Assembly (NCBI GenBank): GCA_029004215.1 | Contig: JAQULH010000003.1 | Coordinates: 1 to 56,973, forward strand | DNA length: 56,973 nucleotides | Reading direction: 5' to 3' | Source: Patescibacteria group bacterium | GTDB taxonomy: Bacteria > Patescibacteriota > Patescibacteriia > 2-12-FULL-60-25 | Shown: in pieces, positions 1 through 56,973 of the stretch | Numbering within the stretch: the first letter of the stretch is position 1 | Layout: every line of letters starts with the position of its first letter | Notes under the pieces: generated by a model | Database searches by the model: none | What the model was told of the DNA's origin: nothing | The model's input: the letters and a program-made list of their open reading frames with translations, nothing else | Position numbers and translations under genes: made by a program

Positions 1-882
1 TGGGGTACGCATGGAGATGAGAAATGGGAAAAAGAATATCTGGCTACAAGGCAAACAGTTGATAAGCTTTTGAAATTATTGGACAAATATAAAATCAGCG
101 CGACTTGGGCTTTTGTCGGCCAGTTATTTCTTGAGGGCGAGGATAAATTGCTGCACGCGCCGGATATGGCTCAGGTAGTTAAGCAGTGTCCAACTTTTCA
201 GGAGATTGGTTGTCATTCGTTCACGCATCCGATCATGGATGATCCAAACTTCAAGCCAAGTGATATGGATTCTGAGTTATCGAACTGCGTCGCTGCGGCT
301 AAAACAATCGGACTGGAGTTAAAGTCATTTGTTTATCCGCAAAATCGTGTGTCTCATACTGATCGTTTGTCGAGACATGGTTTTATCTGCTATCGCGGTA
401 AGGATCATAATTGGTACAGTAAGTTGCCTAAACTAATGAATAAAATCGCCCATGTGGTCGATGAATATTTATTGATTTCGCCACCTGTCGATTCACCGAT
501 CAAACGTGACGGTGTCTGGGAAATCCCTGGCGGTTATTTTTATCCGCATAGGCGCGGTTGGGCGCGGTTTTTGCCGATTTCTTTTAGGTCACACAAAGCT
601 ATAAGCGGATTGTACAAAGCAGCGCGACAGCATTGCGTCTTCCATCTTTGGACCCATCCCTTTAATTTGGCTTCTGACCAAGAAAATCTTTTGCAAGGTC
701 TTGAGACAATATTTCAAGAGGTTGCCCGTCTACGCGACCAAAATAAGATCCAGGTGATGACCATGTCACAAGTCGCTACTCATGTGTCATCCCGACCGCA
801 ACGAAGTGAAGTGGAGGGATCTCAGTTAACTAAGATTCCTCGACTCGTCGAACTCCCTCGGAATGACAGAGAGGTTATATGA
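1..882 (+). CDS. polysaccharide deacetylase (CE4/NodB-like), 5' partial
   Basis: The reading frame is open from base 1, so the gene starts upstream of the window; TTG at 70 is internal. Visible features of the NodB fold are the metal-binding HxxxH (HSFTH, about residue 71 of the visible part), the FVYPQN segment and a C-terminal HLWTHPFNL motif. The first catalytic Asp motif would lie before the window. Such enzymes remove acetyl (or similar) groups from amino sugars in envelope glycans. The last ~30 residues are encoded by an inserted palindromic repeat (784-868), so they are unlikely to belong to the catalytic domain. The stop overlaps the ATG of the next gene (ATGA). Confidence 0.85.
   Translation, partial: WGTHGDEKWEKEYLATRQTVDKLLKLLDKYKISATWAFVGQLFLEGEDKLLHAPDMAQVVKQCPTFQEIGCHSFTHPIMDDPNFKPSDMDSELSNCVAAAKTIGLELKSFVYPQNRVSHTDRLSRHGFICYRGKDHNWYSKLPKLMNKIAHVVDEYLLISPPVDSPIKRDGVWEIPGGYFYPHRRGWARFLPISFRSHKAISGLYKAARQHCVFHLWTHPFNLASDQENLLQGLETIFQEVARLRDQNKIQVMTMSQVATHVSSRPQRSEVEGSQLTKIPRLVELPRNDREVI
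784..868. repeat. palindromic dispersed repeat at gene 3' end
   Basis: Two half-elements face each other: one begins GTCATCCCGA and ends AGGGATCT, the other begins AGATTCCT and ends TCGGAATGAC. The ends are imperfect inverted repeats. It supplies the C-terminus of the deacetylase and ends 10 bases before the ATP-grasp start codon. The type (GTCATTCC...GGAATGAC) is common as a dispersed element in many bacterial genomes. Confidence 0.75.
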
Positions 883-2063
883 ACGAAGTCAAAGTTTTAG
901 TTTTAGATGGTCATCTGCCAAGCGCCCTGGCCTGCGTTCGCTCTTTAAGTAAGCACAATATTAAAGTCATTTGCGGAGCTGAGCGCAAAAGCGCCTTGGC
1001 CTTGCATTCAAAGTTTGCCAGCGAGGCTTGGACCTATCCCTCGCCGCTTGAAGACGCCGAAGCTTATGTTCAGGCAATCATCAAAAAACTATCAACCAAG
1101 GGTGATCGTCCGGTCATCTATTGCTTGAGCGACAATACGTTGCTGCCTTTGGCATTGCATCGTGATCAAATTGAAGCGGTTGGTCGTCTGGTTTTGCCAG
1201 AAGAAAAAGATTTTAATATTGCTTTTGATAAGGCTTTGACTTTGAAGTTGGCAGAAAGATTGGGCGTGCCCATACCACTAACTTTTTTTATCGAGAACCA
1301 AGAAGGTTTGGAATCAGCTCTCGGACAGCTCGCATATCCTTGTGTTATCAAGCCTCGTCACAGTTGTCTTTGGGTGGCTGGTAAAGGCATAAGAGGTAAA
1401 ACTGAAATTGCGGATAATCGTGAGCAGGCCAAGGCAATCGTTGAGCGAATTAGAAACAAGACAAGCGTTTGGCCTTTATTGCAAGAAAAATTGACTGGCC
1501 AGGAATATGGAGTTTTTGGTTTATGGCAAAACGGCGAATGGCGAGCCAAGTTCGCGCACCAGCGCCTAAGGTCGCTAGACCCGATGGGCGGAGCCAGTTG
1601 TCTGCGCCAAAGCATTGCTATGTCGCCAGATATGGCCGAATACGCTTCAAAACTAATGTCGGAACTCAAATGGCAAGGACCAGCCATGGTTGAGTTTAAG
1701 TTGGACAAGCCCAACGGCACGCCTAAACTCATGGAAATCAACGGTCGGTTCTGGGGATCACTGGCTTTGACCATCGCTTCAAATGTTGACTTTCCTTATC
1801 TGGCTTATTTACAAGCATGTGGTCAACCGATTGAAACTCCGGGCCAATATAGTGTGCCGGTTACTGCCAGGAGTTTTTTGGCGGATTTTGCAAATTTGTT
1901 AAAGGTGATGAAGTTCGGCACAAAAGTTGGAGTCTCAAGACTGTCGGCTTTACGCTCATTTATCTTTCCCAACCAACCCAACTTAGTTTATGACGTCGAG
2001 TCTTGGAATGATCTAAAACCAGCCTTGTGGCAGGTTATTGATGTTGTGGCCAGAAAATTATGA
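879..2063 (+). CDS. ATP-grasp domain ligase
   Basis: 394 residues. The N-terminal third is a pre-ATP-grasp Rossmann-like domain (starts VLVLDGHLPSALACVRSL). The ATP-grasp domain follows, with the lysine strand PCVIKPRHS (~residues 154-162), EYGVFG in the nucleotide-binding region and the Mg-binding MVEFKLD...LMEINGRFWG near residue 270. Such enzymes join a carboxylate to an amine or thiol with ATP; the substrate is not readable from sequence. It is translationally coupled to its neighbours by ATGA at both ends, between the deacetylase and a PHP phosphoesterase. It may ligate an amino acid or similar group onto a sugar (inference). Confidence 0.85.
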   Translation: MNEVKVLVLDGHLPSALACVRSLSKHNIKVICGAERKSALALHSKFASEAWTYPSPLEDAEAYVQAIIKKLSTKGDRPVIYCLSDNTLLPLALHRDQIEAVGRLVLPEEKDFNIAFDKALTLKLAERLGVPIPLTFFIENQEGLESALGQLAYPCVIKPRHSCLWVAGKGIRGKTEIADNREQAKAIVERIRNKTSVWPLLQEKLTGQEYGVFGLWQNGEWRAKFAHQRLRSLDPMGGASCLRQSIAMSPDMAEYASKLMSELKWQGPAMVEFKLDKPNGTPKLMEINGRFWGSLALTIASNVDFPYLAYLQACGQPIETPGQYSVPVTARSFLADFANLLKVMKFGTKVGVSRLSALRSFIFPNQPNLVYDVESWNDLKPALWQVIDVVARKL

Positions 2064-2860
2064 ACCAAATAAACGGTTATTTGCATTTACATTCCAGCCA
2101 TTCTTATGACGGCAAGTTGTCGTTACCAGAGATCAAAGAGAAGTGCCTAGCTTTGGGCATGAGTTTCGTGGCCATGGCAGAACATATTGATGGTTTGACT
2201 GCAGATGATATCCAATCAGCAGCCAGCGAATGCCGCGTCCTTTCTGATTCCAAATTTGTTTTCATGCCAGGTTTTGAATTGCCTTATAAAGATTGCCACG
2301 TCCTGCTCTTAGGCGCCACTGACGTCAGGTTGGATCTGCCTCCACTTGAGGCAATCAAGCTCGCCAAACAGCAAGGTGCGTTTATTGTCTTAGCGCATCC
2401 TCATCGCAACCATTATCAGATTGGCCAAGATCTTTTAGAGTTGCTTGATGGCATTGAGGTTTGGAACCAGCAATATGATGGTAAACGCTATCCGCGTATT
2501 CAAGCGTTAGAGCTTTTTGAAAAAAGTTCAGCTAAAAAAGCATCGTTACTCGCTATAGCGGGTTTGGATTTTCACCGGGCATCTCATTTTGGCAATCCGC
2601 ACATCAAGCTAGACGTCTCAGAAATTTCTGAAAAAGAAATCATTAATCAACTCAAAACAGGGAATTATCTGATGGTAAGCAAGGCTGTTGGCTTGTCATC
2701 GCGACCCAAGTTGTTTGGCCTGCAGAGGTTAAAAGTGGGTTTCATGAGTCGTCTGTCGTGCGGAGCCATAGCCTTTGGCAAAAGCGTCAATAAATGGTTG
2801 TATGAACATAACCTGGCTATGCCTAAACGCCTAAAAGAGACTATTAGAAAACGACTTTAA
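2060..2860 (+). CDS. PHP-domain metal-dependent phosphoesterase
   Basis: 266 residues. The PHP signature is clear: LHLHSSHSYDG (HxH, ~residues 8-18), AMAEHIDG (~39-46), GFELP, VLAHPHR (~112) and AGLDFHRASH (~170), all metal ligands of the trinuclear site. PHP proteins hydrolyse phosphomonoesters or act on nucleotide/histidinol-phosphate type substrates. About 60 basic residues at the C-terminus lie outside the domain. Start and stop overlap the neighbouring genes. In polysaccharide loci PHP proteins also occur as CpsB-like tyrosine phosphatases, but this one is closer to the generic PHP family; role uncertain. Confidence 0.85.
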   Translation: MNQINGYLHLHSSHSYDGKLSLPEIKEKCLALGMSFVAMAEHIDGLTADDIQSAASECRVLSDSKFVFMPGFELPYKDCHVLLLGATDVRLDLPPLEAIKLAKQQGAFIVLAHPHRNHYQIGQDLLELLDGIEVWNQQYDGKRYPRIQALELFEKSSAKKASLLAIAGLDFHRASHFGNPHIKLDVSEISEKEIINQLKTGNYLMVSKAVGLSSRPKLFGLQRLKVGFMSRLSCGAIAFGKSVNKWLYEHNLAMPKRLKETIRKRL

Positions 2861-3594
2861 TGCGTGTCAAAACTATGGACCAAAAAATTTATTCTCCGAA
2901 TAATGCTGCCAAGCAATGGATCCTTGACCAGATCAAGGATAATTCTGGCGAACGAGCCATCACGATTGTTGATTTTGGATGCGGTTATGGGTCTGTTTGG
3001 CCGACTTTTTTGTCTGACCATCCGCAGTATCAGTATAAAGGTTTTGACTTTAATCGATCGGAAATTGAGAAAGCTAAACAGGCTTTTGCTAATCTGCCCA
3101 ATGCCCAAGTCGCCTTGGCAGATGCCCAGAAGCAGTTAGTGTTGCCTGAGAGTGCGGATGTGATAACGGCTTTTTCCGCGCTTGAGCACATTGTAGACCT
3201 CAAGGCTTTTGTAACAGCGGTTTTGACGGCGCTCCGTCCTGGGGGCCGGGCTTATTTGAATTATGATGCCGGGCACTTTCGTTCGCATGACTTGAAAGAA
3301 CGTCTTATGGTTCCGATCAGCCAATGGCTGGCCAAGGTTGGGATTGAAGGGCCTTATATGAAGGAAGTTGATGACGATCGACTGTGTGAGATTGTGCAAC
3401 AGTTGGGCGGCAAGGTTATAACAGTTCGCAAACATAACTGTCAGGCCTTAAAAGGTTTCTTAAAGAAACATAGCGACAATCAGGCAGCTATCAATATTTG
3501 GTTTGGGTTTGAAGAAGCAATAAGTGGCGCCATGTCACCCAAAGACCTGCATAAGTTGTTCTTGTCAACTACAGTCGTTATCGAGAAGGTATGA
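2860..3594 (+). CDS. class I SAM-dependent methyltransferase
   Basis: 244 residues. Motif I is IVDFGCGYGSVW (~residues 36-47), followed by an acidic end of strand 2 (YKGFDFN) and motif IV-like ITAFSALEHI (~105). ALRPGGRAYLNYD is the usual post-IV segment. The start ATG overlaps the previous TAA (TAATG); a second ATG 15 bases later is possible. It probably O- or N-methylates a sugar of the glycan made by this operon; acceptor unknown. Confidence 0.85.
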   Translation: MRVKTMDQKIYSPNNAAKQWILDQIKDNSGERAITIVDFGCGYGSVWPTFLSDHPQYQYKGFDFNRSEIEKAKQAFANLPNAQVALADAQKQLVLPESADVITAFSALEHIVDLKAFVTAVLTALRPGGRAYLNYDAGHFRSHDLKERLMVPISQWLAKVGIEGPYMKEVDDDRLCEIVQQLGGKVITVRKHNCQALKGFLKKHSDNQAAINIWFGFEEAISGAMSPKDLHKLFLSTTVVIEKV

Positions 3595-4733
3595 AGATGG
3601 TTTTAGCCACAGGCATTTATCCACCCGAGATTGGCGGGCCAGCCGGCTACGTGCGCGGCTTGGCTGCTGAGCTCGTCAGCCGCGGCCACCAAGTCGCGGT
3701 TGTTGCCTATGGCACTGATAAGACTGAGATGGGCCGCGGATTTGAGGTTACAGTCATCCTGCGCACGTACGGACCCTTGGTCCGGTACTGCCGCTATATG
3801 CTGGCAGTACGCCGGCTGGCCCGAAAGTCCGATCTGGTTTACATCCAAGGGCCGGTCTCAGAAGGTTTGCCTGGCATGCTGGGAGCGATACTGGCCAACA
3901 AGCCCACCGTCCTCAAGATCGTTGGTGATTATGCTTGGGAGCAGTATCAGCAGACGTCGGTTAAAAATCCTGAATTGTTGGATGAATTTTTAACTCACCG
4001 CCATAGCGGGAAGGTCAGATTATTCGAAGCCATTGAACGTTGGGTCGCGAAAAAAGCTAAAGTGATTATCGTGCCGAGTAAGTATCTGAAAACGGTGGTT
4101 GAGAAATGGGGGATTCCGTCTAATAAGATTAAAGTTGTTTATAACAGTATCCCGCCGTTGCCGTCAGTTGTTGATGACCAACTGAGAGTCAAACATCAAC
4201 TTGAAGATAAGAAAGTCATATTGACTGTTGTCCGGGCGGTGCCTTGGAAAGGTGGAGACTTTTTATGTGATTGCCTTAAAGAACTTCCGATTGATTATGT
4301 ACTGGCGGTTATTGGCGACGGGCCAAGTCTGGAACAATGGAAACAACACGCAGAAAGAATCAGTGTCGCAGACAGGGTTATTTGGTTAGGCCGACTCTCG
4401 CGTGCCGAAGTTGCTAACTGGTATCGGGCAGCTAATGTTTTTGTTTTAGCCACCGGCTATGAAGGCTTCCCACATGTTGTTGTCGAAGCTTGTTCTGTTG
4501 GTTTGCAATGCATTGTGAGTGACCGCGGCGGCAATCCAGAAACCAAGGAGTTTTTCCCTGACTTGGTGACAGTCGCGCCCTATCAAAACAAGCAGGCATG
4601 GGTGCGGGAAATCGAAGCTCGTTTTTCAAACCGAGATTCGAGATTCAGCGCAGCGGATATTCGAGCTTCGGGTGTGTTAAGTTTTGAGCGAATGGTCAAT
4701 CAGACTTTAGAAATCTTAAAAACAGGCGTATGA
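3591..4733 (+). CDS. GT4-family glycosyltransferase
   Basis: 380 residues with the GT-B fold. The N-terminal loop GIYPPEIGGPAGYVRGLA is typical for nucleotide-sugar GT4 enzymes, and the C-terminal EX7E motif is E291-E299 (EGFPHVVVEA). VPWKGGDFL near 218 is the usual start of the donor-binding domain. It transfers a sugar retaining the anomer configuration, probably on the inner membrane face. Residues ~348-360 are coded by a short tandem heptamer insert (4633-4646). ATGA overlaps link it to both neighbours. Confidence 0.9.
   Translation: MKMVLATGIYPPEIGGPAGYVRGLAAELVSRGHQVAVVAYGTDKTEMGRGFEVTVILRTYGPLVRYCRYMLAVRRLARKSDLVYIQGPVSEGLPGMLGAILANKPTVLKIVGDYAWEQYQQTSVKNPELLDEFLTHRHSGKVRLFEAIERWVAKKAKVIIVPSKYLKTVVEKWGIPSNKIKVVYNSIPPLPSVVDDQLRVKHQLEDKKVILTVVRAVPWKGGDFLCDCLKELPIDYVLAVIGDGPSLEQWKQHAERISVADRVIWLGRLSRAEVANWYRAANVFVLATGYEGFPHVVVEACSVGLQCIVSDRGGNPETKEFFPDLVTVAPYQNKQAWVREIEARFSNRDSRFSAADIRASGVLSFERMVNQTLEILKTGV
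4633..4646. repeat. tandem heptamer GAGATTC x2 inside a GT4 gene
   Basis: GAGATTC occurs twice in a row, with a further TTCGAGCTTCGGG about 14 bases later. The same heptamer, or its complement, recurs in the genes at 34747 and 52621. The frame stays open through it. Confidence 0.6.
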
Positions 4734-5851
4734 AAGTATTAATGATCAGCCTGGAAAGAGGCTTATTTGAAGATGGCCAGGTTAGGCGCCGCATTGTTGA
4801 GCAGAACCAGAGTTTGGAGCAGCTGACGATTTTGGTTTTTGGGAAACAAGGGTTTGACCAAATGGTGGCGCCAAATATACGCGTTGTCTCGACAGCTTCC
4901 TGGTTTAGGCTTTTGTATATTTTAGACGCCATGCAACGCCTTTGGTTTTGGCGCAAAGAAAAATTTGATGTTATCACGACTGATACAGTCGAAACCGCCA
5001 TAGTCGGAGTCATGGCCGCCAGGATGTTTAGTGCAGCCTTGGCCATCCAAGACCATGGTTATTATTTTCACGGCGATTATTATCGGAAAGAATCTTTCTT
5101 GAACAGGTTCCTTTACCTGTTCATGCGCTGGGCAGTCAGGCGGGCTGATGCTGTCAGGGTAGTGAGCGTACGGACAGAAAAGGCGCTTATCGATCTTGGT
5201 ATCCCATCTGGAAAGATCGTCAGGTTTCCATTGGCGCTTAACTCACCCAGGCCTGCCTTAACGTCAGGCCAGCCCTCTCTTGAAATAAGAGAGGGCAGCG
5301 GCGAGGATGACTCGCCGCGGGTGAGATATTTTTTTATGGCTGCCAGGTTTGTGCCAATCAAGCGCATTGACCTTGCGATTCATGCTTTTAGCTTAATCGC
5401 GGCCAGACATCCAGATATCAAGCTCAAAATTGTGGGTAGAGGAAAGGTTGATGTGGCACGAAAGGTAAAGGAGTTTGGCATGGAATCGCGCGTAGAGATT
5501 TTGCCGTGGACTGATAAGCTGCAGGATTTATATCACGGGGCCTTGGCCACACTCATCACATCAGACCGTGAAGGCTTTAACATGACAGCTGTCGAATCTT
5601 TGCTTTGTGGGACGCCGGTTATCATGACTGATGTTGGCTGCGCCGGCGAAGTTGTCAAAGACGGGGTCAATGGTTATGTCGTACCAGTGGGCGATGTTGA
5701 TGCCTTGGCTGACAGGATGGAATTATCACTTACTGACAAGGCCTTGCGGGGAAATGCCAGGAGTTATGTTTGGCAGCCAACAGGCTTAGGCATGGAAGAC
5801 TTTTTGAATAAAGCAGTCGAGAACTATGGAAAACCAAAACAGTACAGTTAA
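4730..5851 (+). CDS. GT4-family glycosyltransferase with in-frame hairpin insert
   Basis: 373 residues, GT-B fold. The acceptor domain contains DHGYYFHGDYYRK (~108-120). The donor domain begins FFMAARFVPIKRIDLAI (~201) and holds EX7E at E281-E289 (EGFNMTAVES). Residues ~172-197 are encoded by three back-to-back hairpins (5250-5318), exactly in the linker between the two Rossmann domains where an insert is tolerated. ATGA coupling to the upstream gene; 26-base overlap with the next. Confidence 0.9.
   Translation: MKVLMISLERGLFEDGQVRRRIVEQNQSLEQLTILVFGKQGFDQMVAPNIRVVSTASWFRLLYILDAMQRLWFWRKEKFDVITTDTVETAIVGVMAARMFSAALAIQDHGYYFHGDYYRKESFLNRFLYLFMRWAVRRADAVRVVSVRTEKALIDLGIPSGKIVRFPLALNSPRPALTSGQPSLEIREGSGEDDSPRVRYFFMAARFVPIKRIDLAIHAFSLIAARHPDIKLKIVGRGKVDVARKVKEFGMESRVEILPWTDKLQDLYHGALATLITSDREGFNMTAVESLLCGTPVIMTDVGCAGEVVKDGVNGYVVPVGDVDALADRMELSLTDKALRGNARSYVWQPTGLGMEDFLNKAVENYGKPKQYS
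5250..5318. repeat. three consecutive perfect hairpins inside a GT4 gene
   Basis: GGCCTG/CAGGCC (5250-5255 with 5265-5270), GCCCTCTCTT/AAGAGAGGGC (5272-5281 with 5287-5296, loop of 5) and GCGGCGAG/CTCGCCGC (5298-5305 with 5311-5318, loop of 5). They add about 25 residues in frame between the two GT-B domains. They look like inserted mobile palindromes rather than RNA regulation. Confidence 0.75.
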
Positions 5852-6848
5852 CTTCCGGTTGCTTTTCGTAACCCAAGTCGTCGATCATGAAGATCCTGTT
5901 TTGGGTTTTGTCATTCGCTGGATAAAAGAGTTTGTGAGCCAAGGAGCAAAGCTCACGGTTTTTGCACGGAAGTTAAAGCCACAGGATTTACCGGTGAGCG
6001 TCATAGGGCTTGATTTAGGCCAACCAAAAATCCGTCGGATATTAAAACTCTGGTATCACTCGATCAAGCATCGCAGGGATTATGATGTTGTTTTGGTCCA
6101 CATGACGCCGGAAATTTTGGTTTTAGGCTGGCCAATCTGGGCCTTGCTGGGCAAGCGCGTTTATCTTTGGTACATGCATCGCAGTGTTACTTGGTGGCTC
6201 AAAGCCGCGTTATGGATGTCGCGCAAGGCTTTCACTGGTTCTGATTTGAGCTTAAGAGTCGATACTCCAAAAAAAGTTGTGGTGGGCCATGGCATAGACA
6301 CTGAGCAGTTCAAGCCATTGGACGTCCAACGTCAGCCAGAAGTCCTTTGGATCTCGCGCATCCAGCCGCGCAAGAGGTTAGAGGATTCGTTAAATTTCAT
6401 GTCAGAGTTTCGGCGCCAGAACCCGGATGTTAGCTGGACCATGCGCATCATTGGCTCGGCCCAAGACCACGAAGATTATTTGGCTGACATGCAGCGAGAA
6501 GCTGGGCGACTGGGAATAGCGGACAGAATCAAATTCGAAGGACCGATGGAGCATGATGTCTTGCCTGATGTTTTTGCCAAAGCCGCAGCTTTCATCAGCA
6601 CCAGCCAAACCGGCAGCTTAGATAAAGTCGTACTCGAATCTTTGGCTTGCGGCACGCCTGTACTGGCTAAAGGCGAAGAATATGCAGGTTTGCAAGGTGT
6701 GGTTTCACTGGCTGATCAACTATCCGCTTTTTCAAGTCTACGCACCTGGCTACTTGATCCGAAGACTGATCAGGCTGCGCAAGAAGGCATTATTAAGCAG
6801 CACAACTTGAGGCGTTTAATCACACGTTTGGTACAAGAGATGAAATAA
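5826..6848 (+). CDS. GT4-family glycosyltransferase
   Basis: 340 residues. Donor domain starts VLWISRIQPRKRLEDSL (~175) and ends with SQTGSLDKVVLESLACGTP (~260), an EX7E region in which the first Glu is not conserved in place. The start ATG at 5826 overlaps the previous gene by 26 bases. Probably a cytoplasmic glycan-elongating enzyme. Sequence outside the donor domain is unusual, so the sugar cannot be guessed. Confidence 0.85.
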   Translation: MENQNSTVNFRLLFVTQVVDHEDPVLGFVIRWIKEFVSQGAKLTVFARKLKPQDLPVSVIGLDLGQPKIRRILKLWYHSIKHRRDYDVVLVHMTPEILVLGWPIWALLGKRVYLWYMHRSVTWWLKAALWMSRKAFTGSDLSLRVDTPKKVVVGHGIDTEQFKPLDVQRQPEVLWISRIQPRKRLEDSLNFMSEFRRQNPDVSWTMRIIGSAQDHEDYLADMQREAGRLGIADRIKFEGPMEHDVLPDVFAKAAAFISTSQTGSLDKVVLESLACGTPVLAKGEEYAGLQGVVSLADQLSAFSSLRTWLLDPKTDQAAQEGIIKQHNLRRLITRLVQEMK

Positions 6849-6873
6849 GGTAAACTGAGTTATTGATGTCCAT

Positions 6874-8163
6874 ATGAGACGGTTATTGGATTACTTGATT
6901 GTCCGCAAAAAAACTCTCAAAGAGTTGTCGGTTTATGCTTTTCAGACTTACGGAGTCACGCTTGTTAGTTTTGTGGGGGCGATTATTACTGTCAGGGTAT
7001 TGGACCGGTATGAATACGGTACTTATGGCATCGTCTTTTCGATCGTCGGCATTGTTTATACTTTATTAAATGCTGGCATTGTCCGCCAAGTCGGTAACCG
7101 TATCCTTTCCTCACCTTTGGACGACAGTGAGAGGTTGCTTTACATGGCTTATACCAAGAAAGGATTCTTTTATACGACTTTGTTGGGTTTTATATTGTTG
7201 CCATTTTTCTTTTTCTTCTATGATCCTAAGACAGTCATATACATAGCAGTCGCTTTTTTCGTGCAGCACCTGACTAGCTTTATTGCCTTGTTGTTCCATT
7301 CTGAAATCCGTGAAAGGAAGTTAAGGACATATTATCTTTTTGAATCATTACTGGAATATTCAAGGGTTATTATGCCCATTGTCGGTGTCTTGATCTTTCA
7401 GAACTTGGCAGGTTATTTTGCCGGCTCGGCCTTTACAGTAGTCGTGGCCATGGTTTTGGTTTTTAGCTTCAAGCATTGGCGCTACAAAGCACTGCATTAT
7501 TTACGGACTGTCTGGAGCGCTACGGTCAGCTTAAAGGAAATTACACATTTAATCCGTCTGGGATTGAGCATGTCGATTGAAAGCGGTGCAGCCACCCTCT
7601 ACCTGTCTATCTTTATCTTGATGGGAGCAAGTTATTTGGGTGTCAGCCAGGCAGCAGTGCTCAAGGTCCTCGCTGGATATTATGCTGCACTTGGCATGTC
7701 CTTGTTGCCGCTCAGCCGTTGGGTGAATTTTCATCTGCCAAAAAGGATTGCCACTTCAACCCATCCTTTTCGCGAACTGTTGGGGTTAGCGGGCGTGACA
7801 ACGGCTTTTATCATCGTTGTATATCTGGCGGGAGTTTTGGTCGGGCCGTGGCTTTTACCCCTGGTTTACGGCCAGAGGTATGTGGATGCCGTCCCATTCA
7901 TTCCATGGGCAGGTGGTTGGCTGGTATTTTCGACTATGGCCATTGGTTTAAGCGCCATATCAAGGCAATATAAGCTAAGCTTCTGGAACGGTGTGATCAG
8001 CTTGACTAACGTGGCTTTAGGTCTAATATTCATTTTTAGCCCATTCGGTCCGAGGAGCATCCTGTCATTCTCGATTTTTTACAGCCTTTGGATAATTCCG
8101 GCCCTAATTGCCTCATATGTCTTGGTCTATATCAGATTACAAAAAAAAGTGGACAACGCGTGA
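6874..8163 (+). CDS. Wzx-like polysaccharide flippase (MATE/PST superfamily)
   Basis: 429 residues, with about 12 hydrophobic segments from residue 20 onward and short charged loops. The first helix pair (YAFQTYGVTLVSFVGAIITV, followed by RVLDRYEYGTYGIVFSIVG) is the classic beginning of O-antigen/teichuronic-acid translocases. It would flip the lipid-linked oligosaccharide assembled by the surrounding glycosyltransferases across the membrane. It starts 25 bases after the previous gene, one of the few gaps in this operon, and its end overlaps the next gene by 47 bases. Confidence 0.88.
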   Translation: MRRLLDYLIVRKKTLKELSVYAFQTYGVTLVSFVGAIITVRVLDRYEYGTYGIVFSIVGIVYTLLNAGIVRQVGNRILSSPLDDSERLLYMAYTKKGFFYTTLLGFILLPFFFFFYDPKTVIYIAVAFFVQHLTSFIALLFHSEIRERKLRTYYLFESLLEYSRVIMPIVGVLIFQNLAGYFAGSAFTVVVAMVLVFSFKHWRYKALHYLRTVWSATVSLKEITHLIRLGLSMSIESGAATLYLSIFILMGASYLGVSQAAVLKVLAGYYAALGMSLLPLSRWVNFHLPKRIATSTHPFRELLGLAGVTTAFIIVVYLAGVLVGPWLLPLVYGQRYVDAVPFIPWAGGWLVFSTMAIGLSAISRQYKLSFWNGVISLTNVALGLIFIFSPFGPRSILSFSIFYSLWIIPALIASYVLVYIRLQKKVDNA

Positions 8164-8782
8164 TTTCATCAAGGCGTCCTTGGGTTCTGTCCACGGCGAT
8201 GTTTTGGATTATGGCGGAGGCACCCAAAAATACCGCGGCTTGATTGAAAGCGCGCCGAACATAGTCAGCTATAAAGCTTTTGATGTCGCCCAGATTCCCG
8301 GTGTTGATCTGGTGGGAGATGTCCATGCTTCAGGCCTTGAGTCATCCAGTTTTGACTCAATAGTTTGCACCCAAGTTTTGGAGCATACGGAAAAACCATG
8401 GCAAGTCATGCAGGAAATCAACCGTCTTTGCCGACCAAACGGGACCGTCATCTTAAGCGTCCCGTTCTTGATTGGTTATCATCCTTGCCCGAATGACTTT
8501 TATCGGTTTTCTTTCCAAGGCGTCGAAGCTTTATGCAAAGAATGGTTTGATTTGGAACAAGGCTGGACTTATGGCGGACTTGGGCAGATTTTGATTGCCA
8601 GCGATGAGTTTGCCAATGAGTACAGTTACGAAAAATTTTTAAAAATAGAAAAACCAACAAACAAACGGCCATCATCCACTTTGGTAAAAAAGATATGGTC
8701 AGGCATTTATCGCATCGTTGAATCCATCAAACCCATGCCATCCATTTACTCAAATGTCGGTTGTATCTTAAAGAAACGATAA
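8117..8782 (+). CDS. class I SAM-dependent methyltransferase
   Basis: 221 residues from ATG 8117 (an upstream TTG at 8108 is less likely). Motif I is a degenerate DVLDYGGGTQKY; motif IV is SIVCTQVLEHTEKP (~75-88), then GTVILSVPFL and NDFYRFS. It shares the CTQVLEH and NDFYR blocks with the next gene, so the two are probably paralogues. The start lies 47 bases inside the flippase gene. Sugar methylation in the glycan is the likely role. Confidence 0.85.
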   Translation: MSWSISDYKKKWTTRDFIKASLGSVHGDVLDYGGGTQKYRGLIESAPNIVSYKAFDVAQIPGVDLVGDVHASGLESSSFDSIVCTQVLEHTEKPWQVMQEINRLCRPNGTVILSVPFLIGYHPCPNDFYRFSFQGVEALCKEWFDLEQGWTYGGLGQILIASDEFANEYSYEKFLKIEKPTNKRPSSTLVKKIWSGIYRIVESIKPMPSIYSNVGCILKKR

Positions 8783-8785
8783 GTT

Positions 8786-9454
8786 ATGGCTTATATCTAC
8801 CAAAAAGAACGCCAGGTTATCCGCGAGAGGGTGGCTGATTACATCAAGCGTTTTTCACTTGAAGGCAAGATTTTGGATGTGGGTGCAGGCAATGTGTTAC
8901 GTTATAAGGAATTTTTCACGCAAGCTGACCAATACCTGACCCAAGACCATAATCAGGCGGAAAAGTTCAAACATGATTATGTTTGTGATGCGGCGAGTAT
9001 CCCTGCGCCTGATGCAACTTTCGACGTCATCATTTGCACGCAGGTTTTGGAGCATGTGCCTGACCCGTTTTCCGTTATGGCAGAAATAGCGCGTCTTTTA
9101 AAGCCGGGCGGGCATCTTGTCTTAAGTTTGCCGCAAGCCAACGAGATCCATGAAGCTCCCAATGATTTTTATCGTTATACAAAATACGGAGTTCAGGCGT
9201 TAGCCGATAGATGTGGCTTGAAAGTTGAGGAGATTAGCGGAGTAGGAGATTATTGGACCATGCGGGCCAGGGATAGGCAGCGCTTTTTGATAGAAAGCCT
9301 TAACCTTTATGCACATCCTTTAGCTGCTAAGGTTTTTTCTGTGGCCTTTAAATTGTGTTACGGCATGGCCGGATTTTTGGACAAATACGCAGTCTCCCGG
9401 CGGATAAAGGGACGTTTTACGATTGGTTGGACAGCTTTGCTCAAAAAGTCCTAG
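8786..9454 (+). CDS. class I SAM-dependent methyltransferase
   Basis: 222 residues. Motif I ILDVGAGNVLRY (~28-39), DVIICTQVLEHVPDP (~79-93), LKPGGHLVLSLP and NDFYRYTKYG. It is a divergent paralogue of the preceding gene, which ends 3 bases upstream of this ATG. No Shine-Dalgarno is evident, so translation is probably coupled. Confidence 0.85.
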   Translation: MAYIYQKERQVIRERVADYIKRFSLEGKILDVGAGNVLRYKEFFTQADQYLTQDHNQAEKFKHDYVCDAASIPAPDATFDVIICTQVLEHVPDPFSVMAEIARLLKPGGHLVLSLPQANEIHEAPNDFYRYTKYGVQALADRCGLKVEEISGVGDYWTMRARDRQRFLIESLNLYAHPLAAKVFSVAFKLCYGMAGFLDKYAVSRRIKGRFTIGWTALLKKS

Positions 9455-9459
9455 TTTTT

Positions 9460-10629
9460 ATGAAGATTGCGATCGTAACTGATGAATTCCCACCGGCTTC
9501 CCGCGGCGGCAGCGGAGTTGTAGCTTGGCGTGAAGCCAAGGCTTTGGTGAAAAGGGGATATGAAGTTAAGGTTTTTACGCCAGGCACGCCAGGCAACCAA
9601 TCTATTGAAGGGATTGAAGTTTGTTTTTTAGGATCATCTGACTTTAAGAAAAGAGGCTCATGGCAAGCTGTATTCAATCACGAGCTTTTGGATTTGCTTA
9701 AGAAACCAATGGCTGATTATGGTCCGGATGTCGTGCACTGCCACCATTTGATTAGCTATTTCGGTTTAAAGACAGCAGAGTGGTGCGTTGAGCATTATAA
9801 GACAGTGGTAACAGTCCATGATGCCAATTGGGTCGTGCCGGATAAAGTTTGGGTAAATGACAAAGGGCAATATGAACCGAATTTTTTCCAAGCTTTTTTA
9901 AGGCACCACTTGCAGTACAATCCTTTCTTATCTGTCTTAGCCGGTCAGTTATTTTCCAAATTGGGAGCAGTTATTTTCGTAAGTGATGTCATCCGCCATT
10001 ACTATGAAAATGTTTTTGGCAAAAGAGGTAATTTTATAACTTTACATAATGCTTTGGAATTGGATGAATGGCCTCACGAACCATTGGCATCAAACGATGT
10101 CTTGAAGATAGGTTTTGCCAGCCGTTTGACTACAGCCAAGGGCGGAGGTGTCTTTGTATCATTAATAGAAGAACTGAATAACCTTGGCTTGCCGGCGGTT
10201 GGATCTTTTATCGGGCCGGAGGACCGTTACCAACAGGCCATATCAGCCATGGCAGACCATTTGAAACCAAAATTTGAATATGCGGGTTTTCTCAAGAGCG
10301 ACGAGGAGCTGAAGCAATGGTATAAACAGATTTCCGCCTCATTCGTCGGTTCGATATATCTTGATCCGTTCCCGAATGTGACTTTGGAATCTTTGGCCAG
10401 CGGCCGGGGAGTGATTGTCGGGCCATATACTGGATCGCGCGAAATAGTTGATACGGAAGTAGGCTATTTACTATCAGCTGATGATTTAACGGATGTGTCG
10501 CTGGTCGCCAAAACCTTGGCCTATGTAAAACCCTTTGCTGCTTGGTCGCAGAATTGTCTTGAGAAACGGGAAGGCTTGGGTATGGACGACCATATCCAAA
10601 AGTTAACGCAAATATACCAAGGCTTATGA
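9460..10629 (+). CDS. GT4-family glycosyltransferase
   Basis: 389 residues from ATG 9460. The frame is open upstream to 9355, but that stretch overlaps the methyltransferase and lacks GT sequence; MKIAIVTDEFPPASRGGSG is the standard GT4 beginning. The donor domain starts IGFASRLTTAKGGGV (~225). The usual first Glu of EX7E is replaced (SIYLDPFPNVTLESLASG). HCHHLISYFG near residue 90 is the usual acceptor-domain histidine region. ATGA overlap with the downstream methyltransferase. Confidence 0.88.
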   Translation: MKIAIVTDEFPPASRGGSGVVAWREAKALVKRGYEVKVFTPGTPGNQSIEGIEVCFLGSSDFKKRGSWQAVFNHELLDLLKKPMADYGPDVVHCHHLISYFGLKTAEWCVEHYKTVVTVHDANWVVPDKVWVNDKGQYEPNFFQAFLRHHLQYNPFLSVLAGQLFSKLGAVIFVSDVIRHYYENVFGKRGNFITLHNALELDEWPHEPLASNDVLKIGFASRLTTAKGGGVFVSLIEELNNLGLPAVGSFIGPEDRYQQAISAMADHLKPKFEYAGFLKSDEELKQWYKQISASFVGSIYLDPFPNVTLESLASGRGVIVGPYTGSREIVDTEVGYLLSADDLTDVSLVAKTLAYVKPFAAWSQNCLEKREGLGMDDHIQKLTQIYQGL

Positions 10630-11534
10630 GACAGTGGAGCCGGGAACAAATCGAAGTAGCTAACAAGGTTTACCATCGCCACGAGGCTGAGCTTTATGAC
10701 GAGCGGCACCCGGAGATTTTTGCCAGTGAAGCAAAGCGTTGGTCTGATTACTTTGAAGATTGGGATAAATCGCGCCAAGGTCAAACGGTTATTTTAGATA
10801 TTGGAGCAGGTACGGGCTTTATTTACAGTCTGGCTGAAAGCCATCTCAAGCCAGGGGATAGGTTTATCGCTTCTGACCTTTCGCCTGAAATGCTAGAAAT
10901 CTGTCGCAAGCGGGTGAAGAAGCAAGAGCTTTTGGAATTGTTGGTAGCACCGGCTGATAAATTACCCTTGCCTGACAGCTCGGTAGATCTGGTTACGGTC
11001 AATAGCGTCTTGCACCACCTTCCAGACCCGCCAGCCTTTTTGAAAGAAGTAATCAGGGTGCTTAAGCCGGGTGGTAGGATTGTCATCATGCATGAGCCCA
11101 ATATGTCTTTCGCCGGTTCTTGGATAATGAGAAATATTGCTCGTCTTACCAGCAGGTTGGCCATGATGATTGATAAGACGGACAGAGGTTCGGCTATCAA
11201 AAGAGATTACTCGCATATTTACCAAGCAGTGAATGATGAGTTACTTGAGCGCCAGTTGATCCCGTCACCGCTTGAACCAAGACAAATACAATCCATGGTA
11301 GATATCCATTCACCGACTGCTGGTGGAAGCTATGAAGAACTTGGTTTTAGCTTGGATTACTTTTTAGAACATGACTTGCGGGATTGGAAAATCATCAAAT
11401 TTGAAACATATAACTTCCTTGGCAAATTGGATCCGACAACTAAAAGCTGGCGCCGCGTATTGAATGGCATGCTGAAGGCTCTTATGCCAAATAAGGGTTC
11501 GAGTTTTTCATTAGTCATGCAAAAACCTTTATGA
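10626..11534 (+). CDS. UbiE-like SAM-dependent methyltransferase
   Basis: 302 residues. Motif I ILDIGAGTGFIYSL (~56-69), SVDLVTVNSVLHHLPDPPAF (~118-137) and LKPGGRIVIMHEPN. It begins with a signature YHRHEAELYDERHPEI and ends with VDIHSPTAGGSYEELGFS. The same two blocks occur in the gene at 23225, so the two are paralogues within one locus. ATGA overlaps at both ends. Confidence 0.87.
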   Translation: MRQWSREQIEVANKVYHRHEAELYDERHPEIFASEAKRWSDYFEDWDKSRQGQTVILDIGAGTGFIYSLAESHLKPGDRFIASDLSPEMLEICRKRVKKQELLELLVAPADKLPLPDSSVDLVTVNSVLHHLPDPPAFLKEVIRVLKPGGRIVIMHEPNMSFAGSWIMRNIARLTSRLAMMIDKTDRGSAIKRDYSHIYQAVNDELLERQLIPSPLEPRQIQSMVDIHSPTAGGSYEELGFSLDYFLEHDLRDWKIIKFETYNFLGKLDPTTKSWRRVLNGMLKALMPNKGSSFSLVMQKPL

Positions 11535-12595
11535 GAGAAATAATTTTCGTAAGCGAGACTTTCTCTTTGGAAAGCGGTTGGGGAACAGTTGCCGCCTCGT
11601 TAGCGAGCGAAGCTGCCAGGGCCGGATGGAAGGTTATCAAAGTCGCTGCCGACAGCTCAGGAGATCAGAATACGCCACAAGTATATAGATTATCCGATGG
11701 CCTTTGGAAAAGGATGGTAGCCGCCAGAAAGTGGAAACAATGGGTCAAGAAACAACCAGCAGAGATTGTGCATATAGTTACAGAGCCTCAGTTTTGGCTG
11801 GCGGCTTGGACGGACAAACCATGCGTCGGAACTATCCACGGAACATACGCAGCGACAAAAGCCCATGGTCCATTCTGGGCAAGATACCAATTCAGCCGCG
11901 GCATGGATCGATTGAGAAAGATTATTGCTGTTTCGAAATTTACAGGCCAGGTAGTTGAGAGTAAATGGAAGGGTAAGTTAGAAATAATTCCAAATGGGTT
12001 AGACCAAGCGATTGCAAATGAACCCAGGCAAGAGATTGACTGGCAAAAAGAGTCAAAGCACAAGATTTTACAGGTAGGTTCCATTAAACGGCGTAAGGGT
12101 TGCCTGGAGCTTATCAAAGGTTTTGCTGAATATGTTAAGGACGAACCAGATGCTGTTTTAGCCTTGGTCGGTCAGATCCAGGAAGGCGCTTATTTAGATG
12201 AAGTAAAAAACACCATTAAATCTTTAGGTTTAGATAATAAGGTCAAACTCACAGGTCTAGTTGATCGTCAGGAGCTGCTTGGTTGGTACAACTGGTGCGA
12301 CGTTATGGCGCTTTTACCGGTCAACTATGCCTCATTCGAGGGCTTTGGCTTGGTATATCTGGAAGCCAATGCTTTTGGTAAGCCGGTTTTAGGCGTTAAA
12401 AATACGGCAGCCGAAGAAGCTATCAGCTCGCAAACAGGCTTCTTGGCTACGTCGACTAACCCACAAGACGTGTCAGTCGGTTTGAAGAGTCTATTCAGTG
12501 GAAATCAATCCTGGAATTTTGGGCCTTGGCTACTCGAACACTCTTGGGAGAATATTTTCAAGCAATATCAAGAAGTTTATCTGAAATATTCTTAG
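11531..12595 (+). CDS. GT4-family glycosyltransferase
   Basis: 354 residues. N-terminus MREIIFVSETFSLESGWGTV, donor domain ILQVGSIKRRKGCLELIKGF (~177), EX7E region SFEGFGLVYLEANAFGKPV (~272). Last gene of the first + operon. Its 3' end overlaps the convergent GT4 gene on the other strand by 38 bases, leaving no room for a terminator. Confidence 0.88.
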   Translation: MREIIFVSETFSLESGWGTVAASLASEAARAGWKVIKVAADSSGDQNTPQVYRLSDGLWKRMVAARKWKQWVKKQPAEIVHIVTEPQFWLAAWTDKPCVGTIHGTYAATKAHGPFWARYQFSRGMDRLRKIIAVSKFTGQVVESKWKGKLEIIPNGLDQAIANEPRQEIDWQKESKHKILQVGSIKRRKGCLELIKGFAEYVKDEPDAVLALVGQIQEGAYLDEVKNTIKSLGLDNKVKLTGLVDRQELLGWYNWCDVMALLPVNYASFEGFGLVYLEANAFGKPVLGVKNTAAEEAISSQTGFLATSTNPQDVSVGLKSLFSGNQSWNFGPWLLEHSWENIFKQYQEVYLKYS

Positions 12596-13697
12596 CTCGG
12601 CTGGCCCAGGTATAACTTTTTACCAGCGTATATGCTTTTTTAGCTTTTGCCTCGGCTTGAGTTGTTTCTTGTAAAATTATCTGAGTTTGGTGCGCCAGGT
12701 CCGTCGGGTCATCAGCCTTAAAGAAAGCAGCTTCTTCTGGGCCAAGGATTTCATGCAAGCTTGGCAAGTCACTGGCCAAAATTGGCGTCTGGCTGGCCAT
12801 ATACTCAAACAACTTAAGGGGAGAAGTATGGCTTTCCGAGATTTTGAACTTTTTGCTGTTGGGTAAGACCAAAAGATCAGCTGCCTTCAACCAGATGGCA
12901 ACTTTGTCACGGGGCACGGAAGGCAGGCAGATTAGATTTTTGATGCTTTGGTACTTTGACTTGAAGGTCGCGATATCTTCTTTTGTGCCGCCGACTAGAT
13001 ATACTAGATAGTCATCTGGCAGCGAAGATGCGGCTTCAGCTAAAACATCAACGCCTTTCCAGGCAAAAAGTTGTCCGGTGTACAGGATGATTTTTTTATC
13101 CAATGGCAAATTTAATTTTTGCCGCGCCTCTTGGCGTGTCAGTTGGATATCGAAAGTTTTCAAGTCAACGCCATCCGGAGCCACTAGGATTTTTTCAGCA
13201 GGCAAATGATATTGGCTGGACAGTTGATCTTTTAAGCCTAGGGTAATAGCAACAATGCCATGGCTGGATTGGAGGAAAATGCCGAAAAACAAAGAGGCTG
13301 TGGCAGGCAGCTGGTGGCATTCAAAAAAAGTCTTGAAGCCCCTTTTGGCAAAAACCCAAACCAACTCTGGGGAGCGGGTATAGACTATTGATCCTGCGGG
13401 AACCTTCAGTGTCCAGGATTTAAGAAAGAACGATAACCTGTTTAATTGGAAATACAATTTTCCAATATATTTATACAGCTTTCCCCAATCAAAACCCGGG
13501 ATTGATCTGATCTTAAAGTTCTTCTCAACACCGTAAGATTCAAAAAAGCCGGTCGTGACTGAATTGACGCGTTCGGGGTGGATGAGCTCAACGTCATAAC
13601 CTAAGCCAGCAAAAGACTCGCACATTTTAGCGATTTGGTAGCCATGGGCTTTTTCCGTTGGTAAACGGTTGCTAACCAAATAAGTTAATCGAGTCAT
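12558..13697 (-). CDS. GT4-family glycosyltransferase
   Basis: 379 residues. N-terminus SNRLPTEKAHGYQIAKMCES is the GT4 glycine-loop equivalent. The donor domain is KKIILYTGQLFAWKGVDVLA (~204), and the EX7E region is replaced by SESHTSPLKLFEYMASQTP (~285), where the second Glu is present. ATG overlaps the stop of wecB (ATGA). Last gene of the - operon 17520-12558. Confidence 0.88.
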   Translation of the reverse strand: MTRLTYLVSNRLPTEKAHGYQIAKMCESFAGLGYDVELIHPERVNSVTTGFFESYGVEKNFKIRSIPGFDWGKLYKYIGKLYFQLNRLSFFLKSWTLKVPAGSIVYTRSPELVWVFAKRGFKTFFECHQLPATASLFFGIFLQSSHGIVAITLGLKDQLSSQYHLPAEKILVAPDGVDLKTFDIQLTRQEARQKLNLPLDKKIILYTGQLFAWKGVDVLAEAASSLPDDYLVYLVGGTKEDIATFKSKYQSIKNLICLPSVPRDKVAIWLKAADLLVLPNSKKFKISESHTSPLKLFEYMASQTPILASDLPSLHEILGPEEAAFFKADDPTDLAHQTQIILQETTQAEAKAKKAYTLVKSYTWASRAKNISDKLLDIA

Positions 13698-14776
13698 AAC
13701 AAGCCATTAGTTTTTAAGATGTCCAAGCACCGTTCAGATGTCCGGCCATCGCCAAAGGGGCATATCCAATCTCTGGGTTTGGCCATCATCTCTTTTACAA
13801 TTTGATGTAGTGCCTCAGGGTCAGTTCCGTTATAAAGTGCATTGCCTCCTACGTCTAATGTTTCGGGACGTTCGGTATTGGCACGCAAGGTAACGCAGGG
13901 AACTTGCAGGATGTTAGCCTCTTCTTGAATGCCGCCGGAGTCAGTGAGAATGATTGAAGCCTTATCCATCAAATTCAGCATCGGCAAGTAGCCTATCGGA
14001 GGGATCAGGCTCAAGTTGGGACTATTAGCATAACGGCAATCAAGTCCTGTCTCTTTAAGTTTGGCCGATGTTCTTGGGTGGACCGGGAATATAATTTTTA
14101 AGTTTAGTTTACTGCCCAAAACGTCCAAGGTCTCCATCATGGCCTCCAGCCTTTCTTTCTCATCAACGTTAGAGGGGCGATGCATTGTCAGTAAGACGTA
14201 TTGCCCATAGTTATTTTCAATTGACGGATTGTTGGCAGCCTCTTGGCGGAACATTTGGACAGCATCCACAATCGGATTGCCTACGACGTGAACGCCTTGG
14301 CCAATGCCTTCCTGGGCCAAACGCGCGGTCTGGACTTCGGTCGGGCAAAATAAAATGTCACTCAAGGCGTCGGCCACTACACGATTAGCTTCCTCAGGCA
14401 TCCCCCAGTCATCGCTGCGCAACCCGGCTTCCAAGTGGGCTAACTTAATTCCCATCTTATGGGCCGTCAAAGCCCCAGCCAGTACTGTGTTGGTATCGCC
14501 CTGTACAATGACAACCGTTGGTTGCAGTTTTTGAAAAGCATCAGATAAGCCTTGGATCATGGCAGCAATCTGCTGGGCCGGAGGATGTGAACCTACATGC
14601 AGGTTAATGGCCGGTGATGGCAATTTGAGCTCTTCGAAAAATAAGGCATCCAATTTTTCGTCGTAATGTTGGCCGGTGTGGATTATAACTACCGCCTCGC
14701 CTCGGCGTTGCGCTTCTTTGACTAGTGGAGCTGTCTTGATTATCTCCGGTCTTGTTCCAATGACAACGGCAATCAT
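13694..14776 (-). CDS. wecB: UDP-N-acetylglucosamine 2-epimerase (non-hydrolysing)
   Basis: 360 residues, the usual family length. Interconverts UDP-GlcNAc and UDP-ManNAc in the cytoplasm, giving ManNAc for glycan synthesis. Family blocks are in order: GTRPEIIK (7-14), TGQHYDEKL (35-43), VQGDTNTVLAGALTAHKM (~91), LAHLEAGLRS, MPEEANRVVAD, LTMHRPSNVDEK, ILTDSGGIQEEA and ANTERPETLDVGGN. The usual HRREN is HRPSN here. ATGA overlaps on both sides. No UDP-ManNAc dehydrogenase (WecC) is seen in this window. Confidence 0.95.
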   Translation of the reverse strand: MIAVVIGTRPEIIKTAPLVKEAQRRGEAVVIIHTGQHYDEKLDALFFEELKLPSPAINLHVGSHPPAQQIAAMIQGLSDAFQKLQPTVVIVQGDTNTVLAGALTAHKMGIKLAHLEAGLRSDDWGMPEEANRVVADALSDILFCPTEVQTARLAQEGIGQGVHVVGNPIVDAVQMFRQEAANNPSIENNYGQYVLLTMHRPSNVDEKERLEAMMETLDVLGSKLNLKIIFPVHPRTSAKLKETGLDCRYANSPNLSLIPPIGYLPMLNLMDKASIILTDSGGIQEEANILQVPCVTLRANTERPETLDVGGNALYNGTDPEALHQIVKEMMAKPRDWICPFGDGRTSERCLDILKTNGLL

Positions 14777-15639
14777 ATTTGTTTAACGGCCTTAAACTTC
14801 ATATGCGGATAAAAGCCGCTGCGGATAGTTATCTCGGCAAATTTGATTATCAGGGGATAAAGCAGTGGCACACGCCGCAGGGTCAATAAGATGGTCTTCA
14901 TCCGAGCGCTCCAGGCCATTGTTTCCGGGTTCCTGACGCGATCCAGAAAAGTTTCTTGGGAATAATCTTCGATTTGCTGGAAGTTATGGCTGGTGAAAAG
15001 CGAGCGCAGGCGCCTGGGCGTCACGTAGTTGATGTTATCCAATTCATCCGGATTTTTTCTCAAGAGCCTAATATATATTTTGCCGAGCGGTTTTGGGATA
15101 AGCGGGGGATACCAGATCCGGTAGTGCTCCTCGCGCGGCCATAAGAAATTTGGGGCTTCGAGCAGGCAAATGCCACCTGGTTTGAGTACGCGTGAGATTT
15201 CTGACATGACGCGCTTGGTGTCGTTGACGTGTTCGATAACCTCAAGCAGGACAACTGCGTCAAAAGAAGAATCTTCAAATGGCAAAGTCTCGCCAAAACC
15301 CTGGGTAAATTCGGTTTGCAGGCCGTCATAACGGGCAGAGCGCAGGCAGGCGGCCGCGCAAGCGGACTCTTCTGGTTCGACGCCAACGACTTGTGCGCCC
15401 AGTCTGGCCATGGCCACAGCCAAACCGCCGGTGCCACTGCCGACTTCCAGGATTTTTTTCCCAGCCAGGCCGTTTACAAGGCTATCGATAGTTTGCGCCT
15501 TGCCCTCCATCAGATGCTCCAGATCATATTGTTCGTTAAAACGCGACCATTGTTTAGCTTCGGTGCGGCTACAAATATCAACACCCAAAAAAGTGTATTG
15601 ATGTAGTTTTTCCCTGAATATCGCGTCATCGTAAGCCAT
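14773..15639 (-). CDS. class I SAM-dependent methyltransferase
   Basis: 288 residues. Motif I KILEVGSGTGGLAVAMARLG (~60-79), GVEPEES, DAVVLLEVIEHVNDTKR (~130), LKPGGICLLEAPN. Close in style to UbiG-like sugar O-methyltransferases. The ATG is preceded by AAAGGA, a plausible Shine-Dalgarno, which is uncommon in this operon. It is separated from the upstream methyltransferase by 15 bases. Confidence 0.87.
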   Translation of the reverse strand: MAYDDAIFREKLHQYTFLGVDICSRTEAKQWSRFNEQYDLEHLMEGKAQTIDSLVNGLAGKKILEVGSGTGGLAVAMARLGAQVVGVEPEESACAAACLRSARYDGLQTEFTQGFGETLPFEDSSFDAVVLLEVIEHVNDTKRVMSEISRVLKPGGICLLEAPNFLWPREEHYRIWYPPLIPKPLGKIYIRLLRKNPDELDNINYVTPRRLRSLFTSHNFQQIEDYSQETFLDRVRNPETMAWSARMKTILLTLRRVPLLYPLIIKFAEITIRSGFYPHMKFKAVKQI

Positions 15640-15654
15640 ATGGTTCCTTTACTG

Positions 15655-16353
15655 TCAGACACTCTTATCGCCTAATCGCATGACATAAAGATTGTTCCTG
15701 GAAAAGAGCGACGGCCAATAGCGCCAAAGTTTTGGGAAGCCACCGCAACCCCTGGCAGCAATAAGTTTTAGGCCCATTTGTTTTGACCAGATTGTAAAAT
15801 CTTTTTTCGTCCAAAAACGTACATGCATGTTGAGGGCACAATCTTCGTCAATCGGGAAGCGGCCAAAAAGGTAACGCAAGCGGTACCAGATGTATCCGGC
15901 GTTTGGTATGGTCACGATCAAGGCCTTATTGAAATGGCCTTTAACTTTTTCGATAATTTTTTCGCAATCAACAATATGCTCAATGACTTCTGAAAGCACT
16001 ATATAGTCAAAATTATTGAATTGGGACAAATCCAAATCATGTAAATCCATGTAAGTTGCTTGGAGGCCTAACGCTCGACAGCGTTCTATACCGACCGTAG
16101 AGGCGTCTATGCCAAAAGCTTGGACATTGAGTTGGCTTATCAGCCGTTTCATGAGATCGCCATTGCCGCAGCCTAAATCCAAAACAGTGCTGTTTGGCTC
16201 AATGGCAGAGGCAACAGCTACAAAGCGCGGATTTTGTTCGTTGTTGATATGTCGGCTCCAAGTCTCGTCAAACTGGGTTTCGTGCAAGACGAAATCACGG
16301 TTCGAGAAAATGTAGCGGATGTGCTTGGAGAAGTAAGGGAAGAAATTAGCCAT
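15655..16353 (-). CDS. class I SAM-dependent methyltransferase
   Basis: 232 residues from ATG 16353 (TTG at 16359 in the same frame is less likely). Motif I TVLDLGCGNGDLMKRLI (~51-67), GIDASTVGIERC, DYIVLSEVIEHIVDCE (~112) and IVTIPNAGYIWYRLRYLFG, a block typical of glycan-cluster methyltransferases of the metW/ubiG group. Follows the GT4 gene on the - strand by 12 bases. Confidence 0.87.
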   Translation of the reverse strand: MANFFPYFSKHIRYIFSNRDFVLHETQFDETWSRHINNEQNPRFVAVASAIEPNSTVLDLGCGNGDLMKRLISQLNVQAFGIDASTVGIERCRALGLQATYMDLHDLDLSQFNNFDYIVLSEVIEHIVDCEKIIEKVKGHFNKALIVTIPNAGYIWYRLRYLFGRFPIDEDCALNMHVRFWTKKDFTIWSKQMGLKLIAARGCGGFPKLWRYWPSLFSRNNLYVMRLGDKSV

Positions 16354-16365
16354 AATCAAGCCATA

Positions 16366-17520
16366 TTAAGCCATATGAGTTATCATGTCCAACCATTTTG
16401 GCGCTTGGATGTCCCAGGTGTACTTGGCTAAGGCCGCCTCATATCCGCGTTGGCGCATAAGGGCGATATTTTCAGGATATGAGCAAGCGCTGTCGATCAA
16501 CGCAGCCAGAGTCTCAGGCTTTTCGTCAGCCGTGACAAAGCCGCATTTTTCATCCTCAACTACGCGTTTGACAGTCGGGACTGTATTGGCCAGCACCGCC
16601 AGACGGTTAAGCATGTATTCGTATAACTTGTTCGGCGCGGCGTAAACGTAGTTCAGGCAAGTGAGCGGGTAAAAAAGCAGGCCAACATCTCCGGCTGATA
16701 AATATTTCGGAAGTTCCAAATAATCAACCCGCCCGGTGAAAGTAACATTTTGTATGCCCAGCTTTTTTAATTCTGACTGGAATTCATCCTTGTAAGTTCC
16801 GTTGCCGACTATCAAGAACCACAGCTTATCAATGGATTTTATGAAAGGTATGGCTTGAGCCAGGTTTTCCAATCCGCGGAAACGGTTAAGTGATCCTTGG
16901 AAAACAAATACAATCCGGTCTTCCGGTATGCCAAGGCGTTTCCTGAATTCAATCCGGTCCTGTTCGTAATTTGGATTGGTCCCCAAAGTTGAGTCAGGGA
17001 AATTTTCAATTACACCATCCTGGCTTACCATTGGATAACGTTTTTTCATGATTTGCCGACGTTCTTCATTGGCTGAAATTACGAGTTTGGCACGTTGGAT
17101 GCCTAGCCATTCACGGATATACCAATAAGCTTTAACAAAAGGATGGTGGGGCATGCTGGCGATATCGAGCCACAACTCGCGGGCATCATAAGCCATTGGT
17201 TTACGTCGCCAAATAGAGCAAAAGGCGGCTTCGTCTATAGTGTCAGCATTGGTTGCCATGATCGCATCCCAATCATGCGCCAAGGCGGCCTTGATCCAGG
17301 CGATTGATAAAAATATCTGCTTGATGATCGGCAACTTAAGGCGTGGCAGCCTTATGATCCGTTTGACCAGGGCGCCGCAAATAACTTCTTCTGTAGGCTG
17401 TTTGTTGTCGTCACGCGCAATAACAGTCACCTGGTGACCGTTTTGGGTGAGGGTCAAGCATTGCTTGCAAACCCGTCCGTCAACGCGATGTGAATTGTTG
17501 AAAAGTATGAGAATTCGCAC
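16366..17520 (-). CDS. GT4-family glycosyltransferase
   Basis: 384 residues from GTG 17520 (MRILILFNNSHRVDGRVCKQ). Donor domain IVFVFQGSLNRFRGLENLAQ (~203). The acceptor domain has MAYDARELWLDIA (~133). The end is KLYEYMLNRLAVLANTV. First gene of the - operon; a TAAGAT -10-like box lies 15 bases before the GTG in the 96-base divergent gap shared with the asparagine synthetase-like gene. Confidence 0.87.
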   Translation of the reverse strand: MRILILFNNSHRVDGRVCKQCLTLTQNGHQVTVIARDDNKQPTEEVICGALVKRIIRLPRLKLPIIKQIFLSIAWIKAALAHDWDAIMATNADTIDEAAFCSIWRRKPMAYDARELWLDIASMPHHPFVKAYWYIREWLGIQRAKLVISANEERRQIMKKRYPMVSQDGVIENFPDSTLGTNPNYEQDRIEFRKRLGIPEDRIVFVFQGSLNRFRGLENLAQAIPFIKSIDKLWFLIVGNGTYKDEFQSELKKLGIQNVTFTGRVDYLELPKYLSAGDVGLLFYPLTCLNYVYAAPNKLYEYMLNRLAVLANTVPTVKRVVEDEKCGFVTADEKPETLAALIDSACSYPENIALMRQRGYEAALAKYTWDIQAPKWLDMITHMA

Positions 17521-17596
17521 AGTAAAATCGGGCTCATCTTAGCAGAATCAAGCCTTGATTGTAAATGCCGAATGGCCCTATGGCAAAGTCTGGTTT

Positions 17597-17602
17597 TATG
17601 CT
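17597..17602 (+). promoter_or_regulatory. candidate -10 box for the 17617 operon
   Basis: TATGCT with 14 bases before ATG 17617. No clear -35 and no Shine-Dalgarno. It would give a leader of only a few bases, as at the other promoters in this window. Confidence 0.4.
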
Positions 17603-17616
17603 AACCTTGGCCTGTT

Positions 17617-19488
17617 ATGTGTGGCTTAGCTGGTTTTGCAGGGCAGGGCACAGAAGACCAATTGCGTCGTATGACGCAGGCCATTATTCGGCGCGGCCCG
17701 GATGATGAGGGTTTTTATGTTGGTGAAGGCGTGAGTTTTGGCTTCCGCCGCCTAAGCATTATCGATGTAGCTGGCGGTCATCAGCCACTCTGCAATGAAG
17801 ACGGCAGTATTTGGGTCATGTTGAACGGCGAGATTTACGGTTACAAAACAACCATGGACGAGTTGGTGTCAAAAGGCCATCAATTCAAGACTCGTTCTGA
17901 TACAGAGGTTATCGTGCATGCTTATGAAGAGTGGGGAGATAGCTTTTTAGAAAAACTTCACGGCATGTTTGCCATTGCGCTTTGGGACAGCCGCGCCAAG
18001 CGTCTGCTGTTGGCACGGGACAGGATGGGCAAGAAGCCGCTTTACTGGACAATTAAAAATCAAACGCTTTGGTTCTCGTCAGAGCTCAAAGCCTTGCTCG
18101 CAGCTGGAGTGGTTGACCGCGAAATAGATCTCGCGTCTTTAGGCATGTACTTCCGGACTGATGCCGTACCAACACCACAATCAATTTTTAAGAACGTCAA
18201 AAAATTAGAGCCGGCTAGTGCCATGGCTTGGTCTAACGGACAGGTTGAGAAGACTTGGAAGTTTTGGGAACCGACTCTCTCGCCATCCCGAGCAGAGGGG
18301 TCATCGGATATTGTTCGTCGGCTTGGCAGCTTGATAGACCAATCCGTGGCCGATCGTTTGGTCTCTGACGTCCCGCTCGGCCTTTTTTTGTCCGGCGGCT
18401 TGGACTCAGCCGTTGTCGCGGAAAGCGCAGCGCGCCAAGGCGGCCGCATGAAGGCTTTCACGATTGGGTTTGATGACCCATCGCATGATGAGAGCGGCGC
18501 TGCCAAACAGGTTGCGCAAGCTTTTGGCCTTGAGCATTATGTTGACGTCTTAAAACCAGAGGCGGCCATGGGTATGATTGATGAAGCTGTCAGGCTTTTG
18601 GATGAGCCCCTGGCTGACGCCTCAATCCTTCCTCAGCTTTTATTGTCAAAGTTTACTCGCCAACAAGTCACAGTCGCACTTTCAGGCGATGGGGGAGATG
18701 AACTCTTGCTTGGCTATCAACATATCCGTCCCCACCAGTTGATGAATGTCTTAGGTGCCGGGTCCAGTGTCCTACGTCCTTTGCAGAAAGTTTTGAGTTT
18801 GGTGCCGGCGAAGAGCGGTTACTTCAGCCTTGGTTTCAAGACGCAGCGTCTGGCGCGTGGGCTAGGCGTCAGTGATAAGTGGGCGCGAGACGTGCGTTGG
18901 CGCGGAGCCATGGATGGACAGACCCTGAAGTCACTTTTATTGCCAGAAGTCGCCCAAGCGGTTGAAGTCGACCGCGCTGAGAAGCAACTGGCAGAAAGGG
19001 CAGGTGAGCTGGTCGGCACAAAGGATTTTTGGCAGCAATGGACTTGGGCCTATCTCCGAACGTTTTTAATGGACGAAGTATTGGTTAAAGTCGATCGGGC
19101 CACGATGTGGTTTGCGCTCGAAGCTCGGGCGCCATTGTTGGACACGCGTGTGGTTGAATTTTTATTGAACGTCCCGGCAAAATATAAACTTAATGCCTGG
19201 AAGAACAAGCGTTTGTTTAAAGAGTTGCTTAATGGCAAGGTGCCGGCTCAAATAATCAATAAGCCAAAGCACGGGTTTGCAGTTCCGGTAGGCGCTTGGC
19301 TAAATGGCCCCTTGGCCAGCCGATTTGGAGCTCTGATTGAGCCTGATCGCTTGCACCAACAAGGCTTATTTGACGCCAATGCAGTTAAGAAAATGGCTGA
19401 TGAACATCGGGCCGGCCGGATTGACAGGCGCAAGGAAATGTGGGCCATGTTCATGTTCCAGTTATGGTATGATGCCTGGGCAAAATAA
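17617..19488 (+). CDS. asnB: asparagine synthase (glutamine-hydrolysing)-like amidotransferase
   Basis: 623 residues, full length for the family. The class II glutamine amidotransferase domain comes first, with Cys2 as nucleophile (MCGLAGFAG), RRGPDDEG (25-32) and FGFRRLSIID (41-50). The ATP-pyrophosphatase synthetase domain follows, with the P-loop SGGLDS at 259-264 and VALSGDGGDELLLGY (~352). In polysaccharide loci such proteins often amidate a uronic acid or similar carboxylate rather than make asparagine; which applies here is open. It leads the + operon 17617-32124. Confidence 0.92.
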   Translation: MCGLAGFAGQGTEDQLRRMTQAIIRRGPDDEGFYVGEGVSFGFRRLSIIDVAGGHQPLCNEDGSIWVMLNGEIYGYKTTMDELVSKGHQFKTRSDTEVIVHAYEEWGDSFLEKLHGMFAIALWDSRAKRLLLARDRMGKKPLYWTIKNQTLWFSSELKALLAAGVVDREIDLASLGMYFRTDAVPTPQSIFKNVKKLEPASAMAWSNGQVEKTWKFWEPTLSPSRAEGSSDIVRRLGSLIDQSVADRLVSDVPLGLFLSGGLDSAVVAESAARQGGRMKAFTIGFDDPSHDESGAAKQVAQAFGLEHYVDVLKPEAAMGMIDEAVRLLDEPLADASILPQLLLSKFTRQQVTVALSGDGGDELLLGYQHIRPHQLMNVLGAGSSVLRPLQKVLSLVPAKSGYFSLGFKTQRLARGLGVSDKWARDVRWRGAMDGQTLKSLLLPEVAQAVEVDRAEKQLAERAGELVGTKDFWQQWTWAYLRTFLMDEVLVKVDRATMWFALEARAPLLDTRVVEFLLNVPAKYKLNAWKNKRLFKELLNGKVPAQIINKPKHGFAVPVGAWLNGPLASRFGALIEPDRLHQQGLFDANAVKKMADEHRAGRIDRRKEMWAMFMFQLWYDAWAK

Positions 19489-19507
19489 GGCGATATTTCT
19501 CTTAACT

Positions 19508-20464
19508 ATGCCAAATATTAACTCAGTCTCAGTAGTTATACCGGTCTATAATGAGGTCGAAAACCTTGGTTTGCTGCATGGCCAGCTTGCCCAGGTCGCG
19601 GGCAGCCTACCAAGCCTGGGTTTTGAATTTATCTTTGTGGATGATGGGTCAAAAGACGGCAGTGTCGAGGTCTTGCATCAACTGGCCAGCCAAGACCCAA
19701 GGGTCAAGGTTGCCATCTTTAGTCGCAATACCGGCCAAACTGCGGCCATGTCATGCGGCATCAAACTAGCCACTGGCGATGTCATCATGCCAATGGATGC
19801 TGATTTGCAGAATGACCCGGCTGACATCCCGCACTTCTTGGAAAAAATCAATGAAGGTTATTCTTGTGTTTCCGGTTGGCGCAAAGATCGCAAAGATACT
19901 TTGGTCATGCGCAAGCTTCCATCCTGGATGGCTAACTCCATCATCTCTTGGATGACGGGCGTACATTTGCATGATTATGGCTGCAGCCTCAAAGCTTATC
20001 TGCGGGACGTTATCCAGGGTGTTGAACTTTATGGCGAGATGCACCGCTTTATCCCGGCTTATGCTGTTTGGTCCGGCGCCAAAGTTACCGAAATAGTCGT
20101 CAATCACCGTCCACGCGTTCACGGAGTTTCTAAATACGGCATCTCGCGTGTCTTTAAGGTTGTCTTGGATTTGATTGTCGTCAAGTTTTTGACAAAATAC
20201 TTTAACAAACCAATGCACTTTTTTGGTGCCGCCGGTTTTATCTCATTGTTTTTAGGTTTGGCAGTTGAAGTGATTGCCATTATCTACAAGCTCACTGGTT
20301 TAAAAGATTTTGTACAAACGCCCTTGCCTACCATTGGAGCCATGTTCGTGATTGTTGGATTCCAATTTATCTTGTTTGGCCTGGTGGCAGAAGTCTTGAT
20401 GCGAACTTATTACGAAGCTCAAAATAGGACCCCTTACCATATTAAAGAAAAAATTAACCTATGA
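19508..20464 (+). CDS. GT2 glycosyltransferase, DPM1/GtrB-like (polyprenyl-phosphate sugar synthase)
   Basis: 318 residues from ATG 19508. Open frame continues upstream to 19337 inside the asparagine synthetase gene but only MPNINSVSVVIPVYNE begins the GT2 fold. FIFVDDGSKDG (~40), PMDADLQNDPADIPHF (~97, DxD-type metal site) and two C-terminal membrane helices (~230-255 and ~270-295) match enzymes that load a sugar onto polyprenyl phosphate for later use by GT-C enzymes, of which several follow in the operon. ATGA overlap downstream. Confidence 0.9.
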   Translation: MPNINSVSVVIPVYNEVENLGLLHGQLAQVAGSLPSLGFEFIFVDDGSKDGSVEVLHQLASQDPRVKVAIFSRNTGQTAAMSCGIKLATGDVIMPMDADLQNDPADIPHFLEKINEGYSCVSGWRKDRKDTLVMRKLPSWMANSIISWMTGVHLHDYGCSLKAYLRDVIQGVELYGEMHRFIPAYAVWSGAKVTEIVVNHRPRVHGVSKYGISRVFKVVLDLIVVKFLTKYFNKPMHFFGAAGFISLFLGLAVEVIAIIYKLTGLKDFVQTPLPTIGAMFVIVGFQFILFGLVAEVLMRTYYEAQNRTPYHIKEKINL

Positions 20465-21447
20465 AGCGTTCTTTATTGATTCACCTTGAATGTCCGTCAT
20501 GCCACCAGGCCTTCAACCTCACGGTTGATAAAGAAGATGGGGCGGAAGTCATGGAAGGGAAATTATCCTGTGCTTGCAGCAGCTACCCGATAGTCAGGGG
20601 AGTGCCTCGTTTGCTGCCAGGGACAACCGACCAAAAAAATTGGACAACTGCCGAACGTTTTGGCGAAGAATGGAAACAGTTCTCGATGTTGACCGACAAA
20701 TATGAGCAGCAATTTTTGAGTTGGATTGAACCGGTCAAGCCAGATCATTTCAATGGCAAACTTGTACTGGATGTCGGGTGTGGCAAAGGCAGGCATGTGC
20801 TTTATGCCCAAAAGTTTGGCGCGCAAGAAGTTATTGGCGTCGACTTGTCGCAAGCTGTTGATGCGGCTTTTGATAATGTTGGATGTTTGCCAAACGTGCA
20901 CATTGTCCAGGCTGACCTCTACAAGCTGCCGCTCAAGCCAGAATACGATTATGCCTATTCAATCGGCGTCTTGCACCATACACCAGACCCGGCCAAGTCT
21001 TTCCAGTGCATGGTGGATAAGGTTAAGCAGGGCGGTTCTGTTTCGGCTTGGATTTATGGTCGGGAAGGCAATGGCTGGATCATCTATATCTTAAATCCCA
21101 TCAGGCGCATCACATCCAAGTTGCCTTTGCCCATAACTAAGAGTCTGGCTTTTATCTTGGCAGTCATCATGCAGGCGGGCCTGAAAGTTTTTTATTGGCC
21201 AGCCGAGCACGTGAGCTGGCTCAAATGGATGAAAAAGATCTTGCCTTACTCTGCTTACCTTTGCTCAATCGCTGATTATTCATTCAAGGAGAACTATTCG
21301 ATTGTCTTTGATCATTTGTTGCCTGAGATTGCTTTTTACATCCGCCAGGAAGAGTTCCAGAAGTGGTTTGATGATGCCAAATTGCAAAATGTTGTTATTA
21401 CGCGCCGCAACAATAACAGTTGGCGCGGTTTTGGATCAAAAATATGA
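20461..21447 (+). CDS. SAM methyltransferase with N-terminal zinc-ribbon (Trm112-like)
   Basis: 328 residues. Cys11, Cys14, Cys37 and Cys39 form a zinc-ribbon-like module with IVRGVPRLLP behind it, as in Trm112p-type fusions. The methyltransferase follows: VLDVGCGKGRHVLYAQKFGA (~102-121), GVDLSQ, YSIGVLHHTPDPAKSF (~165). C-terminal ~100 residues are partly hydrophobic and of unknown role. ATGA overlaps on both sides. Confidence 0.88.
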   Translation: MKRSLLIHLECPSCHQAFNLTVDKEDGAEVMEGKLSCACSSYPIVRGVPRLLPGTTDQKNWTTAERFGEEWKQFSMLTDKYEQQFLSWIEPVKPDHFNGKLVLDVGCGKGRHVLYAQKFGAQEVIGVDLSQAVDAAFDNVGCLPNVHIVQADLYKLPLKPEYDYAYSIGVLHHTPDPAKSFQCMVDKVKQGGSVSAWIYGREGNGWIIYILNPIRRITSKLPLPITKSLAFILAVIMQAGLKVFYWPAEHVSWLKWMKKILPYSAYLCSIADYSFKENYSIVFDHLLPEIAFYIRQEEFQKWFDDAKLQNVVITRRNNNSWRGFGSKI

Positions 21448-22046
21448 CAGAAATCACACTCAGTCCAGAGTTAGCCTCGCGTACAGTCCTTAACTTGGGC
21501 TGTGGGCAGTATCCTTTTCCGGAAGCTTTGAACGTGGATGTCATACCGCAATCCAAAGCGGATGTGTTGCTCGATTTGAACGACCCGGAGGCCTTGCTTG
21601 GTTTGCCCCACAATCATTATGACAAGATAACCATGTTTCATGTTTTGGAACATTTGGGCGATCCATTCAAGACGCTTAAGAGTTGTGCTGAGCTTTTAAA
21701 ACCCGGAGGCATCCTGCGCATACAAGTTCCCCATGCTTCGCGCGGTTTTACCCATGCGGAACACCAGCACGGCTTTGATGTCAGCTTCCCTTATTACCTC
21801 AATCCCAAACTGCCGGCCTTTTATTATGGCCCAACTCTGGAATTGGTCAGCATGCGTTTGGATTGGGCTGTTAGGTTTGATGTTTACCGGATGGTTGTCC
21901 CATCCTGGCAAGTCTCAGTCATCCAAGCTATAAATGCCTTGATCACGCCGCTCGCCAACTTGTCGCCGGGTTTTTGTTCGCGCATTTGGTGCTACTGGGT
22001 CGGTGGCTTTGAGCAAATCGAGTATATTCTTCGCAAACCCCTTTAG
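21444..22046 (+). CDS. class I SAM-dependent methyltransferase
   Basis: 200 residues from ATG 21444, which overlaps the previous TGA (ATGA). The glycine motif is the variant VLNLGCGQYPFPEALNVDV (~15-33), as in small predicted glycan methyltransferases; MFHVLEHLGDPFKTLKSC (~62) and LKPGGILRIQVPH follow. Same subtype as the gene at 33206. Confidence 0.85.
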   Translation: MTEITLSPELASRTVLNLGCGQYPFPEALNVDVIPQSKADVLLDLNDPEALLGLPHNHYDKITMFHVLEHLGDPFKTLKSCAELLKPGGILRIQVPHASRGFTHAEHQHGFDVSFPYYLNPKLPAFYYGPTLELVSMRLDWAVRFDVYRMVVPSWQVSVIQAINALITPLANLSPGFCSRIWCYWVGGFEQIEYILRKPL

Positions 22047-22063
22047 GGTTAGTGGGAAGGCAT

Positions 22064-23215
22064 ATGAAGATATTACTCATCAATTATGAGTTTCCTCCTT
22101 TTGGAGGAGGTGGCGGGCGAATTTCTTATGAAGTTGCGAAGATTCTGAGCAAGCAGATTGATGTTGATATTTTAACAGCGTATGACTACAACCATAAGAT
22201 TCATCCGGAAAAGATTGAAGGCGTTGAATTGGTCACTGTCCCATCATTCAGGATGTCACTCCTTCAGTGTGGTTTAAGAGGCATGATTTCGTTTGTTTGT
22301 TTTGCTGTCCCGGCCATGCAAAAGGCCTTGAGAAACAACCATTATGATTTGATCCATTACTTTTTTAGCATACCTACGGGGCTAGTATCATTATTTCAAG
22401 ACAAAAAAACGCCCTATATAGTTTCTTTGAATGGCGGTGACGTACCTTATTATACAACGCAGGAAAGCAGTTTTTTGCAAATGGCAATCCAGCCCATAAA
22501 TAAAACCATAGTCAAACGTGCCAGTGCAGTAACAGCCGTTAGCGGAGATTTGGCTTCGTTTGCTAAAAAACAATTTGGACGTGACGATATTTCGGTTATC
22601 CATAATGGAATCAACACTGGGAATTTTTGTCGCAGTCCCCAAAGAGAGACTCGAAATAACGGGATCGTTAGGTTGATTTGCGTTTCAAGGCTTGCGCAAT
22701 GGAAGCGTATTGATTTACTTATACGGGCGTTACAGGGTATGACGGGAGTGGTTTTAGAGATTATTGGCGATGGGGGATATAGGCAGGAGCTGAAGAGGTT
22801 GGTTAGAGATCTCAAATTAGAAAGCATTGTTACGTTTCGGGGTTATGTAAAGAATGGAGATCTGAAGAATTTTTTGCAGGTATCCGATGTTTTTGTTTTG
22901 CCATCCAACGCCGATTCTTTCGGGATCGTTTTCTTGGAGGCTATGGCCTGCGGTCTGCCGGTTATAGGGTGCCGTGCGGGCGGTGTTCCGGAAGTGATCG
23001 CCGACGGACAGACGGGGTTATTGGTTCAACCGAATGATTTAGATAGTTTAAGGAGTGCGATAAAGTCGTTAGTAGACAATATGGAGCTAAGAGCCAAGAT
23101 GGGCAATGCTGGCCTACAAAGAGCGAAAGATTTTTTTGAATGGGATATAATAAGCGCTCGTTATCTATCTCTATATCAGACAGTGTTGTCAAAAAATGAT
23201 ATTTTAAAGCAATGA
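22064..23215 (+). CDS. GT4-family glycosyltransferase
   Basis: 383 residues from ATG 22064; a GTG 12 bases earlier is in frame but GGGAAGG sits just ahead of this ATG. N-terminal loop NYEFPPFGGGGGRISYEVAK, donor domain LICVSRLAQWKRIDLLIRAL, EX7E NADSFGIVFLEAMACGLPV with its first Glu replaced by Asp. More A+T-rich codon use than the genes before 22046 begins here and persists to about 24945. Confidence 0.9.
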   Translation: MKILLINYEFPPFGGGGGRISYEVAKILSKQIDVDILTAYDYNHKIHPEKIEGVELVTVPSFRMSLLQCGLRGMISFVCFAVPAMQKALRNNHYDLIHYFFSIPTGLVSLFQDKKTPYIVSLNGGDVPYYTTQESSFLQMAIQPINKTIVKRASAVTAVSGDLASFAKKQFGRDDISVIHNGINTGNFCRSPQRETRNNGIVRLICVSRLAQWKRIDLLIRALQGMTGVVLEIIGDGGYRQELKRLVRDLKLESIVTFRGYVKNGDLKNFLQVSDVFVLPSNADSFGIVFLEAMACGLPVIGCRAGGVPEVIADGQTGLLVQPNDLDSLRSAIKSLVDNMELRAKMGNAGLQRAKDFFEWDIISARYLSLYQTVLSKNDILKQ

Positions 23216-23224
23216 TTTGATGAT

Positions 23225-24193
23225 ATGGAATATACGGATTTTTTTGTAACCAGAGTCAACGAGGTCTATCATGATGTAGAAGGGGATAGATATGAACAGA
23301 GGCATCCGGAAATTTTAGTCGATGAAATAAAGCGTTGGAAGCTATTAGGTGAACAATTTATTAAAAATAATCCTAGACCTTTAACGTTATTGGATATAGG
23401 CACAGGAACTGGTTTTGTACCTTTACAGATAGTAGAATACTTACGTAAGGGCGACACTTTGACATGCTCCGATGTATCGCAAGTGATGCTTGATGCCGTA
23501 AGAGAGAAATTAAGCGGGCTGTTGATGCGGCTTGGGGTAACTGAAAGCTATATTAAATTGGATAACGGGCGAATCCCAATGTCTGATGGTAGCGTAGATA
23601 TGCTCACGGTAAATTCTGTTCTACATCACATTCAGGACTTGGATAATTTTTTTTCAGAGGTTAATCGGGTGATGGGAAAGGATGGAATTGTCATCATCAC
23701 GCATGAGCCAAATGCCTTATTTTATGCAAATACAAAATTGTGGCTTAACTATCGAATATGCTCTTTCTTTTTCAATCCAAAACAGTTTATTATCGATTTC
23801 TTGATGCGGAAAGGCATCTTTGAGTGGGTAAGGGGTTGGTATTATCGTTTTAGCAGAGAAGTGCGGGATTATAATGAAGTTATCAGCGAGGTTAATTATC
23901 GTCTAAAAAAAGATGGGCTCATTGAACGCGATTTAACCGCTTCTGAAATGACGGAAATTGTTGATATTCATTCGCCCGGTGCTGGCGGAAAATATGCGAG
24001 CAGAGGATTTTCAGTGTATCACTTACAGTCGAACCTGTTGAAAGACTATAAAATACTTTGGGAGGAGACGTATGATCATATATTGACAACGAGCACCAGT
24101 AATTTTCTAACTTGCAAATATGACCAATGGCTAAATAAACGTTTCCCCAAAGACGGATCTCATTTTTCTGTAGTTTTTAAAAAAATATGTTGA
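23225..24193 (+). CDS. UbiE-like SAM-dependent methyltransferase (paralogue of 10626)
   Basis: 322 residues. It starts with VYHDVEGDRYEQRHPEI and carries LLDIGTGTGFVPLQIVEYL (~57), VDMLTVNSVLHHIQDLDNFF (~123) and EIVDIHSPGAGGKYASRGFS (~240). Every one of these blocks matches the gene at 10626. The gene is clearly A+T-richer than that paralogue. It overlaps the following gene by 7 bases. Confidence 0.87.
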   Translation: MEYTDFFVTRVNEVYHDVEGDRYEQRHPEILVDEIKRWKLLGEQFIKNNPRPLTLLDIGTGTGFVPLQIVEYLRKGDTLTCSDVSQVMLDAVREKLSGLLMRLGVTESYIKLDNGRIPMSDGSVDMLTVNSVLHHIQDLDNFFSEVNRVMGKDGIVIITHEPNALFYANTKLWLNYRICSFFFNPKQFIIDFLMRKGIFEWVRGWYYRFSREVRDYNEVISEVNYRLKKDGLIERDLTASEMTEIVDIHSPGAGGKYASRGFSVYHLQSNLLKDYKILWEETYDHILTTSTSNFLTCKYDQWLNKRFPKDGSHFSVVFKKIC

Positions 24194-24945
24194 ATTATCG
24201 CAAAGTTTTGCTCGAAAAATATATAACAACCGCTTACGGTCATAACCATGAAAGTGCAGGAAAAGCGTTTGTAAAAGATGATTTTTTGAGTTATATGACC
24301 TATTTTAAATACAATTATTTAAAGTTATTACCGGAAGATAAAGGGGCGGTTATTTTAGAGTTAGGCCCAGGTATGGGACAGTTTATGAACTTTGTTAAAT
24401 TAAATGGTTATAAAAACATTTCTGGATTGGATGGTTCCATAGAGGTTGTTAATCACTGTCGGAATCAGGATTTGGATGTCGCGTTGTGTTCGGATTTTAT
24501 AGGATATTTCAATCAGTCTAACCCGGAAGCTCGGTATGATATGATTGTCGCGAATGATTTTTTAGAGCACTTTTGCAAAGAGGAACTGTTCTCGTTGCTC
24601 TCTGGCTTACGAAGTTATTTAAAACCAGGCGGAGCGTTGATTATGAAGATTCCGAACGCTTCAGCATGTTTTGTGGGTGCGCATAGCCGGTACTGTGATT
24701 TCACACATGAAGTGTCATTTACCGAATTAAGCATACGTCAATTGTTGAGCGCATTGGATTTTTCAAGTATTCGTATTCTGGCCCCGAATATGTTTTGTTT
24801 CTACCGTAATCCGTTAAATTACCTTGGTAAGCTATTGGCCTACATTTTGACGAAGCTTCAGATTTTGATTTATCGGCTGCATGGCAGCTTTGACGTAAAG
24901 ATTGTAAGCGGGTCCATGATCGTAACAGCTAAAAAGAATACTTGA
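24187..24945 (+). CDS. class I SAM-dependent methyltransferase
   Basis: 252 residues. Motif I VILELGPGMGQFMNFVKLNG (~56), GLDGSIEVVNHC, MIVANDFLEHFCKEELF (~119) and LKPGGALIMKIPN. Hydrophobic C-terminal stretch near 215-235. A+T-rich like its two upstream neighbours. ATG lies inside the end of the previous gene. Confidence 0.85.
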   Translation: MLNYRKVLLEKYITTAYGHNHESAGKAFVKDDFLSYMTYFKYNYLKLLPEDKGAVILELGPGMGQFMNFVKLNGYKNISGLDGSIEVVNHCRNQDLDVALCSDFIGYFNQSNPEARYDMIVANDFLEHFCKEELFSLLSGLRSYLKPGGALIMKIPNASACFVGAHSRYCDFTHEVSFTELSIRQLLSALDFSSIRILAPNMFCFYRNPLNYLGKLLAYILTKLQILIYRLHGSFDVKIVSGSMIVTAKKNT

Positions 24946-24946
24946 T

Positions 24947-25837
24947 ATGATTGTTGTCCCGGAATCGGCTTTTGAAAAGGTCATGCATGATCTAGGGCGA
25001 TATTTTGAAAAAATTTCTAAAATTCCCGCAGCTAAGATCGTGCGTGATGCGTTGGATCCCGTCAAACCAAAAGAACAGCTTGAAATATTGTCCAGATATT
25101 TTAAAAATGACAGCTTAGAGGGTAAAAAGCTTTTAGAGATAGGTTCTGGTTATGGCCTGTTCGTCGCGGTCGCCCGAAAGGAATATATGGTTGAAGCTTA
25201 TGGAGTTGAGCCGGATGGGGGTGAGGGGTTTGAGGGCTCCCACTTTGTATCCCAAGAAATCATGAAAGTTAATTTTTTGCCGCAGGAGGCCATTATCCGA
25301 GCCGCCGGTGAGAAACTACCTTTTGCGGATTCCAGTTTTGATATCGTCTATTCGACTAATGTCCTGGAACATGTTTCTGATCCGGTCCAAGTTATCAATG
25401 AAGCGATCAGGGTTTGCCGTCCGGGAGGCGTAATCCAAATCGTCGTACCTAATTATGGTTCGATTTTTGACGGCCATTATGCTTGCTGGTATTTGCCTTA
25501 CCAACCCAAATGGCTTTGGAAATGGTATCTGAAGAATATTTTACGTCGGGATCCGGGTTTTGCGGATACTTTAAGGACCAACATTAATTATTTTTATTTG
25601 AAAAAAGTTTTATCGCCATTCGTTGCGTCAGGCAAAGTGCAAACGCTGGGTTATGGGGAAGATGTGTTTAAGGAGAGGATGACGCATGCGAGTTTTACGC
25701 CTTGGGCCGGCTTGACCAAGATTTCTAAAATTTTGCAGTTGGCACACAGGCTCAAGCTGGTCGGCTTGGCGACCTGGGCAATGATTTTGATAAAGGCTTA
25801 TAATCCAATCATCCTAACCGTCAAGAAATTGCAATGA
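24947..25837 (+). CDS. class I SAM-dependent methyltransferase
   Basis: 296 residues. Motif I LLEIGSGYGLFVAVARKEYM (~64), GVEPDGG, FDIVYSTNVLEHVSDPVQV (~130), CRPGGVIQIVVPNYGSIFDG. The block after motif IV is that of glycan-locus methyltransferases acting near membrane-bound acceptors. One base separates it from the previous stop; ATGA overlap with the next gene. Confidence 0.86.
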   Translation: MIVVPESAFEKVMHDLGRYFEKISKIPAAKIVRDALDPVKPKEQLEILSRYFKNDSLEGKKLLEIGSGYGLFVAVARKEYMVEAYGVEPDGGEGFEGSHFVSQEIMKVNFLPQEAIIRAAGEKLPFADSSFDIVYSTNVLEHVSDPVQVINEAIRVCRPGGVIQIVVPNYGSIFDGHYACWYLPYQPKWLWKWYLKNILRRDPGFADTLRTNINYFYLKKVLSPFVASGKVQTLGYGEDVFKERMTHASFTPWAGLTKISKILQLAHRLKLVGLATWAMILIKAYNPIILTVKKLQ

Positions 25838-26805
25838 AAAAGCGGTTACTCTTCTTCCTAAAATTAATCATTGGCTGCGCATTGTTGGCAGTAGTTTTTT
25901 GGGTGGTGGATCTGCACAGTGTCACGGAACTATTAGGGAGAGTCCATTTGGGATATTACCTACTAAGCCTGGCAATATTCTTCTTATGCTGGTTGGTAAA
26001 CACCATGAAGTGGCAGTTGATTTTGTCCGGCTTGCGCTGTGACGTTGATTTTTGGACCTTGCTGAAGTTCAACTTTTCGAGTTTTTATTTTGCGCTGGTA
26101 TTGCCAGGCGGGCAGGCGACCGGTGAGTTAATCAAATGCTATCGCGTGGCCAAAACCGGCGATAACAAACTGCCATTGGTACTGTCTGTTTTTATGGATA
26201 GGTTGACCGGCTTGGCCGGTTCTGTGACCTTGGGCATAGTCGGATTGATATTTTCTGCGACGGTCTTACCTAATCGTGGAGCGCTTTTGGCGATCAGCAT
26301 TGCTTTCGCCTTATTATCTGCAATCTTTCTTGGCCTGCTATTTTTTCCATGGATGAACCATTGGCTGGTCAGGTTGTTGAAATTTATTTTTGGTTTTGCT
26401 TGGTTTAAAAACAAGTTTGACCCACAGGCCATAACCAAGGCAGGGGAGACGTTCAAAGGATCTTACGCCATGTTGGCCATAGCCCTTGTCTTTAGCTTAG
26501 CCTTCCAGATTTTAGGGACAATCTGCGTGCATTACTTGGCTTTGTCTTTGGGCCTGACCATCGGCCTGTTGGATTTGTTGTGGGTTTACTCTTTAGTGAG
26601 TATTGTCTTACTCGTGCCAGTATCTTTGATGGGTTTGGGGTTAAGGGAAGGATCTTTTGTCGGATTATTGGCGCTGCTGGCGATTCCCGGTTATGCGGCA
26701 GTCAGCCTTTCGCTTTTGGTATTTACCGTCAATTTGTTTGCGGCTTTATGCGGAGGCTTCATGGAACTGGTGCACTACTTAGTTTCTTTGAAGCGAAAGA
26801 AGTAA
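25834..26805 (+). CDS. LPG-synthase-TM / UPF0104 family membrane protein
   Basis: 323 residues, about 8 membrane helices. KRLLFFLKLIIGCALLAVVF starts the first helix; the family block LNFSSFYFALVLPGG is present as FNFSSFYFALVLPGGQATGE (~70-89), followed by VFMDRLTGLAG (~109). The family (AglD/MprF-TM-like) is associated with flipping of lipid-linked substrates or lipid modification. Position among methyltransferases and GT-C-like proteins suggests flipping of a polyprenyl-phosphate sugar (inference). Confidence 0.88.
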   Translation: MKKRLLFFLKLIIGCALLAVVFWVVDLHSVTELLGRVHLGYYLLSLAIFFLCWLVNTMKWQLILSGLRCDVDFWTLLKFNFSSFYFALVLPGGQATGELIKCYRVAKTGDNKLPLVLSVFMDRLTGLAGSVTLGIVGLIFSATVLPNRGALLAISIAFALLSAIFLGLLFFPWMNHWLVRLLKFIFGFAWFKNKFDPQAITKAGETFKGSYAMLAIALVFSLAFQILGTICVHYLALSLGLTIGLLDLLWVYSLVSIVLLVPVSLMGLGLREGSFVGLLALLAIPGYAAVSLSLLVFTVNLFAALCGGFMELVHYLVSLKRKK

Positions 26806-26808
26806 GTT

Positions 26809-28728
26809 ATGGTCTTATCATTATTTGGGTTCTTATTGGCAGCGGCCGTCACATTAGGCTTATTTTCTGTTGGCGGCTTGGTATGGCGCTGGCTGTTTCC
26901 CCAGGCAAGTAAAACGTGGCACGTGATTGCCAGTCCATTGATAGGTTTGGGCTTAGCTTCTGTTTGGTTAAACAGTGTTGGTTCTTTATTTGGTTGGACA
27001 GCTGCTTTTATTAGCTGGTCGCACATCGCCCTATTGTCGCTTTATTTTTATGGCCGTTTTTTTGGTCGTATAGCTGAAGATAATGATTGGCCCTTGATAA
27101 AGAAATATGGCCTCTGGATTTTATTGGCCATTTTAGCCTTGTCATTTTTTGGTGGAATTTTTGACGAGCAATGGCATTTTCCATTCGCGACCGTAATAGC
27201 CAACGGCGTTTGGCCGACGCCGCTTATTTTTGACCCCACGCAGGCTCTGACCTACCATTATGGCTATGACATTGTAGTGGCATTTATAGTGCGAGCCGGC
27301 TGGCCAGCGCCTTTTGCGTCCGACGTATTACAGGCTGTGTTGCAAGCCTGTCTTCTGGGCGTAGTTTGGATATTTTTGAGGGCATGCGGATTAAGCCGTA
27401 AATTAGGAGCTATTGGTCTGGGCATAGTTTTTTTCTGTGGCACGCTTGGTTGGATTTTACGTCCTTTGCGTTTCTTGTCTCAAGATTTTTTGAGCAAGAT
27501 AAACACTTTTACCGGAAGCATGTGGAACCCGATTTTTTTGGATACTTACACCAAATCAACCATTTTTGCGCTTGGTATAGTCTGGCTGGTTATAGCAGCT
27601 TATCAGGCCAAATTAAAGCTAAATGTAAAGCGCCTCTTATGGCTGATACCAATCTTAATGGCCGCGGTTGCCTTATCAAGTGAAACAATATTTGTATTTT
27701 TTTTACCGTTTGTTATCTTGGCCTTGCTGGTTGATCCGATTGCCAGGAACTTTCGTCTCAAAACCATCTTGGCTTGTGCTATCGGTCTCTTGATTGTCGT
27801 GGTCCAGGGCGGGTTAATAACTGATGCGGTGCGTGGATTATTTTGGCATGCCCAAGCAGCAGCTGACCAAATACAAAATACATCATTCTCTCTGCGTCAT
27901 TCGGCTGAGTTCGCGGTTTTTGGCCCATCTCTGGATTTATTTTCATGGTCTGCTTATGTCAGGATGTTTGTTGAGTTTGGGATTGTTATTATTTTTGGCC
28001 TATTCGCCTGGTTCGCTTTTCCATTTAAAAATCGTTTTTACCGTACGCTTTTGGTCGGCGCCGTGGCCTGTTTCCTAGTCCCGTTCATTATCTGGTACGG
28101 GGTGGGACCGCGCGAAATGCTCAGGGTTTGGCTCCCGGCTTTTGCAATCTTTTTGCCTTTAGGCGCGGTCGCTGTTTTATCCATGCGAAGTAAGCTGGCA
28201 ACCGGAGTTAAAGTCTTGGCAGCCTTGGCAATAGTCGGGGGCTTGAGTGGTGTGGTGATGAGCAACTTGCCTATCATGGCGACTTATTTGAACAATCCTT
28301 ACCCAACTGTCATGAGCCCGGCTTTGTGGCTGCCCTCACTTGACCATGCCAACTGGCTACCAACCAACAGTACGATTTGGATTGAGACTCATTATCCGGC
28401 AACTGAAGATGGTGCCTCCACGGGCATTGTGCGCCAGGCGCCATTGGTTTTTGGGGTGCCCGTGCAAGGTTGTTTTAATTTTTTCCGCAATACAGGCACT
28501 GAATGCAAGGATTTCGTTGACGATCCATCCGCAGAAACGCTTAAGGCTTTGGGTGTTACGCATTTGCTTTTGACAAATGGTTTTGTTGAACAGCACCAGG
28601 CTGAGCAGTGGTTTGCCAGCTTGAAATTTGTTAAGGATTATCCCATACCATCATGGGTTTATCGTTTGCCAAGGGTTCTCTGGGCAGGCAAGGATTCTTC
28701 CTATAAACTGTACGCTTATCAGCCATGA
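26809..28728 (+). CDS. large polytopic membrane protein, GT-C glycosyltransferase-like
   Basis: 639 residues, 12 or more membrane helices. An acidic pair D119-E120 (GGIFDEQWHFPF) follows the early helices, where GT-C enzymes carry their catalytic/metal acidic motif in the first outer loop. The C-terminal ~120 residues are soluble. It probably transfers sugars from polyprenyl-phosphate donors on the outer membrane face. No characterised family could be named. ATGA overlap with the next gene, which is of the same kind. Confidence 0.75.
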   Translation: MVLSLFGFLLAAAVTLGLFSVGGLVWRWLFPQASKTWHVIASPLIGLGLASVWLNSVGSLFGWTAAFISWSHIALLSLYFYGRFFGRIAEDNDWPLIKKYGLWILLAILALSFFGGIFDEQWHFPFATVIANGVWPTPLIFDPTQALTYHYGYDIVVAFIVRAGWPAPFASDVLQAVLQACLLGVVWIFLRACGLSRKLGAIGLGIVFFCGTLGWILRPLRFLSQDFLSKINTFTGSMWNPIFLDTYTKSTIFALGIVWLVIAAYQAKLKLNVKRLLWLIPILMAAVALSSETIFVFFLPFVILALLVDPIARNFRLKTILACAIGLLIVVVQGGLITDAVRGLFWHAQAAADQIQNTSFSLRHSAEFAVFGPSLDLFSWSAYVRMFVEFGIVIIFGLFAWFAFPFKNRFYRTLLVGAVACFLVPFIIWYGVGPREMLRVWLPAFAIFLPLGAVAVLSMRSKLATGVKVLAALAIVGGLSGVVMSNLPIMATYLNNPYPTVMSPALWLPSLDHANWLPTNSTIWIETHYPATEDGASTGIVRQAPLVFGVPVQGCFNFFRNTGTECKDFVDDPSAETLKALGVTHLLLTNGFVEQHQAEQWFASLKFVKDYPIPSWVYRLPRVLWAGKDSSYKLYAYQP

Positions 28729-30533
28729 TTATGGAAAATCTGTTAAAGCTCGCAAAACATCATTGGCTAGCCATATTACTGGCTCTAATTTGCGGTTTGA
28801 TATACATAGGCCCTCATTTGGCTTTAATGGTTGATTTGGGCAAGGATTATCATGGCATTAACTTTTTAGTTGGTGATGAACAGGGTTATGCTGCCCAGGC
28901 CAATGATGTTAAGCAAGGTTATTGGTTGCATGCCAATCCTTACTTGGTTGAATACAAAAACGTTCCGGCCACTGTTTTGCAATGGAGTGAAGTAATCTTA
29001 GGTTTTGTTGCCCGCATTATCAGGATAGATATTCCTACGCTGTTTATTGCCCTGCGTTTTTTCTGTTCTTTTGCTTTTTTTCTTTTACTTTACGCTTTGG
29101 CTTTCAAGATGTTCCGCTCGAGAGCCATGGCCTTGCTGGCAGCAGCCCTTGGCTTGTTTGGTGTTGATTGGATGGCTGCTTATAGACAGCCTTTGGAAAT
29201 TATCAAGACAATGTTTTGGCAGAATGATTCGGCCAGCCATTTTACCGGTTATGATGGCCTGCTTGACCCGCTTTTCATATTCCCATTTTTTATCTTGGGT
29301 CTTTTCACTGCCTGGAAAGCTTACACTGACCGACGTTTAGGCTGGAGCTTGATCAATGGTTTGGTCCTGGCGTTGAATGTTTATCTCTACTTTTATTTTT
29401 GGACGTTTTTGGCCGTAGTCAACGGCTTTCTGGTATTAGCATTTGTTTGGCAAAGACGTTGGAAAGACTTAAGAATATTTTTTTATGGGTTGATCCTGGC
29501 AGTTGTCTTGGCTGCTCCATTCATTTTCTGGCAACTTATACCGCTTTTAAGCCCGGCCAAGACTTTGGCGGTTGCCGAACAAGTCGGCATCCGCATAGCC
29601 ATCAGTACGCATCGTTTAAGGATTGATAAAGGCGTATGGATAATCACCTTGTTATTTGCAGCTTACCTGGCCTATAAAAAATATCGTCTGGCCGGCAAAA
29701 AAGCATTTGGCGAAACTGAATTGTTTATCGCTTTGATGCTGGCTTCGGCCATCATCACATCCAACCAGCAAGTAATCACTGGCAAGGAAATCCAACAGCA
29801 CCATTATTATTGGTTTACCAGTATGCAGGCGCTTTTCCTTGGTTTGAGTTATTTGATCTGGGATATTGGTAAACGCCTCAAATGGCCGTTGCAATTTAAG
29901 CGATATTTGGTGGCAGTGGCCATGGTAATCATTTTTGTCTTTGGCATCGGTACGCAAGCCTGCGCTTACAAAGCGTTCTTACCGGAGTTCCGTTATGCCC
30001 AGCGCTATGGTTTGGCTTTTGATTGGCTTAAACAAAACACTAAACCAGACAGCGTCGTCTTGTCCAATGACAAGATTTCCGAGATGGTGCCGATCTACAC
30101 GCAAAATAATGTTTATTATGCACCCCATTGTGCAACTTATTTGACAACGCCTTTTGAACGGCGCGAGTGGTCGTACATGGTCTACCATTACTTGCAGTTT
30201 CGTTCGAGCACTAGCTCTTTGGAAGAATCATTCCAACAAGACCGGGCCAATATTGGTGTCAAATTATTCGAAGGTGTTTATTACCGCGACCTTTGCGGTT
30301 CTGCCACGTGTTTTCCGGATGAGAAATTGGATAACCTCATGCAAGACTATAAAATCTTTCTGTCCAAGCCGTTTGGTGACCAACTCCAAAAATATAGGGT
30401 GGATTATGTTATCTGGGACACACAAGCTGACCCGGGGTGGAAAATGGATGAGTTTGATTTCTTGCAACAGGCGATTGAAATACAGGGCTTAAAGATCTAC
30501 TGTATCAAATATGTCAGTGAAAAGAATTCTTGA
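28725..30533 (+). CDS. large polytopic membrane protein, GT-C glycosyltransferase-like
   Basis: 602 residues, about 11 membrane helices. LAKHHWLAILLA opens the first helix and VGDEQ at 49-53 gives the acidic motif. The next gene has KQHWKAIL and VGDEQ at the same residues, so the two are paralogues. The C-terminal ~170 residues form a soluble domain with Tyr-rich segments. Probable outer-face sugar transferase; donor and acceptor unknown. Confidence 0.75.
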   Translation: MIMENLLKLAKHHWLAILLALICGLIYIGPHLALMVDLGKDYHGINFLVGDEQGYAAQANDVKQGYWLHANPYLVEYKNVPATVLQWSEVILGFVARIIRIDIPTLFIALRFFCSFAFFLLLYALAFKMFRSRAMALLAAALGLFGVDWMAAYRQPLEIIKTMFWQNDSASHFTGYDGLLDPLFIFPFFILGLFTAWKAYTDRRLGWSLINGLVLALNVYLYFYFWTFLAVVNGFLVLAFVWQRRWKDLRIFFYGLILAVVLAAPFIFWQLIPLLSPAKTLAVAEQVGIRIAISTHRLRIDKGVWIITLLFAAYLAYKKYRLAGKKAFGETELFIALMLASAIITSNQQVITGKEIQQHHYYWFTSMQALFLGLSYLIWDIGKRLKWPLQFKRYLVAVAMVIIFVFGIGTQACAYKAFLPEFRYAQRYGLAFDWLKQNTKPDSVVLSNDKISEMVPIYTQNNVYYAPHCATYLTTPFERREWSYMVYHYLQFRSSTSSLEESFQQDRANIGVKLFEGVYYRDLCGSATCFPDEKLDNLMQDYKIFLSKPFGDQLQKYRVDYVIWDTQADPGWKMDEFDFLQQAIEIQGLKIYCIKYVSEKNS

Positions 30534-32124
30534 TTGGCTCAAGCAACATTGGAAAGCCATCTTAATGGTTTTTGTTCTGTTTTTGTGTTGGTCGGCTGTC
30601 CATTGGTGGGTCGTGAGTTATGGCACGCAGGATGTGCCTTTGACTAAGGCTTATGTTGGCGATGAACAGTCGCCGTTGATTGGCGCGCTGCACATGGCAA
30701 AGGAAAAAAGCCCTTTTGGCCTGCGTAACAACTCTTCTGTCTATTATGGCCCGATATTTTCCGTTGTCGTTTTTCCGGCCGTTGTCTTGGATTACGCCTC
30801 AGACGTATTAGCAGGTTCGGTGCATAGCGCCAGCGACTATCAACGTCTCTTTGTTGTTAATTGGGGGTCGGCGCTTTTCAAAGCACGATGGATGTCCGTA
30901 ATCGTTGGATTCTTGGGATTGTGCGGGCTTTGGTTATTGATAAGACAATTAGCCGGCCATACCAAACGTTCTTGGCTTTGGTTGGGAATTTTGGTTTTAG
31001 GGACTAATTTTTATTATTTCCTATATTCAGGTTGGTTAAGACATTGGGTCTATATCACGGCCGCTCTCATCTTCCAGCTATATTTCCTCACGAAGATAAA
31101 AGAACAGGGGAAGACAAAATATTGGATTGGTATGGTTCTGGCTTCTATCTTTAGTTTTGGCATTAGTTATATATCGCTTTTGTACCAAGCCATGTGGTTA
31201 CCCGTCTTAGTGTCTTGGTTACGCGAGAAACGTAAAGCTGATTTAAAACAGTTTGGTTGGTTCGTCTTGAGCTTAGCCACCCTCGTCGGCTTAGTTGTCT
31301 TTTGGAACCCTTCGCCTTACATCCGCCTTTGGTCTTTCATGGGTACAGAAAGCTATGGGTTAAATACATCTATCCTGCCTTCAGCCTGGTATTACTTGGG
31401 CATATTGCTTTTTAACCAACCTTTTTTGATTTTGGCTTTTTTGGTCACCATGTTTTGTTCCCTGAAATCAAAGCTTTATAAAACATATTGGTTCTGGTCG
31501 ATTTTAGCCGTGGCTTTAGTCCACTTCCTTTTCTTTTCAATGTCACCCCACAGTGAACCCAGGTATATCTTGCCTTTGGTGGTTTGCTTGCTCGGATTGA
31601 CCATGGTCGCAGCTATTAAATTAAGCCAAGACGCGACGTATAAAAATTATGTCGGCTTAGTTGCTGTGCTGCTGGTGCTGGAGGTTGTCTTTCAGGCCAG
31701 CCATGACGTCAAATATTCCCAGCTCGCAGCGTCTGGTCCGGAAGAAAAACAGCTGATTGCTTACATGCGCAGTCTGCCGGAAAATAAAACGATCTTGTAC
31801 GAGGGCAATAGGCTTTTAGGTGTGCTCCAGGACAAAACTTCATTCCAAGATTATGTGGATGTCTGCTTAGGTACGGTTTACAATCTCCATGCTTATTTGT
31901 TGGGCGTTGAACTGCCCCAGAATCCCAAGCCTTTGCATCTTGATTACCTTTGCCAGGATAAAACGACCGGCAAGCTGTCACTGGAAAAATATGATTATCG
32001 TTTTGAGCCAAACGGATACGAACTAAGCTCCAATTTTTTTGAAGAAAGGATAATCAGGCTTTGGTTCGCTGGCCAAGAGCGACAGCGTTATCTTATCTTG
32101 CCAAGCGGCCAGTGGATCCAATGA
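30511..32124 (+). CDS. large polytopic membrane protein, GT-C glycosyltransferase-like
   Basis: 537 residues, about 11 membrane helices. VGDEQ at 49-53, as in its paralogue just upstream; overlap of 23 bases with that gene. The soluble tail (from ~430) is shorter. Its TGA (32122-32124) directly abuts the stop of the convergent gene on the other strand, with zero bases between them. Confidence 0.75.
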   Translation: MSVKRILDWLKQHWKAILMVFVLFLCWSAVHWWVVSYGTQDVPLTKAYVGDEQSPLIGALHMAKEKSPFGLRNNSSVYYGPIFSVVVFPAVVLDYASDVLAGSVHSASDYQRLFVVNWGSALFKARWMSVIVGFLGLCGLWLLIRQLAGHTKRSWLWLGILVLGTNFYYFLYSGWLRHWVYITAALIFQLYFLTKIKEQGKTKYWIGMVLASIFSFGISYISLLYQAMWLPVLVSWLREKRKADLKQFGWFVLSLATLVGLVVFWNPSPYIRLWSFMGTESYGLNTSILPSAWYYLGILLFNQPFLILAFLVTMFCSLKSKLYKTYWFWSILAVALVHFLFFSMSPHSEPRYILPLVVCLLGLTMVAAIKLSQDATYKNYVGLVAVLLVLEVVFQASHDVKYSQLAASGPEEKQLIAYMRSLPENKTILYEGNRLLGVLQDKTSFQDYVDVCLGTVYNLHAYLLGVELPQNPKPLHLDYLCQDKTTGKLSLEKYDYRFEPNGYELSSNFFEERIIRLWFAGQERQRYLILPSGQWIQ

Positions 32125-33213
32125 TCAATGGAAGGCGGTGCCTTGTCCAAAGAAAAAGAAAAGCAACAAACTGGTTAAGACCGGCAAAGCAGCCAGCGGC
32201 CAAAATGACCAGTTGGGAAGTTTTAGTTTTGGATGAGTCACAATATCCTTTAATCCCATTAAAGCCAGTGGAATGACGTATAAGAATTGGAAGTAGAGGA
32301 TCCTGGTGATGAAGATCGGCCAGGCCAGGATGGGCAAGGTCATGACAAGAAGGCTAAGCAGGATTTTATTTTTTATAACTTCTTTGTAATTGACGAAAGC
32401 GGCTAAGACAAATAGCCATAAGGCATTAAAAGCCGCACCTTGTGTGCCAACAAAATATTTTATGGTCCTGAAGTGTGCGCCAAAAAGCGATTCGCTCAAT
32501 TTTATCCAATCAGCATAAGACAGGCCGGATAATTTGTAGCCTAAGAATTGGGTGCCAGCCGCAATCAAGGCAAAAGGCAGGCCAACCAGGACCCAGCGCT
32601 TAAGAGCTTGCTTAAAGCCAATTTGTTTTATGGAAAGGAGTGTGTGTAGGAAGATGAAAATAATAGATAAGCCGCCGGTTTCTTTGCAGGCCAAACCGAC
32701 CCCGCTGATCACGCCCAAAAGCAAATACTTATAATTTTTTTCTTTTTCCAGCGTAGAGAGATAAAACCAAATCCCTAAAAGCGCAAAAAAGTAACCACCG
32801 ATGTCAGTCAGCAATCCAAAGCCATATTTCAAGAGAGGATATCCGCTGGCAAACCAGATGGCACCCAGACAGGCATATTTTGGTCCCAGCTTGAGATATT
32901 TATCCAAAATAATGAAGAGCAGGGCAATGCATCCGAAATAAAATACAATGTTCATCAACCAAAGCGCCAGTTTGGGTTCAAAGATCGGGTGGAGGGCTGC
33001 GCCCATGATTCCGTAAACAGGTTTTAGGAAGCGTACGTTTGTCCTAGCAAGCATTTCTTGGTCAACCGGTTTATGGCCAGTGGCAAAATACTCAATCATG
33101 TTGGTGTAACTGTCCGTGTCACCCTGATACTGGTACAAACCAAGGTATGAAAAGTCGAAGACTGCAACCAAGAGCGCCCAAAGCAGTGCCATGAGTAAAA
33201 AATATCTACGCAT
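32125..33213 (-). CDS. polytopic membrane protein, GT-C glycosyltransferase-like
   Basis: 362 residues, about 9 membrane helices. QGDTDSYTNMIEYF (31-44) after the first helix is the acidic loop motif seen in GT-C/DUF2029-like enzymes. Shorter than the three + strand GT-C-like proteins and lacks a soluble C-terminal domain. Last gene of the - operon from 34599; overlaps the methyltransferase gene by 8 bases. Confidence 0.72.
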   Translation of the reverse strand: MRRYFLLMALLWALLVAVFDFSYLGLYQYQGDTDSYTNMIEYFATGHKPVDQEMLARTNVRFLKPVYGIMGAALHPIFEPKLALWLMNIVFYFGCIALLFIILDKYLKLGPKYACLGAIWFASGYPLLKYGFGLLTDIGGYFFALLGIWFYLSTLEKEKNYKYLLLGVISGVGLACKETGGLSIIFIFLHTLLSIKQIGFKQALKRWVLVGLPFALIAAGTQFLGYKLSGLSYADWIKLSESLFGAHFRTIKYFVGTQGAAFNALWLFVLAAFVNYKEVIKNKILLSLLVMTLPILAWPIFITRILYFQFLYVIPLALMGLKDIVTHPKLKLPNWSFWPLAALPVLTSLLLFFFFGQGTAFH

Positions 33214-33811
33214 AATTCTTAAAAGCTGAGGCCAAAATGTTCATGCCCAGCTCAAAATATTTTGTTTTAAGTTTTTCCTTATCAAAACCAGCATGGCAGA
33301 GGGCTGAGCTTATCCTTTTCGGCGTATAAGCGTCCTTGTGCTCTTCGATTTCTTCTTTGCTGACCAAACCGGCCATGGCTAGGTACTTCAGTAAAGCATT
33401 GGTCCAGATAGTAGGTGTTGTTAGGATAAATTGGCCTCCTGGTTTTAAGACTCGGTAAATCTCTTTCAAGACAGTGGGCAATTTGGCTGGCTCGATATGC
33501 TCAAAAACCGCCAACATGGTAACTGTGTCCAAGGAATCATCCGGGAAAGGTAAGTTGGTTTGTGTCTCCAAATCAAAGTTAGACAACTGTACGCCTTGGA
33601 CATTTGTTTGGTCGGTCGGTAATTTGTCCAAACCAAATTTTTCTTTAAATTCAGTATGGCACAAAAAATTAGGATAAGCGCCGCAGCCAATATCCAAAAC
33701 CCTGCCTGAACGATGCTGGTCTAAAATGTGCTGATTCGCAGCCTTGGAGCGCAGGTCAGATAAATAGTTTTCGAACCGTCCGGCGCCGCGCGTGTAACTG
33801 ACCTGGGTCAT
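33206..33811 (-). CDS. class I SAM-dependent methyltransferase
   Basis: 201 residues. [19 protein letters not shown] (~36) is the same GCGxYP subtype as the gene at 21444. [20 protein letters not shown] (~97) and [12 protein letters not shown] follow. ATGA overlap with the upstream GT2. Likely a sugar or lipid-linked-glycan methyltransferase. Confidence 0.85.
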
Positions 33812-34599
33812 ACCAATGCCTTGACGAGGGCTACTAGAATTACTACGCAGAGGATGATTCCAATGATGGCTGCTGTTTTTAGGCCGGTGGCTTGGGATGA
33901 TTGGTTATATTTCCAAATGCACCAGATGGCGCGCAACGCGTCCTTGGCGCCGATCTTTTTGCCTTCCTGATAAGAACGCGGATGGTAAGAGATGGCTGTC
34001 TCAAATATTTTTATGCCTTTAGTCTTGGCTAAATGACTCAATTTGGCAGTGAACTCAGGTTCAAAACCAAAACGGTTGTCCAAGAGGACCATTCCGTTCA
34101 AAACGTCTTTTTTAAAAACTTTGTAGCAGGTTTCCATGTCAGTCAGCTTGAGGTCTGAAAACATGTTGGAAAGCCGCGTCAAAAATTTGTTGGCCATGGT
34201 GTGCCAAAAGAACAGTACGCGGTGCGGGTCATTATCCAAAAAGCGCGAGCCATAAACCACATCAGCCCTGCCTTCGACAATCGGCATCAGCAATTTAGGA
34301 TATTCTTTGGGGTCGTATTCCAGGTCAGCGTCTTGTATGATGATCACTTCGCCGGTAGCTTGGGCAAAGCCGGTCCGGAGTGCAGCGCCCTTACCCTTGT
34401 TTTGCTCATGGTAAGTTATATTGTATCCTTGCCCTTCAAGACCATGGAGCAGGTCTCGGGTACCGTCCTTGGAAAAGTCATCAACCATGACAATCTCCTT
34501 TTCCAGGCCAGGCAAAAGCGGGGCATCCTGAACCGCCTTTAAGACGGTCATTAGCGTGTTTTTTTCGTTATAAACAGGGATAACAATGGAAACTTTCAT
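33808..34599 (-). CDS. GT2 glycosyltransferase, DPM1-like
   Basis: 263 residues from ATG 34599; open frame upstream to 34650 is outside the GT2 fold (true N-terminus [16 protein letters not shown]). [16 protein letters not shown] (~36), [17 protein letters not shown] (~83, metal-binding DxD) and VVYGSRF. One C-terminal membrane helix (~240-260). Probably makes a polyprenyl-phosphate sugar for the GT-C-like enzyme at the end of this operon. Confidence 0.88.
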
Positions 34600-34607
34600 A
34601 TGACACG

Positions 34608-34636
34608 AGGTTACACTATCCTGTTTGTCTAGTAAA
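34608..34636 (-). promoter_or_regulatory. candidate leaderless promoter for the 34599 operon
   Basis: On the - strand TTTACT (34636-34631), a 17-base spacer, TAACCT (34613-34608), then 8 bases to the ATG. The hexamers are weak matches but spacing is ideal and there is no Shine-Dalgarno. Confidence 0.4.
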
Positions 34637-34643
34637 ATAGGTA

Positions 34644-34728
34644 TGCCCAAAACAGTGGCGCTTTATTTGCTGTGGAACTCGCTTCGCTCAAACAGTCCTC
34701 GCTGCATAAAGCGCCACTGTTTTGGGCA
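34644..34728. repeat. perfect 23-bp inverted repeat with 39-base loop
   Basis: Arms 34644-34666 and 34706-34728 are exact reverse complements (starting TGCCCAAAACAGTGGCG). The loop contains ACTCGCTTCGCTC, itself a near-palindrome. It fills the divergent gap between the GT2 genes at 34599 (-) and 34747 (+). It resembles a dispersed REP/MITE-like element more than a terminator, as no T-run follows on either strand. Confidence 0.85.
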
Positions 34729-34746
34729 AGATAAGTGCAATATGAG

Positions 34747-35511
34747 ATGAATATGATGTTCGATTTGTGTGTGCCGGCCCGCAACGAAGGGGCGACAATC
34801 CAAGATGCTTTGCGGCGGTTAACCAAGTCGCTTAGTGATTTGGGTATTGATTGGCAAATTACAGTGGCCATTAATGGGACAACTGACGATACGGTTCAAA
34901 AGATCAACGCATTCGAGCTTCGAGCTTCCCGCCCGCATCGCCAGCGAAGCGTGGCGGGCGCGGCGAGCTTCGAGATTCGAGCATTAGAACGTCCGGAAGC
35001 GGGTAAGGGTGCTGCCATTAGGCTCGCTGCCCAAAATTCGCAAGCAGATATTTTTGGTTTTATTGATGCTGACTTATCGGCTGACCCGGACATGATTGCA
35101 CCTATGGTCAAGAAAATATTGGATGGCCAAGCTGACGTTGTAATCGGATCGCGGCTGGCTGACACGAGGACAACTAACAGGAGCTGGCTGCGTACCATGT
35201 CATCGCAATTTTTCAATTTGATGTCCAGGTTAATTCTGGGTTTGAAAGTTAAAGATGCCCAATGCGGGCTAAAAGTCATGAATAGCCGGGCCAAAAATGT
35301 CCTGGTTAATTGCCAAGAGGAGGGATGGTTCCTTGATATTGAATTTTTGGCTAAGATGGCGCAAGATGGCTTTAAGGTCGTTGAGGTACCTGTCCCATGG
35401 ATAGAATTTCTCTATACCATGCGACAAAGCCAGGTCAGGATGTTCAAGGATGGCCTAGGCGCGATCAAGGCCATGTGGCGTATCAGACACCGACTCAAAA
35501 ACCATGTTTAA
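34747..35511 (+). CDS. GT2 glycosyltransferase with in-frame repeat insert
   Basis: 254 residues from ATG 34747; ATGs at 34753 and 34756 and GTG at 34735 are alternatives. MMFDLCVPARNEGATIQDAL starts the GT2 fold, FGFIDADLSADPDMIAPM (~101) carries the DxD, and AQCGLKVM is the later family block. Residues ~56-79 come from a palindrome flanked by heptamers (34914-34982), between the first two beta strands. Starts the + operon with the phosphoglycosyl transferase, whose ATG it overlaps. Confidence 0.85.
   Translation: MNMMFDLCVPARNEGATIQDALRRLTKSLSDLGIDWQITVAINGTTDDTVQKINAFELRASRPHRQRSVAGAASFEIRALERPEAGKGAAIRLAAQNSQADIFGFIDADLSADPDMIAPMVKKILDGQADVVIGSRLADTRTTNRSWLRTMSSQFFNLMSRLILGLKVKDAQCGLKVMNSRAKNVLVNCQEEGWFLDIEFLAKMAQDGFKVVEVPVPWIEFLYTMRQSQVRMFKDGLGAIKAMWRIRHRLKNHV
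34914..34982. repeat. palindromic element flanked by GAG[C/A]TTC heptamers
   Basis: GAGCTTC occurs twice at 34915-34928, then a palindromic core 34928-34964 (arms GCCCGC/GCGGGC and CGCCA/TGGCG), then GAGCTTC-GAGATTC at 34965-34978. The core matches 54658-54694 on the opposite strand with one mismatch in 37 bases. It is in frame within a GT2 gene. Confidence 0.85.
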
Positions 35512-36883
35512 CTTCCGCATCAGGGTAAAACAAATCCTTCTTTTGATGGGTGATTTTGTAGTTTTCCAATTGTCAGTGCCCATCATGCTGTTGCTGCGTT
35601 ACGGGCGGGTAACGGCTGAAAATTATGACCAGCACGCTTTCCCATTCCTAATCCTTTCTTTGCTTTGGCTGGTTGGGTTTTATGTGGCCGGGCTTTATGA
35701 CCTGCGCCTTTCAAGGGACACTTTAAAATTTTTCAGGACTTATTTCGAGGGTACGGTTGCCAACTTGCTGCTTTCGCTGGGATTCTTTTACTTGTTGCCA
35801 ATCTTTGGCATTACGCCGCGCACCAACCTTTTTCTTTTCGTGGCCATTGTTTTAGTCTTGGATTATATCTGGCGTTTAGGCTTTAACCGGTTGATTGCCA
35901 AAGGCCTTTTTAGGACACGGGTCTTGTTTGTAGGCACGCCCGAGGATGCCATTGGCGTAGATAATCTGATCCGCGAGACTGCGCCGGGTTTTGAGCTGAA
36001 GGCAGTTATCCAAACAGCGGCTGGCACGCGTTTTGATGATGGTTCGATAGTTTGGTATGCCTCACCTGATGCCATTAAAGACCTGGTCAATAAAAACTTG
36101 ATTGATACGATTGTCATTGGCCATAAGCCGGAAGAAGTTATTGGCTTGCAAGACGCTTTATACGAAACGATTTTTTCGGCAGTCACTTTGGTTGACCGCG
36201 CAACTTTTGAAGAGATAGCAACAGGCAGGATCCCGTTGGAACATATTTCACAAAGTTGGTTTTTGTCACACATTAGGGAAGGGGAGAAAGTGGCTTACGA
36301 AAGTGTTAAGCGTTTCTTTGATTTGCTGTCAGCCATTCCGATCGGCTTGGTGACCTTGGTCCTTTTTCCTTTTTTGGCCTTGCTTGTCAGGGTTAGCTCA
36401 CCCGGACCGATTTTGATAAGACAGAAGAGAGTTGGCTTAAAAGGAAGGATATTTACGCTCTATAAATTTCGTTCCATGCGCCAGGATGCAGAAGCTGACG
36501 GTCGGCCAAAATTAGCCTCTGACCAAAAGAATGATCCGCGAGTCACGCGCGTTGGCAAAATTTTGCGTGCCACCAGCCTCGATGAGTTGCCGCAGATTTG
36601 GAATATCTTGCGCGGTGACATGTCGGTTATTGGCCCGCGGCCTGAGCGGCCTGAGTTTGTGGAAGAACTGACGCGCCAAATGCCGTTTTATGCCTTGCGC
36701 CATCTGACCAGGCCCGGAGTAACGGGTTGGGCCCAGGTCAACTTCCGTTATGCTTCGTCTTTTGCCGATAACATCAAGAAGCTGCAATACGACCTGTATT
36801 ACATCAAGCATCGGTCGTTCATGCTGGATTTGTCCATTTTGCTTAAAACCATCCGCATTGTTTTGAGGCGAATCGGCATTTAG
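35504..36883 (+). CDS. polyprenyl glycosylphosphotransferase (initiating sugar transferase)
   Basis: 459 residues, WcaJ/WbaP architecture. Four to five N-terminal membrane helices (to ~125), a CoA-binding-like domain (~135-255) and a C-terminal bacterial sugar transferase domain from KRFFDLLSAIPIGLV (269). Catalytic pair D360-E361 in SLDELPQ and the PRP motif (GPRPERPEF, ~378-386) are intact. It transfers sugar-1-phosphate from a UDP-sugar to undecaprenyl phosphate and so starts the lipid-linked glycan the GT4s extend. Confidence 0.93.
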   Translation: MFNFRIRVKQILLLMGDFVVFQLSVPIMLLLRYGRVTAENYDQHAFPFLILSLLWLVGFYVAGLYDLRLSRDTLKFFRTYFEGTVANLLLSLGFFYLLPIFGITPRTNLFLFVAIVLVLDYIWRLGFNRLIAKGLFRTRVLFVGTPEDAIGVDNLIRETAPGFELKAVIQTAAGTRFDDGSIVWYASPDAIKDLVNKNLIDTIVIGHKPEEVIGLQDALYETIFSAVTLVDRATFEEIATGRIPLEHISQSWFLSHIREGEKVAYESVKRFFDLLSAIPIGLVTLVLFPFLALLVRVSSPGPILIRQKRVGLKGRIFTLYKFRSMRQDAEADGRPKLASDQKNDPRVTRVGKILRATSLDELPQIWNILRGDMSVIGPRPERPEFVEELTRQMPFYALRHLTRPGVTGWAQVNFRYASSFADNIKKLQYDLYYIKHRSFMLDLSILLKTIRIVLRRIGI

Positions 36884-36891
36884 CAGGATTA

Positions 36892-36920
36892 TCGACGGGA
36901 AGTGGCAATTGGGTTAACAT
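36892..36920 (+). promoter_or_regulatory. candidate leaderless promoter for the subtilase gene
   Basis: TCGACG (36892-36897), 17-base spacer, TAACAT (36915-36920), then only 6 bases to ATG 36927. Transcription would start at or next to the start codon; no Shine-Dalgarno is present. Confidence 0.55.
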
Positions 36921-36926
36921 ATTGGC

Positions 36927-38816
36927 ATGTCAAAAAGCTTTTTTGCCAGGCTTTGCCCGTTAGTTCTGGCAACCTTATTTTTTGCGCCGTCAGCGGCTTT
37001 GGCGGCTGATGTGACGCGCCTGGTGCCTAATGATACTTTTTATAACCATCAATGGTACATGGATTATATTAAGGCACCCGAGGCTTGGGCCAAGCCGCAA
37101 GTTACTTCGACGCGTGATGTGGTAGTAGCCATGGTAGATGCTGGAGTAGATTTTTCGCATCCTGATTTGCAGGGAGTCTTATGGACCAATCCAGACGAGA
37201 TTGCCAATGGCAAAGATGATGACAACGACGGCTTAGTGGACGATATCCATGGTTGGAATTATGTAACCAATTCACCGGATACGAGGCCAGTCGACAATGG
37301 AGTTATTATTGACAATGGGGCGTGGGAACATGGCACTGCTATTGCGTCTCTGATTGCCGGTCGAGGCAATAATGATATTGGCATGGCCGGTGTAGCCTGG
37401 AAGGCCAAAATCATGCCACTGGTCATCTTAGGATCTGATGGCTCTGGCGCTACTGACAGCTTAGCCAAAGCTATCCGTTACGCAGTTGACCATCGGGCAG
37501 ACATAATAAATCTAAGCTTGGAAGGAGACTCGGAAGACCCCGATGTTTCCCAGGCCATCAAAGAAGCAACTGCCAAAGGCGTCTTAGTGGTGGTGGCAGC
37601 CGGTAATGGCAACGGTGAAGGTAATAATTTGGATTTACAACCCCTTTATCCGTCGTGCCACACGGGTGCGGCCGGGCAGGGCATGTTGGTCGTATCAGCC
37701 ATCCAAGAAGATGGGTCACGCAACCCCTCCAGTAATTATGGCAGTTGCGTCAGTTTGGCTGCCCCGGGAGCAGACATTATGGCTGCACGGCCAACTTATG
37801 AAGCAAATGGCAACCGCAAGGATGTTTCTGGTTATGGCGTTTGGAGCGGTACTTCCATGGCCGCACCTTTGGTCAGCGGTTCGGCTGCAATGTTAAAAAT
37901 CCGACATCCTGGCTGGACAGGCGAACAATTAGCCCAGCGTCTTTTGGCAACTGCCCAACCTTTTACCAAAGGCATTGACCAGCAAGGCATGGGTCAGGGC
38001 GTTTTGGACGTTGCCTCGGCAGTGGCCCCGGCCTCTGATGAAAAATACGGGCCATGGAACTTATGGGCTTCCAACCCAGGGGCTTTACCCTCGGTCTGGA
38101 TAACCAGCCAGCAAGGAAAAGTCTTGTTTTCTTTTACTGCCGGTGATGCAACTGATAAGCGGGGATTACATGCGATTTTTGTCAGATGGGGTGATGACAG
38201 GCGGCCAAATATCCTAGTCACTTACCAAGGCGATGAGTCAGGCGCCTGGCGCCTTTACCGATGGGATGGAGTTCTGTTGTCCATGGGACAAGTGAGCCAA
38301 AACGCCCAAGACAAAATCCAAGGGGGTTTGTTGCTGGCCGCGCAGGATCTCAAAGCCCAAGCCAAAGAAATGGTACTTTTGACAGAAGCGACTGGGCCGC
38401 GGGCCTGGCGCTTTGAATCAACCACCAACCTGGGCAAGTCTTTCGTGACGACTCTGGATGAAAAGTCATATGGCTCAATGGCTGTCGGTATACAGCGTCC
38501 TATCCAAGCCATGACATTGTTGAGCAGGTCAATGCCGTATTCCTCATTGAGAGTCTTGCAGAGCCAGGGCATAGGTGAAGATGTTTCGGTAACCACCACC
38601 AGGCCATCTAACTTGAACATGGTTGAGGGGCAGACTGCTGACGGGCGCGAAGTCATCCGCTTGGTCCAAAGCGGCAAACCGACTTATTTGATTGAGCGCA
38701 AAGGCATGCTTGACGTGACTACTGATCCAATTGCTGTTGCCGAATGGCGCCAAGCCCCGCTGGGTTTGGAAAAACCCAACATGCCCGGAAAATTTTATGA
38801 CTTCTGGCCACGCTAA
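36927..38816 (+). CDS. secreted subtilisin-like serine protease (S8)
   Basis: 629 residues. A signal peptide (residues 1-27, likely cut after AALA). The catalytic triad is Asp71 (VAMVDAGVDFSHPD), His135 (EHGTAIASLIAG) and Ser310 (GTSMAAPLVSG). A Ca-binding-like loop KDDDNDGLVDD sits at 96-106. Residues ~380-629 form a C-terminal beta-rich domain of unknown function. It acts outside the membrane, maybe trimming surface proteins. It has its own promoter inside the glycan locus and overlaps gtrA by 20 bases. Confidence 0.93.
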   Translation: MSKSFFARLCPLVLATLFFAPSAALAADVTRLVPNDTFYNHQWYMDYIKAPEAWAKPQVTSTRDVVVAMVDAGVDFSHPDLQGVLWTNPDEIANGKDDDNDGLVDDIHGWNYVTNSPDTRPVDNGVIIDNGAWEHGTAIASLIAGRGNNDIGMAGVAWKAKIMPLVILGSDGSGATDSLAKAIRYAVDHRADIINLSLEGDSEDPDVSQAIKEATAKGVLVVVAAGNGNGEGNNLDLQPLYPSCHTGAAGQGMLVVSAIQEDGSRNPSSNYGSCVSLAAPGADIMAARPTYEANGNRKDVSGYGVWSGTSMAAPLVSGSAAMLKIRHPGWTGEQLAQRLLATAQPFTKGIDQQGMGQGVLDVASAVAPASDEKYGPWNLWASNPGALPSVWITSQQGKVLFSFTAGDATDKRGLHAIFVRWGDDRRPNILVTYQGDESGAWRLYRWDGVLLSMGQVSQNAQDKIQGGLLLAAQDLKAQAKEMVLLTEATGPRAWRFESTTNLGKSFVTTLDEKSYGSMAVGIQRPIQAMTLLSRSMPYSSLRVLQSQGIGEDVSVTTTRPSNLNMVEGQTADGREVIRLVQSGKPTYLIERKGMLDVTTDPIAVAEWRQAPLGLEKPNMPGKFYDFWPR

Positions 38817-39249
38817 GCTCCAAAAAGAAGTTTATAAATTGGCGAGGTTTGTGGTAGTCGGTGCCTCGACATTTTTATTACAAACAGCCTTGTACTTTAT
38901 TTTCTCGCGCTGGCTTTTTACTCATGTCCCGCACACGGTCTCGTACATTTTGGCACTGGTTTATTCCTTGGCCTATAATTATTCCTTAAACCGGCTTTGG
39001 ACCTTTGGCGACCAGTCTTCGGCCAAAGGTTCTGCCTGGCGTTATTCAGTGGTGGCAGTCACGGCCAGCGCCATCTGCGCCGTTCTCTTTTGGATCGGCC
39101 ACGATTTGCTTCACTTTTATGATCTTTATGTGGTCGTGATGGTTAATTTGCTCATTCCTTTCTATACTTTTGTGGCGCATCGCCTTTACACTTTTCATGA
39201 ACAGCCGCATCGCCATCTGCAGAAATTTGTAAGGTCAACGCCGCGTTAG
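38797..39249 (+). CDS. GtrA-family membrane protein
   Basis: 150 residues from ATG 38797 (an open frame upstream lies within the protease gene). Four membrane helices; FVVVGASTFLLQTALYFIFS (~18) and YNYSLNRLWTFG (~64) are GtrA landmarks. GtrA proteins are thought to flip or help transfer polyprenyl-phosphate sugars, together with GtrB-like GT2s such as the genes at 19508, 33808 and 41401. Confidence 0.9.
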   Translation: MTSGHAKLQKEVYKLARFVVVGASTFLLQTALYFIFSRWLFTHVPHTVSYILALVYSLAYNYSLNRLWTFGDQSSAKGSAWRYSVVAVTASAICAVLFWIGHDLLHFYDLYVVVMVNLLIPFYTFVAHRLYTFHEQPHRHLQKFVRSTPR

Positions 39250-39250
39250 G

Positions 39251-39256
39251 TATAAT
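39251..39256 (+). promoter_or_regulatory. -10 box TATAAT that fixes the start of the next gene
   Basis: Consensus TATAAT with TTGTAA 18 bases upstream (39227-39232). The first in-frame ATG (39255) overlaps this box and cannot be in the transcript; ATG 39267, 10 bases downstream, fits. No Shine-Dalgarno. Confidence 0.65.
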
Positions 39257-39266
39257 GCCAACTAAT

Positions 39267-40280
39267 ATGGGGGAGAAACAACATTTCGAAAGAAAAAACA
39301 TTTTGGTAACCGGTGGAGCCGGTTTCATTGGTTCTCATTTGTGCGACCGCCTGGTTAAAGAGGCAAATGTCATCTGCTTGGATAACTTTATCACCAGTTC
39401 GGTCGCCAATATCGACCATTTGTTGCGCGAACCGCACTTTGAATTCATAAACCATGACATCACGCAACCATTGGAACTTGGCAGGTATAAGGAACTCGAA
39501 AGGTTCAAGATCCCTTACCAGGGCATCCAAGAGATTTACCACCTGGCCTGCCCGATTTCCAAGCACCATTTTGATGATTATAAGATAGCCACCGTCTTGA
39601 CCAATTCGGTTGGCGTGAAAAATATTTTGGATTTGGCGGTCGCCAATCGTTCAAAAGTCCTTTATGCCTCATCCAGCATGCTTTATGGCAATCGGCTGGA
39701 AAAAGGGCGCAGCGTCAAAGAAACGGATGAATGCCATTTGAACCATTTGACCACGCGCGGCGCCTACGACGAAGGCAAGCGTTTTTCAGAAGCTATCTTG
39801 CAGACTTATGCCGATGTTTATGGCTTGGATGTCAAAATCGCCCGCATCTTCCGCACTTATGGCCCGCGCATGAAGATTTTTGACGGCAATTTGATACCAG
39901 ACATAGTCTTGAACGCTTTGGACAACAAGGATATTGTCATTGCGGGCAATGAAGAGACAATGGTCACCCTCTGTAGCGTCAAAGATACGGTGGATGGCTT
40001 GATGAAGCTCATGTCCTCGCCCCTGGAAATCACCTTGGTCAATCTGGGTTCTGACCACGAAGTGCGTTTGGTTAGCGTGGCTCAAAAGATCTTGCACATT
40101 ACCGGCTCAAGTTCGCGCGTGCGTTTTGATGCGCAGGCTCCCCAGTACTTCGAAGCCGGTTTGCCCGATATTTCACGCGCCAAGGACCTGCTGGGCTGGG
40201 TGCCGCTTGTCAGGCTGGATGACGGCTTAAAGGAAATGGTTGATTACGCCAATTCCCACAAGAACCAAATAACTTTTTGA
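39267..40280 (+). CDS. NAD-dependent SDR epimerase/decarboxylase, UXS1-like
   Basis: 337 residues from ATG 39267. NAD-binding VTGGAGFIGSHLCDRL (~14-29). The active site holds YASSSMLYG and the Tyr-Lys pair in GAYDEGKRFSEA. ARIFRTYGPRMKIFDGNLIP and the following VTLCSVKDTVDGL resemble UDP-glucuronate decarboxylases, which make UDP-xylose; another UDP-sugar epimerase/dehydratase reaction is possible. Tandem paralogue of the next gene, 4 bases apart. Confidence 0.85.
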   Translation: MGEKQHFERKNILVTGGAGFIGSHLCDRLVKEANVICLDNFITSSVANIDHLLREPHFEFINHDITQPLELGRYKELERFKIPYQGIQEIYHLACPISKHHFDDYKIATVLTNSVGVKNILDLAVANRSKVLYASSSMLYGNRLEKGRSVKETDECHLNHLTTRGAYDEGKRFSEAILQTYADVYGLDVKIARIFRTYGPRMKIFDGNLIPDIVLNALDNKDIVIAGNEETMVTLCSVKDTVDGLMKLMSSPLEITLVNLGSDHEVRLVSVAQKILHITGSSSRVRFDAQAPQYFEAGLPDISRAKDLLGWVPLVRLDDGLKEMVDYANSHKNQITF

Positions 40281-40284
40281 TTAT

Positions 40285-41367
40285 ATGCCTCCTATTTACG
40301 ACAAGAAGAACATCCTGGTGTCCGGCGGAGCCGGTTTTATCGGGTCACATTTATGCGAAAGGCTTTTGGCCGACGGAGCAAGGGTCATTTGCGTAGACAA
40401 CCTGATTTCCTCGTCGCTTAGTAACATCGAGTTTTTGCTCAAGAACCCGGATTTTGAGTTTATCCGCCAAGACATCAGCGCTAACTTTGATTTGGAACAG
40501 TATCCTGAGTTAGAACGGTTCAAAATTAAGTTCCAGGGCATTCAGGAAATTTACCATCTAGCTTGCCCCATGAACCCCAAGGCATTCGAGCAAACGAGGA
40601 TGCAAACTTTGTACGCCAATAGTTTGGGCATGAAGAATATGCTGGACATGGCTCTGCGTTATCGCGCCAAGTTTTTGCATACCTCGACTTCCACGGTCTA
40701 CGGCCCTCGCCCCCAGGACAACCATCTGATCAAAGAAAGCGAACCGGGTTGCGTGGACGCGCTCTCGCCACGCGCCTGCTACGACGAAGGTAAGCGTTAT
40801 GCTGAAACTTTTTGCAGCACTTACCAGGCCGTACATGGTTTGGATGTCAAAATCGCGCGTATCTTCCGCACTTATGGCCCACGCGAGCGCTTGTTTTCCG
40901 GTGAGATGATCCCGGATTTTATCCTCAACGCTTTGGATAACAAAGATATCGAGATTTTTGGCGATGAGACATTCAGCAGCTCGCTTTGTTATGTGACTGA
41001 CATTGTGGATGGCTTGGTCAAACTCATGGGTTGGGAAGGGGAGATTGGACCGGTTAATTTGGGCAGTGATTTGGATATGCCAATCTTAGATGTTGTGCAA
41101 AATATTTTGGAAATGACCGGATCAACCAGCCGTATCGTGTTCCAACCGACTTTGATGTTCGTGACGCCGCTTGGACTGCCTGACCTTACCAAGGCCAAGG
41201 AAAAATTGGGTTGGATGCCATTGGTCAGGTTGGATGAAGGCTTGAAGCGCATCATTGATTACACCATGGCTCACAAGAACCTGTTGATAGCGGCTTTTAA
41301 TGCCAGTGTCCGCGCGCCAGCCACACCCACAGCCAAAATCCCACCATCTCCCGGACCGCAGGTCTAG
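40285..41367 (+). CDS. NAD-dependent SDR epimerase/decarboxylase, UXS1-like
   Basis: 360 residues. VSGGAGFIGSHLCERLLADG (~13), TSTSTVYGPR (~131) and SPRACYDEGKRYAETF (~155), the last very like UDP-glucuronate decarboxylase, then ARIFRTYGPRERLFSGEMIP. It matches the preceding gene along its whole length except for a Pro/Ala-rich 25-residue tail. The pair is a tandem duplication that has diverged, perhaps for different UDP-sugars. Confidence 0.87.
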   Translation: MPPIYDKKNILVSGGAGFIGSHLCERLLADGARVICVDNLISSSLSNIEFLLKNPDFEFIRQDISANFDLEQYPELERFKIKFQGIQEIYHLACPMNPKAFEQTRMQTLYANSLGMKNMLDMALRYRAKFLHTSTSTVYGPRPQDNHLIKESEPGCVDALSPRACYDEGKRYAETFCSTYQAVHGLDVKIARIFRTYGPRERLFSGEMIPDFILNALDNKDIEIFGDETFSSSLCYVTDIVDGLVKLMGWEGEIGPVNLGSDLDMPILDVVQNILEMTGSTSRIVFQPTLMFVTPLGLPDLTKAKEKLGWMPLVRLDEGLKRIIDYTMAHKNLLIAAFNASVRAPATPTAKIPPSPGPQV

Positions 41368-41393
41368 ACATTTGCTGCTTTTTTGCCTAACAT
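41365..41393 (+). promoter_or_regulatory. leaderless promoter of the GT2 gene at 41401
   Basis: TAGACA (41365-41370), 17-base spacer, TAACAT (41388-41393), 7 bases, ATG 41401. The -35 contains the stop codon of the upstream SDR gene. Best example in the window of a start codon at the expected transcription start. Confidence 0.65.
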
Positions 41394-41400
41394 GCGACAC

Positions 41401-42078
41401 ATGAAGGTTATTGGAGTCGTACCGGCTTTTAACGAAGAAAAGCGCATCACTGATGTTTTGCGCGCTTATTTAGCATACGTTGATGAGATTGTTGTGGTGG
41501 ATGACGGTTCAAACGACAAGACAGCTGAAGCCGCGAAAATCGAGAAGGTCAATGTCTTGCGCCACGCGGTGAACCGTGGGCAAGGTGCTGCGCTAAGGAC
41601 GGGAACTACGGCTGCTTTGGAGTTGGGTGCGGAAGTTATCGTCCACCTTGATGCGGACGGGCAGCATAATCCGAAGAATATCCCAGAGTTGATCAAACCT
41701 TTGGCCGAAGGCCAGGCAGACGTTGTAATGGGTTCGCGTTTTATGAACCTCGAACCGAGCGGCATGCCCCTGACAAGATACTGGCTGCTTAAAGCCGCCC
41801 GCGTTTTTAACACAATGGCCTTGGGCATACCCAAGACAGTAACTGACCCGCAGTGCGGCTTGCGCGCCATGACTGCCAAGGCTGCCCGCACACTTGATTT
41901 CAAACAGGACGGATTTGCGCATGCTTCAGAACTGTTGCGTCTCATAACCCGTTCCGGCCTCCGCTGGAGAGAGATACCTGTCAGTATTTCTTACAGCCAA
42001 GAAAGCCTTGGTAAAAAAGTCAGGCCAGATGCTTTGCGCATTGTCTGGCACCTATTTATCGGGGTTTTTACAAAATAG
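41401..42078 (+). CDS. GT2 glycosyltransferase, DPM1-like
   Basis: 225 residues from ATG 41401; ATG 41392 overlaps the -10 box and TTG 41383 lies ahead of it, so both are excluded. KVIGVVPAFNEEKRITDVLR, IVVVDDGSNDKT (~31), VIVHLDADGQHNPKNIPEL (~78; DxD) and VVMGSRF. No C-terminal membrane helix; instead the DUF2304 membrane protein follows, a known pairing. Confidence 0.9.
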   Translation: MKVIGVVPAFNEEKRITDVLRAYLAYVDEIVVVDDGSNDKTAEAAKIEKVNVLRHAVNRGQGAALRTGTTAALELGAEVIVHLDADGQHNPKNIPELIKPLAEGQADVVMGSRFMNLEPSGMPLTRYWLLKAARVFNTMALGIPKTVTDPQCGLRAMTAKAARTLDFKQDGFAHASELLRLITRSGLRWREIPVSISYSQESLGKKVRPDALRIVWHLFIGVFTK

Positions 42079-42086
42079 CCAAAATG

Positions 42087-42116
42087 TTGGACTTTTAGCC
42101 TGTTTGAGGCTAAGAT
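42087..42116 (+). promoter_or_regulatory. candidate promoter for DUF2304 gene
   Basis: TTGGAC (42087-42092), 18-base spacer, TAAGAT (42111-42116), 9 bases to ATG 42126. A small hairpin AGCCT/GAGGCT lies in the spacer. No Shine-Dalgarno. Confidence 0.45.
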
Positions 42117-42125
42117 GGGGCACAT

Positions 42126-42473
42126 ATGTTGATCCAAATTTTACTGGTTTTAGGCTTTGTTTTGGCTTTGTGGATAACCTGGAAAAGGTATCGCCAAAAC
42201 GTCATTACTTTGATTGAGGCTTTAGGCTGGTCAATCTTGTGGGTCGGTGGCGGAGTTATCTCGCTCTTGCCCAAGCTGACAGAATACTTGGCGGCCATTT
42301 TTGGCGTTGGCCGCGGCGTTGATTTGATTTTATATGCGGCCGTAGCCATCCAATTCTTTTTAATTTTTAAGCTCTTTGTGAGCCACGAAAAAACAGAACG
42401 TTTATTGACCAAATTGGTCCAGCAACAGTCCTTGAGTGAATTGAATAGCAAGGACAAAGAGAGCTCATCTTAA
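42126..42473 (+). CDS. DUF2304 small membrane protein
   Basis: 115 residues, three membrane helices (~2-18, ~30-48, ~63-82) and a charged C-terminal tail. DUF2304 proteins are found beside DPM1-type GT2 genes, as here, and probably anchor the GT2 or the lipid-phosphate substrate at the membrane. Two bases separate it from the next GT2. Confidence 0.85.
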   Translation: MLIQILLVLGFVLALWITWKRYRQNVITLIEALGWSILWVGGGVISLLPKLTEYLAAIFGVGRGVDLILYAAVAIQFFLIFKLFVSHEKTERLLTKLVQQQSLSELNSKDKESSS

Positions 42474-42475
42474 TT

Positions 42476-43561
42476 ATGGAAACCGGCACAATGCCTTTAG
42501 TAGACGTGATAGTTGTCTCGTATGACCATGCGCGGTTTTTTGATAATTTATTTGTTTCGCTATCAAAAGTCAGCTATCCACGCGATTGCTGGCGGTTGCA
42601 TGTTGTGATTAATAAAGATGGCGATGGCACGCTTGAGGCGACTAACCGCTTATGTGAACAATTCAAATCAGATTTGCCGGAGGTCCATGTTTATGAGCCG
42701 CATGCTAATTTGGGTTTTTCGGGCGGCAATAACCTTGCCATTGTCTGGGCCATGCAACGCAATGCGGAGTTTATCTATATGCTTAACCCGGATACAACGG
42801 TTAATCCGGATTTTTTGGAAGAAGTTATCAAAGTCGCGCAAACCGAAAAAGGCGTGGGAGCTGTCCAGTCGCTTTTGGTGCGGGGAAACAATCAAAATGA
42901 AATTAACTCGCGCGGCAATGCTTTGCATTTCCTGGGATTTGGTTATTGTTTGGGCGACCATGAGCCAATTGAAAAGGCGCCGACAGAGGTAACTGACATT
43001 GCCTACGCATCTGGTGCCGGAGTCTTGTATCCAACCAAGGTTTTGCAAACCATTGGCTTGTTGGATGAGACACTTTTCTCATACCACGAGGATTTGGATC
43101 TTGGATGGCGCATCCTGCTTTCCGGCCACCGCAATGTCTTGGCCCCCAAGAGCGTTGTCCAACACTATTATGATTTTTCGCGTTCCATATCAAAGTGGCA
43201 CTGGATGGAGCGCAATCGCTTGGCAGTCTTGCTTAAGAATTATTCTTTTTGGACAGTCTTACTCATGCTGCCGGTCATAATCGCTACGGATGTTGCGATT
43301 TGGGCTTTGGCTGCCAAAGGCGGATGGCTTAAGGAAAAATGGAAAGCCAGCCTTTGGTTTTTAAAACCCAGCACTTGGAAATATATTTTGAGCGGCCGTG
43401 ACAATATTAGGCGCATCAGGCGCGTGCCAGATTGGTTGATTTTGCAGCGCATGACCTGGAAAATCCAATACCAGGATATGAAGGCCGGATGGGCCGAAAA
43501 AATTGCCAACCCTTTTTGGAAAGCTTTTTATGTCAGCTATCGGCTGATTATCAGGTGGTAA
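42476..43561 (+). CDS. GT2 glycosyltransferase (rhamnosyltransferase/WcaE-like)
   Basis: 361 residues. VDVIVVSYDHARFFDNLFVS starts the fold, NLGFSGGNNLAI (~79) and YMLNPDTTVNPDFLEEVI (~100) are typical of the rhamnosyltransferase-like GT2 group, followed by SYHEDLDLGWRILLSGHR (~200). A membrane-associated helix lies near 257-275. Likely a cytoplasmic-face elongating transferase. Confidence 0.9.
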   Translation: METGTMPLVDVIVVSYDHARFFDNLFVSLSKVSYPRDCWRLHVVINKDGDGTLEATNRLCEQFKSDLPEVHVYEPHANLGFSGGNNLAIVWAMQRNAEFIYMLNPDTTVNPDFLEEVIKVAQTEKGVGAVQSLLVRGNNQNEINSRGNALHFLGFGYCLGDHEPIEKAPTEVTDIAYASGAGVLYPTKVLQTIGLLDETLFSYHEDLDLGWRILLSGHRNVLAPKSVVQHYYDFSRSISKWHWMERNRLAVLLKNYSFWTVLLMLPVIIATDVAIWALAAKGGWLKEKWKASLWFLKPSTWKYILSGRDNIRRIRRVPDWLILQRMTWKIQYQDMKAGWAEKIANPFWKAFYVSYRLIIRW

Positions 43562-43562
43562 T

Positions 43563-44768
43563 ATGAAAGTCGTCCATGTTTGCTGCATTGCGCCACCGGA
43601 AAGCGGGGGCATGGGAGCCGTGGCTTACCAAGAAGTTTTGAATTTACGCAAACTTGGAGTTGATGCAGTCTTAGTCGTACCAGAGTTACCGGGTCGTCAT
43701 GCTGAACTCGTTTCAGCATCTCCCGAAGCAATAAGGGCAGAGATCCCGAAACAAGTTCGGGATGACAAAGGTATCATCCGTCTGCCTGCCATGCGCATTG
43801 GCAATGTGGCTCGTTTGAGCGGGTTGGACGAGATTATCAAAGACGCTGATGTTGTCCATTTACATTATCCTTTTTATTTTACAGCCGGGATGATTGCGCG
43901 GTGGCGCAGGCAAAATAAAATCAAACATTTGGCAATAACTTTGCACATGGATGCGACTGATAAAGGTTGGCGTTGGTTAGCGGCCGAGCTACATCGCAAG
44001 CTTTTTCAAAAGCGAGTTTTGGACGCAGCTGATTTGCTTTTAGTCTCTACTTTGGATTATGCCCAACATTCCTCGTTTGCGCCGTGGGTCAATAGCTCGC
44101 GTTTGCATGAATTGCCTTTTGGCGTAGACACAAACGTGTTTCGCCCGATCCCCCTTGCGTCCCCCTTACAAAAGGGGGAGTTCCAAGTTGGCATGGTCGG
44201 TGTCATGGATCGAGCCCATCCATTCAAAGGAGTTGATGTTTTGCTGCGGGCTGTTGCCAAACTTCCATCAAACGTCCATGTCAAGCTGGTAGGTGATGGT
44301 GACCGTCGAAAAGACTACGAGAAGCTGGCTAAAGAGCTTGGTTTGAATGAGCGAGCTCACTTCGTCGGACGCTTGGAGCAAGGGAAACTGGTTGAAGCTT
44401 TGCAGAGTATGGATGTTTTTGCTTTTCCAAGCACCAGCGGAGCTGAAGCCTTTGGTCTTGCTATGTTGGAAGCTATGGCTTGCGGTGTGCCAGTTGTAGC
44501 CAGCGATTTGCCTGGTGTCAGGGCTGTTGCCAAAGATGCCGGCCTAATCGTTGCCGTAAATAATCCTGATGCCTTGGCAGACGGCCTGCGCCGCTTGCTG
44601 GACCTGCCCGCCGGAGCCTCGGCGAAGGAGGGCGATCCAGCAACCCGCCACAGCTTTGCTTTGGCGGCGCGGGACAAGGCTTTGCGCTACAATTGGGATA
44701 ACCATGCGCAAACTTTACTTAAGTACTATCAACAGATCCCCTCAGCTCCCCTTACAAAGGGGAGGTAA
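43563..44768 (+). CDS. GT4-family glycosyltransferase carrying several in-frame repeats
   Basis: 401 residues. GT-B fold with VCCIAPPESGGMGAVAYQEV, GMVGVMDRAHPFKGVDVLLR (~208) and EX7E in SGAEAFGLAMLEAMACGVPV (~297). Four palindromic elements are translated in frame: residues ~45-68 (43696-43766), ~195-207 (44146-44184), ~349-368 (44607-44667) and the C-terminal ~10 (44738-44764). All lie outside the core motifs, so the enzyme may still be active. Confidence 0.87.
   Translation: MKVVHVCCIAPPESGGMGAVAYQEVLNLRKLGVDAVLVVPELPGRHAELVSASPEAIRAEIPKQVRDDKGIIRLPAMRIGNVARLSGLDEIIKDADVVHLHYPFYFTAGMIARWRRQNKIKHLAITLHMDATDKGWRWLAAELHRKLFQKRVLDAADLLLVSTLDYAQHSSFAPWVNSSRLHELPFGVDTNVFRPIPLASPLQKGEFQVGMVGVMDRAHPFKGVDVLLRAVAKLPSNVHVKLVGDGDRRKDYEKLAKELGLNERAHFVGRLEQGKLVEALQSMDVFAFPSTSGAEAFGLAMLEAMACGVPVVASDLPGVRAVAKDAGLIVAVNNPDALADGLRRLLDLPAGASAKEGDPATRHSFALAARDKALRYNWDNHAQTLLKYYQQIPSAPLTKGR
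43696..43766. repeat. double-hairpin palindromic element inside a GT4 gene
   Basis: Ends GTCAT (43696) and ATGAC (to 43766). Inner hairpins TGCTGAA/TTCAGCA and TCCCGAA/TTCGGGA, with ATCTC/GAGAT between them. Read in frame it gives HAELVSAS...PKQVRDD, a peptide signature of this dispersed repeat in many genomes. Confidence 0.85.
44146..44184. repeat. CCCCCTT-hairpin element inside a GT4 gene
   Basis: CCCCCTT (44161-44167), loop ACAA, AAGGGGG (44172-44178), translated as part of IPLASPLQKGEFQ. A related copy is at 44738-44764 in the same gene. Confidence 0.7.
44607..44667. repeat. GC-rich palindromic insert inside a GT4 gene
   Basis: Two adjoining units: an imperfect palindrome CCCGCCGGAGCC...GAAGGAGGGC, then CCGCCA (44645-44650) with TGGCGG (44662-44667) and an inner AGC/GCT. 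Translated as LPAGASAKEGDP...HSFALA. The first resembles the common CCGCC...AAGGCGG dispersed repeat, so it is called with moderate confidence. Confidence 0.55.
44738..44764. repeat. CTCCCCTT-hairpin element at a GT4 gene end
   Basis: CTCCCCTT (44746-44753), loop ACA, AAGGGGAG (44757-44764); it codes the last residues (IPSAPLTKGR) and the stop codon follows at once. A relative of the element at 44146-44184. Confidence 0.7.
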
Positions 44769-44776
44769 GACAGCAT

Positions 44777-45925
44777 ATGAGAGTTGCCATCTTAACTAAT
44801 GCTTTTCCGCCCTTGTCCCGCGGCGGCGCAGGCCGAATTGCCGAGATGCAAGCTGATTGGCTGACGCGCCATGGCCACGAGGTGAAAGTTTGGGTGCCGG
44901 CGCCTTTCCCAACAGACGAAGGCCGCGATATTGTTGAATCTTTCTTGCCGCGGACAACCATCCCATTTTCCAAACTCTCAAAAACTTTTGCCCCAATGCG
45001 CTTGCTTTTCCATATGGAAGATTTGGCGCCAAACCTCAAGGCTGTTGACCAGATCCGCGCTTGGAAGCCGGATGTCTTGCTTACGCACAATCTCACCGGA
45101 TGCGGTTGGGGCACGCCCCGCATGCTCAGGGCCTCAGGCGTCCGTTGGTTGCATGTGCTGCATGATGTGCAGATGTTCGAGCCTTCGGGGCAGGTCATGT
45201 ATCGCGAGACATATAACTCGCTACGACAAGCTTGGAGAAAGTTTTGGGCTAAACACCGTGCAAAAACCTTTGGCATACCGGACGCTGTCATTAGCCCATC
45301 TCAGTGGTTGCTTGATGCGCACCGTAAGTATGGTCTGCTAGCCAATACTTTTGCCCAAGTTCTGCCAAACCCAATCGAGATCCCGCGCGGGTTTTGCGAA
45401 AATCAAATAACCGAGCAGATTAAAGTGGTTTATAATGCCAGGCTATCAGAAGATAAAGGCATCTTGGTTTTACTCGACGCTTGGCAATCTCTAAATCCGA
45501 GGCCAGGACGTCTCGAGTTAATAAGCGGCGGCCCATTGCTTGCTAAGATCAAAAAGTTAGAAGATCCGTCAATCGTTGTCCACGGCCAATTGCCGCATGA
45601 AGAAGCCATGATAGCTATGTCCGGGGCTAATTTGTTTGTCATGCCGTCTATTATCATGGAAAACCAGCCAACAGTTCTTTTGGAAGCTGTGGCCGCTGGC
45701 ATCAATGTCGTTGCTTCTGACGTAGGTGGCGTGCGTGAACTACTGCAAGGCTACGGCACAATCGTCCCGCCCGGCGACGCCCCAGCTCTGGCCAAAGCCA
45801 TCCAACAAACCCTCAAAGAGCAAATTAACACCCAAATCCGCGACCAGATTTTGGCGAGGCATAACTTTGACACGGTGATGGGGGAATTGGTGAAGGGGAT
45901 GGTCCCTAATGTCATTCCCGCGTAG
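44777..45925 (+). CDS. GT4-family glycosyltransferase
   Basis: 382 residues. N-terminal TNAFPPLSRGGAGRIAEMQA, VLHDVQMFEPSGQ (~126), donor domain VVYNARLSEDKGILVLLDAW (~217), MPSIIMENQPTVLLEAVAAG (EX7E, ~295). The terminal residues VIPA and the TAG stop lie inside a palindromic repeat (45911-45933), so the natural end of the protein was probably altered by that insertion. Last gene of the glycan locus before the accessory island. Confidence 0.9.
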   Translation: MRVAILTNAFPPLSRGGAGRIAEMQADWLTRHGHEVKVWVPAPFPTDEGRDIVESFLPRTTIPFSKLSKTFAPMRLLFHMEDLAPNLKAVDQIRAWKPDVLLTHNLTGCGWGTPRMLRASGVRWLHVLHDVQMFEPSGQVMYRETYNSLRQAWRKFWAKHRAKTFGIPDAVISPSQWLLDAHRKYGLLANTFAQVLPNPIEIPRGFCENQITEQIKVVYNARLSEDKGILVLLDAWQSLNPRPGRLELISGGPLLAKIKKLEDPSIVVHGQLPHEEAMIAMSGANLFVMPSIIMENQPTVLLEAVAAGINVVASDVGGVRELLQGYGTIVPPGDAPALAKAIQQTLKEQINTQIRDQILARHNFDTVMGELVKGMVPNVIPA

Positions 45926-45933
45926 GCGGGAAT
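45911..45933. repeat. palindrome that supplies a stop codon
   Basis: ATTCCCGC (45914-45921), loop GTAG, GCGGGAAT (45926-45933). The loop contains the TAG stop of the upstream GT4 gene. It marks the left edge of the accessory island. An A-run, not a T-run, follows on the + strand. Confidence 0.75.
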
Positions 45934-45950
45934 CCAAAAAATAATCTGTT

Positions 45951-46712
45951 ATGAAGAACGACGAACTGGAAATCGACAAAATTTACGATAAGACAGCCAA
46001 GAAGTATAGGGATGAACGCAGCTCCAAAGGAACTATCCATAATACTTATATCGCAAATCCTGCAATCAGAACCATGTTGCAAGATGTCAGGGATAAGAGG
46101 TTGTTGGATATCGGATGTGGATATGGAGAGGACTTGAAGTATTTTTACAATCTGGGAGCAGAAGTTATTGGAATTGAACTGAATGGAGAATTAATAAATT
46201 TGGCAAAACAAGATCCAGAATTGAAAGATGTAGAGATTTTTCAAGGCTCGATCTATTCTTTGAATTTTAAAAAGAGTTTTGATATCTGCCTGGCTAATTT
46301 GGTTTTGGATCAGGTAAAAGATTTAGACCAAGCCTTGAGAGAAGTTAATAAGGTTTTGAAAAACGGAGGCATTTTTGTGTTCTCTGTTGCGCATCCTCTA
46401 AATTGCGCTACAAATAATTACCAAGAGCAATTATCAGACTATTTTACGACCAGAAAAGGATATTTTCACCCAACATCCATGACCTGTTCAATTCCTTATT
46501 ACTACAGAAATTTTGAAGATTATTCGAAAACATTTTTCAATGCTGGGTTTTTTATTAAAAAAATAGTTGAACCCAAACCATTGCCCGAAGCCAAGACTAT
46601 CTTTCTTGAAAAATTTGAACGATTCAGTAAACTGCCGGATATACTTATTTTCGAGCTAATCAAATACAAGAGCTTCAATAATGGGAGCGATAATTTACAC
46701 CCTGGAGATTAG
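45951..46712 (+). CDS. class I SAM-dependent methyltransferase
   Basis: 253 residues. Motif I RLLDIGCGYGEDLKYFYNLG (~45-64), GIELNGELINLAK, FDICLANLVLDQVKDLDQAL (~105), LKNGGIFVFSVAHPLN. The SVAHP block and the Tyr-rich YFHPTSMTCSIPYYYR region match small-molecule methyltransferases rather than sugar ones. A+T-rich codon use starts here. First gene of the accessory island. Confidence 0.87.
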   Translation: MKNDELEIDKIYDKTAKKYRDERSSKGTIHNTYIANPAIRTMLQDVRDKRLLDIGCGYGEDLKYFYNLGAEVIGIELNGELINLAKQDPELKDVEIFQGSIYSLNFKKSFDICLANLVLDQVKDLDQALREVNKVLKNGGIFVFSVAHPLNCATNNYQEQLSDYFTTRKGYFHPTSMTCSIPYYYRNFEDYSKTFFNAGFFIKKIVEPKPLPEAKTIFLEKFERFSKLPDILIFELIKYKSFNNGSDNLHPGD

Positions 46713-46737
46713 CGGACCCCGTTCATCTAAAAAGATT

Positions 46738-47370
46738 ATGTTATTTAAGATCAGTTCACATAAAGATAAATTCATAGATCGATGTTACAGTAAAGCGATG
46801 AAGGAGCTTAAAGGATTTTTTAATTTAGATTGGAAGACGAATCGGCCGAGGATAATCCTTGTACCAGACAGGAAAACGATTGATGGATTAAGGGGAGAAA
46901 AGACGCCCAGGTGGCTGGTCGGTTGGTTGAAAAGCAATAATATCTTTATTTTGGACAGGACTAATTACGAAAAAGAAAGCAGTCATAAATACTCAAATGA
47001 AGAATATGCTAAAACGATTAAGCATGAGTTAGCGCATGCTTTTTATCTCATTATCTCCGGTCATAAGAATCAGCCGGATTGGTTATGGGAAGGCACGGCA
47101 ATGTATCTGGCCAAGCAGGTCAAAAAACGGAAGGCCGGCCGACCAAATAACTTTAAGGAGTTCCTGCTGTATTTTTCCAAAAGCGGTTCGGGCGTTTACA
47201 GAGAGGCGGGGGAAGCGGTTAGGTTTTTAGCAGAGGCATATGGCAAGAGAAAATTATTGTTGCTCATCAAATTATCCAAGGACGTCGATACGAAAGAACA
47301 TTTTGCGAAATTGTTCAGACGGATTTATGGATTCGATTTGAAGTACTCGAGTTTTGAAATTAATAATTAA
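46738..47370 (+). CDS. HExxH metallopeptidase-like protein (gluzincin, peptidase MA type)
   Basis: 210 residues from ATG 46738; ATG 46681, inside the methyltransferase gene, is the alternative. HELAH at 96-100 gives two zinc ligands and the catalytic Glu97; WLWEGTAMYLAKQ provides Glu118 as the third ligand, the usual gluzincin layout. Strongly basic, no signal peptide or membrane helix, so it should act in the cytoplasm. Substrate unknown. Tight spacing to both neighbours suggests one operon. Confidence 0.75.
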   Translation: MLFKISSHKDKFIDRCYSKAMKELKGFFNLDWKTNRPRIILVPDRKTIDGLRGEKTPRWLVGWLKSNNIFILDRTNYEKESSHKYSNEEYAKTIKHELAHAFYLIISGHKNQPDWLWEGTAMYLAKQVKKRKAGRPNNFKEFLLYFSKSGSGVYREAGEAVRFLAEAYGKRKLLLLIKLSKDVDTKEHFAKLFRRIYGFDLKYSSFEINN

Positions 47371-47375
47371 CAAAT

Positions 47376-47624
47376 ATGGACAACGACAAAATCATCAAAA
47401 AGTTAGATGGGGCAAATATGGATATTGACCTCACTTCAGAGGATCAGACTTCATGGAAACAAATGAAATGCCCGTGGAATGAAGCGGATGGTACAAATAG
47501 CCACAAATGTGCGGTTAAAAATATTTCAATTTGCGATTATTTTTGCGGGATTCAATATCCAGATACTGTTTTGTGTTGCTATCCAAACAAAAACCCTTTA
47601 GACGATAACGAACAGATTATTTAA
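47376..47624 (+). CDS. small cysteine-rich protein of unknown function
   Basis: 82 residues with six cysteines: 32, 45, 53, 57, 67 and 68 (KCPWN, KCAVK, ICDYFCG, LCCYP). The pattern suggests metal or Fe-S binding, or a disulfide mini-domain; no family recognised. No signal peptide. Starts 5 bases after the metallopeptidase gene and ends 23 bases before the transglutaminase-like gene, so it belongs to the same operon. Confidence 0.7.
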   Translation: MDNDKIIKKLDGANMDIDLTSEDQTSWKQMKCPWNEADGTNSHKCAVKNISICDYFCGIQYPDTVLCCYPNKNPLDDNEQII

Positions 47625-47647
47625 TATCATTTTGATAAAGAATTAAT

Positions 47648-48175
47648 ATGCATGAACCAAAAATTGGGGAGACGAATGAAAAACCAAGAGAAAAAATATT
47701 GCACCTTGAAATCGACGAGGTTCCGGAAGTTGATGAGTTTGTCGGTAGAGTTAAGGACTTACCAATCGAAGAGCAATTGGTTGAAGTTTCAAAATTTATA
47801 AAATCTAATTTTAAAAATGCGATATCTCCGCATACAGATAAGTTACCAAAGGAAGAAAGGGAAAAAGTTAATAGAGTATTAAGGCAGGAACCAAAAACAC
47901 TTTCAGGGGCATTGTGTTTAGAGTATGGGGTTTGCGTCGAATATCATGTTCTAGGAAAAGCAATCCTGGATAAACTAAGCATTCCATGCAAGTTTAAAAA
48001 AGGTGTTGTTGCAGGGAGTCCTGGGCATACTTTTTTGGACGTCCAAGTGAACGGTGCGTGGCAGATCTTTGATCCATTCGCAGAAGTCTATTTGAGTGAT
48101 CTTGGTAGGCCTGATTTGAAACGATTTGATCCAATCTATTACAAGTCGTCCGAGACTAAGAAAAAGAGTGGATAA
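47648..48175 (+). CDS. transglutaminase-like cysteine protein
   Basis: 175 residues. The transglutaminase/peptidase-like core has Cys96 (EYGVCVEYHVLGKAIL), His127 (SPGHTFLDVQV) and Asp142 (WQIFDPFAEVY) in the right order and spacing for a Cys-His-Asp triad. Such proteins cleave or transfer at amide bonds. No signal peptide, so probably cytoplasmic. It is the last gene of the island operon, directly before the gene remnant at 48177. Confidence 0.72.
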   Translation: MHEPKIGETNEKPREKILHLEIDEVPEVDEFVGRVKDLPIEEQLVEVSKFIKSNFKNAISPHTDKLPKEEREKVNRVLRQEPKTLSGALCLEYGVCVEYHVLGKAILDKLSIPCKFKKGVVAGSPGHTFLDVQVNGAWQIFDPFAEVYLSDLGRPDLKRFDPIYYKSSETKKKSG

Positions 48176-48176
48176 A

Positions 48177-48230
48177 TTATTTCTTTTCTGTATCCACTTC
48201 TTTTGGCTCAGGTTTCGTCAAATCAGCCAC
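48177..48230 (-). pseudogene. remnant of the 3' end of a copy of the 48840 membrane-protein gene
   Basis: 54 bases on the - strand code VADLTKPEPKEVDTEKK plus stop; the intact gene ends VFDLTKPEPKEVDTEKK. Compared with 48840-48893, six codons differ and five of the changes are synonymous. So this is a diverged homologue's tail that once was under protein selection, not a recent copy. Nothing of the gene upstream remains. Confidence 0.85.
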
Positions 48231-48285
48231 TTATCCTCTTGACATGAAAGCAGATTTATGGGACGTGTTAATGATGGGTTAAATT

Positions 48286-48714
48286 ATGAAAGTTTACAAA
48301 ACAAAAGCCAGAAAATTTTCCGGATCAGATTTTCATGAAGTCAATCAAAAGGCCTCCAGTTTGTATTCGACTATTAAAAAGAGATCAAAACGTCGGGCTT
48401 ACATCCGGTCGGCGTATTTTAAGAAAGACAAGATTTTTCTTGATTTGTTCTGGAGTCACTTATTCGAGAAACAGAACTGGCGTGACAGGGTGCGACGCAT
48501 AAAGTATTTTGGTTGCGCAATTGAGCTTATTAATCATTCACGTTTTGAGCCAAAGTCAAAAGAGAATCACAATCAACCATCCGAAATACTGCATCGTTTT
48601 TATGGTATTACGGCAGATGATGAATTGTTCTGCGCGCAAATTAAAGAATATAAAAAGAATGGCCAGAAGTTTTTGATCTCAGTTTTTCCTACAGACGGAC
48701 CAACGGACACGTAA
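48286..48714 (+). CDS. orphan basic protein of unknown function
   Basis: 142 residues, very rich in Lys and Arg. The C-terminal block FYGITADDELFCAQIKEYKK...KFLISVFP reads like the beta-sheet core of a small nuclease- or RelE-like toxin fold, but this is only a resemblance. N-terminal half (KRRAYIRSAYFKKDKIFLDL) is also basic. It sits alone between the gene remnant and the membrane-protein gene, so it may be a mobile cargo gene. No antitoxin partner is visible beside it. Confidence 0.65.
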   Translation: MKVYKTKARKFSGSDFHEVNQKASSLYSTIKKRSKRRAYIRSAYFKKDKIFLDLFWSHLFEKQNWRDRVRRIKYFGCAIELINHSRFEPKSKENHNQPSEILHRFYGITADDELFCAQIKEYKKNGQKFLISVFPTDGPTDT

Positions 48715-48839
48715 TACAGAAAAAGACTTTCCGCTATGTGTGGTGTATAAACCACGGCCGAAAGCCTTTCTCTGCAATTAGGTTATCATGTTTAGTAAAA
48801 ATGTCAAGCATGAGCGATCTCTCAATTGTTGATAAAACG

Positions 48840-50981
48840 TTATTTCTTTTCTGTATCCACTTCTTTAGGCTCCGGCTTGGTCAGATCAAACACGTAAATA
48901 TTTACTTTGCCATTATCGATTGACCAGGAAGCTTGGGCAATGTCTGTTATGCGTTGGTTGAGCTCTGTAGCTTTCCACCAGTAATCATTAATGACCACAA
49001 AGACGAGGTCAGATTTTCCGAGCTTGGCAGCATCGCGCACAGTGTCCCACGAAGGATCTTCGTAAGTCATTTTGAGATAGGTGGTGTAAAGCGCACCGCC
49101 GGTGGGGATGGGATAGAAAAAGACGTCACCCGCGTAGCGCTTGAAACCAAACTCTTTGACAGCTGCGGCTGAAACGCTTTGGTCAGCCAGCACAGTGTAA
49201 TCTTTGCCCTTGGCATAACGGTCAATCCAACGCACGGCCTCAACATCATCTCCACTGGTGCTCCAACCGCGGCTGGGCTGGACTGCATCATGGCGCGGCA
49301 AAGCATTGTAAGCATTGGCTGCTCCGATTGAGCAAAAGAGGATAATGGCCACGGCCGAAGCCAGGGGCATGGCAGTCTTTACTTTTTTGAAAAGCCAACC
49401 CATGGCCGGCAAGCCGCCGACCAACAAGACTAAAACAGCAATCTGCCAAAGGCGTTGGGCATAGTCACCTTTTTCGTATTGGATCAGCATGGTGAAATCG
49501 CTGGCATTTTCCAAGAGCCCTGAAGCCAGCCAAAGCGAGACAGCCCCAATGAGCAGGATGATAATGGCCAGGCGATCATTGCCTTTGAGGATGATGATGC
49601 TCGCCACACAGGCCAACAAACCCATGGCCGGCAAAGCAATGCCAATTAAAGATGACCAAGCAGGCCACAAGACATATTTATTGCCCAGCCATGGCACGAG
49701 TTTTGCCAGATTATCTATCCAAGCTGAAAATTGAGTGACATTTGCCAAGTTCCAATCAATGGCCAATGAAGAGTGGTATTGGCTGGCAACATAAAAAATA
49801 ATCGGGATGGCCAGGCCGGAAAAAATCGCCACAATCCAAGATGTATGTTTAATCCATTTTTTGCGGTCACCCAAGATTAACAAAGCCAAAACCAAAATGC
49901 TCAAAGGCACGCCAGCCAAAGGATGGATGGCCACGCTCCAGGCAGCCAGCCACAAAGGCGCACTGAACTGCAAAGTTTTTTGGCGCGCGCCCAAAGCCAG
50001 GACAACGGCCGAAATTCCAATGACAGTGGCCAAGCCTTGGGGAGTGGTGGCTACGAACATGCCTAACGGAAAGAGAGCTAAAGCGGCGGCAGCAGTGCCA
50101 AACCAATTTTCGCGCCTGAAAGCCAAGAAGACACAGGTTGGCAAGATAATGGAAGCCAAAATTGGAACAAGCCAGCGATCAATATCTGCCAAAGGCAATT
50201 CTGTCATGCGGGCCAGCCAAGTCGTGAAAACGTATTGTCCAATATAGTAAAAAGGTTTTGGGCTTAAGGTTCCGGTCTTGAGCATGACTTGTTCACCGGC
50301 CAAATGCAGGAAACCATCAAAGCCATATCCCAGGCGATAAATTATCGGCGCCAGGCTGAGCGTGCCAATAATCGACAGGCCGCTTTGGAAAGCCGTGAAG
50401 CCGGAGGATTGGATAAAGATGGCGGCAAAAATAGCCAGTGCCCAAAGCAAACCAATGGCAGCCAAAGTCCCGCTTGGCAACAAAGGCCAAGGTGTGCGGA
50501 TGCTTTGCAAAGTTTGGGCTGCCCAGGCGCTTTGCAGCACAAAAGTTAAAGCCATTATGCCGGCACAAGCAATGGCAATGGCCATGAGCTGTTTCTTGTG
50601 CGTCCAGTTGGCTGTTTCTTCGTCTTGCATTGGCCCGTCAGTCAACTGCCTTTCGTGGCCCAAGCCAACCAGATGGGCGATAGTCATGGTGATGGCCAAT
50701 GACCAAGCATCGGAAAGCCCGCTTAAAGGGCCGTCAGCATAAAACCACACGGTTTGGATTACGCTCTGCGTGGCCACCAACATCAACAAACCAAAAGCTG
50801 ACGAGGTTGCCCAGTGGCGCTCTGGCAAAACATTTTTTCCGAAAACATAAGCATGGAAAAGAATGGCAAAAGTCCAGAAAAACGGCTTGGCATACCCTAT
50901 GTCCAGCTTTAAGTATTGCAGTCCCAAGATGATAATGACAAAAACAATACCTGCCAAAGCGTCTAATGTTCTTTCATTCAT
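48840..50981 (-). CDS. large polytopic membrane protein, GT-C glycosyltransferase-like
   Basis: 713 residues, 14 or more membrane helices and a soluble C-terminal domain (~from 560). Acidic loop GYGFDGFLHLAGEQV (~218) follows early helices, the usual GT-C arrangement. The C-terminal tail is Lys/Glu-rich (KPEPKEVDTEKK). Same broad class as the genes at 26809-32124 but not a close copy. A remnant of its 3' end lies at 48177. Confidence 0.75.
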   Translation of the reverse strand: MNERTLDALAGIVFVIIILGLQYLKLDIGYAKPFFWTFAILFHAYVFGKNVLPERHWATSSAFGLLMLVATQSVIQTVWFYADGPLSGLSDAWSLAITMTIAHLVGLGHERQLTDGPMQDEETANWTHKKQLMAIAIACAGIMALTFVLQSAWAAQTLQSIRTPWPLLPSGTLAAIGLLWALAIFAAIFIQSSGFTAFQSGLSIIGTLSLAPIIYRLGYGFDGFLHLAGEQVMLKTGTLSPKPFYYIGQYVFTTWLARMTELPLADIDRWLVPILASIILPTCVFLAFRRENWFGTAAAALALFPLGMFVATTPQGLATVIGISAVVLALGARQKTLQFSAPLWLAAWSVAIHPLAGVPLSILVLALLILGDRKKWIKHTSWIVAIFSGLAIPIIFYVASQYHSSLAIDWNLANVTQFSAWIDNLAKLVPWLGNKYVLWPAWSSLIGIALPAMGLLACVASIIILKGNDRLAIIILLIGAVSLWLASGLLENASDFTMLIQYEKGDYAQRLWQIAVLVLLVGGLPAMGWLFKKVKTAMPLASAVAIILFCSIGAANAYNALPRHDAVQPSRGWSTSGDDVEAVRWIDRYAKGKDYTVLADQSVSAAAVKEFGFKRYAGDVFFYPIPTGGALYTTYLKMTYEDPSWDTVRDAAKLGKSDLVFVVINDYWWKATELNQRITDIAQASWSIDNGKVNIYVFDLTKPEPKEVDTEKK

Positions 50982-50989
50982 ACAACTAA

Positions 50990-51057
50990 GTCCATAAAGT
51001 TTGTAAAGTCTATAAAGTCCTTAAAGTCTTTTTACTGGTCACTAGTTACTAGTTACT
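50990..51057. repeat. tandem 9-mer and 7-mer repeats in an intergenic gap
   Basis: Four 9-base units GTYYNTAAA (50990-51025: GTCCATAAA, GTTTGTAAA, GTCTATAAA, GTCCTTAAA) plus a partial fifth, then ACTAGTT twice (51041-51054) and ACT. It separates divergent genes, so it may carry the promoters of both. Confidence 0.8.
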
Positions 51058-51090
51058 GTGTTTTATGTTAGCATGAATACTTGTAGATGT

Positions 51091-51690
51091 ATGATCACGC
51101 TCACCAGCAAGACATTAATGACTAATGAAACAGTTGTTCTTTGCCGTCATGATCGTGTCTTAGCCAAGATATTGCTGCCAATCATACCGGCTTGGATTAA
51201 ACCCAACCATATTACAGTCTTGCGGTTTTTTCTCATACCCCCTGTAGCTTACCTGACTTGGACCGAAAATTGGAATATCCTAATTCCCTTGTTTTTATTT
51301 GCCGGTTTTACAGACCTGCTGGACGGTACCTTGGCCAGGGTGCGTAAACAAATCACTCTTTGGGGCACGATTGCTGACCCGGCGGCAGACAAATTGTTAA
51401 TCGGCTCAGTGGCCGTCCTTTTTTTGGCCCAAATAAGTTTTTTACTGGCTTTCATTTTAGTCTTTTTGGAAGTACTCATCGTCTTAGGCGCTTACTCACG
51501 CAAGAGGCGCGGCGAATATATCAGCGCTAATTGGTCAGGAAAGATGAAGATGTTCCTGCAGGTTATTGGCTTGGCTTTCTTGTTTCTTGCCAAATTCGGG
51601 TTGGCTGATTATTTGGATACGATAGGCATTGGTATATTAGTGACGTCTTTGGGTTTTGCAGTGCTTTCATTACTGACTTACGGATTATAA
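51091..51690 (+). CDS. CDP-alcohol phosphatidyltransferase
   Basis: 199 residues from ATG 51091; ATG 51073 and GTG 51058 are in frame, and ATG 51118 is also possible. The CDP-alcohol signature DGTLARVRKQITLWGTIADP (D-G-x2-A-R-x8-G-x3-D-x3-D) is complete, with D-P-A-A-D-K after it. Six or so membrane helices. It would make a phospholipid head group (for example phosphatidylglycerol-phosphate, PgsA-like) from CDP-diacylglycerol. A TAGCAT/TATGTT -10-like stretch at 51064-51074 favours the later starts. Confidence 0.9.
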   Translation: MITLTSKTLMTNETVVLCRHDRVLAKILLPIIPAWIKPNHITVLRFFLIPPVAYLTWTENWNILIPLFLFAGFTDLLDGTLARVRKQITLWGTIADPAADKLLIGSVAVLFLAQISFLLAFILVFLEVLIVLGAYSRKRRGEYISANWSGKMKMFLQVIGLAFLFLAKFGLADYLDTIGIGILVTSLGFAVLSLLTYGL

Positions 51691-51698
51691 AAGAAAAG

Positions 51699-51716
51699 CA
51701 GACCCGTGTGGGTCTG
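51699..51716 (-). terminator. rho-independent terminator of the lipoprotein gene
   Basis: Stem CAGACCC/GGGTCTG with a 4-base loop; on the - strand CTTTTCTTTT follows. It lies 33 bases behind the stop codon of the gene at 51750-52496. The + strand has no T-run. Confidence 0.75.
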
Positions 51717-51749
51717 GCAGGAGATTGGTCGCCGCTCGGAAGAGGGCGA

Positions 51750-52496
51750 TTATTTGGATGGGGACTTACTGGCCTTGTCAGCCTCGCAAGCCCAGGTGTT
51801 CCACTTGGCGTTGATCTTCTTGGTGTGCTGGCCTTCGGGGCAGACGCACGGCGGCTTCTCGGGGTTCTTCTGGTCCGCTTCCTCGGTCAGGCACTCGATG
51901 CCAGCGCCCACGCATTGCTGCTGGATGGCCTGCTCGGTGCGATGACCCTGGTGCTCGATGACCATGAAGTAGTCACGCTGGGCCACGCCGTTGCGGCACT
52001 CGTAGTGCACGTCCTTGGCAAAGATGGCTTGCTGCACCGGCACGGGCGCTGACTTGGCAGTCGGCGGAACCGGGGGCACAGCGCTGGCCGAAGGCAGGGG
52101 CAGGGGAGGCAGCGAAGCGACCGGAGCCAGCGCGTTGGTCACGACCGGCGGCGGCAATGCGACGTTGCTGGACTCCTGGCCAACCGGCTCCTCGAAGACC
52201 GGGAAGTTGGGGGGGCAGTAGCTGCCGGGGTCTGATCCAACGAGCACTGCGTTGTACCAGATGTACTGGCGGTTGTTCTGGGTGCAGCTGCACTTGACTG
52301 CCAGGAGCTGCGACCCGCCGTTCATCAGGTTTTCGCGTGCGGGCTGCTGGCCCTGGCACGCGGCCGGGAGCGACGGGGCAGCCTGCGATGACCCGGCAAG
52401 AGTGGTCTCGACTCCGGGGGTGCGCTGCCTGTCGACGCAGCTGGCTGCGATCAGTGAAACGAACACGAGAACGAACGATGCGACGAAATTTCTCAC
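51750..52496 (-). CDS. high-GC Pro/Cys-rich probable lipoprotein
   Basis: 248 residues from GTG 52496, preceded by AAGGAGG. N-terminal hydrophobic stretch with a likely lipobox (LIAASC, Cys20); the -3 residue Ala is weak. Two Cys-rich parts (CSCTQNNRQYIWYN and CRNG...CVGAGIECL...CVCPEGQH...WNTWACEAD) flank a Pro-rich linker (~115-160). The Cys patterns look like a secreted disulfide fold; no family recognised. Third codon positions are mostly G or C, unlike its neighbours. It has its own promoter and terminator. Confidence 0.8.
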   Translation of the reverse strand: MRNFVASFVLVFVSLIAASCVDRQRTPGVETTLAGSSQAAPSLPAACQGQQPARENLMNGGSQLLAVKCSCTQNNRQYIWYNAVLVGSDPGSYCPPNFPVFEEPVGQESSNVALPPPVVTNALAPVASLPPLPLPSASAVPPVPPTAKSAPVPVQQAIFAKDVHYECRNGVAQRDYFMVIEHQGHRTEQAIQQQCVGAGIECLTEEADQKNPEKPPCVCPEGQHTKKINAKWNTWACEADKASKSPSK

Positions 52497-52565
52497 GGGA
52501 CGCCTCCTTGAAAGACTTTGGTAAACTGAGTTTGGCCCGGCTTAGGCAAAAGCCTGGGATGTGTC

Positions 52566-52594
52566 AACTTAGCAGAGAACTCGCGTTTAGTCAA
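52566..52594 (-). promoter_or_regulatory. promoter of the lipoprotein gene
   Basis: On the - strand TTGACT (52594-52589), 17 bases, TAAGTT (52571-52566), giving a leader of about 60 bases with AAGGAGG before GTG 52496. An overlapping TTGACA (52567-52562) with TAAGCC 17 bases later is a second option. A small hairpin GGCTT/AAGCC lies in the leader. Confidence 0.55.
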
Positions 52595-52600
52595 GACCTC

Positions 52601-52609
52601 TGCTACAAT
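52601..52609 (+). promoter_or_regulatory. extended -10 promoter of the Mur ligase gene
   Basis: TGCTACAAT is an extended -10 (TGN-TACAAT); 11 bases then ATG 52621. No recognisable -35. Short or no leader and no Shine-Dalgarno; it is divergent from the lipoprotein promoter. Confidence 0.55.
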
Positions 52610-52620
52610 TTTTAGAACTT

Positions 52621-53988
52621 ATGTTACATCAGATGAAAAAGCTGGTTCCAAACGCCTGGTTGGACATCTATCATAGATTTTTAGCTAAAATATCAGCTTT
52701 TTTGTATGGCCACCCTTCGGAAAAGCTGATTGTCATCGGGGTTACGGGCACAAACGGAAAGACAACGACGGCCTATTTAATTGCCAAAGCCTTGGAGGCT
52801 GAAGGGGCTAAAACAGGTTGTGCCACCTCAGCTTTGTTCAAAGTGGCTGATCGCGAGTGGCTAAACGAGACAAAAATGACCATGTTAGGTCGCTTTGGTT
52901 TGCAGAAACTTTTAAAGCAAATGGTTGATGCCGGATGCAAATATGCTGTTATCGAAACTTCATCGCAAGGTATCTTGCAACATCGCCATGAACAAGTGGC
53001 TTATGACATCGGAGTGTTCACGAACTTGACGCCCGAGCACATCGAAGCCCACGGCGGTTTTGAAAATTATAAGCAAACAAAAATTAAATTGTTTAAGCAC
53101 ATCGTCGAGCTGCCTCTCAAGGTCATAGACTGGCAAAGGGTCCCGCACGCCGTTGTCTTGAACCGTGATGATGAACACGCAGCAGATTTTGCCGTGCCCG
53201 GCATGCAAGAAGTTGTTTGGTATGGTTTGGGGCAGGGCAGTGATGTCAAAGCTGAGAATATCCAAGAGTCAACCAGTGGAGTTACGTTCCAAGTTGATAA
53301 GATGGAGGTCAAGCTCAATCTCATGGGTCGCGTTAACGTCTACAATGCTCTGCCTGCTTTGGCAGTAGCTAAAATACTTAGGGTTGATTTGCCTCAGGCC
53401 ATAGCAAGACTCAGTGAGATAAAAAATATGCCAGGCCGTTTTGAGCGCATTGAGGAAGGCCAGCCTTGGCAAGTGATTGTGGATTACGCACCTGAGCCTG
53501 CATCACTGAGTAAATTATACGAGACAGTCAAAGTTTTCGAACCGAAGCGTATCATCCATGTCTTAGGTTCTTGCGGTGGTGGGCGAGATGTTGCCCGGCG
53601 TCCGATATTGGGGAGCATGGCCGCCCAAAACTCGCAGATAGTCATCGTGACCAATGAAGACCCATATGACGATGACCCGATGCAGATTATGGAACAGGTG
53701 GCTGAAGGGGCCAGGCACCCGGCTCGAATCTCGAATCTCGAATCTCGAATCTCGGGAACCGGACATGAAAAGAAAGACGGTCAGGATTTGTTTTTGATTT
53801 TAGACCGCAGGCAAGCTATCCAGAAGGCTATGGACTTGACCCAGGCGGGCGATTTGGTGATTCTGACCGGCAAAGGCAGTGAGCAGCGCATTTGCGTGGC
53901 CAATGGCAAGAAGCTGCCTTGGGACGAACGCGAAGCTGCCAGGCAGGCCATTAGGCAGACCATTGCCGAACGAACACAAAGGGCTTAA
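52621..53988 (+). CDS. murE: MurE-like UDP-MurNAc-peptide ligase, no N-terminal domain
   Basis: 455 residues. The P-loop GTNGKTTT is already at 43-50, whereas full MurE has ~100 residues before it, so the N-terminal UDP-binding domain is missing. TNLTPEHIEAHGGFENYKQTK (~139) and ATP/peptide motifs match MurE. The usual DYAHTP is DYAPEP and the DNPR motif for meso-diaminopimelate is replaced by NEDPYDDDP, so the amino acid it adds is uncertain. Residues ~368-378 come from four tandem heptamers. Peptidoglycan stem-peptide synthesis in the cytoplasm. Confidence 0.85.
   Translation: MLHQMKKLVPNAWLDIYHRFLAKISAFLYGHPSEKLIVIGVTGTNGKTTTAYLIAKALEAEGAKTGCATSALFKVADREWLNETKMTMLGRFGLQKLLKQMVDAGCKYAVIETSSQGILQHRHEQVAYDIGVFTNLTPEHIEAHGGFENYKQTKIKLFKHIVELPLKVIDWQRVPHAVVLNRDDEHAADFAVPGMQEVVWYGLGQGSDVKAENIQESTSGVTFQVDKMEVKLNLMGRVNVYNALPALAVAKILRVDLPQAIARLSEIKNMPGRFERIEEGQPWQVIVDYAPEPASLSKLYETVKVFEPKRIIHVLGSCGGGRDVARRPILGSMAAQNSQIVIVTNEDPYDDDPMQIMEQVAEGARHPARISNLESRISGTGHEKKDGQDLFLILDRRQAIQKAMDLTQAGDLVILTGKGSEQRICVANGKKLPWDEREAARQAIRQTIAERTQRA
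53724..53751. repeat. tandem heptamer TCGAATC x4 inside the Mur ligase gene
   Basis: Four perfect units of TCGAATC followed by TCGGG. The complement GAGATTC (rotated) is the heptamer seen at 4633 and 34965-34978. The frame is preserved (ARISNLESRIS). Confidence 0.8.
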
Positions 53989-53991
53989 ACT
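53963..53991 (+). promoter_or_regulatory. candidate leaderless promoter of the PH-domain gene
   Basis: TTGCCG (53963-53968), 17-base spacer, TAAACT (53986-53991), 7 bases to ATG 53999. It overlaps the end of the Mur ligase gene. Confidence 0.45.
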
Positions 53992-53998
53992 GTGGTGT

Positions 53999-54700
53999 AT
54001 GTTTCGACTTGAATCTGTCCTGCAACTCAAAGATGAAGAGGCGATCCGCGCCATGATACGGCGGCATATACTGACCTTGGTCGGTCCTTTATTGTTGGCC
54101 ATGCTGTTTATCGTGGCACCTTTCTTTTTCCTTTTCCCGCTTTTCAGCTTAGGCATATTCGGCGTCCTGGTTTTCAGCATCTTAATCATTGTTGGCATTG
54201 TCTTGGCTTTTAGGACGCTTTTTGTCTGGGATGCTGATGTCTTGATAATTACCAATTCCAGGGTGGTGGATGTTGACCAGAAAGGCTTGTTCTCCCGCCA
54301 TGTGGGTGAAGCCACGCTTAATTCCATCCAAGATGTTTCATGGCATAAGGAGGGTTTTTGGCAAACCTTGTTTCGGATGGGCACCGTTAAGATCCAAACT
54401 GCCGGGGCAGCTGCCGTGATTGAGGCCGATAATATTTCAAAACCAGAAAAAGTCCATGAACTAATCAACGAAGTAAGGCAAGAGTCGCCACGCACGCCTG
54501 ACGCTTCGACGCCGGTTGAAAAAGACCGTAGGTCGCGGATTAGGCATATCGCCGTCTTATTGGAAGAGGCGGATGATGCTAAAGTCATTGAAGTCGAAGC
54601 CATGCTGGAAAAACAAGCCCGCGACAAAGCAGTCCAAACTCTTTTTAGTCCTAAAACGCCGCGCCCGCCAAGCTTCGCTGGCGATGCGGGCGGGTCCTAA
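53999..54700 (+). CDS. membrane protein with bacterial PH-like domain
   Basis: 233 residues from ATG 53999 (an upstream open frame overlaps the Mur ligase gene). Two membrane helices (~26-47, ~51-70) followed by a bPH2-like domain with VLIITNSRVVDVDQKGLFSR (~81) and SIQDVSWHKEGFWQTLF. The C-terminal ~14 residues (PRPPSFAGDAGGS) are from a palindromic repeat (54658-54694). Found between cell-wall and division genes; role unknown. Confidence 0.8.
   Translation: MFRLESVLQLKDEEAIRAMIRRHILTLVGPLLLAMLFIVAPFFFLFPLFSLGIFGVLVFSILIIVGIVLAFRTLFVWDADVLIITNSRVVDVDQKGLFSRHVGEATLNSIQDVSWHKEGFWQTLFRMGTVKIQTAGAAAVIEADNISKPEKVHELINEVRQESPRTPDASTPVEKDRRSRIRHIAVLLEEADDAKVIEVEAMLEKQARDKAVQTLFSPKTPRPPSFAGDAGGS
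54658..54694. repeat. palindromic element, second copy of the 34928 core
   Basis: Inverse orientation of 34928-34964, 36 of 37 bases identical. Arms CGCCA/TGGCG and CCCGC/GCGGG. It codes the C-terminus of the PH-domain protein in a different frame from the other copy. Confidence 0.9.
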
Positions 54701-54720
54701 ACATCCTTCAGCGTCCTGAC

Positions 54721-55134
54721 ATGTCTTTAAAAAACTCCGCCAACTCGCTGGCTTCCAAAGCCAAATGGCCGCTCTTCTTGATGGCTAACTTGGCCGTGCT
54801 TTTGGTTGTTGGTATTGCCACTGTCAGGGAAACTTACCGCGGCTGGACTGTTGATAGTGAGATATCCAGCTTGGAACAAAAAGCCCAAGCTCTTGAAGGG
54901 CGTAAAATGCAATTAAGCACTTTGGCCGATAAGATGCAGGACTCGTCTTTTATAGAAAAACAAGCCAGGGCCAAGCTTGGATTGCAGAAGCCGGGGGAAA
55001 GGGTTGTTGTCCTGGAAGGTATATCAGCCACGCAAACCAGTTTTGGCATTGACGTAGTGACGGCTCCGGCCGCTTCGGATACAATGTCAAACCCGCGACG
55101 CTGGTGGCGATACTTTACTCAAGGTACTAACTAA
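54721..55134 (+). CDS. ftsB: septum formation initiator (FtsB/DivIC-like)
   Basis: 137 residues. Short cytoplasmic N-terminus, one membrane helix (~17-36), a coiled coil (EISSLEQKAQALEGRKMQLS, ~47-66) and the family end FIEKQARAKLGLQKPGERVVV (~78-98). Part of the divisome bridge that regulates septal cell-wall synthesis. Position after mur and PH genes fits a cell-wall/division operon. The C-terminal 35 residues are an extension. Confidence 0.85.
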   Translation: MSLKNSANSLASKAKWPLFLMANLAVLLVVGIATVRETYRGWTVDSEISSLEQKAQALEGRKMQLSTLADKMQDSSFIEKQARAKLGLQKPGERVVVLEGISATQTSFGIDVVTAPAASDTMSNPRRWWRYFTQGTN

Positions 55135-55160
55135 CTTACTTATTCGTTCTTAATCATGTT

Positions 55161-55781
55161 ATGTCACAAAAAAATAAATTGATTATCCTGTTCGTTGCTT
55201 TGGGGGCGGTGATAGTCTTGGCCGCGGCCGGAGGTTTGTTGACCTATGAAGTTTATTACAAGGTCAATGACTCAGCCGTCGTAAGAAGCGTCGCCGGGCT
55301 ATTCGGCTTGCCTGCAGCTAAGGTCGGTTCACGTCAGGTCAGTTACGCCAGGTTCCTGATGACACGGGATGCTGTCAAACGTTTTGTTAACAGCGAGGCA
55401 GGCAAAGAGGTTGGCGCCACCATGCCGCCGGAAAATGCTCTCAACAAAAATATCCTCGAGAGACTCGTGCGACAGGAAATGATTCAAGAGATCGCTGACC
55501 AGAAAAAGGTCACTGTCTCAGACGAGGATGTTAAAGCTATCTTTGCAGACGTAGTCAAGGCAGCCGCTTCGTCCACTACGCCGGACATATCCCAATACCT
55601 GTGGAACAATTATGGTTGGAACGAGGACAACTTCCGCAAGGAAGTCTTAAAACCGGCTTTGCTCGAACAAAAGCTGGCTAATGAAATGGCTAAAGAGAAA
55701 CAAGGGGATCAAAATGCCTTGGAAACAGAACTGGCTGCCAGGGCCTTGAAACCGGACGTTATCTATTACCTGAAATTCTAA
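55161..55781 (+). CDS. SurA N-terminal domain-like membrane-anchored chaperone
   Basis: 206 residues. One N-terminal membrane helix (~7-30) with the rest outside. KVGSRQVSYARFLMTRDAVKRF (~55), RLVRQEMIQEIADQKKVTVSDEDVKAIF (~106) and YGWNEDNFRKEVLKPALLEQKL (~150) match the SurA/PrsA N-terminal chaperone fold. No parvulin isomerase domain follows, so it is chaperone-only. Last gene of its operon; a hairpin terminator follows. Confidence 0.83.
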   Translation: MSQKNKLIILFVALGAVIVLAAAGGLLTYEVYYKVNDSAVVRSVAGLFGLPAAKVGSRQVSYARFLMTRDAVKRFVNSEAGKEVGATMPPENALNKNILERLVRQEMIQEIADQKKVTVSDEDVKAIFADVVKAAASSTTPDISQYLWNNYGWNEDNFRKEVLKPALLEQKLANEMAKEKQGDQNALETELAARALKPDVIYYLKF

Positions 55782-55803
55782 GTTAACAAAAATAGTTATA
55801 TAC

Positions 55804-55833
55804 AGAAGAACCCACCTCGCAACGGGTTCTTCT
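55804..55833. terminator. hairpin terminator between convergent genes
   Basis: Perfect 10-bp stem AGAAGAACCC/GGGTTCTTCT with a 10-base loop. On the + strand a T-rich TTCTTTCG follows. A second hairpin GCCGC/GCGGC (55854-55858 and 55867-55871) lies nearer the - strand gene. Together they should stop transcription from both sides. Confidence 0.75.
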
Positions 55834-55883
55834 TTCGTTGTGGGTGGGCTTTTGCCGCGAGATTTTGCGGCGAGGTAGGGGGT

Positions 55884-56864
55884 TCAGCGGCCGAGAAGCA
55901 AGGAAAGGAATGCTTCGAACGCTTCGTCCTCGTGTCGTTCGCGAAGGACGCTCGACGGATTGAAGGCCGACTCGGTCTCGCTTCCCGGGGGCAAGTGCAT
56001 CGTAGCCAGGTCATCCAGTAGCTTGGTCTGCTCTTCGTTGGACAGGAAGCCGGCTTGCGTGAGCTCATCGAGCACGAGCTTGGCGTCGAATTCATTCTCG
56101 AGCCGCGTTGCCGAAGAGATGTGCCCATCGAGTCGCAGATGGTAGTGTTGGCCACAGGCGGCGAAGTGGGGAGGGTTGGCTCGCTGACGGAAGCCGAAGG
56201 CCAGGTCGATCTCCCTTTCCAGAAGCTCGCCGGTCAGGTGCTGGCAGAGCTTGTCGGCGCGCTCTGCTCCGGAAGAGGCGCTGAGATTCATCACTCGAGG
56301 CTTGAGTCCGTTGGCTTCCTCCTGGAGGAGAAGGCCATACTCGACGGCTTGCTTGAGCAGGTCGGTGGCTCCCTGCTGAGAGAAGACGACGCTCTTGAAG
56401 CCCGCAACAATCCCCTTGGGGAAGAGCTGGGCGTGAATCGGCAACTTCGCACAGGATTCCAGTTTGCAGCATCGCCCGTGCTGGCACGCCTCGAAGCGTG
56501 CGGGACCGGAGCCTTCCTCGGGCGGCAGCGCTCCGCAGAACTGCCCGATCAGGCGCTCGTACTCCGACGTCTTGGTGTATGTCTTCGAGATCTTGTCGTA
56601 GCGGTTCTCGGCAACGGGCAGGCCGGTGGCAATGATCTGGCGTTCGAGCTCGGCTGCTTGGTCGCTGTTCAAGTAGCCGTCTTCGATGGAGAGCTTGATG
56701 TGTTCCCGGCAAGCATCCACCGAGAACATGTCTCCGCTCAAAGCCCTCTTGCCGTCTTGCAACAGCTTGAAGCACCCGTGGATCGGCCAGCCGGCGCGGT
56801 CGGGGTGGGTGATGAGTCCGAAGGTCACGTTCGTGGGAGACTTCTCGTTGGTCTTCTCTGTCAT
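55884..56864 (-). CDS. high-GC protein with three internal repeats, unknown function
   Basis: 326 residues from ATG 56864, preceded by GAGG. Three repeats of about 80-100 residues: each starts with a His/Cys-Gly block (IHGCFKL ~28, CQHGRCCKLE ~127, CGQHYHLRLDG ~237) and ends in a helix-turn-helix-like unit (DGYLNSDQAAELERQI ~62, EYGLLLQEEANGLKPRV ~175, AGFLSNEEQTKLLDDL ~271). Several Cys/His suggest metal binding. No signal peptide. Strong G+C preference at third codon positions, unlike its neighbours. A + strand frame opposite it is a shadow. Confidence 0.78.
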   Translation of the reverse strand: MTEKTNEKSPTNVTFGLITHPDRAGWPIHGCFKLLQDGKRALSGDMFSVDACREHIKLSIEDGYLNSDQAAELERQIIATGLPVAENRYDKISKTYTKTSEYERLIGQFCGALPPEEGSGPARFEACQHGRCCKLESCAKLPIHAQLFPKGIVAGFKSVVFSQQGATDLLKQAVEYGLLLQEEANGLKPRVMNLSASSGAERADKLCQHLTGELLEREIDLAFGFRQRANPPHFAACGQHYHLRLDGHISSATRLENEFDAKLVLDELTQAGFLSNEEQTKLLDDLATMHLPPGSETESAFNPSSVLRERHEDEAFEAFLSLLLGR

Positions 56865-56883
56865 CTGAACCTCTGTTTTGTTA

Positions 56884-56943
56884 GGGCCACACCCCTCTGA
56901 ATGGCACTAACAGTTGAAAGTTGCACGAGGGGTAACGTGGCCC
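56884..56943 (-). other. structured 5' leader hairpin
   Basis: Arms GGGCCAC (56884-56890) with GTGGCCC (56937-56943) and ACCCCTC (56891-56897) with GAGGGGT (56927-56933), i.e. two stacked 7-bp stems with a 3-base bulge around a 29-base loop. It begins right behind the -10 box of the gene at 56864 and so makes up most of its leader RNA, 20 bases ahead of the start codon. It may stabilise the mRNA or sense something. Confidence 0.7.
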
Positions 56944-56971
56944 AAGATACTCTAAATACCAGGTTTGTCAA
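56944..56971 (-). promoter_or_regulatory. consensus promoter of the three-repeat protein gene
   Basis: On the - strand TTGACA (56971-56966), 16-base spacer, TATCTT (56949-56944). A perfect -35, in contrast to the weak -35 elements of the leaderless genes. Confidence 0.75.
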
Positions 56972-56973
56972 GA

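Follow-up and report, generated by a model that had tools for sequence, protein, structure and literature searches.

We found a 36-nt palindrome that is read in frame within several unrelated proteins of a member of the Patescibacteria (CPR). We consider it, with a probability of about 0.78, to be a non-autonomous, untagged REP-like dispersed element of this lineage, which inserts as a precise unit 5' of YG and is tolerated by its host. Two copies lie in the window, i.e. the whole stretch of 56,973 nucleotides that was analysed. The window belongs to contig C3 of a genome of 1.195 Mb (65 contigs, 95.6% complete), which like all other genomes used here is a MAG, and some of the coding calls rest on open reading frames and Pfam matches only. 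The features concerned are the following:

34735..35511, forward strand: host gene 1, encoding a family 2 glycosyltransferase (GT2; PF00535, 7.3e-21)
34911..34982, forward strand: array of TTCGAGC-type words, ATTCGAGCTTCGAGCTT ^ CGAGCTTCGAGATTCGAGC, split by copy 1 (flanks rich in direct repeats once joined, p = 0.001)
34928..34963, forward strand: copy 1 of the palindrome, 36 nt, CCCGCCCGCATCGCCAGCGAAGCGTGGCGGGCGCGG, read in the frame of the GT2 gene (model score 65 bits)
53999..54700, forward strand: host gene 2, encoding a bPH_2 domain protein (PF03703, 2.9e-8) with 12 residues gained at the C-terminus
54659..54694, reverse strand: copy 2 of the palindrome, 36 nt, in frame and a single codon ahead of the stop in the PH-domain gene

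The two copies matched in inverted orientation in 37 of 38 bases (34928-34965 on the forward strand, 54657-54694 on the reverse strand; BLAST E 2.4e-12), which extends the 36 of 37 bases noticed in an earlier reading of the sequence alone. The element proper comprises 36 nt, its ends being set by an uninserted orthologue, and the target dinucleotide is CG for both copies (34964-34965 and 54657-54658, respectively). It is an imperfect palindrome with outer arms CCCGCCCGC / GCGGGCGCGG enclosing an inner stem. Its fold energy was only about 1-2 sd below that of shuffled sequences, and no known RNA families were detected in the window. A central C-GNA-G or C-GNRA-G motif was present in 23 of 29 variants on one strand and in 7 on the other, compared to 4.2 in shuffles. 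Sequences of the GCGAAGC type form very stable DNA mini-hairpins; we treat such a GNA loop as a hint only, as minimum-energy folds mostly bypass the motif and the variants are related.

As the sequence-only reading had proposed, one copy lies inside the GT2 gene, and the copies are translated in different frames (as ASRPHRQRSVAGAAS and PRPPSFAGDAGG) because they are read from opposite strands of the element. Its further claim that the other copy forms the C-terminus of the PH protein had to be revised: comparison with orthologues showed that the element entered a single codon ahead of the ancestral stop and left that stop in place. The longest open reading frame of this gene starts at 53879, but the ATG at 53999, where most orthologue alignments begin, is the likelier start. 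The protein was matched in 9 of 9 genomes of the genus, its own included. In the GT2 protein the element encodes residues ~64-77, between a predicted helix (53-64) and a predicted strand (79-86). The AlphaFold2 model had a mean pLDDT of 84 and fell below 50 at residues 67-74, and an insert in such a predicted low-confidence loop agrees with the idea that the host protein tolerates it. Once joined, the flanks of the GT2 copy formed an unbroken array of TTCGAGC words; this array is a second, in-frame repeat that copy 1 used as a landing site. Nearby, two divergent glycosyltransferase genes have between them an inverted repeat (34644-34728) made up of perfect 23-bp arms and a 39-bp spacer.

The element proved to be dispersed beyond the two copies first seen. 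An exact-pattern search allowing 3 mismatches recovered 3 copies only, and a covariance model, trained on seven copies, was needed for the rest; it gave eight in the genome (C3:34928, C3:54657, C19:3132, C19:11067, C25:13408, C1:65223, C14:11875 and C9:39564). Six of the eight are in frame within recognisable genes, namely those for GT2, bPH_2, a Memo-like protein, a Wzy_C ligase, DNA polymerase I and an IleRS-like protein, the latter label denoting a class I tRNA synthetase with the copy in its N-terminal region.

Orthologues without the insert, on which the sequence-only reading had staked its case, do exist. In the PH gene the closest relative (G031) differs by exactly 36 nt (AACG^TCCTAA), in frame and with the old stop retained, and the insert is also absent in G033, G034 and G028. 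The Memo-like gene showed a 36-nt difference at ATCA^AAGG relative to G031. For the IleRS-like gene, seven species of the same genus lack the insert according to protein alignment, five of them with a 36-nt gap at the DNA level, and the insertion site (CGT^CCGG) is a non-repeat target. The gene for IMS, a Y-family polymerase, is filled in G029 and empty in G030, with 36 nt at GGA^CG. None of these four DNA-level empty sites (0/4) showed a target duplication, and the dinucleotide next to the element (CG, TG, CC, CG) is part of the target and not of the element. The GT2 insert was absent from orthologues in G031, G033, G034 and G030, and orthologues of Wzy and PolA also lacked the element; as the GT2, PolA and Wzy sites are variable linkers, the exact insert was here deduced from the flanks and not from a clean empty site. 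G031 carries a copy of its own in a staphylococcal-nuclease-like (SNase-like) gene, of which G000 is free, in a surrounding N-terminal region that has diverged. Because of these filled and empty pairs, including the SNase-like copy gained in G031, the insertions are lineage-specific gains. Of the earlier description as 'active, self-spreading', recent spread is thus upheld by lineage-specific insertions, whereas activity is not, no transposase being linked to the element. At locus L110, the IMS linker filled by the element in G029 holds a different in-frame repeat, PPHSPLSGGSSETSPSLTREGFGVG, in G035, so that one linker has received two repeat families.

The two bases 3' of the element were YG, mostly CG, at 30 of 42 sites against a background of 12.4% (p = 1e-18). 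Sites often lay in other repeats, i.e. arrays of TTCGAGC, ACGTAGG, AAGCTAC, TTAACTTTGAAC or TTCGTAAT words and GTCATTCC..GGAATC or CCCCCTT..AAGGGGG hairpins. Repeat-rich flanks at p<0.05 were found for 9 of 42 sites (binomial p = 2e-4), an excess that is real but moderate. Inverted flanks were significant at few sites, and targeting of palindrome centres is not claimed. In Komeilibacteria G359 and in G007, some non-coding copies occupy the tip of a larger repeat of the GTCAT..GGAAT type, and these may have been spread along with it.

Other repeats are likewise found in open reading frames of the window. A hairpin of the CGTC-REP type, GTCATCCCGAAC..TTTCGGGAT, lies in frame (HAELVSASPEAIRAEIPKQVRDD) at ~43650-43766, near the N-terminus of a 401-aa ORF (43563-44768, forward strand), which also contains CCCCCTTACAAAAGGGGG-type hairpins in frame at 44161-44178 and at its end (44748-44762). 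Another CGTC-REP-like hairpin, GTCATTCCCGCGTAGGCGGGAA (45911-45932), provides the final codons and the stop of a 382-aa ORF (44777-45925), and a GTCATTCCGAGG-type palindrome at 786-867 makes up the C-terminal end of a 270-aa ORF at 70-882. In the Mur ligase gene (52621-53988, forward strand) an array of ATTCGAG words at 53728-53750 is read in frame (ISNLESRI). G031 has this array too but G033 and G034 do not, and it is therefore an older in-frame insertion.

At least five of the six frames of the element are in use, encoding e.g. SRPHRQRSVAGAA, PARIASESVAGR, PPASQAIALRAG, PRPPSFAGDAGG or GAAPAIATLRRCGR. Coding copies measured 36 or 39 nt and all copies 36-45 nt, so that 12-13 residues are added to the host protein. 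Element variants have a GC content of 69-83% and most are open in all six frames. Shuffled sequences were open in all six frames in 18-67% of cases, corresponding to about 5 of 13 variants expected with 8 observed, and composition alone thus explains most of this openness. A length divisible by three was seen in 11 of 11 coding and 17 of 27 non-coding copies (p = 0.018), a comparison for which the ends of three elements were adjusted by eye and which is only modest because the copies are related. Purifying selection on host genes, by which frame-breaking copies are purged, explains the lengths of the coding copies. The earlier suggestion of an element 'selected to leave frames open' is thus supported only in part: GC content predicts much of the openness, and the lengths of the coding copies, all multiples of three, are explained by selection on the host genes.

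Across the class (ABY1, provided that Komeilibacteria are correctly placed there as is usual), the element was found patchily in 25 of 381 genomes from 20 genera. Copy numbers reached 13 in one Komeilibacteria genome and ~15 in G007 at a looser threshold, and named matches were Candidatus Komeilibacteria JAPLWL01 and a record named 'Patescibacteria group bacterium'. Related copies in other lineages are located in genes for LeuRS, MiaB-type and CCA-adding enzymes, with the LeuRS and MiaB-type copies (other families) in frame, as are those in the SNase-like and Y-family polymerase genes; the LeuRS of T. thermophilus has a gap at the position of the insert. Pattern matches in Rhodospirillales, Skermania and Pseudolabrys were excluded, as they resemble what chance would give in genomes rich in GC. 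In the open-access literature searched, we found no relevant report on REPs or palindromic repeats in CPR/Patescibacteria.

According to the reading that we prefer, the element would insert as one precise unit 5' of YG, without target duplication and often within other repeats. It would spread as a hairpin that is single-stranded or being replicated, through a putative recombinase acting in trans or through template switching during replication or repair. Selection would remove insertions that break frames or disrupt protein cores, and the added peptide would probably be near-neutral. Owing to its high GC content, the scarcity of stops in all six frames and a length that is mostly divisible by three, the element would leave a working gene when it lands in linkers, loops, termini or older repeats. 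The lack of duplication together with the preferred dinucleotide and the hairpin form makes single-strand transposition attractive. However, the genome of the window gave no match to a Y1 transposase (PF01797), none of 47 sampled Y1 loci had an element within 1.5 kb, and co-occurrence was not significant. We therefore favour a putative enzyme acting in trans, and template switching comes close behind it.

Spread without any transposase, the hairpin being copied by replication slippage, template switching or repair of single-stranded DNA with the help of repeats at the target, might account for the many sites in tandem words or REP hairpins, and the absence of duplications and of a linked enzyme as well as the very short length agree with it. 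We nevertheless regard it as rather unlikely, since the precise 36-nt ends in the non-repeat IleRS-like target and the strong YG preference look enzyme-guided rather than driven by microhomology. HUH chemistry results in oriented insertion at a target without duplication. A palindrome in fixed orientation to YG and without duplication is what this chemistry predicts, and REP mobilisation by a dedicated RAYT/IS200-IS605 (Y1 HUH) transposase nicking a single-stranded hairpin would also fit the PF01797 matches in 17 of 25 element-bearing genomes. We consider such a dedicated RAYT unlikely: the class background is 203 of 381 genomes (p = 0.09), four genomes with element copies (that of the window, G031, G034 and G035) lack PF01797, the sampled Y1 loci are without the element, and the element is without a GTAG tag. 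Still less probable is that larger CGTC-type REPs (GTCATTCC..GGAATC) are the mobile unit, of which the 36 nt are just the tip and without which they do not move. Copies in Komeilibacteria, several in G007 and those of C25, Wzy and C2 of G034 do lie inside such repeats, but the PH, Memo-like, IleRS-like and IMS insertions consist of 36 nt alone, and these four empty-site pairs contradict it. Short and compositionally extreme as the element is, its origin as chance or convergent GC-rich coding sequence with no mobile element is refuted by the identity of the two window copies, by the eight genome copies including intergenic ones and by clean presence and absence among orthologues.

These results extend protein-coding palindromes, known chiefly in Rickettsia and in some bacteria rich in REPs, to the CPR, a group of ultra-small uncultured bacteria in which core genes for DNA polymerase I, tRNA synthetases and a Y-family polymerase have been hit. 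The exact 36-nt presence/absence pairs represent unusually clean footprints, with which the movement of palindromes that lack a transposase becomes directly testable. They also caution against taking a 12-residue insert of a CPR protein for a functional feature, since it can be a recent addition at the DNA level. Tentatively, CPR bacteria might host self-spreading, frame-preserving DNA words, with an untagged 36-nt palindrome whose lineages were selected for lengths divisible by three and stop-free frames, which moves by a single-strand mechanism at YG and nests in other in-frame repeats. If this were true, one repeat after another would settle in the linkers of core enzymes, and new protein sequence would arise there.

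Among known systems, Rickettsia palindromic elements (RPE; Ogata/Claverie) are palindromic, dispersed and in frame in unrelated conserved genes, which tolerate the inserts (PMC10969869, PMC2229807, PMC3733652). The element shares this behaviour, with the same palindrome in frame in several unrelated conserved proteins, but with 36 nt (36-45 overall) it is much shorter than classical RPE of the RPE-1 type (~100-150 bp), differs in sequence and phylum, and shows clean empty sites without duplication and a YG target, while target duplication for RPE is given as unknown (PMC2229807). Intragenic MITE-like repeats of enterobacteria and Neisseria (ERIC/RU-1 and the 107-bp Correia elements) have ~100-170 bp, terminal inverted repeats and target-site duplications (PMC2229807); they resemble the element in being open in a reading frame and fused in frame with host genes, but its four DNA-level empty sites lack such duplications. 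GTAG REPs and REPtrons, which have an unpaired GTAG tag at one end and a RAYT (Y1) gene that copies usually flank, are likewise short dispersed hairpins that are sometimes intragenic; unlike these, neither end of the element carries GTAG, its genome holds no RAYT and the sampled Y1 loci are not flanked by it. The CGTC-tagged REPs described by Di Nocera and colleagues in 2013, which include RPE-4 and RPE-6, are hairpins of 20-40 bp that are partly intragenic, including in genes for DNA polymerase I, tRNA synthetases and repair functions, have no dedicated transposase and can be nested in other palindromes (PMC3733652). The short hairpin, the intragenic copies in DNA polymerase I and tRNA synthetases and the lack of a dedicated transposase are common to both, and GTCATTCC..GGAATC repeats resembling CGTC REPs, some with the element inserted, occur in the same genome. 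The element itself differs from CGTC REPs in that its ends (CCCGCCCGC / GCGGGCGCGG, GCGGGCAGG or GCGGGCGGG) show no unpaired CGTC, TGTC or CCTC tag, its stem does not start with AT and its outer arms consist of G and C only. It thus behaves like RPE and intragenic REPs but is by its tags outside the GTAG and CGTC superfamilies, and it agrees with untagged REP-like palindromes, i.e. dispersed imperfect hairpins of 20-40 bp without a terminal tag, a few variants reaching 45 nt.

Follow-up and report, generated by a model that had tools for sequence, protein, structure and literature searches.

The window considered here is the whole 56,973-nt stretch of contig JAQULH010000003.1, from a Patescibacteria group bacterium, and the gene of interest lies on its minus strand, close to the far end (Table 1). 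The gene encodes a protein of three units and 326 aa. Downstream of it lies the 10-bp inverted repeat AGAAGAACCC/GGGTTCTTCT, which is conserved in G031 (genomes are given here by handle, with G000 denoting that of the window). The window stops where the contig has a run of N, and beyond this is a tRNA-Thr(CGT) gene on the same strand as the three-unit gene. An earlier, sequence-only reading of the locus had placed the coding sequence, the -35 box (from 56971) and the 3′ hairpin (from 55804) correctly. Neither a signal peptide nor a membrane segment was noticed when the protein was inspected by eye, and it was judged soluble in the same manner, from its sequence rather than with a predictor. 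Two long ORFs in other frames overlap the gene, one of 281 aa at 56055-56900 (+) and one of 227 aa at 56092-56775 (-), and both are probably products of GC-rich codon bias, not genes.

Table 1. Features of the three-unit locus, with the lipoprotein gene used for comparison; positions are those of the window.
Feature	Position	Strand	Details and basis
GC-rich lipoprotein gene (P0002)	51750-52496	-	Present in 7/9 genus genomes
SurA-N-like gene, one border of the slot	55161..55781	+	Pfam SurA_N_3, 6.7e-11; present in 9/9 genus members
Likely bidirectional terminator, inverted repeat AGAAGAACCC/GGGTTCTTCT	55804..55833	.	Between convergent SurA-like gene and three-unit gene
Three-unit protein CDS	55884..56864	-	326 aa; ATG start, GAGG Shine-Dalgarno-like site upstream
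Repeat unit 3, C-x2-H-x-H block (residues 237, 240, 242)	55956..56180	-	Unit profile E 9.8e-17
Repeat unit 2, C-x5-C-x4-C-x5-H block (residues 127, 133, 138, 144)	56202..56510	-	Unit profile E 9.1e-29; alignments
Repeat unit 1, WPIHG...FS...G.L...LP	56568..56843	-	Unit profile E 1.4e-29; self-alignment
Leader hairpin: outer stem GGGCCAC/GTGGCCC, inner stem CCCCTC/GAGGGG, 29-nt loop	56884..56943	-	Fold z -2.87; pair table
41-nt core, CCCCTC-29 nt-GAGGGG	56892..56932	-	Identical in G031; motif retained in G033
Predicted sigma-70-type promoter, TTGACA-16-TATCTT	56944..56971	-	10/12 consensus

The 326-aa protein consists of three divergent copies of a small, seemingly undescribed domain, as the sequence-only reading had claimed. 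None of 200 shuffles of the window protein reached the score of 52 of its best non-overlapping self-alignment, although the margin is narrow (maximum 51). The signal is stronger in the homologues of G031, G033 and G023 (60, 64 and 62, where shuffles reached at most 48-55) and marginal in the two copies of G010. A unit profile finds three units each in the proteins of G000, G031, G033, G023 and G010a, while a local copy of the profile finds one strong and two weak units in G010b. The homologues are of comparable length and architecture, and the rough consensus of a unit is F..C......C..YP.HG.F........vFS...A...L...v..G.l...Ea..L......LP. The Cys/His blocks that had been noted are real in units 2 and 3, and that of unit 3 is conserved in G031 and G033.

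The three-unit family is present in five of the 41 genomes sampled from the window's taxonomic family, namely G000, G031, G033, G023 and G010, the last with two paralogues of low mutual identity. The homologue of G031 is 71% identical to the window protein and that of G033 about a third identical, and a three-member profile run against the genome contigs matched only these two (SKS1.bin59 and STC_25). Full-length profiles searched against 381 genomes of the class and 380 of the phylum gave no convincing member and a single borderline one, in G465. The unit profile, in turn, detected a 126-aa protein of one unit in G237, and a profile extended with the G237 and G465 sequences detected relatives in G690 (one unit, E 3.9e-6) and G585 (two units, E 1.7e-5). 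When rescored with a profile trained on the three-unit family alone, which avoids circularity, the proteins of G585, G237 and G690 reached 21.0, 20.7 and 19.5 bits, respectively. The controls stayed lower, 9000 shuffles yielding at most 9.2 bits and 417 real proteins of the window's genome at most 5.8; G465, at 12.8 bits, was weaker than the three relatives. Since these one- and two-unit relatives stand well above the controls, the domain represents a wider Patescibacteria superfamily. Judged by these profiles, the three-unit form is restricted to one taxonomic family among the genomes sampled. What had been an orphan gene has become a definable domain, with one-, two- and three-unit architectures in several Patescibacteria lineages. 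Other borderline matches were set aside as chance: that in G118 lies in an antisense frame, and those in G008, G419, G673, G599 and G728 cover only the helical half, in secreted-looking helical proteins.

The relatives also bear on the Cys/His residues, for a C-x(1-5)-C...H-G pattern is confined to single-unit relatives and to some units of the larger proteins. It takes the form C-x-C followed by H-G in G237, C-x2-C-x2-H-G in G690, and C-x2-C followed by H-G in the first unit of G585, and in the G010 proteins both unit 1 and unit 2 lack the Cys site. The pattern probably marks a metal site, lost by decay from some copies, and the units that retain it may bind metal.

Structure prediction, which the sequence-only reading had proposed as a check, gave an AlphaFold2 model (six sequences, pLDDT 81.6, pTM 0.75) in which each unit starts with two or three strands and continues with two helices, linker helices being present as well; unit 2 modelled alone gave a pLDDT of 79.2. 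The predicted fold of the unit is therefore beta-beta-(beta)-alpha-alpha, a short beta-sheet and then an alpha-hairpin. Foldseek returned no match at E <= 0.001, either for the whole protein against PDB and BFVD or for unit 2 against PDB, an absence that does not prove a new fold. VIA-align comparisons of single units gave Z scores of at most 6.0 to eL28 and 5.2 to PSRP-3, both for unit 1 only, and of about 3-4 to WNK CCT-like domains; as Z values under 8 are common by chance, all of these fall in the range of unrelated folds, and the unit is left without a fold assignment. The eL28 and PSRP-3 likeness has no counterpart in the Pfam or PDB sequence searches, and the weak structural likeness to WNK CCT-like domains comes without sequence similarity. 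Finally, the C-terminal domain of CtsR (PF17727) resembles the alpha-hairpin in one of the G023 homologue's units (E 0.0012, 19.4 bits; structure Z 2.6), but the score is below the Pfam cut-off of 23.8, and the likeness concerns one of six members and only the helical half.

The statement that the protein belongs to no recognised family has held up across the collections searched. The family members stay below the cut-off of every curated Pfam and NCBIfam family, PHROGs gave nothing consistent across members, PADLOC gave no family for six members at E <= 1, and PDB sequences gave no accepted match; the viral, phage and plasmid collections searched held no relatives. An orphan family as such is unsurprising in Patescibacteria, where lineage-restricted unknown genes are the norm: the AGNOSTOS catalogue lists 54,343 lineage-specific unknown gene clusters for this group (PMC9132574). 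The family resembles those clusters in being taxonomically restricted, of unknown function and from Patescibacteria, a likeness by description, and differs from them in the units, distant superfamily, chromosomal slot and leader described here. The new parts are the definition of the domain and the leader.

The consensus promoter proposed for the gene was likewise found as described, and a TTGACA box with a plausible -10 lies upstream of every homologue examined. By consensus and conservation, this is the predicted dedicated promoter of the three-unit gene. Directly behind it, a 14-bp stacked hairpin had been described; a structured leader is indeed there, but a small internal loop divides it into an outer stem of 7 bp and an inner stem of 6 bp. 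The fold has an MFE of -30.0 kcal/mol, and 0 of 200 shuffles were equally stable, while the z score is weak in G031 (-1.8) and G033 (-1.2) and the G010a leader is without excess stability. In standard promoter geometry, transcription would start about 6-7 nt past the -10, within the 5′ outer arm. The 6 nt that follow the -10, the greater part of this arm, would thus lie upstream of +1, which makes the inner stem and 29-nt loop the safer RNA element. The outer stem may be a DNA feature, with only the inner stem and loop safely assigned to RNA.

Conservation of the leader is best seen between G000 and G031, which are identical at 99 of 109 promoter and leader positions, with 50 consecutive identical positions spanning the entire 41-nt core; identity over the gene itself is 80.5%, and over its third codon positions 76%. 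One intragenic stretch of 60 nt is also identical at 58 of 60 positions, so the leader is distinctive mainly through its unbroken run. The G033 leader keeps both stem arms of six bases, an overall length of 41 nt and the loop octamer AACTTTCA, and in this comparison an eight-base loop match at a near-equal offset arose in 31 of 20,000 shuffles. Outer-stem pairing is 7/7, 7/7 and 5/7 across the three leaders, with two-sided changes at two positions (pairs were counted by script on a hand alignment, MAFFT having placed the G033 gap wrongly). These comparisons draw on three related sequences of one genus. In the 41 genomes, the pattern CCCCTCN{3,8}AACTTTCAN{8,22}GAGGGG has three matches, all before the three-unit gene (G000, G031 and G033); the expectation that the leader would also precede other high-GC genes was not borne out, the search having returned only three-unit genes of the window's genus. 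The leader is thus conserved and specific to the three-unit gene within the genus. Elsewhere, the G010 paralogues share a 27-nt leader motif, GGATACGCACGCGCTGAWTTYGAGAGG, that occurs nowhere else in the 41 genomes, their leaders differing in sequence from that of the genus, and G023 has no comparable leader hairpin.

Autogenously regulated genes with 5′ leader hairpins include, for example, those of the ribosomal protein operon leaders. The three-unit gene resembles them as a single gene behind a conserved, gene-specific hairpin, and differs in that its leader has no Rfam family and its protein, a putative binder of the leader, is not ribosomal. A literature search on Patescibacteria found no relevant report of such a leader or domain.

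The gene occupies a recurrent position in its genus. In all nine genus genomes, tRNA-Thr(CGT) comes after the SurA-like gene, and the slot between them holds a three-unit family gene in G000, G031 and G033 and is empty in four sister species (gaps of 56, 97, 184 and 107 bp in G034, G028, G032 and G029, respectively). In G030 it holds an unrelated 350-aa low-GC orphan without a Pfam match (L019:1153-2205 (+)), and in G035 apparently noncoding DNA. Given this patchy, slot-like presence, the three-unit gene is accessory. Neither att repeats nor a duplicated tRNA 3′ end was found at the slot, where the longest shared run of 7-8 nt is below that of shuffles; with a single gene and no flanking repeat, the slot does not have the makeup of an integrase-borne tRNA island. 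A SurA-like protein tree has too little support to tell gain from loss. The members in G010 and G023 lie at other loci, not beside a tRNA gene, and the two-unit relative of G585 (L104:1210-1758 (-)) lies directly downstream of tmRNA (1900-2303 (-)) on the same strand, a position that parallels the tRNA-Thr position in the window's genus. Immediately next to one family member in G010 is the gene of a protein (L024:5769-7757 (-)) that combines a ResIII/DEAD helicase part with a C-terminal sigma-70 region 4 (Pfam 1.6e-14).

Taken together, this is a new orphan protein family, not a member of a class of mobile cargo genes, and the gene is best read as encoding a lineage-restricted accessory binding protein, whose expression its own leader probably controls. 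In fuller form, we tentatively favor a stand-alone accessory gene of Patescibacteria, which are ultra-small bacteria, encoding a binding protein built of units, controlled by its leader and gained or lost as a single unit. Each unit would descend from a metal-binding unit that is present once or twice in distant relatives, and the units would together form a binding surface for a partner, either protein or nucleic acid. The hairpin near +1, together with its conserved loop, would be a cis-element controlling expression, most simply through feedback from the gene's own product, and gain or loss would proceed through recombination between the flanking genes, not a dedicated integrase. We infer this function and autoregulation, and binding of metal, ligand or RNA by the protein is putative; the conserved leader makes the idea of such regulation directly testable. 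It is rather doubtful that all the following hold at once: an undescribed metal-site domain in one to three copies, optional slots beside tRNA or tmRNA genes, and feedback on the gene's own mRNA via a new leader element.

It is conceivable that the leader is a general expression device that the three-unit protein does not bind, acting as a 5′ mRNA stabilizer or as a translation switch whose CCCCUC would pair either with GAGGGG or with the Shine-Dalgarno GAGG. The hairpin does lie near the predicted start of transcription, the GAGG ahead of the ATG offers a possible pairing partner for CCUC, and several homologue leaders carry pyrimidine-rich, CTTTCA-like tracts. We regard this alternative as somewhat doubtful, however, for the 29 conserved loop nucleotides would be superfluous in a simple stabilizer and no other gene in the 41 genomes uses the motif.

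Selection on the protein invites another explanation. The three-unit protein evolves fast, with a dN/dS of 0.44 between G000 and G031 against 0.02, 0.02 and 0.07 for three neighbors. Such a value would suit a gene of defense, counter-defense or antagonism, shaped by an arms race in a tRNA/tmRNA hotspot, where the leader only sets expression; the patchy slot beside tRNA-Thr, the second orphan at that site in G030 and the relative next to tmRNA in G585 would suit it as well. Yet dN/dS is below 1, PADLOC gave no match, defense neighbors were not seen, the phage, plasmid and viral collections searched held no relatives, and the loci in G010 and G023 lack an adjacent tRNA gene. A role in conflict is therefore unlikely.

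Recent import under relaxed constraint, with the gene drifting to loss, is quite improbable. The gene has a GC3 of 0.78, where 418 ORFs from 20 stretches of 20 kb of the window's genome (L061-L080) average 0.54 (sd 0.08), and this atypical composition, in line with the high GC noted earlier, would fit an import. So would the high dN/dS and a dS of 0.40, below the 0.59-1.12 of the neighbors, which may reflect either codon bias or a later exchange. Across the family, the gene is GC-richer than its surroundings in G000 and G010, equals its host in G023 and is slightly above it in G033. Against relaxed constraint stand the frame, which is intact and equally long in G000 and G031, the conserved promoter and leader, a dN/dS below 1 and the related gene in the same slot of G033.

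The sequence-only reading had united the three-unit gene with the lipoprotein gene of the window in one undescribed mobile or cargo class with shared signals, which is highly improbable: both are GC3-rich (0.78 and 0.82) and on the minus strand, each with its own promoter and terminator, but the lipoprotein gene occurs in nearly all of the genus and is stably GC-rich, the proteins and leaders are unrelated, and the terminators, whose shared 3′ design had been taken as a class mark, are ordinary hairpins. The lipoprotein is a stable genus gene, with matches in none of the 32 remaining family genomes and without the leader motif. Its homologues have third positions mostly of 0.76-0.83 GC and are thus equally GC-rich, so GC-richness is no mark of recent mobility. 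Other GC3-rich genes of the window's genome have no common leader, and their promoter scores reach 10 or more in 21% of cases against 10% (only 19 genes), which is no clear enrichment. In these mosaic genomes, then, GC-richness and a common promoter style do not define a class of mobile genes. About 5% of the ORFs have a GC3 above 0.70, and these range over metabolic, lipoprotein and orphan genes; examples, named by eye from their sequences, include a TROVE/Ro60-like protein (L065:3328-5043), orotate/OMP-pathway-like proteins (L080) and large lipoproteins (L070).
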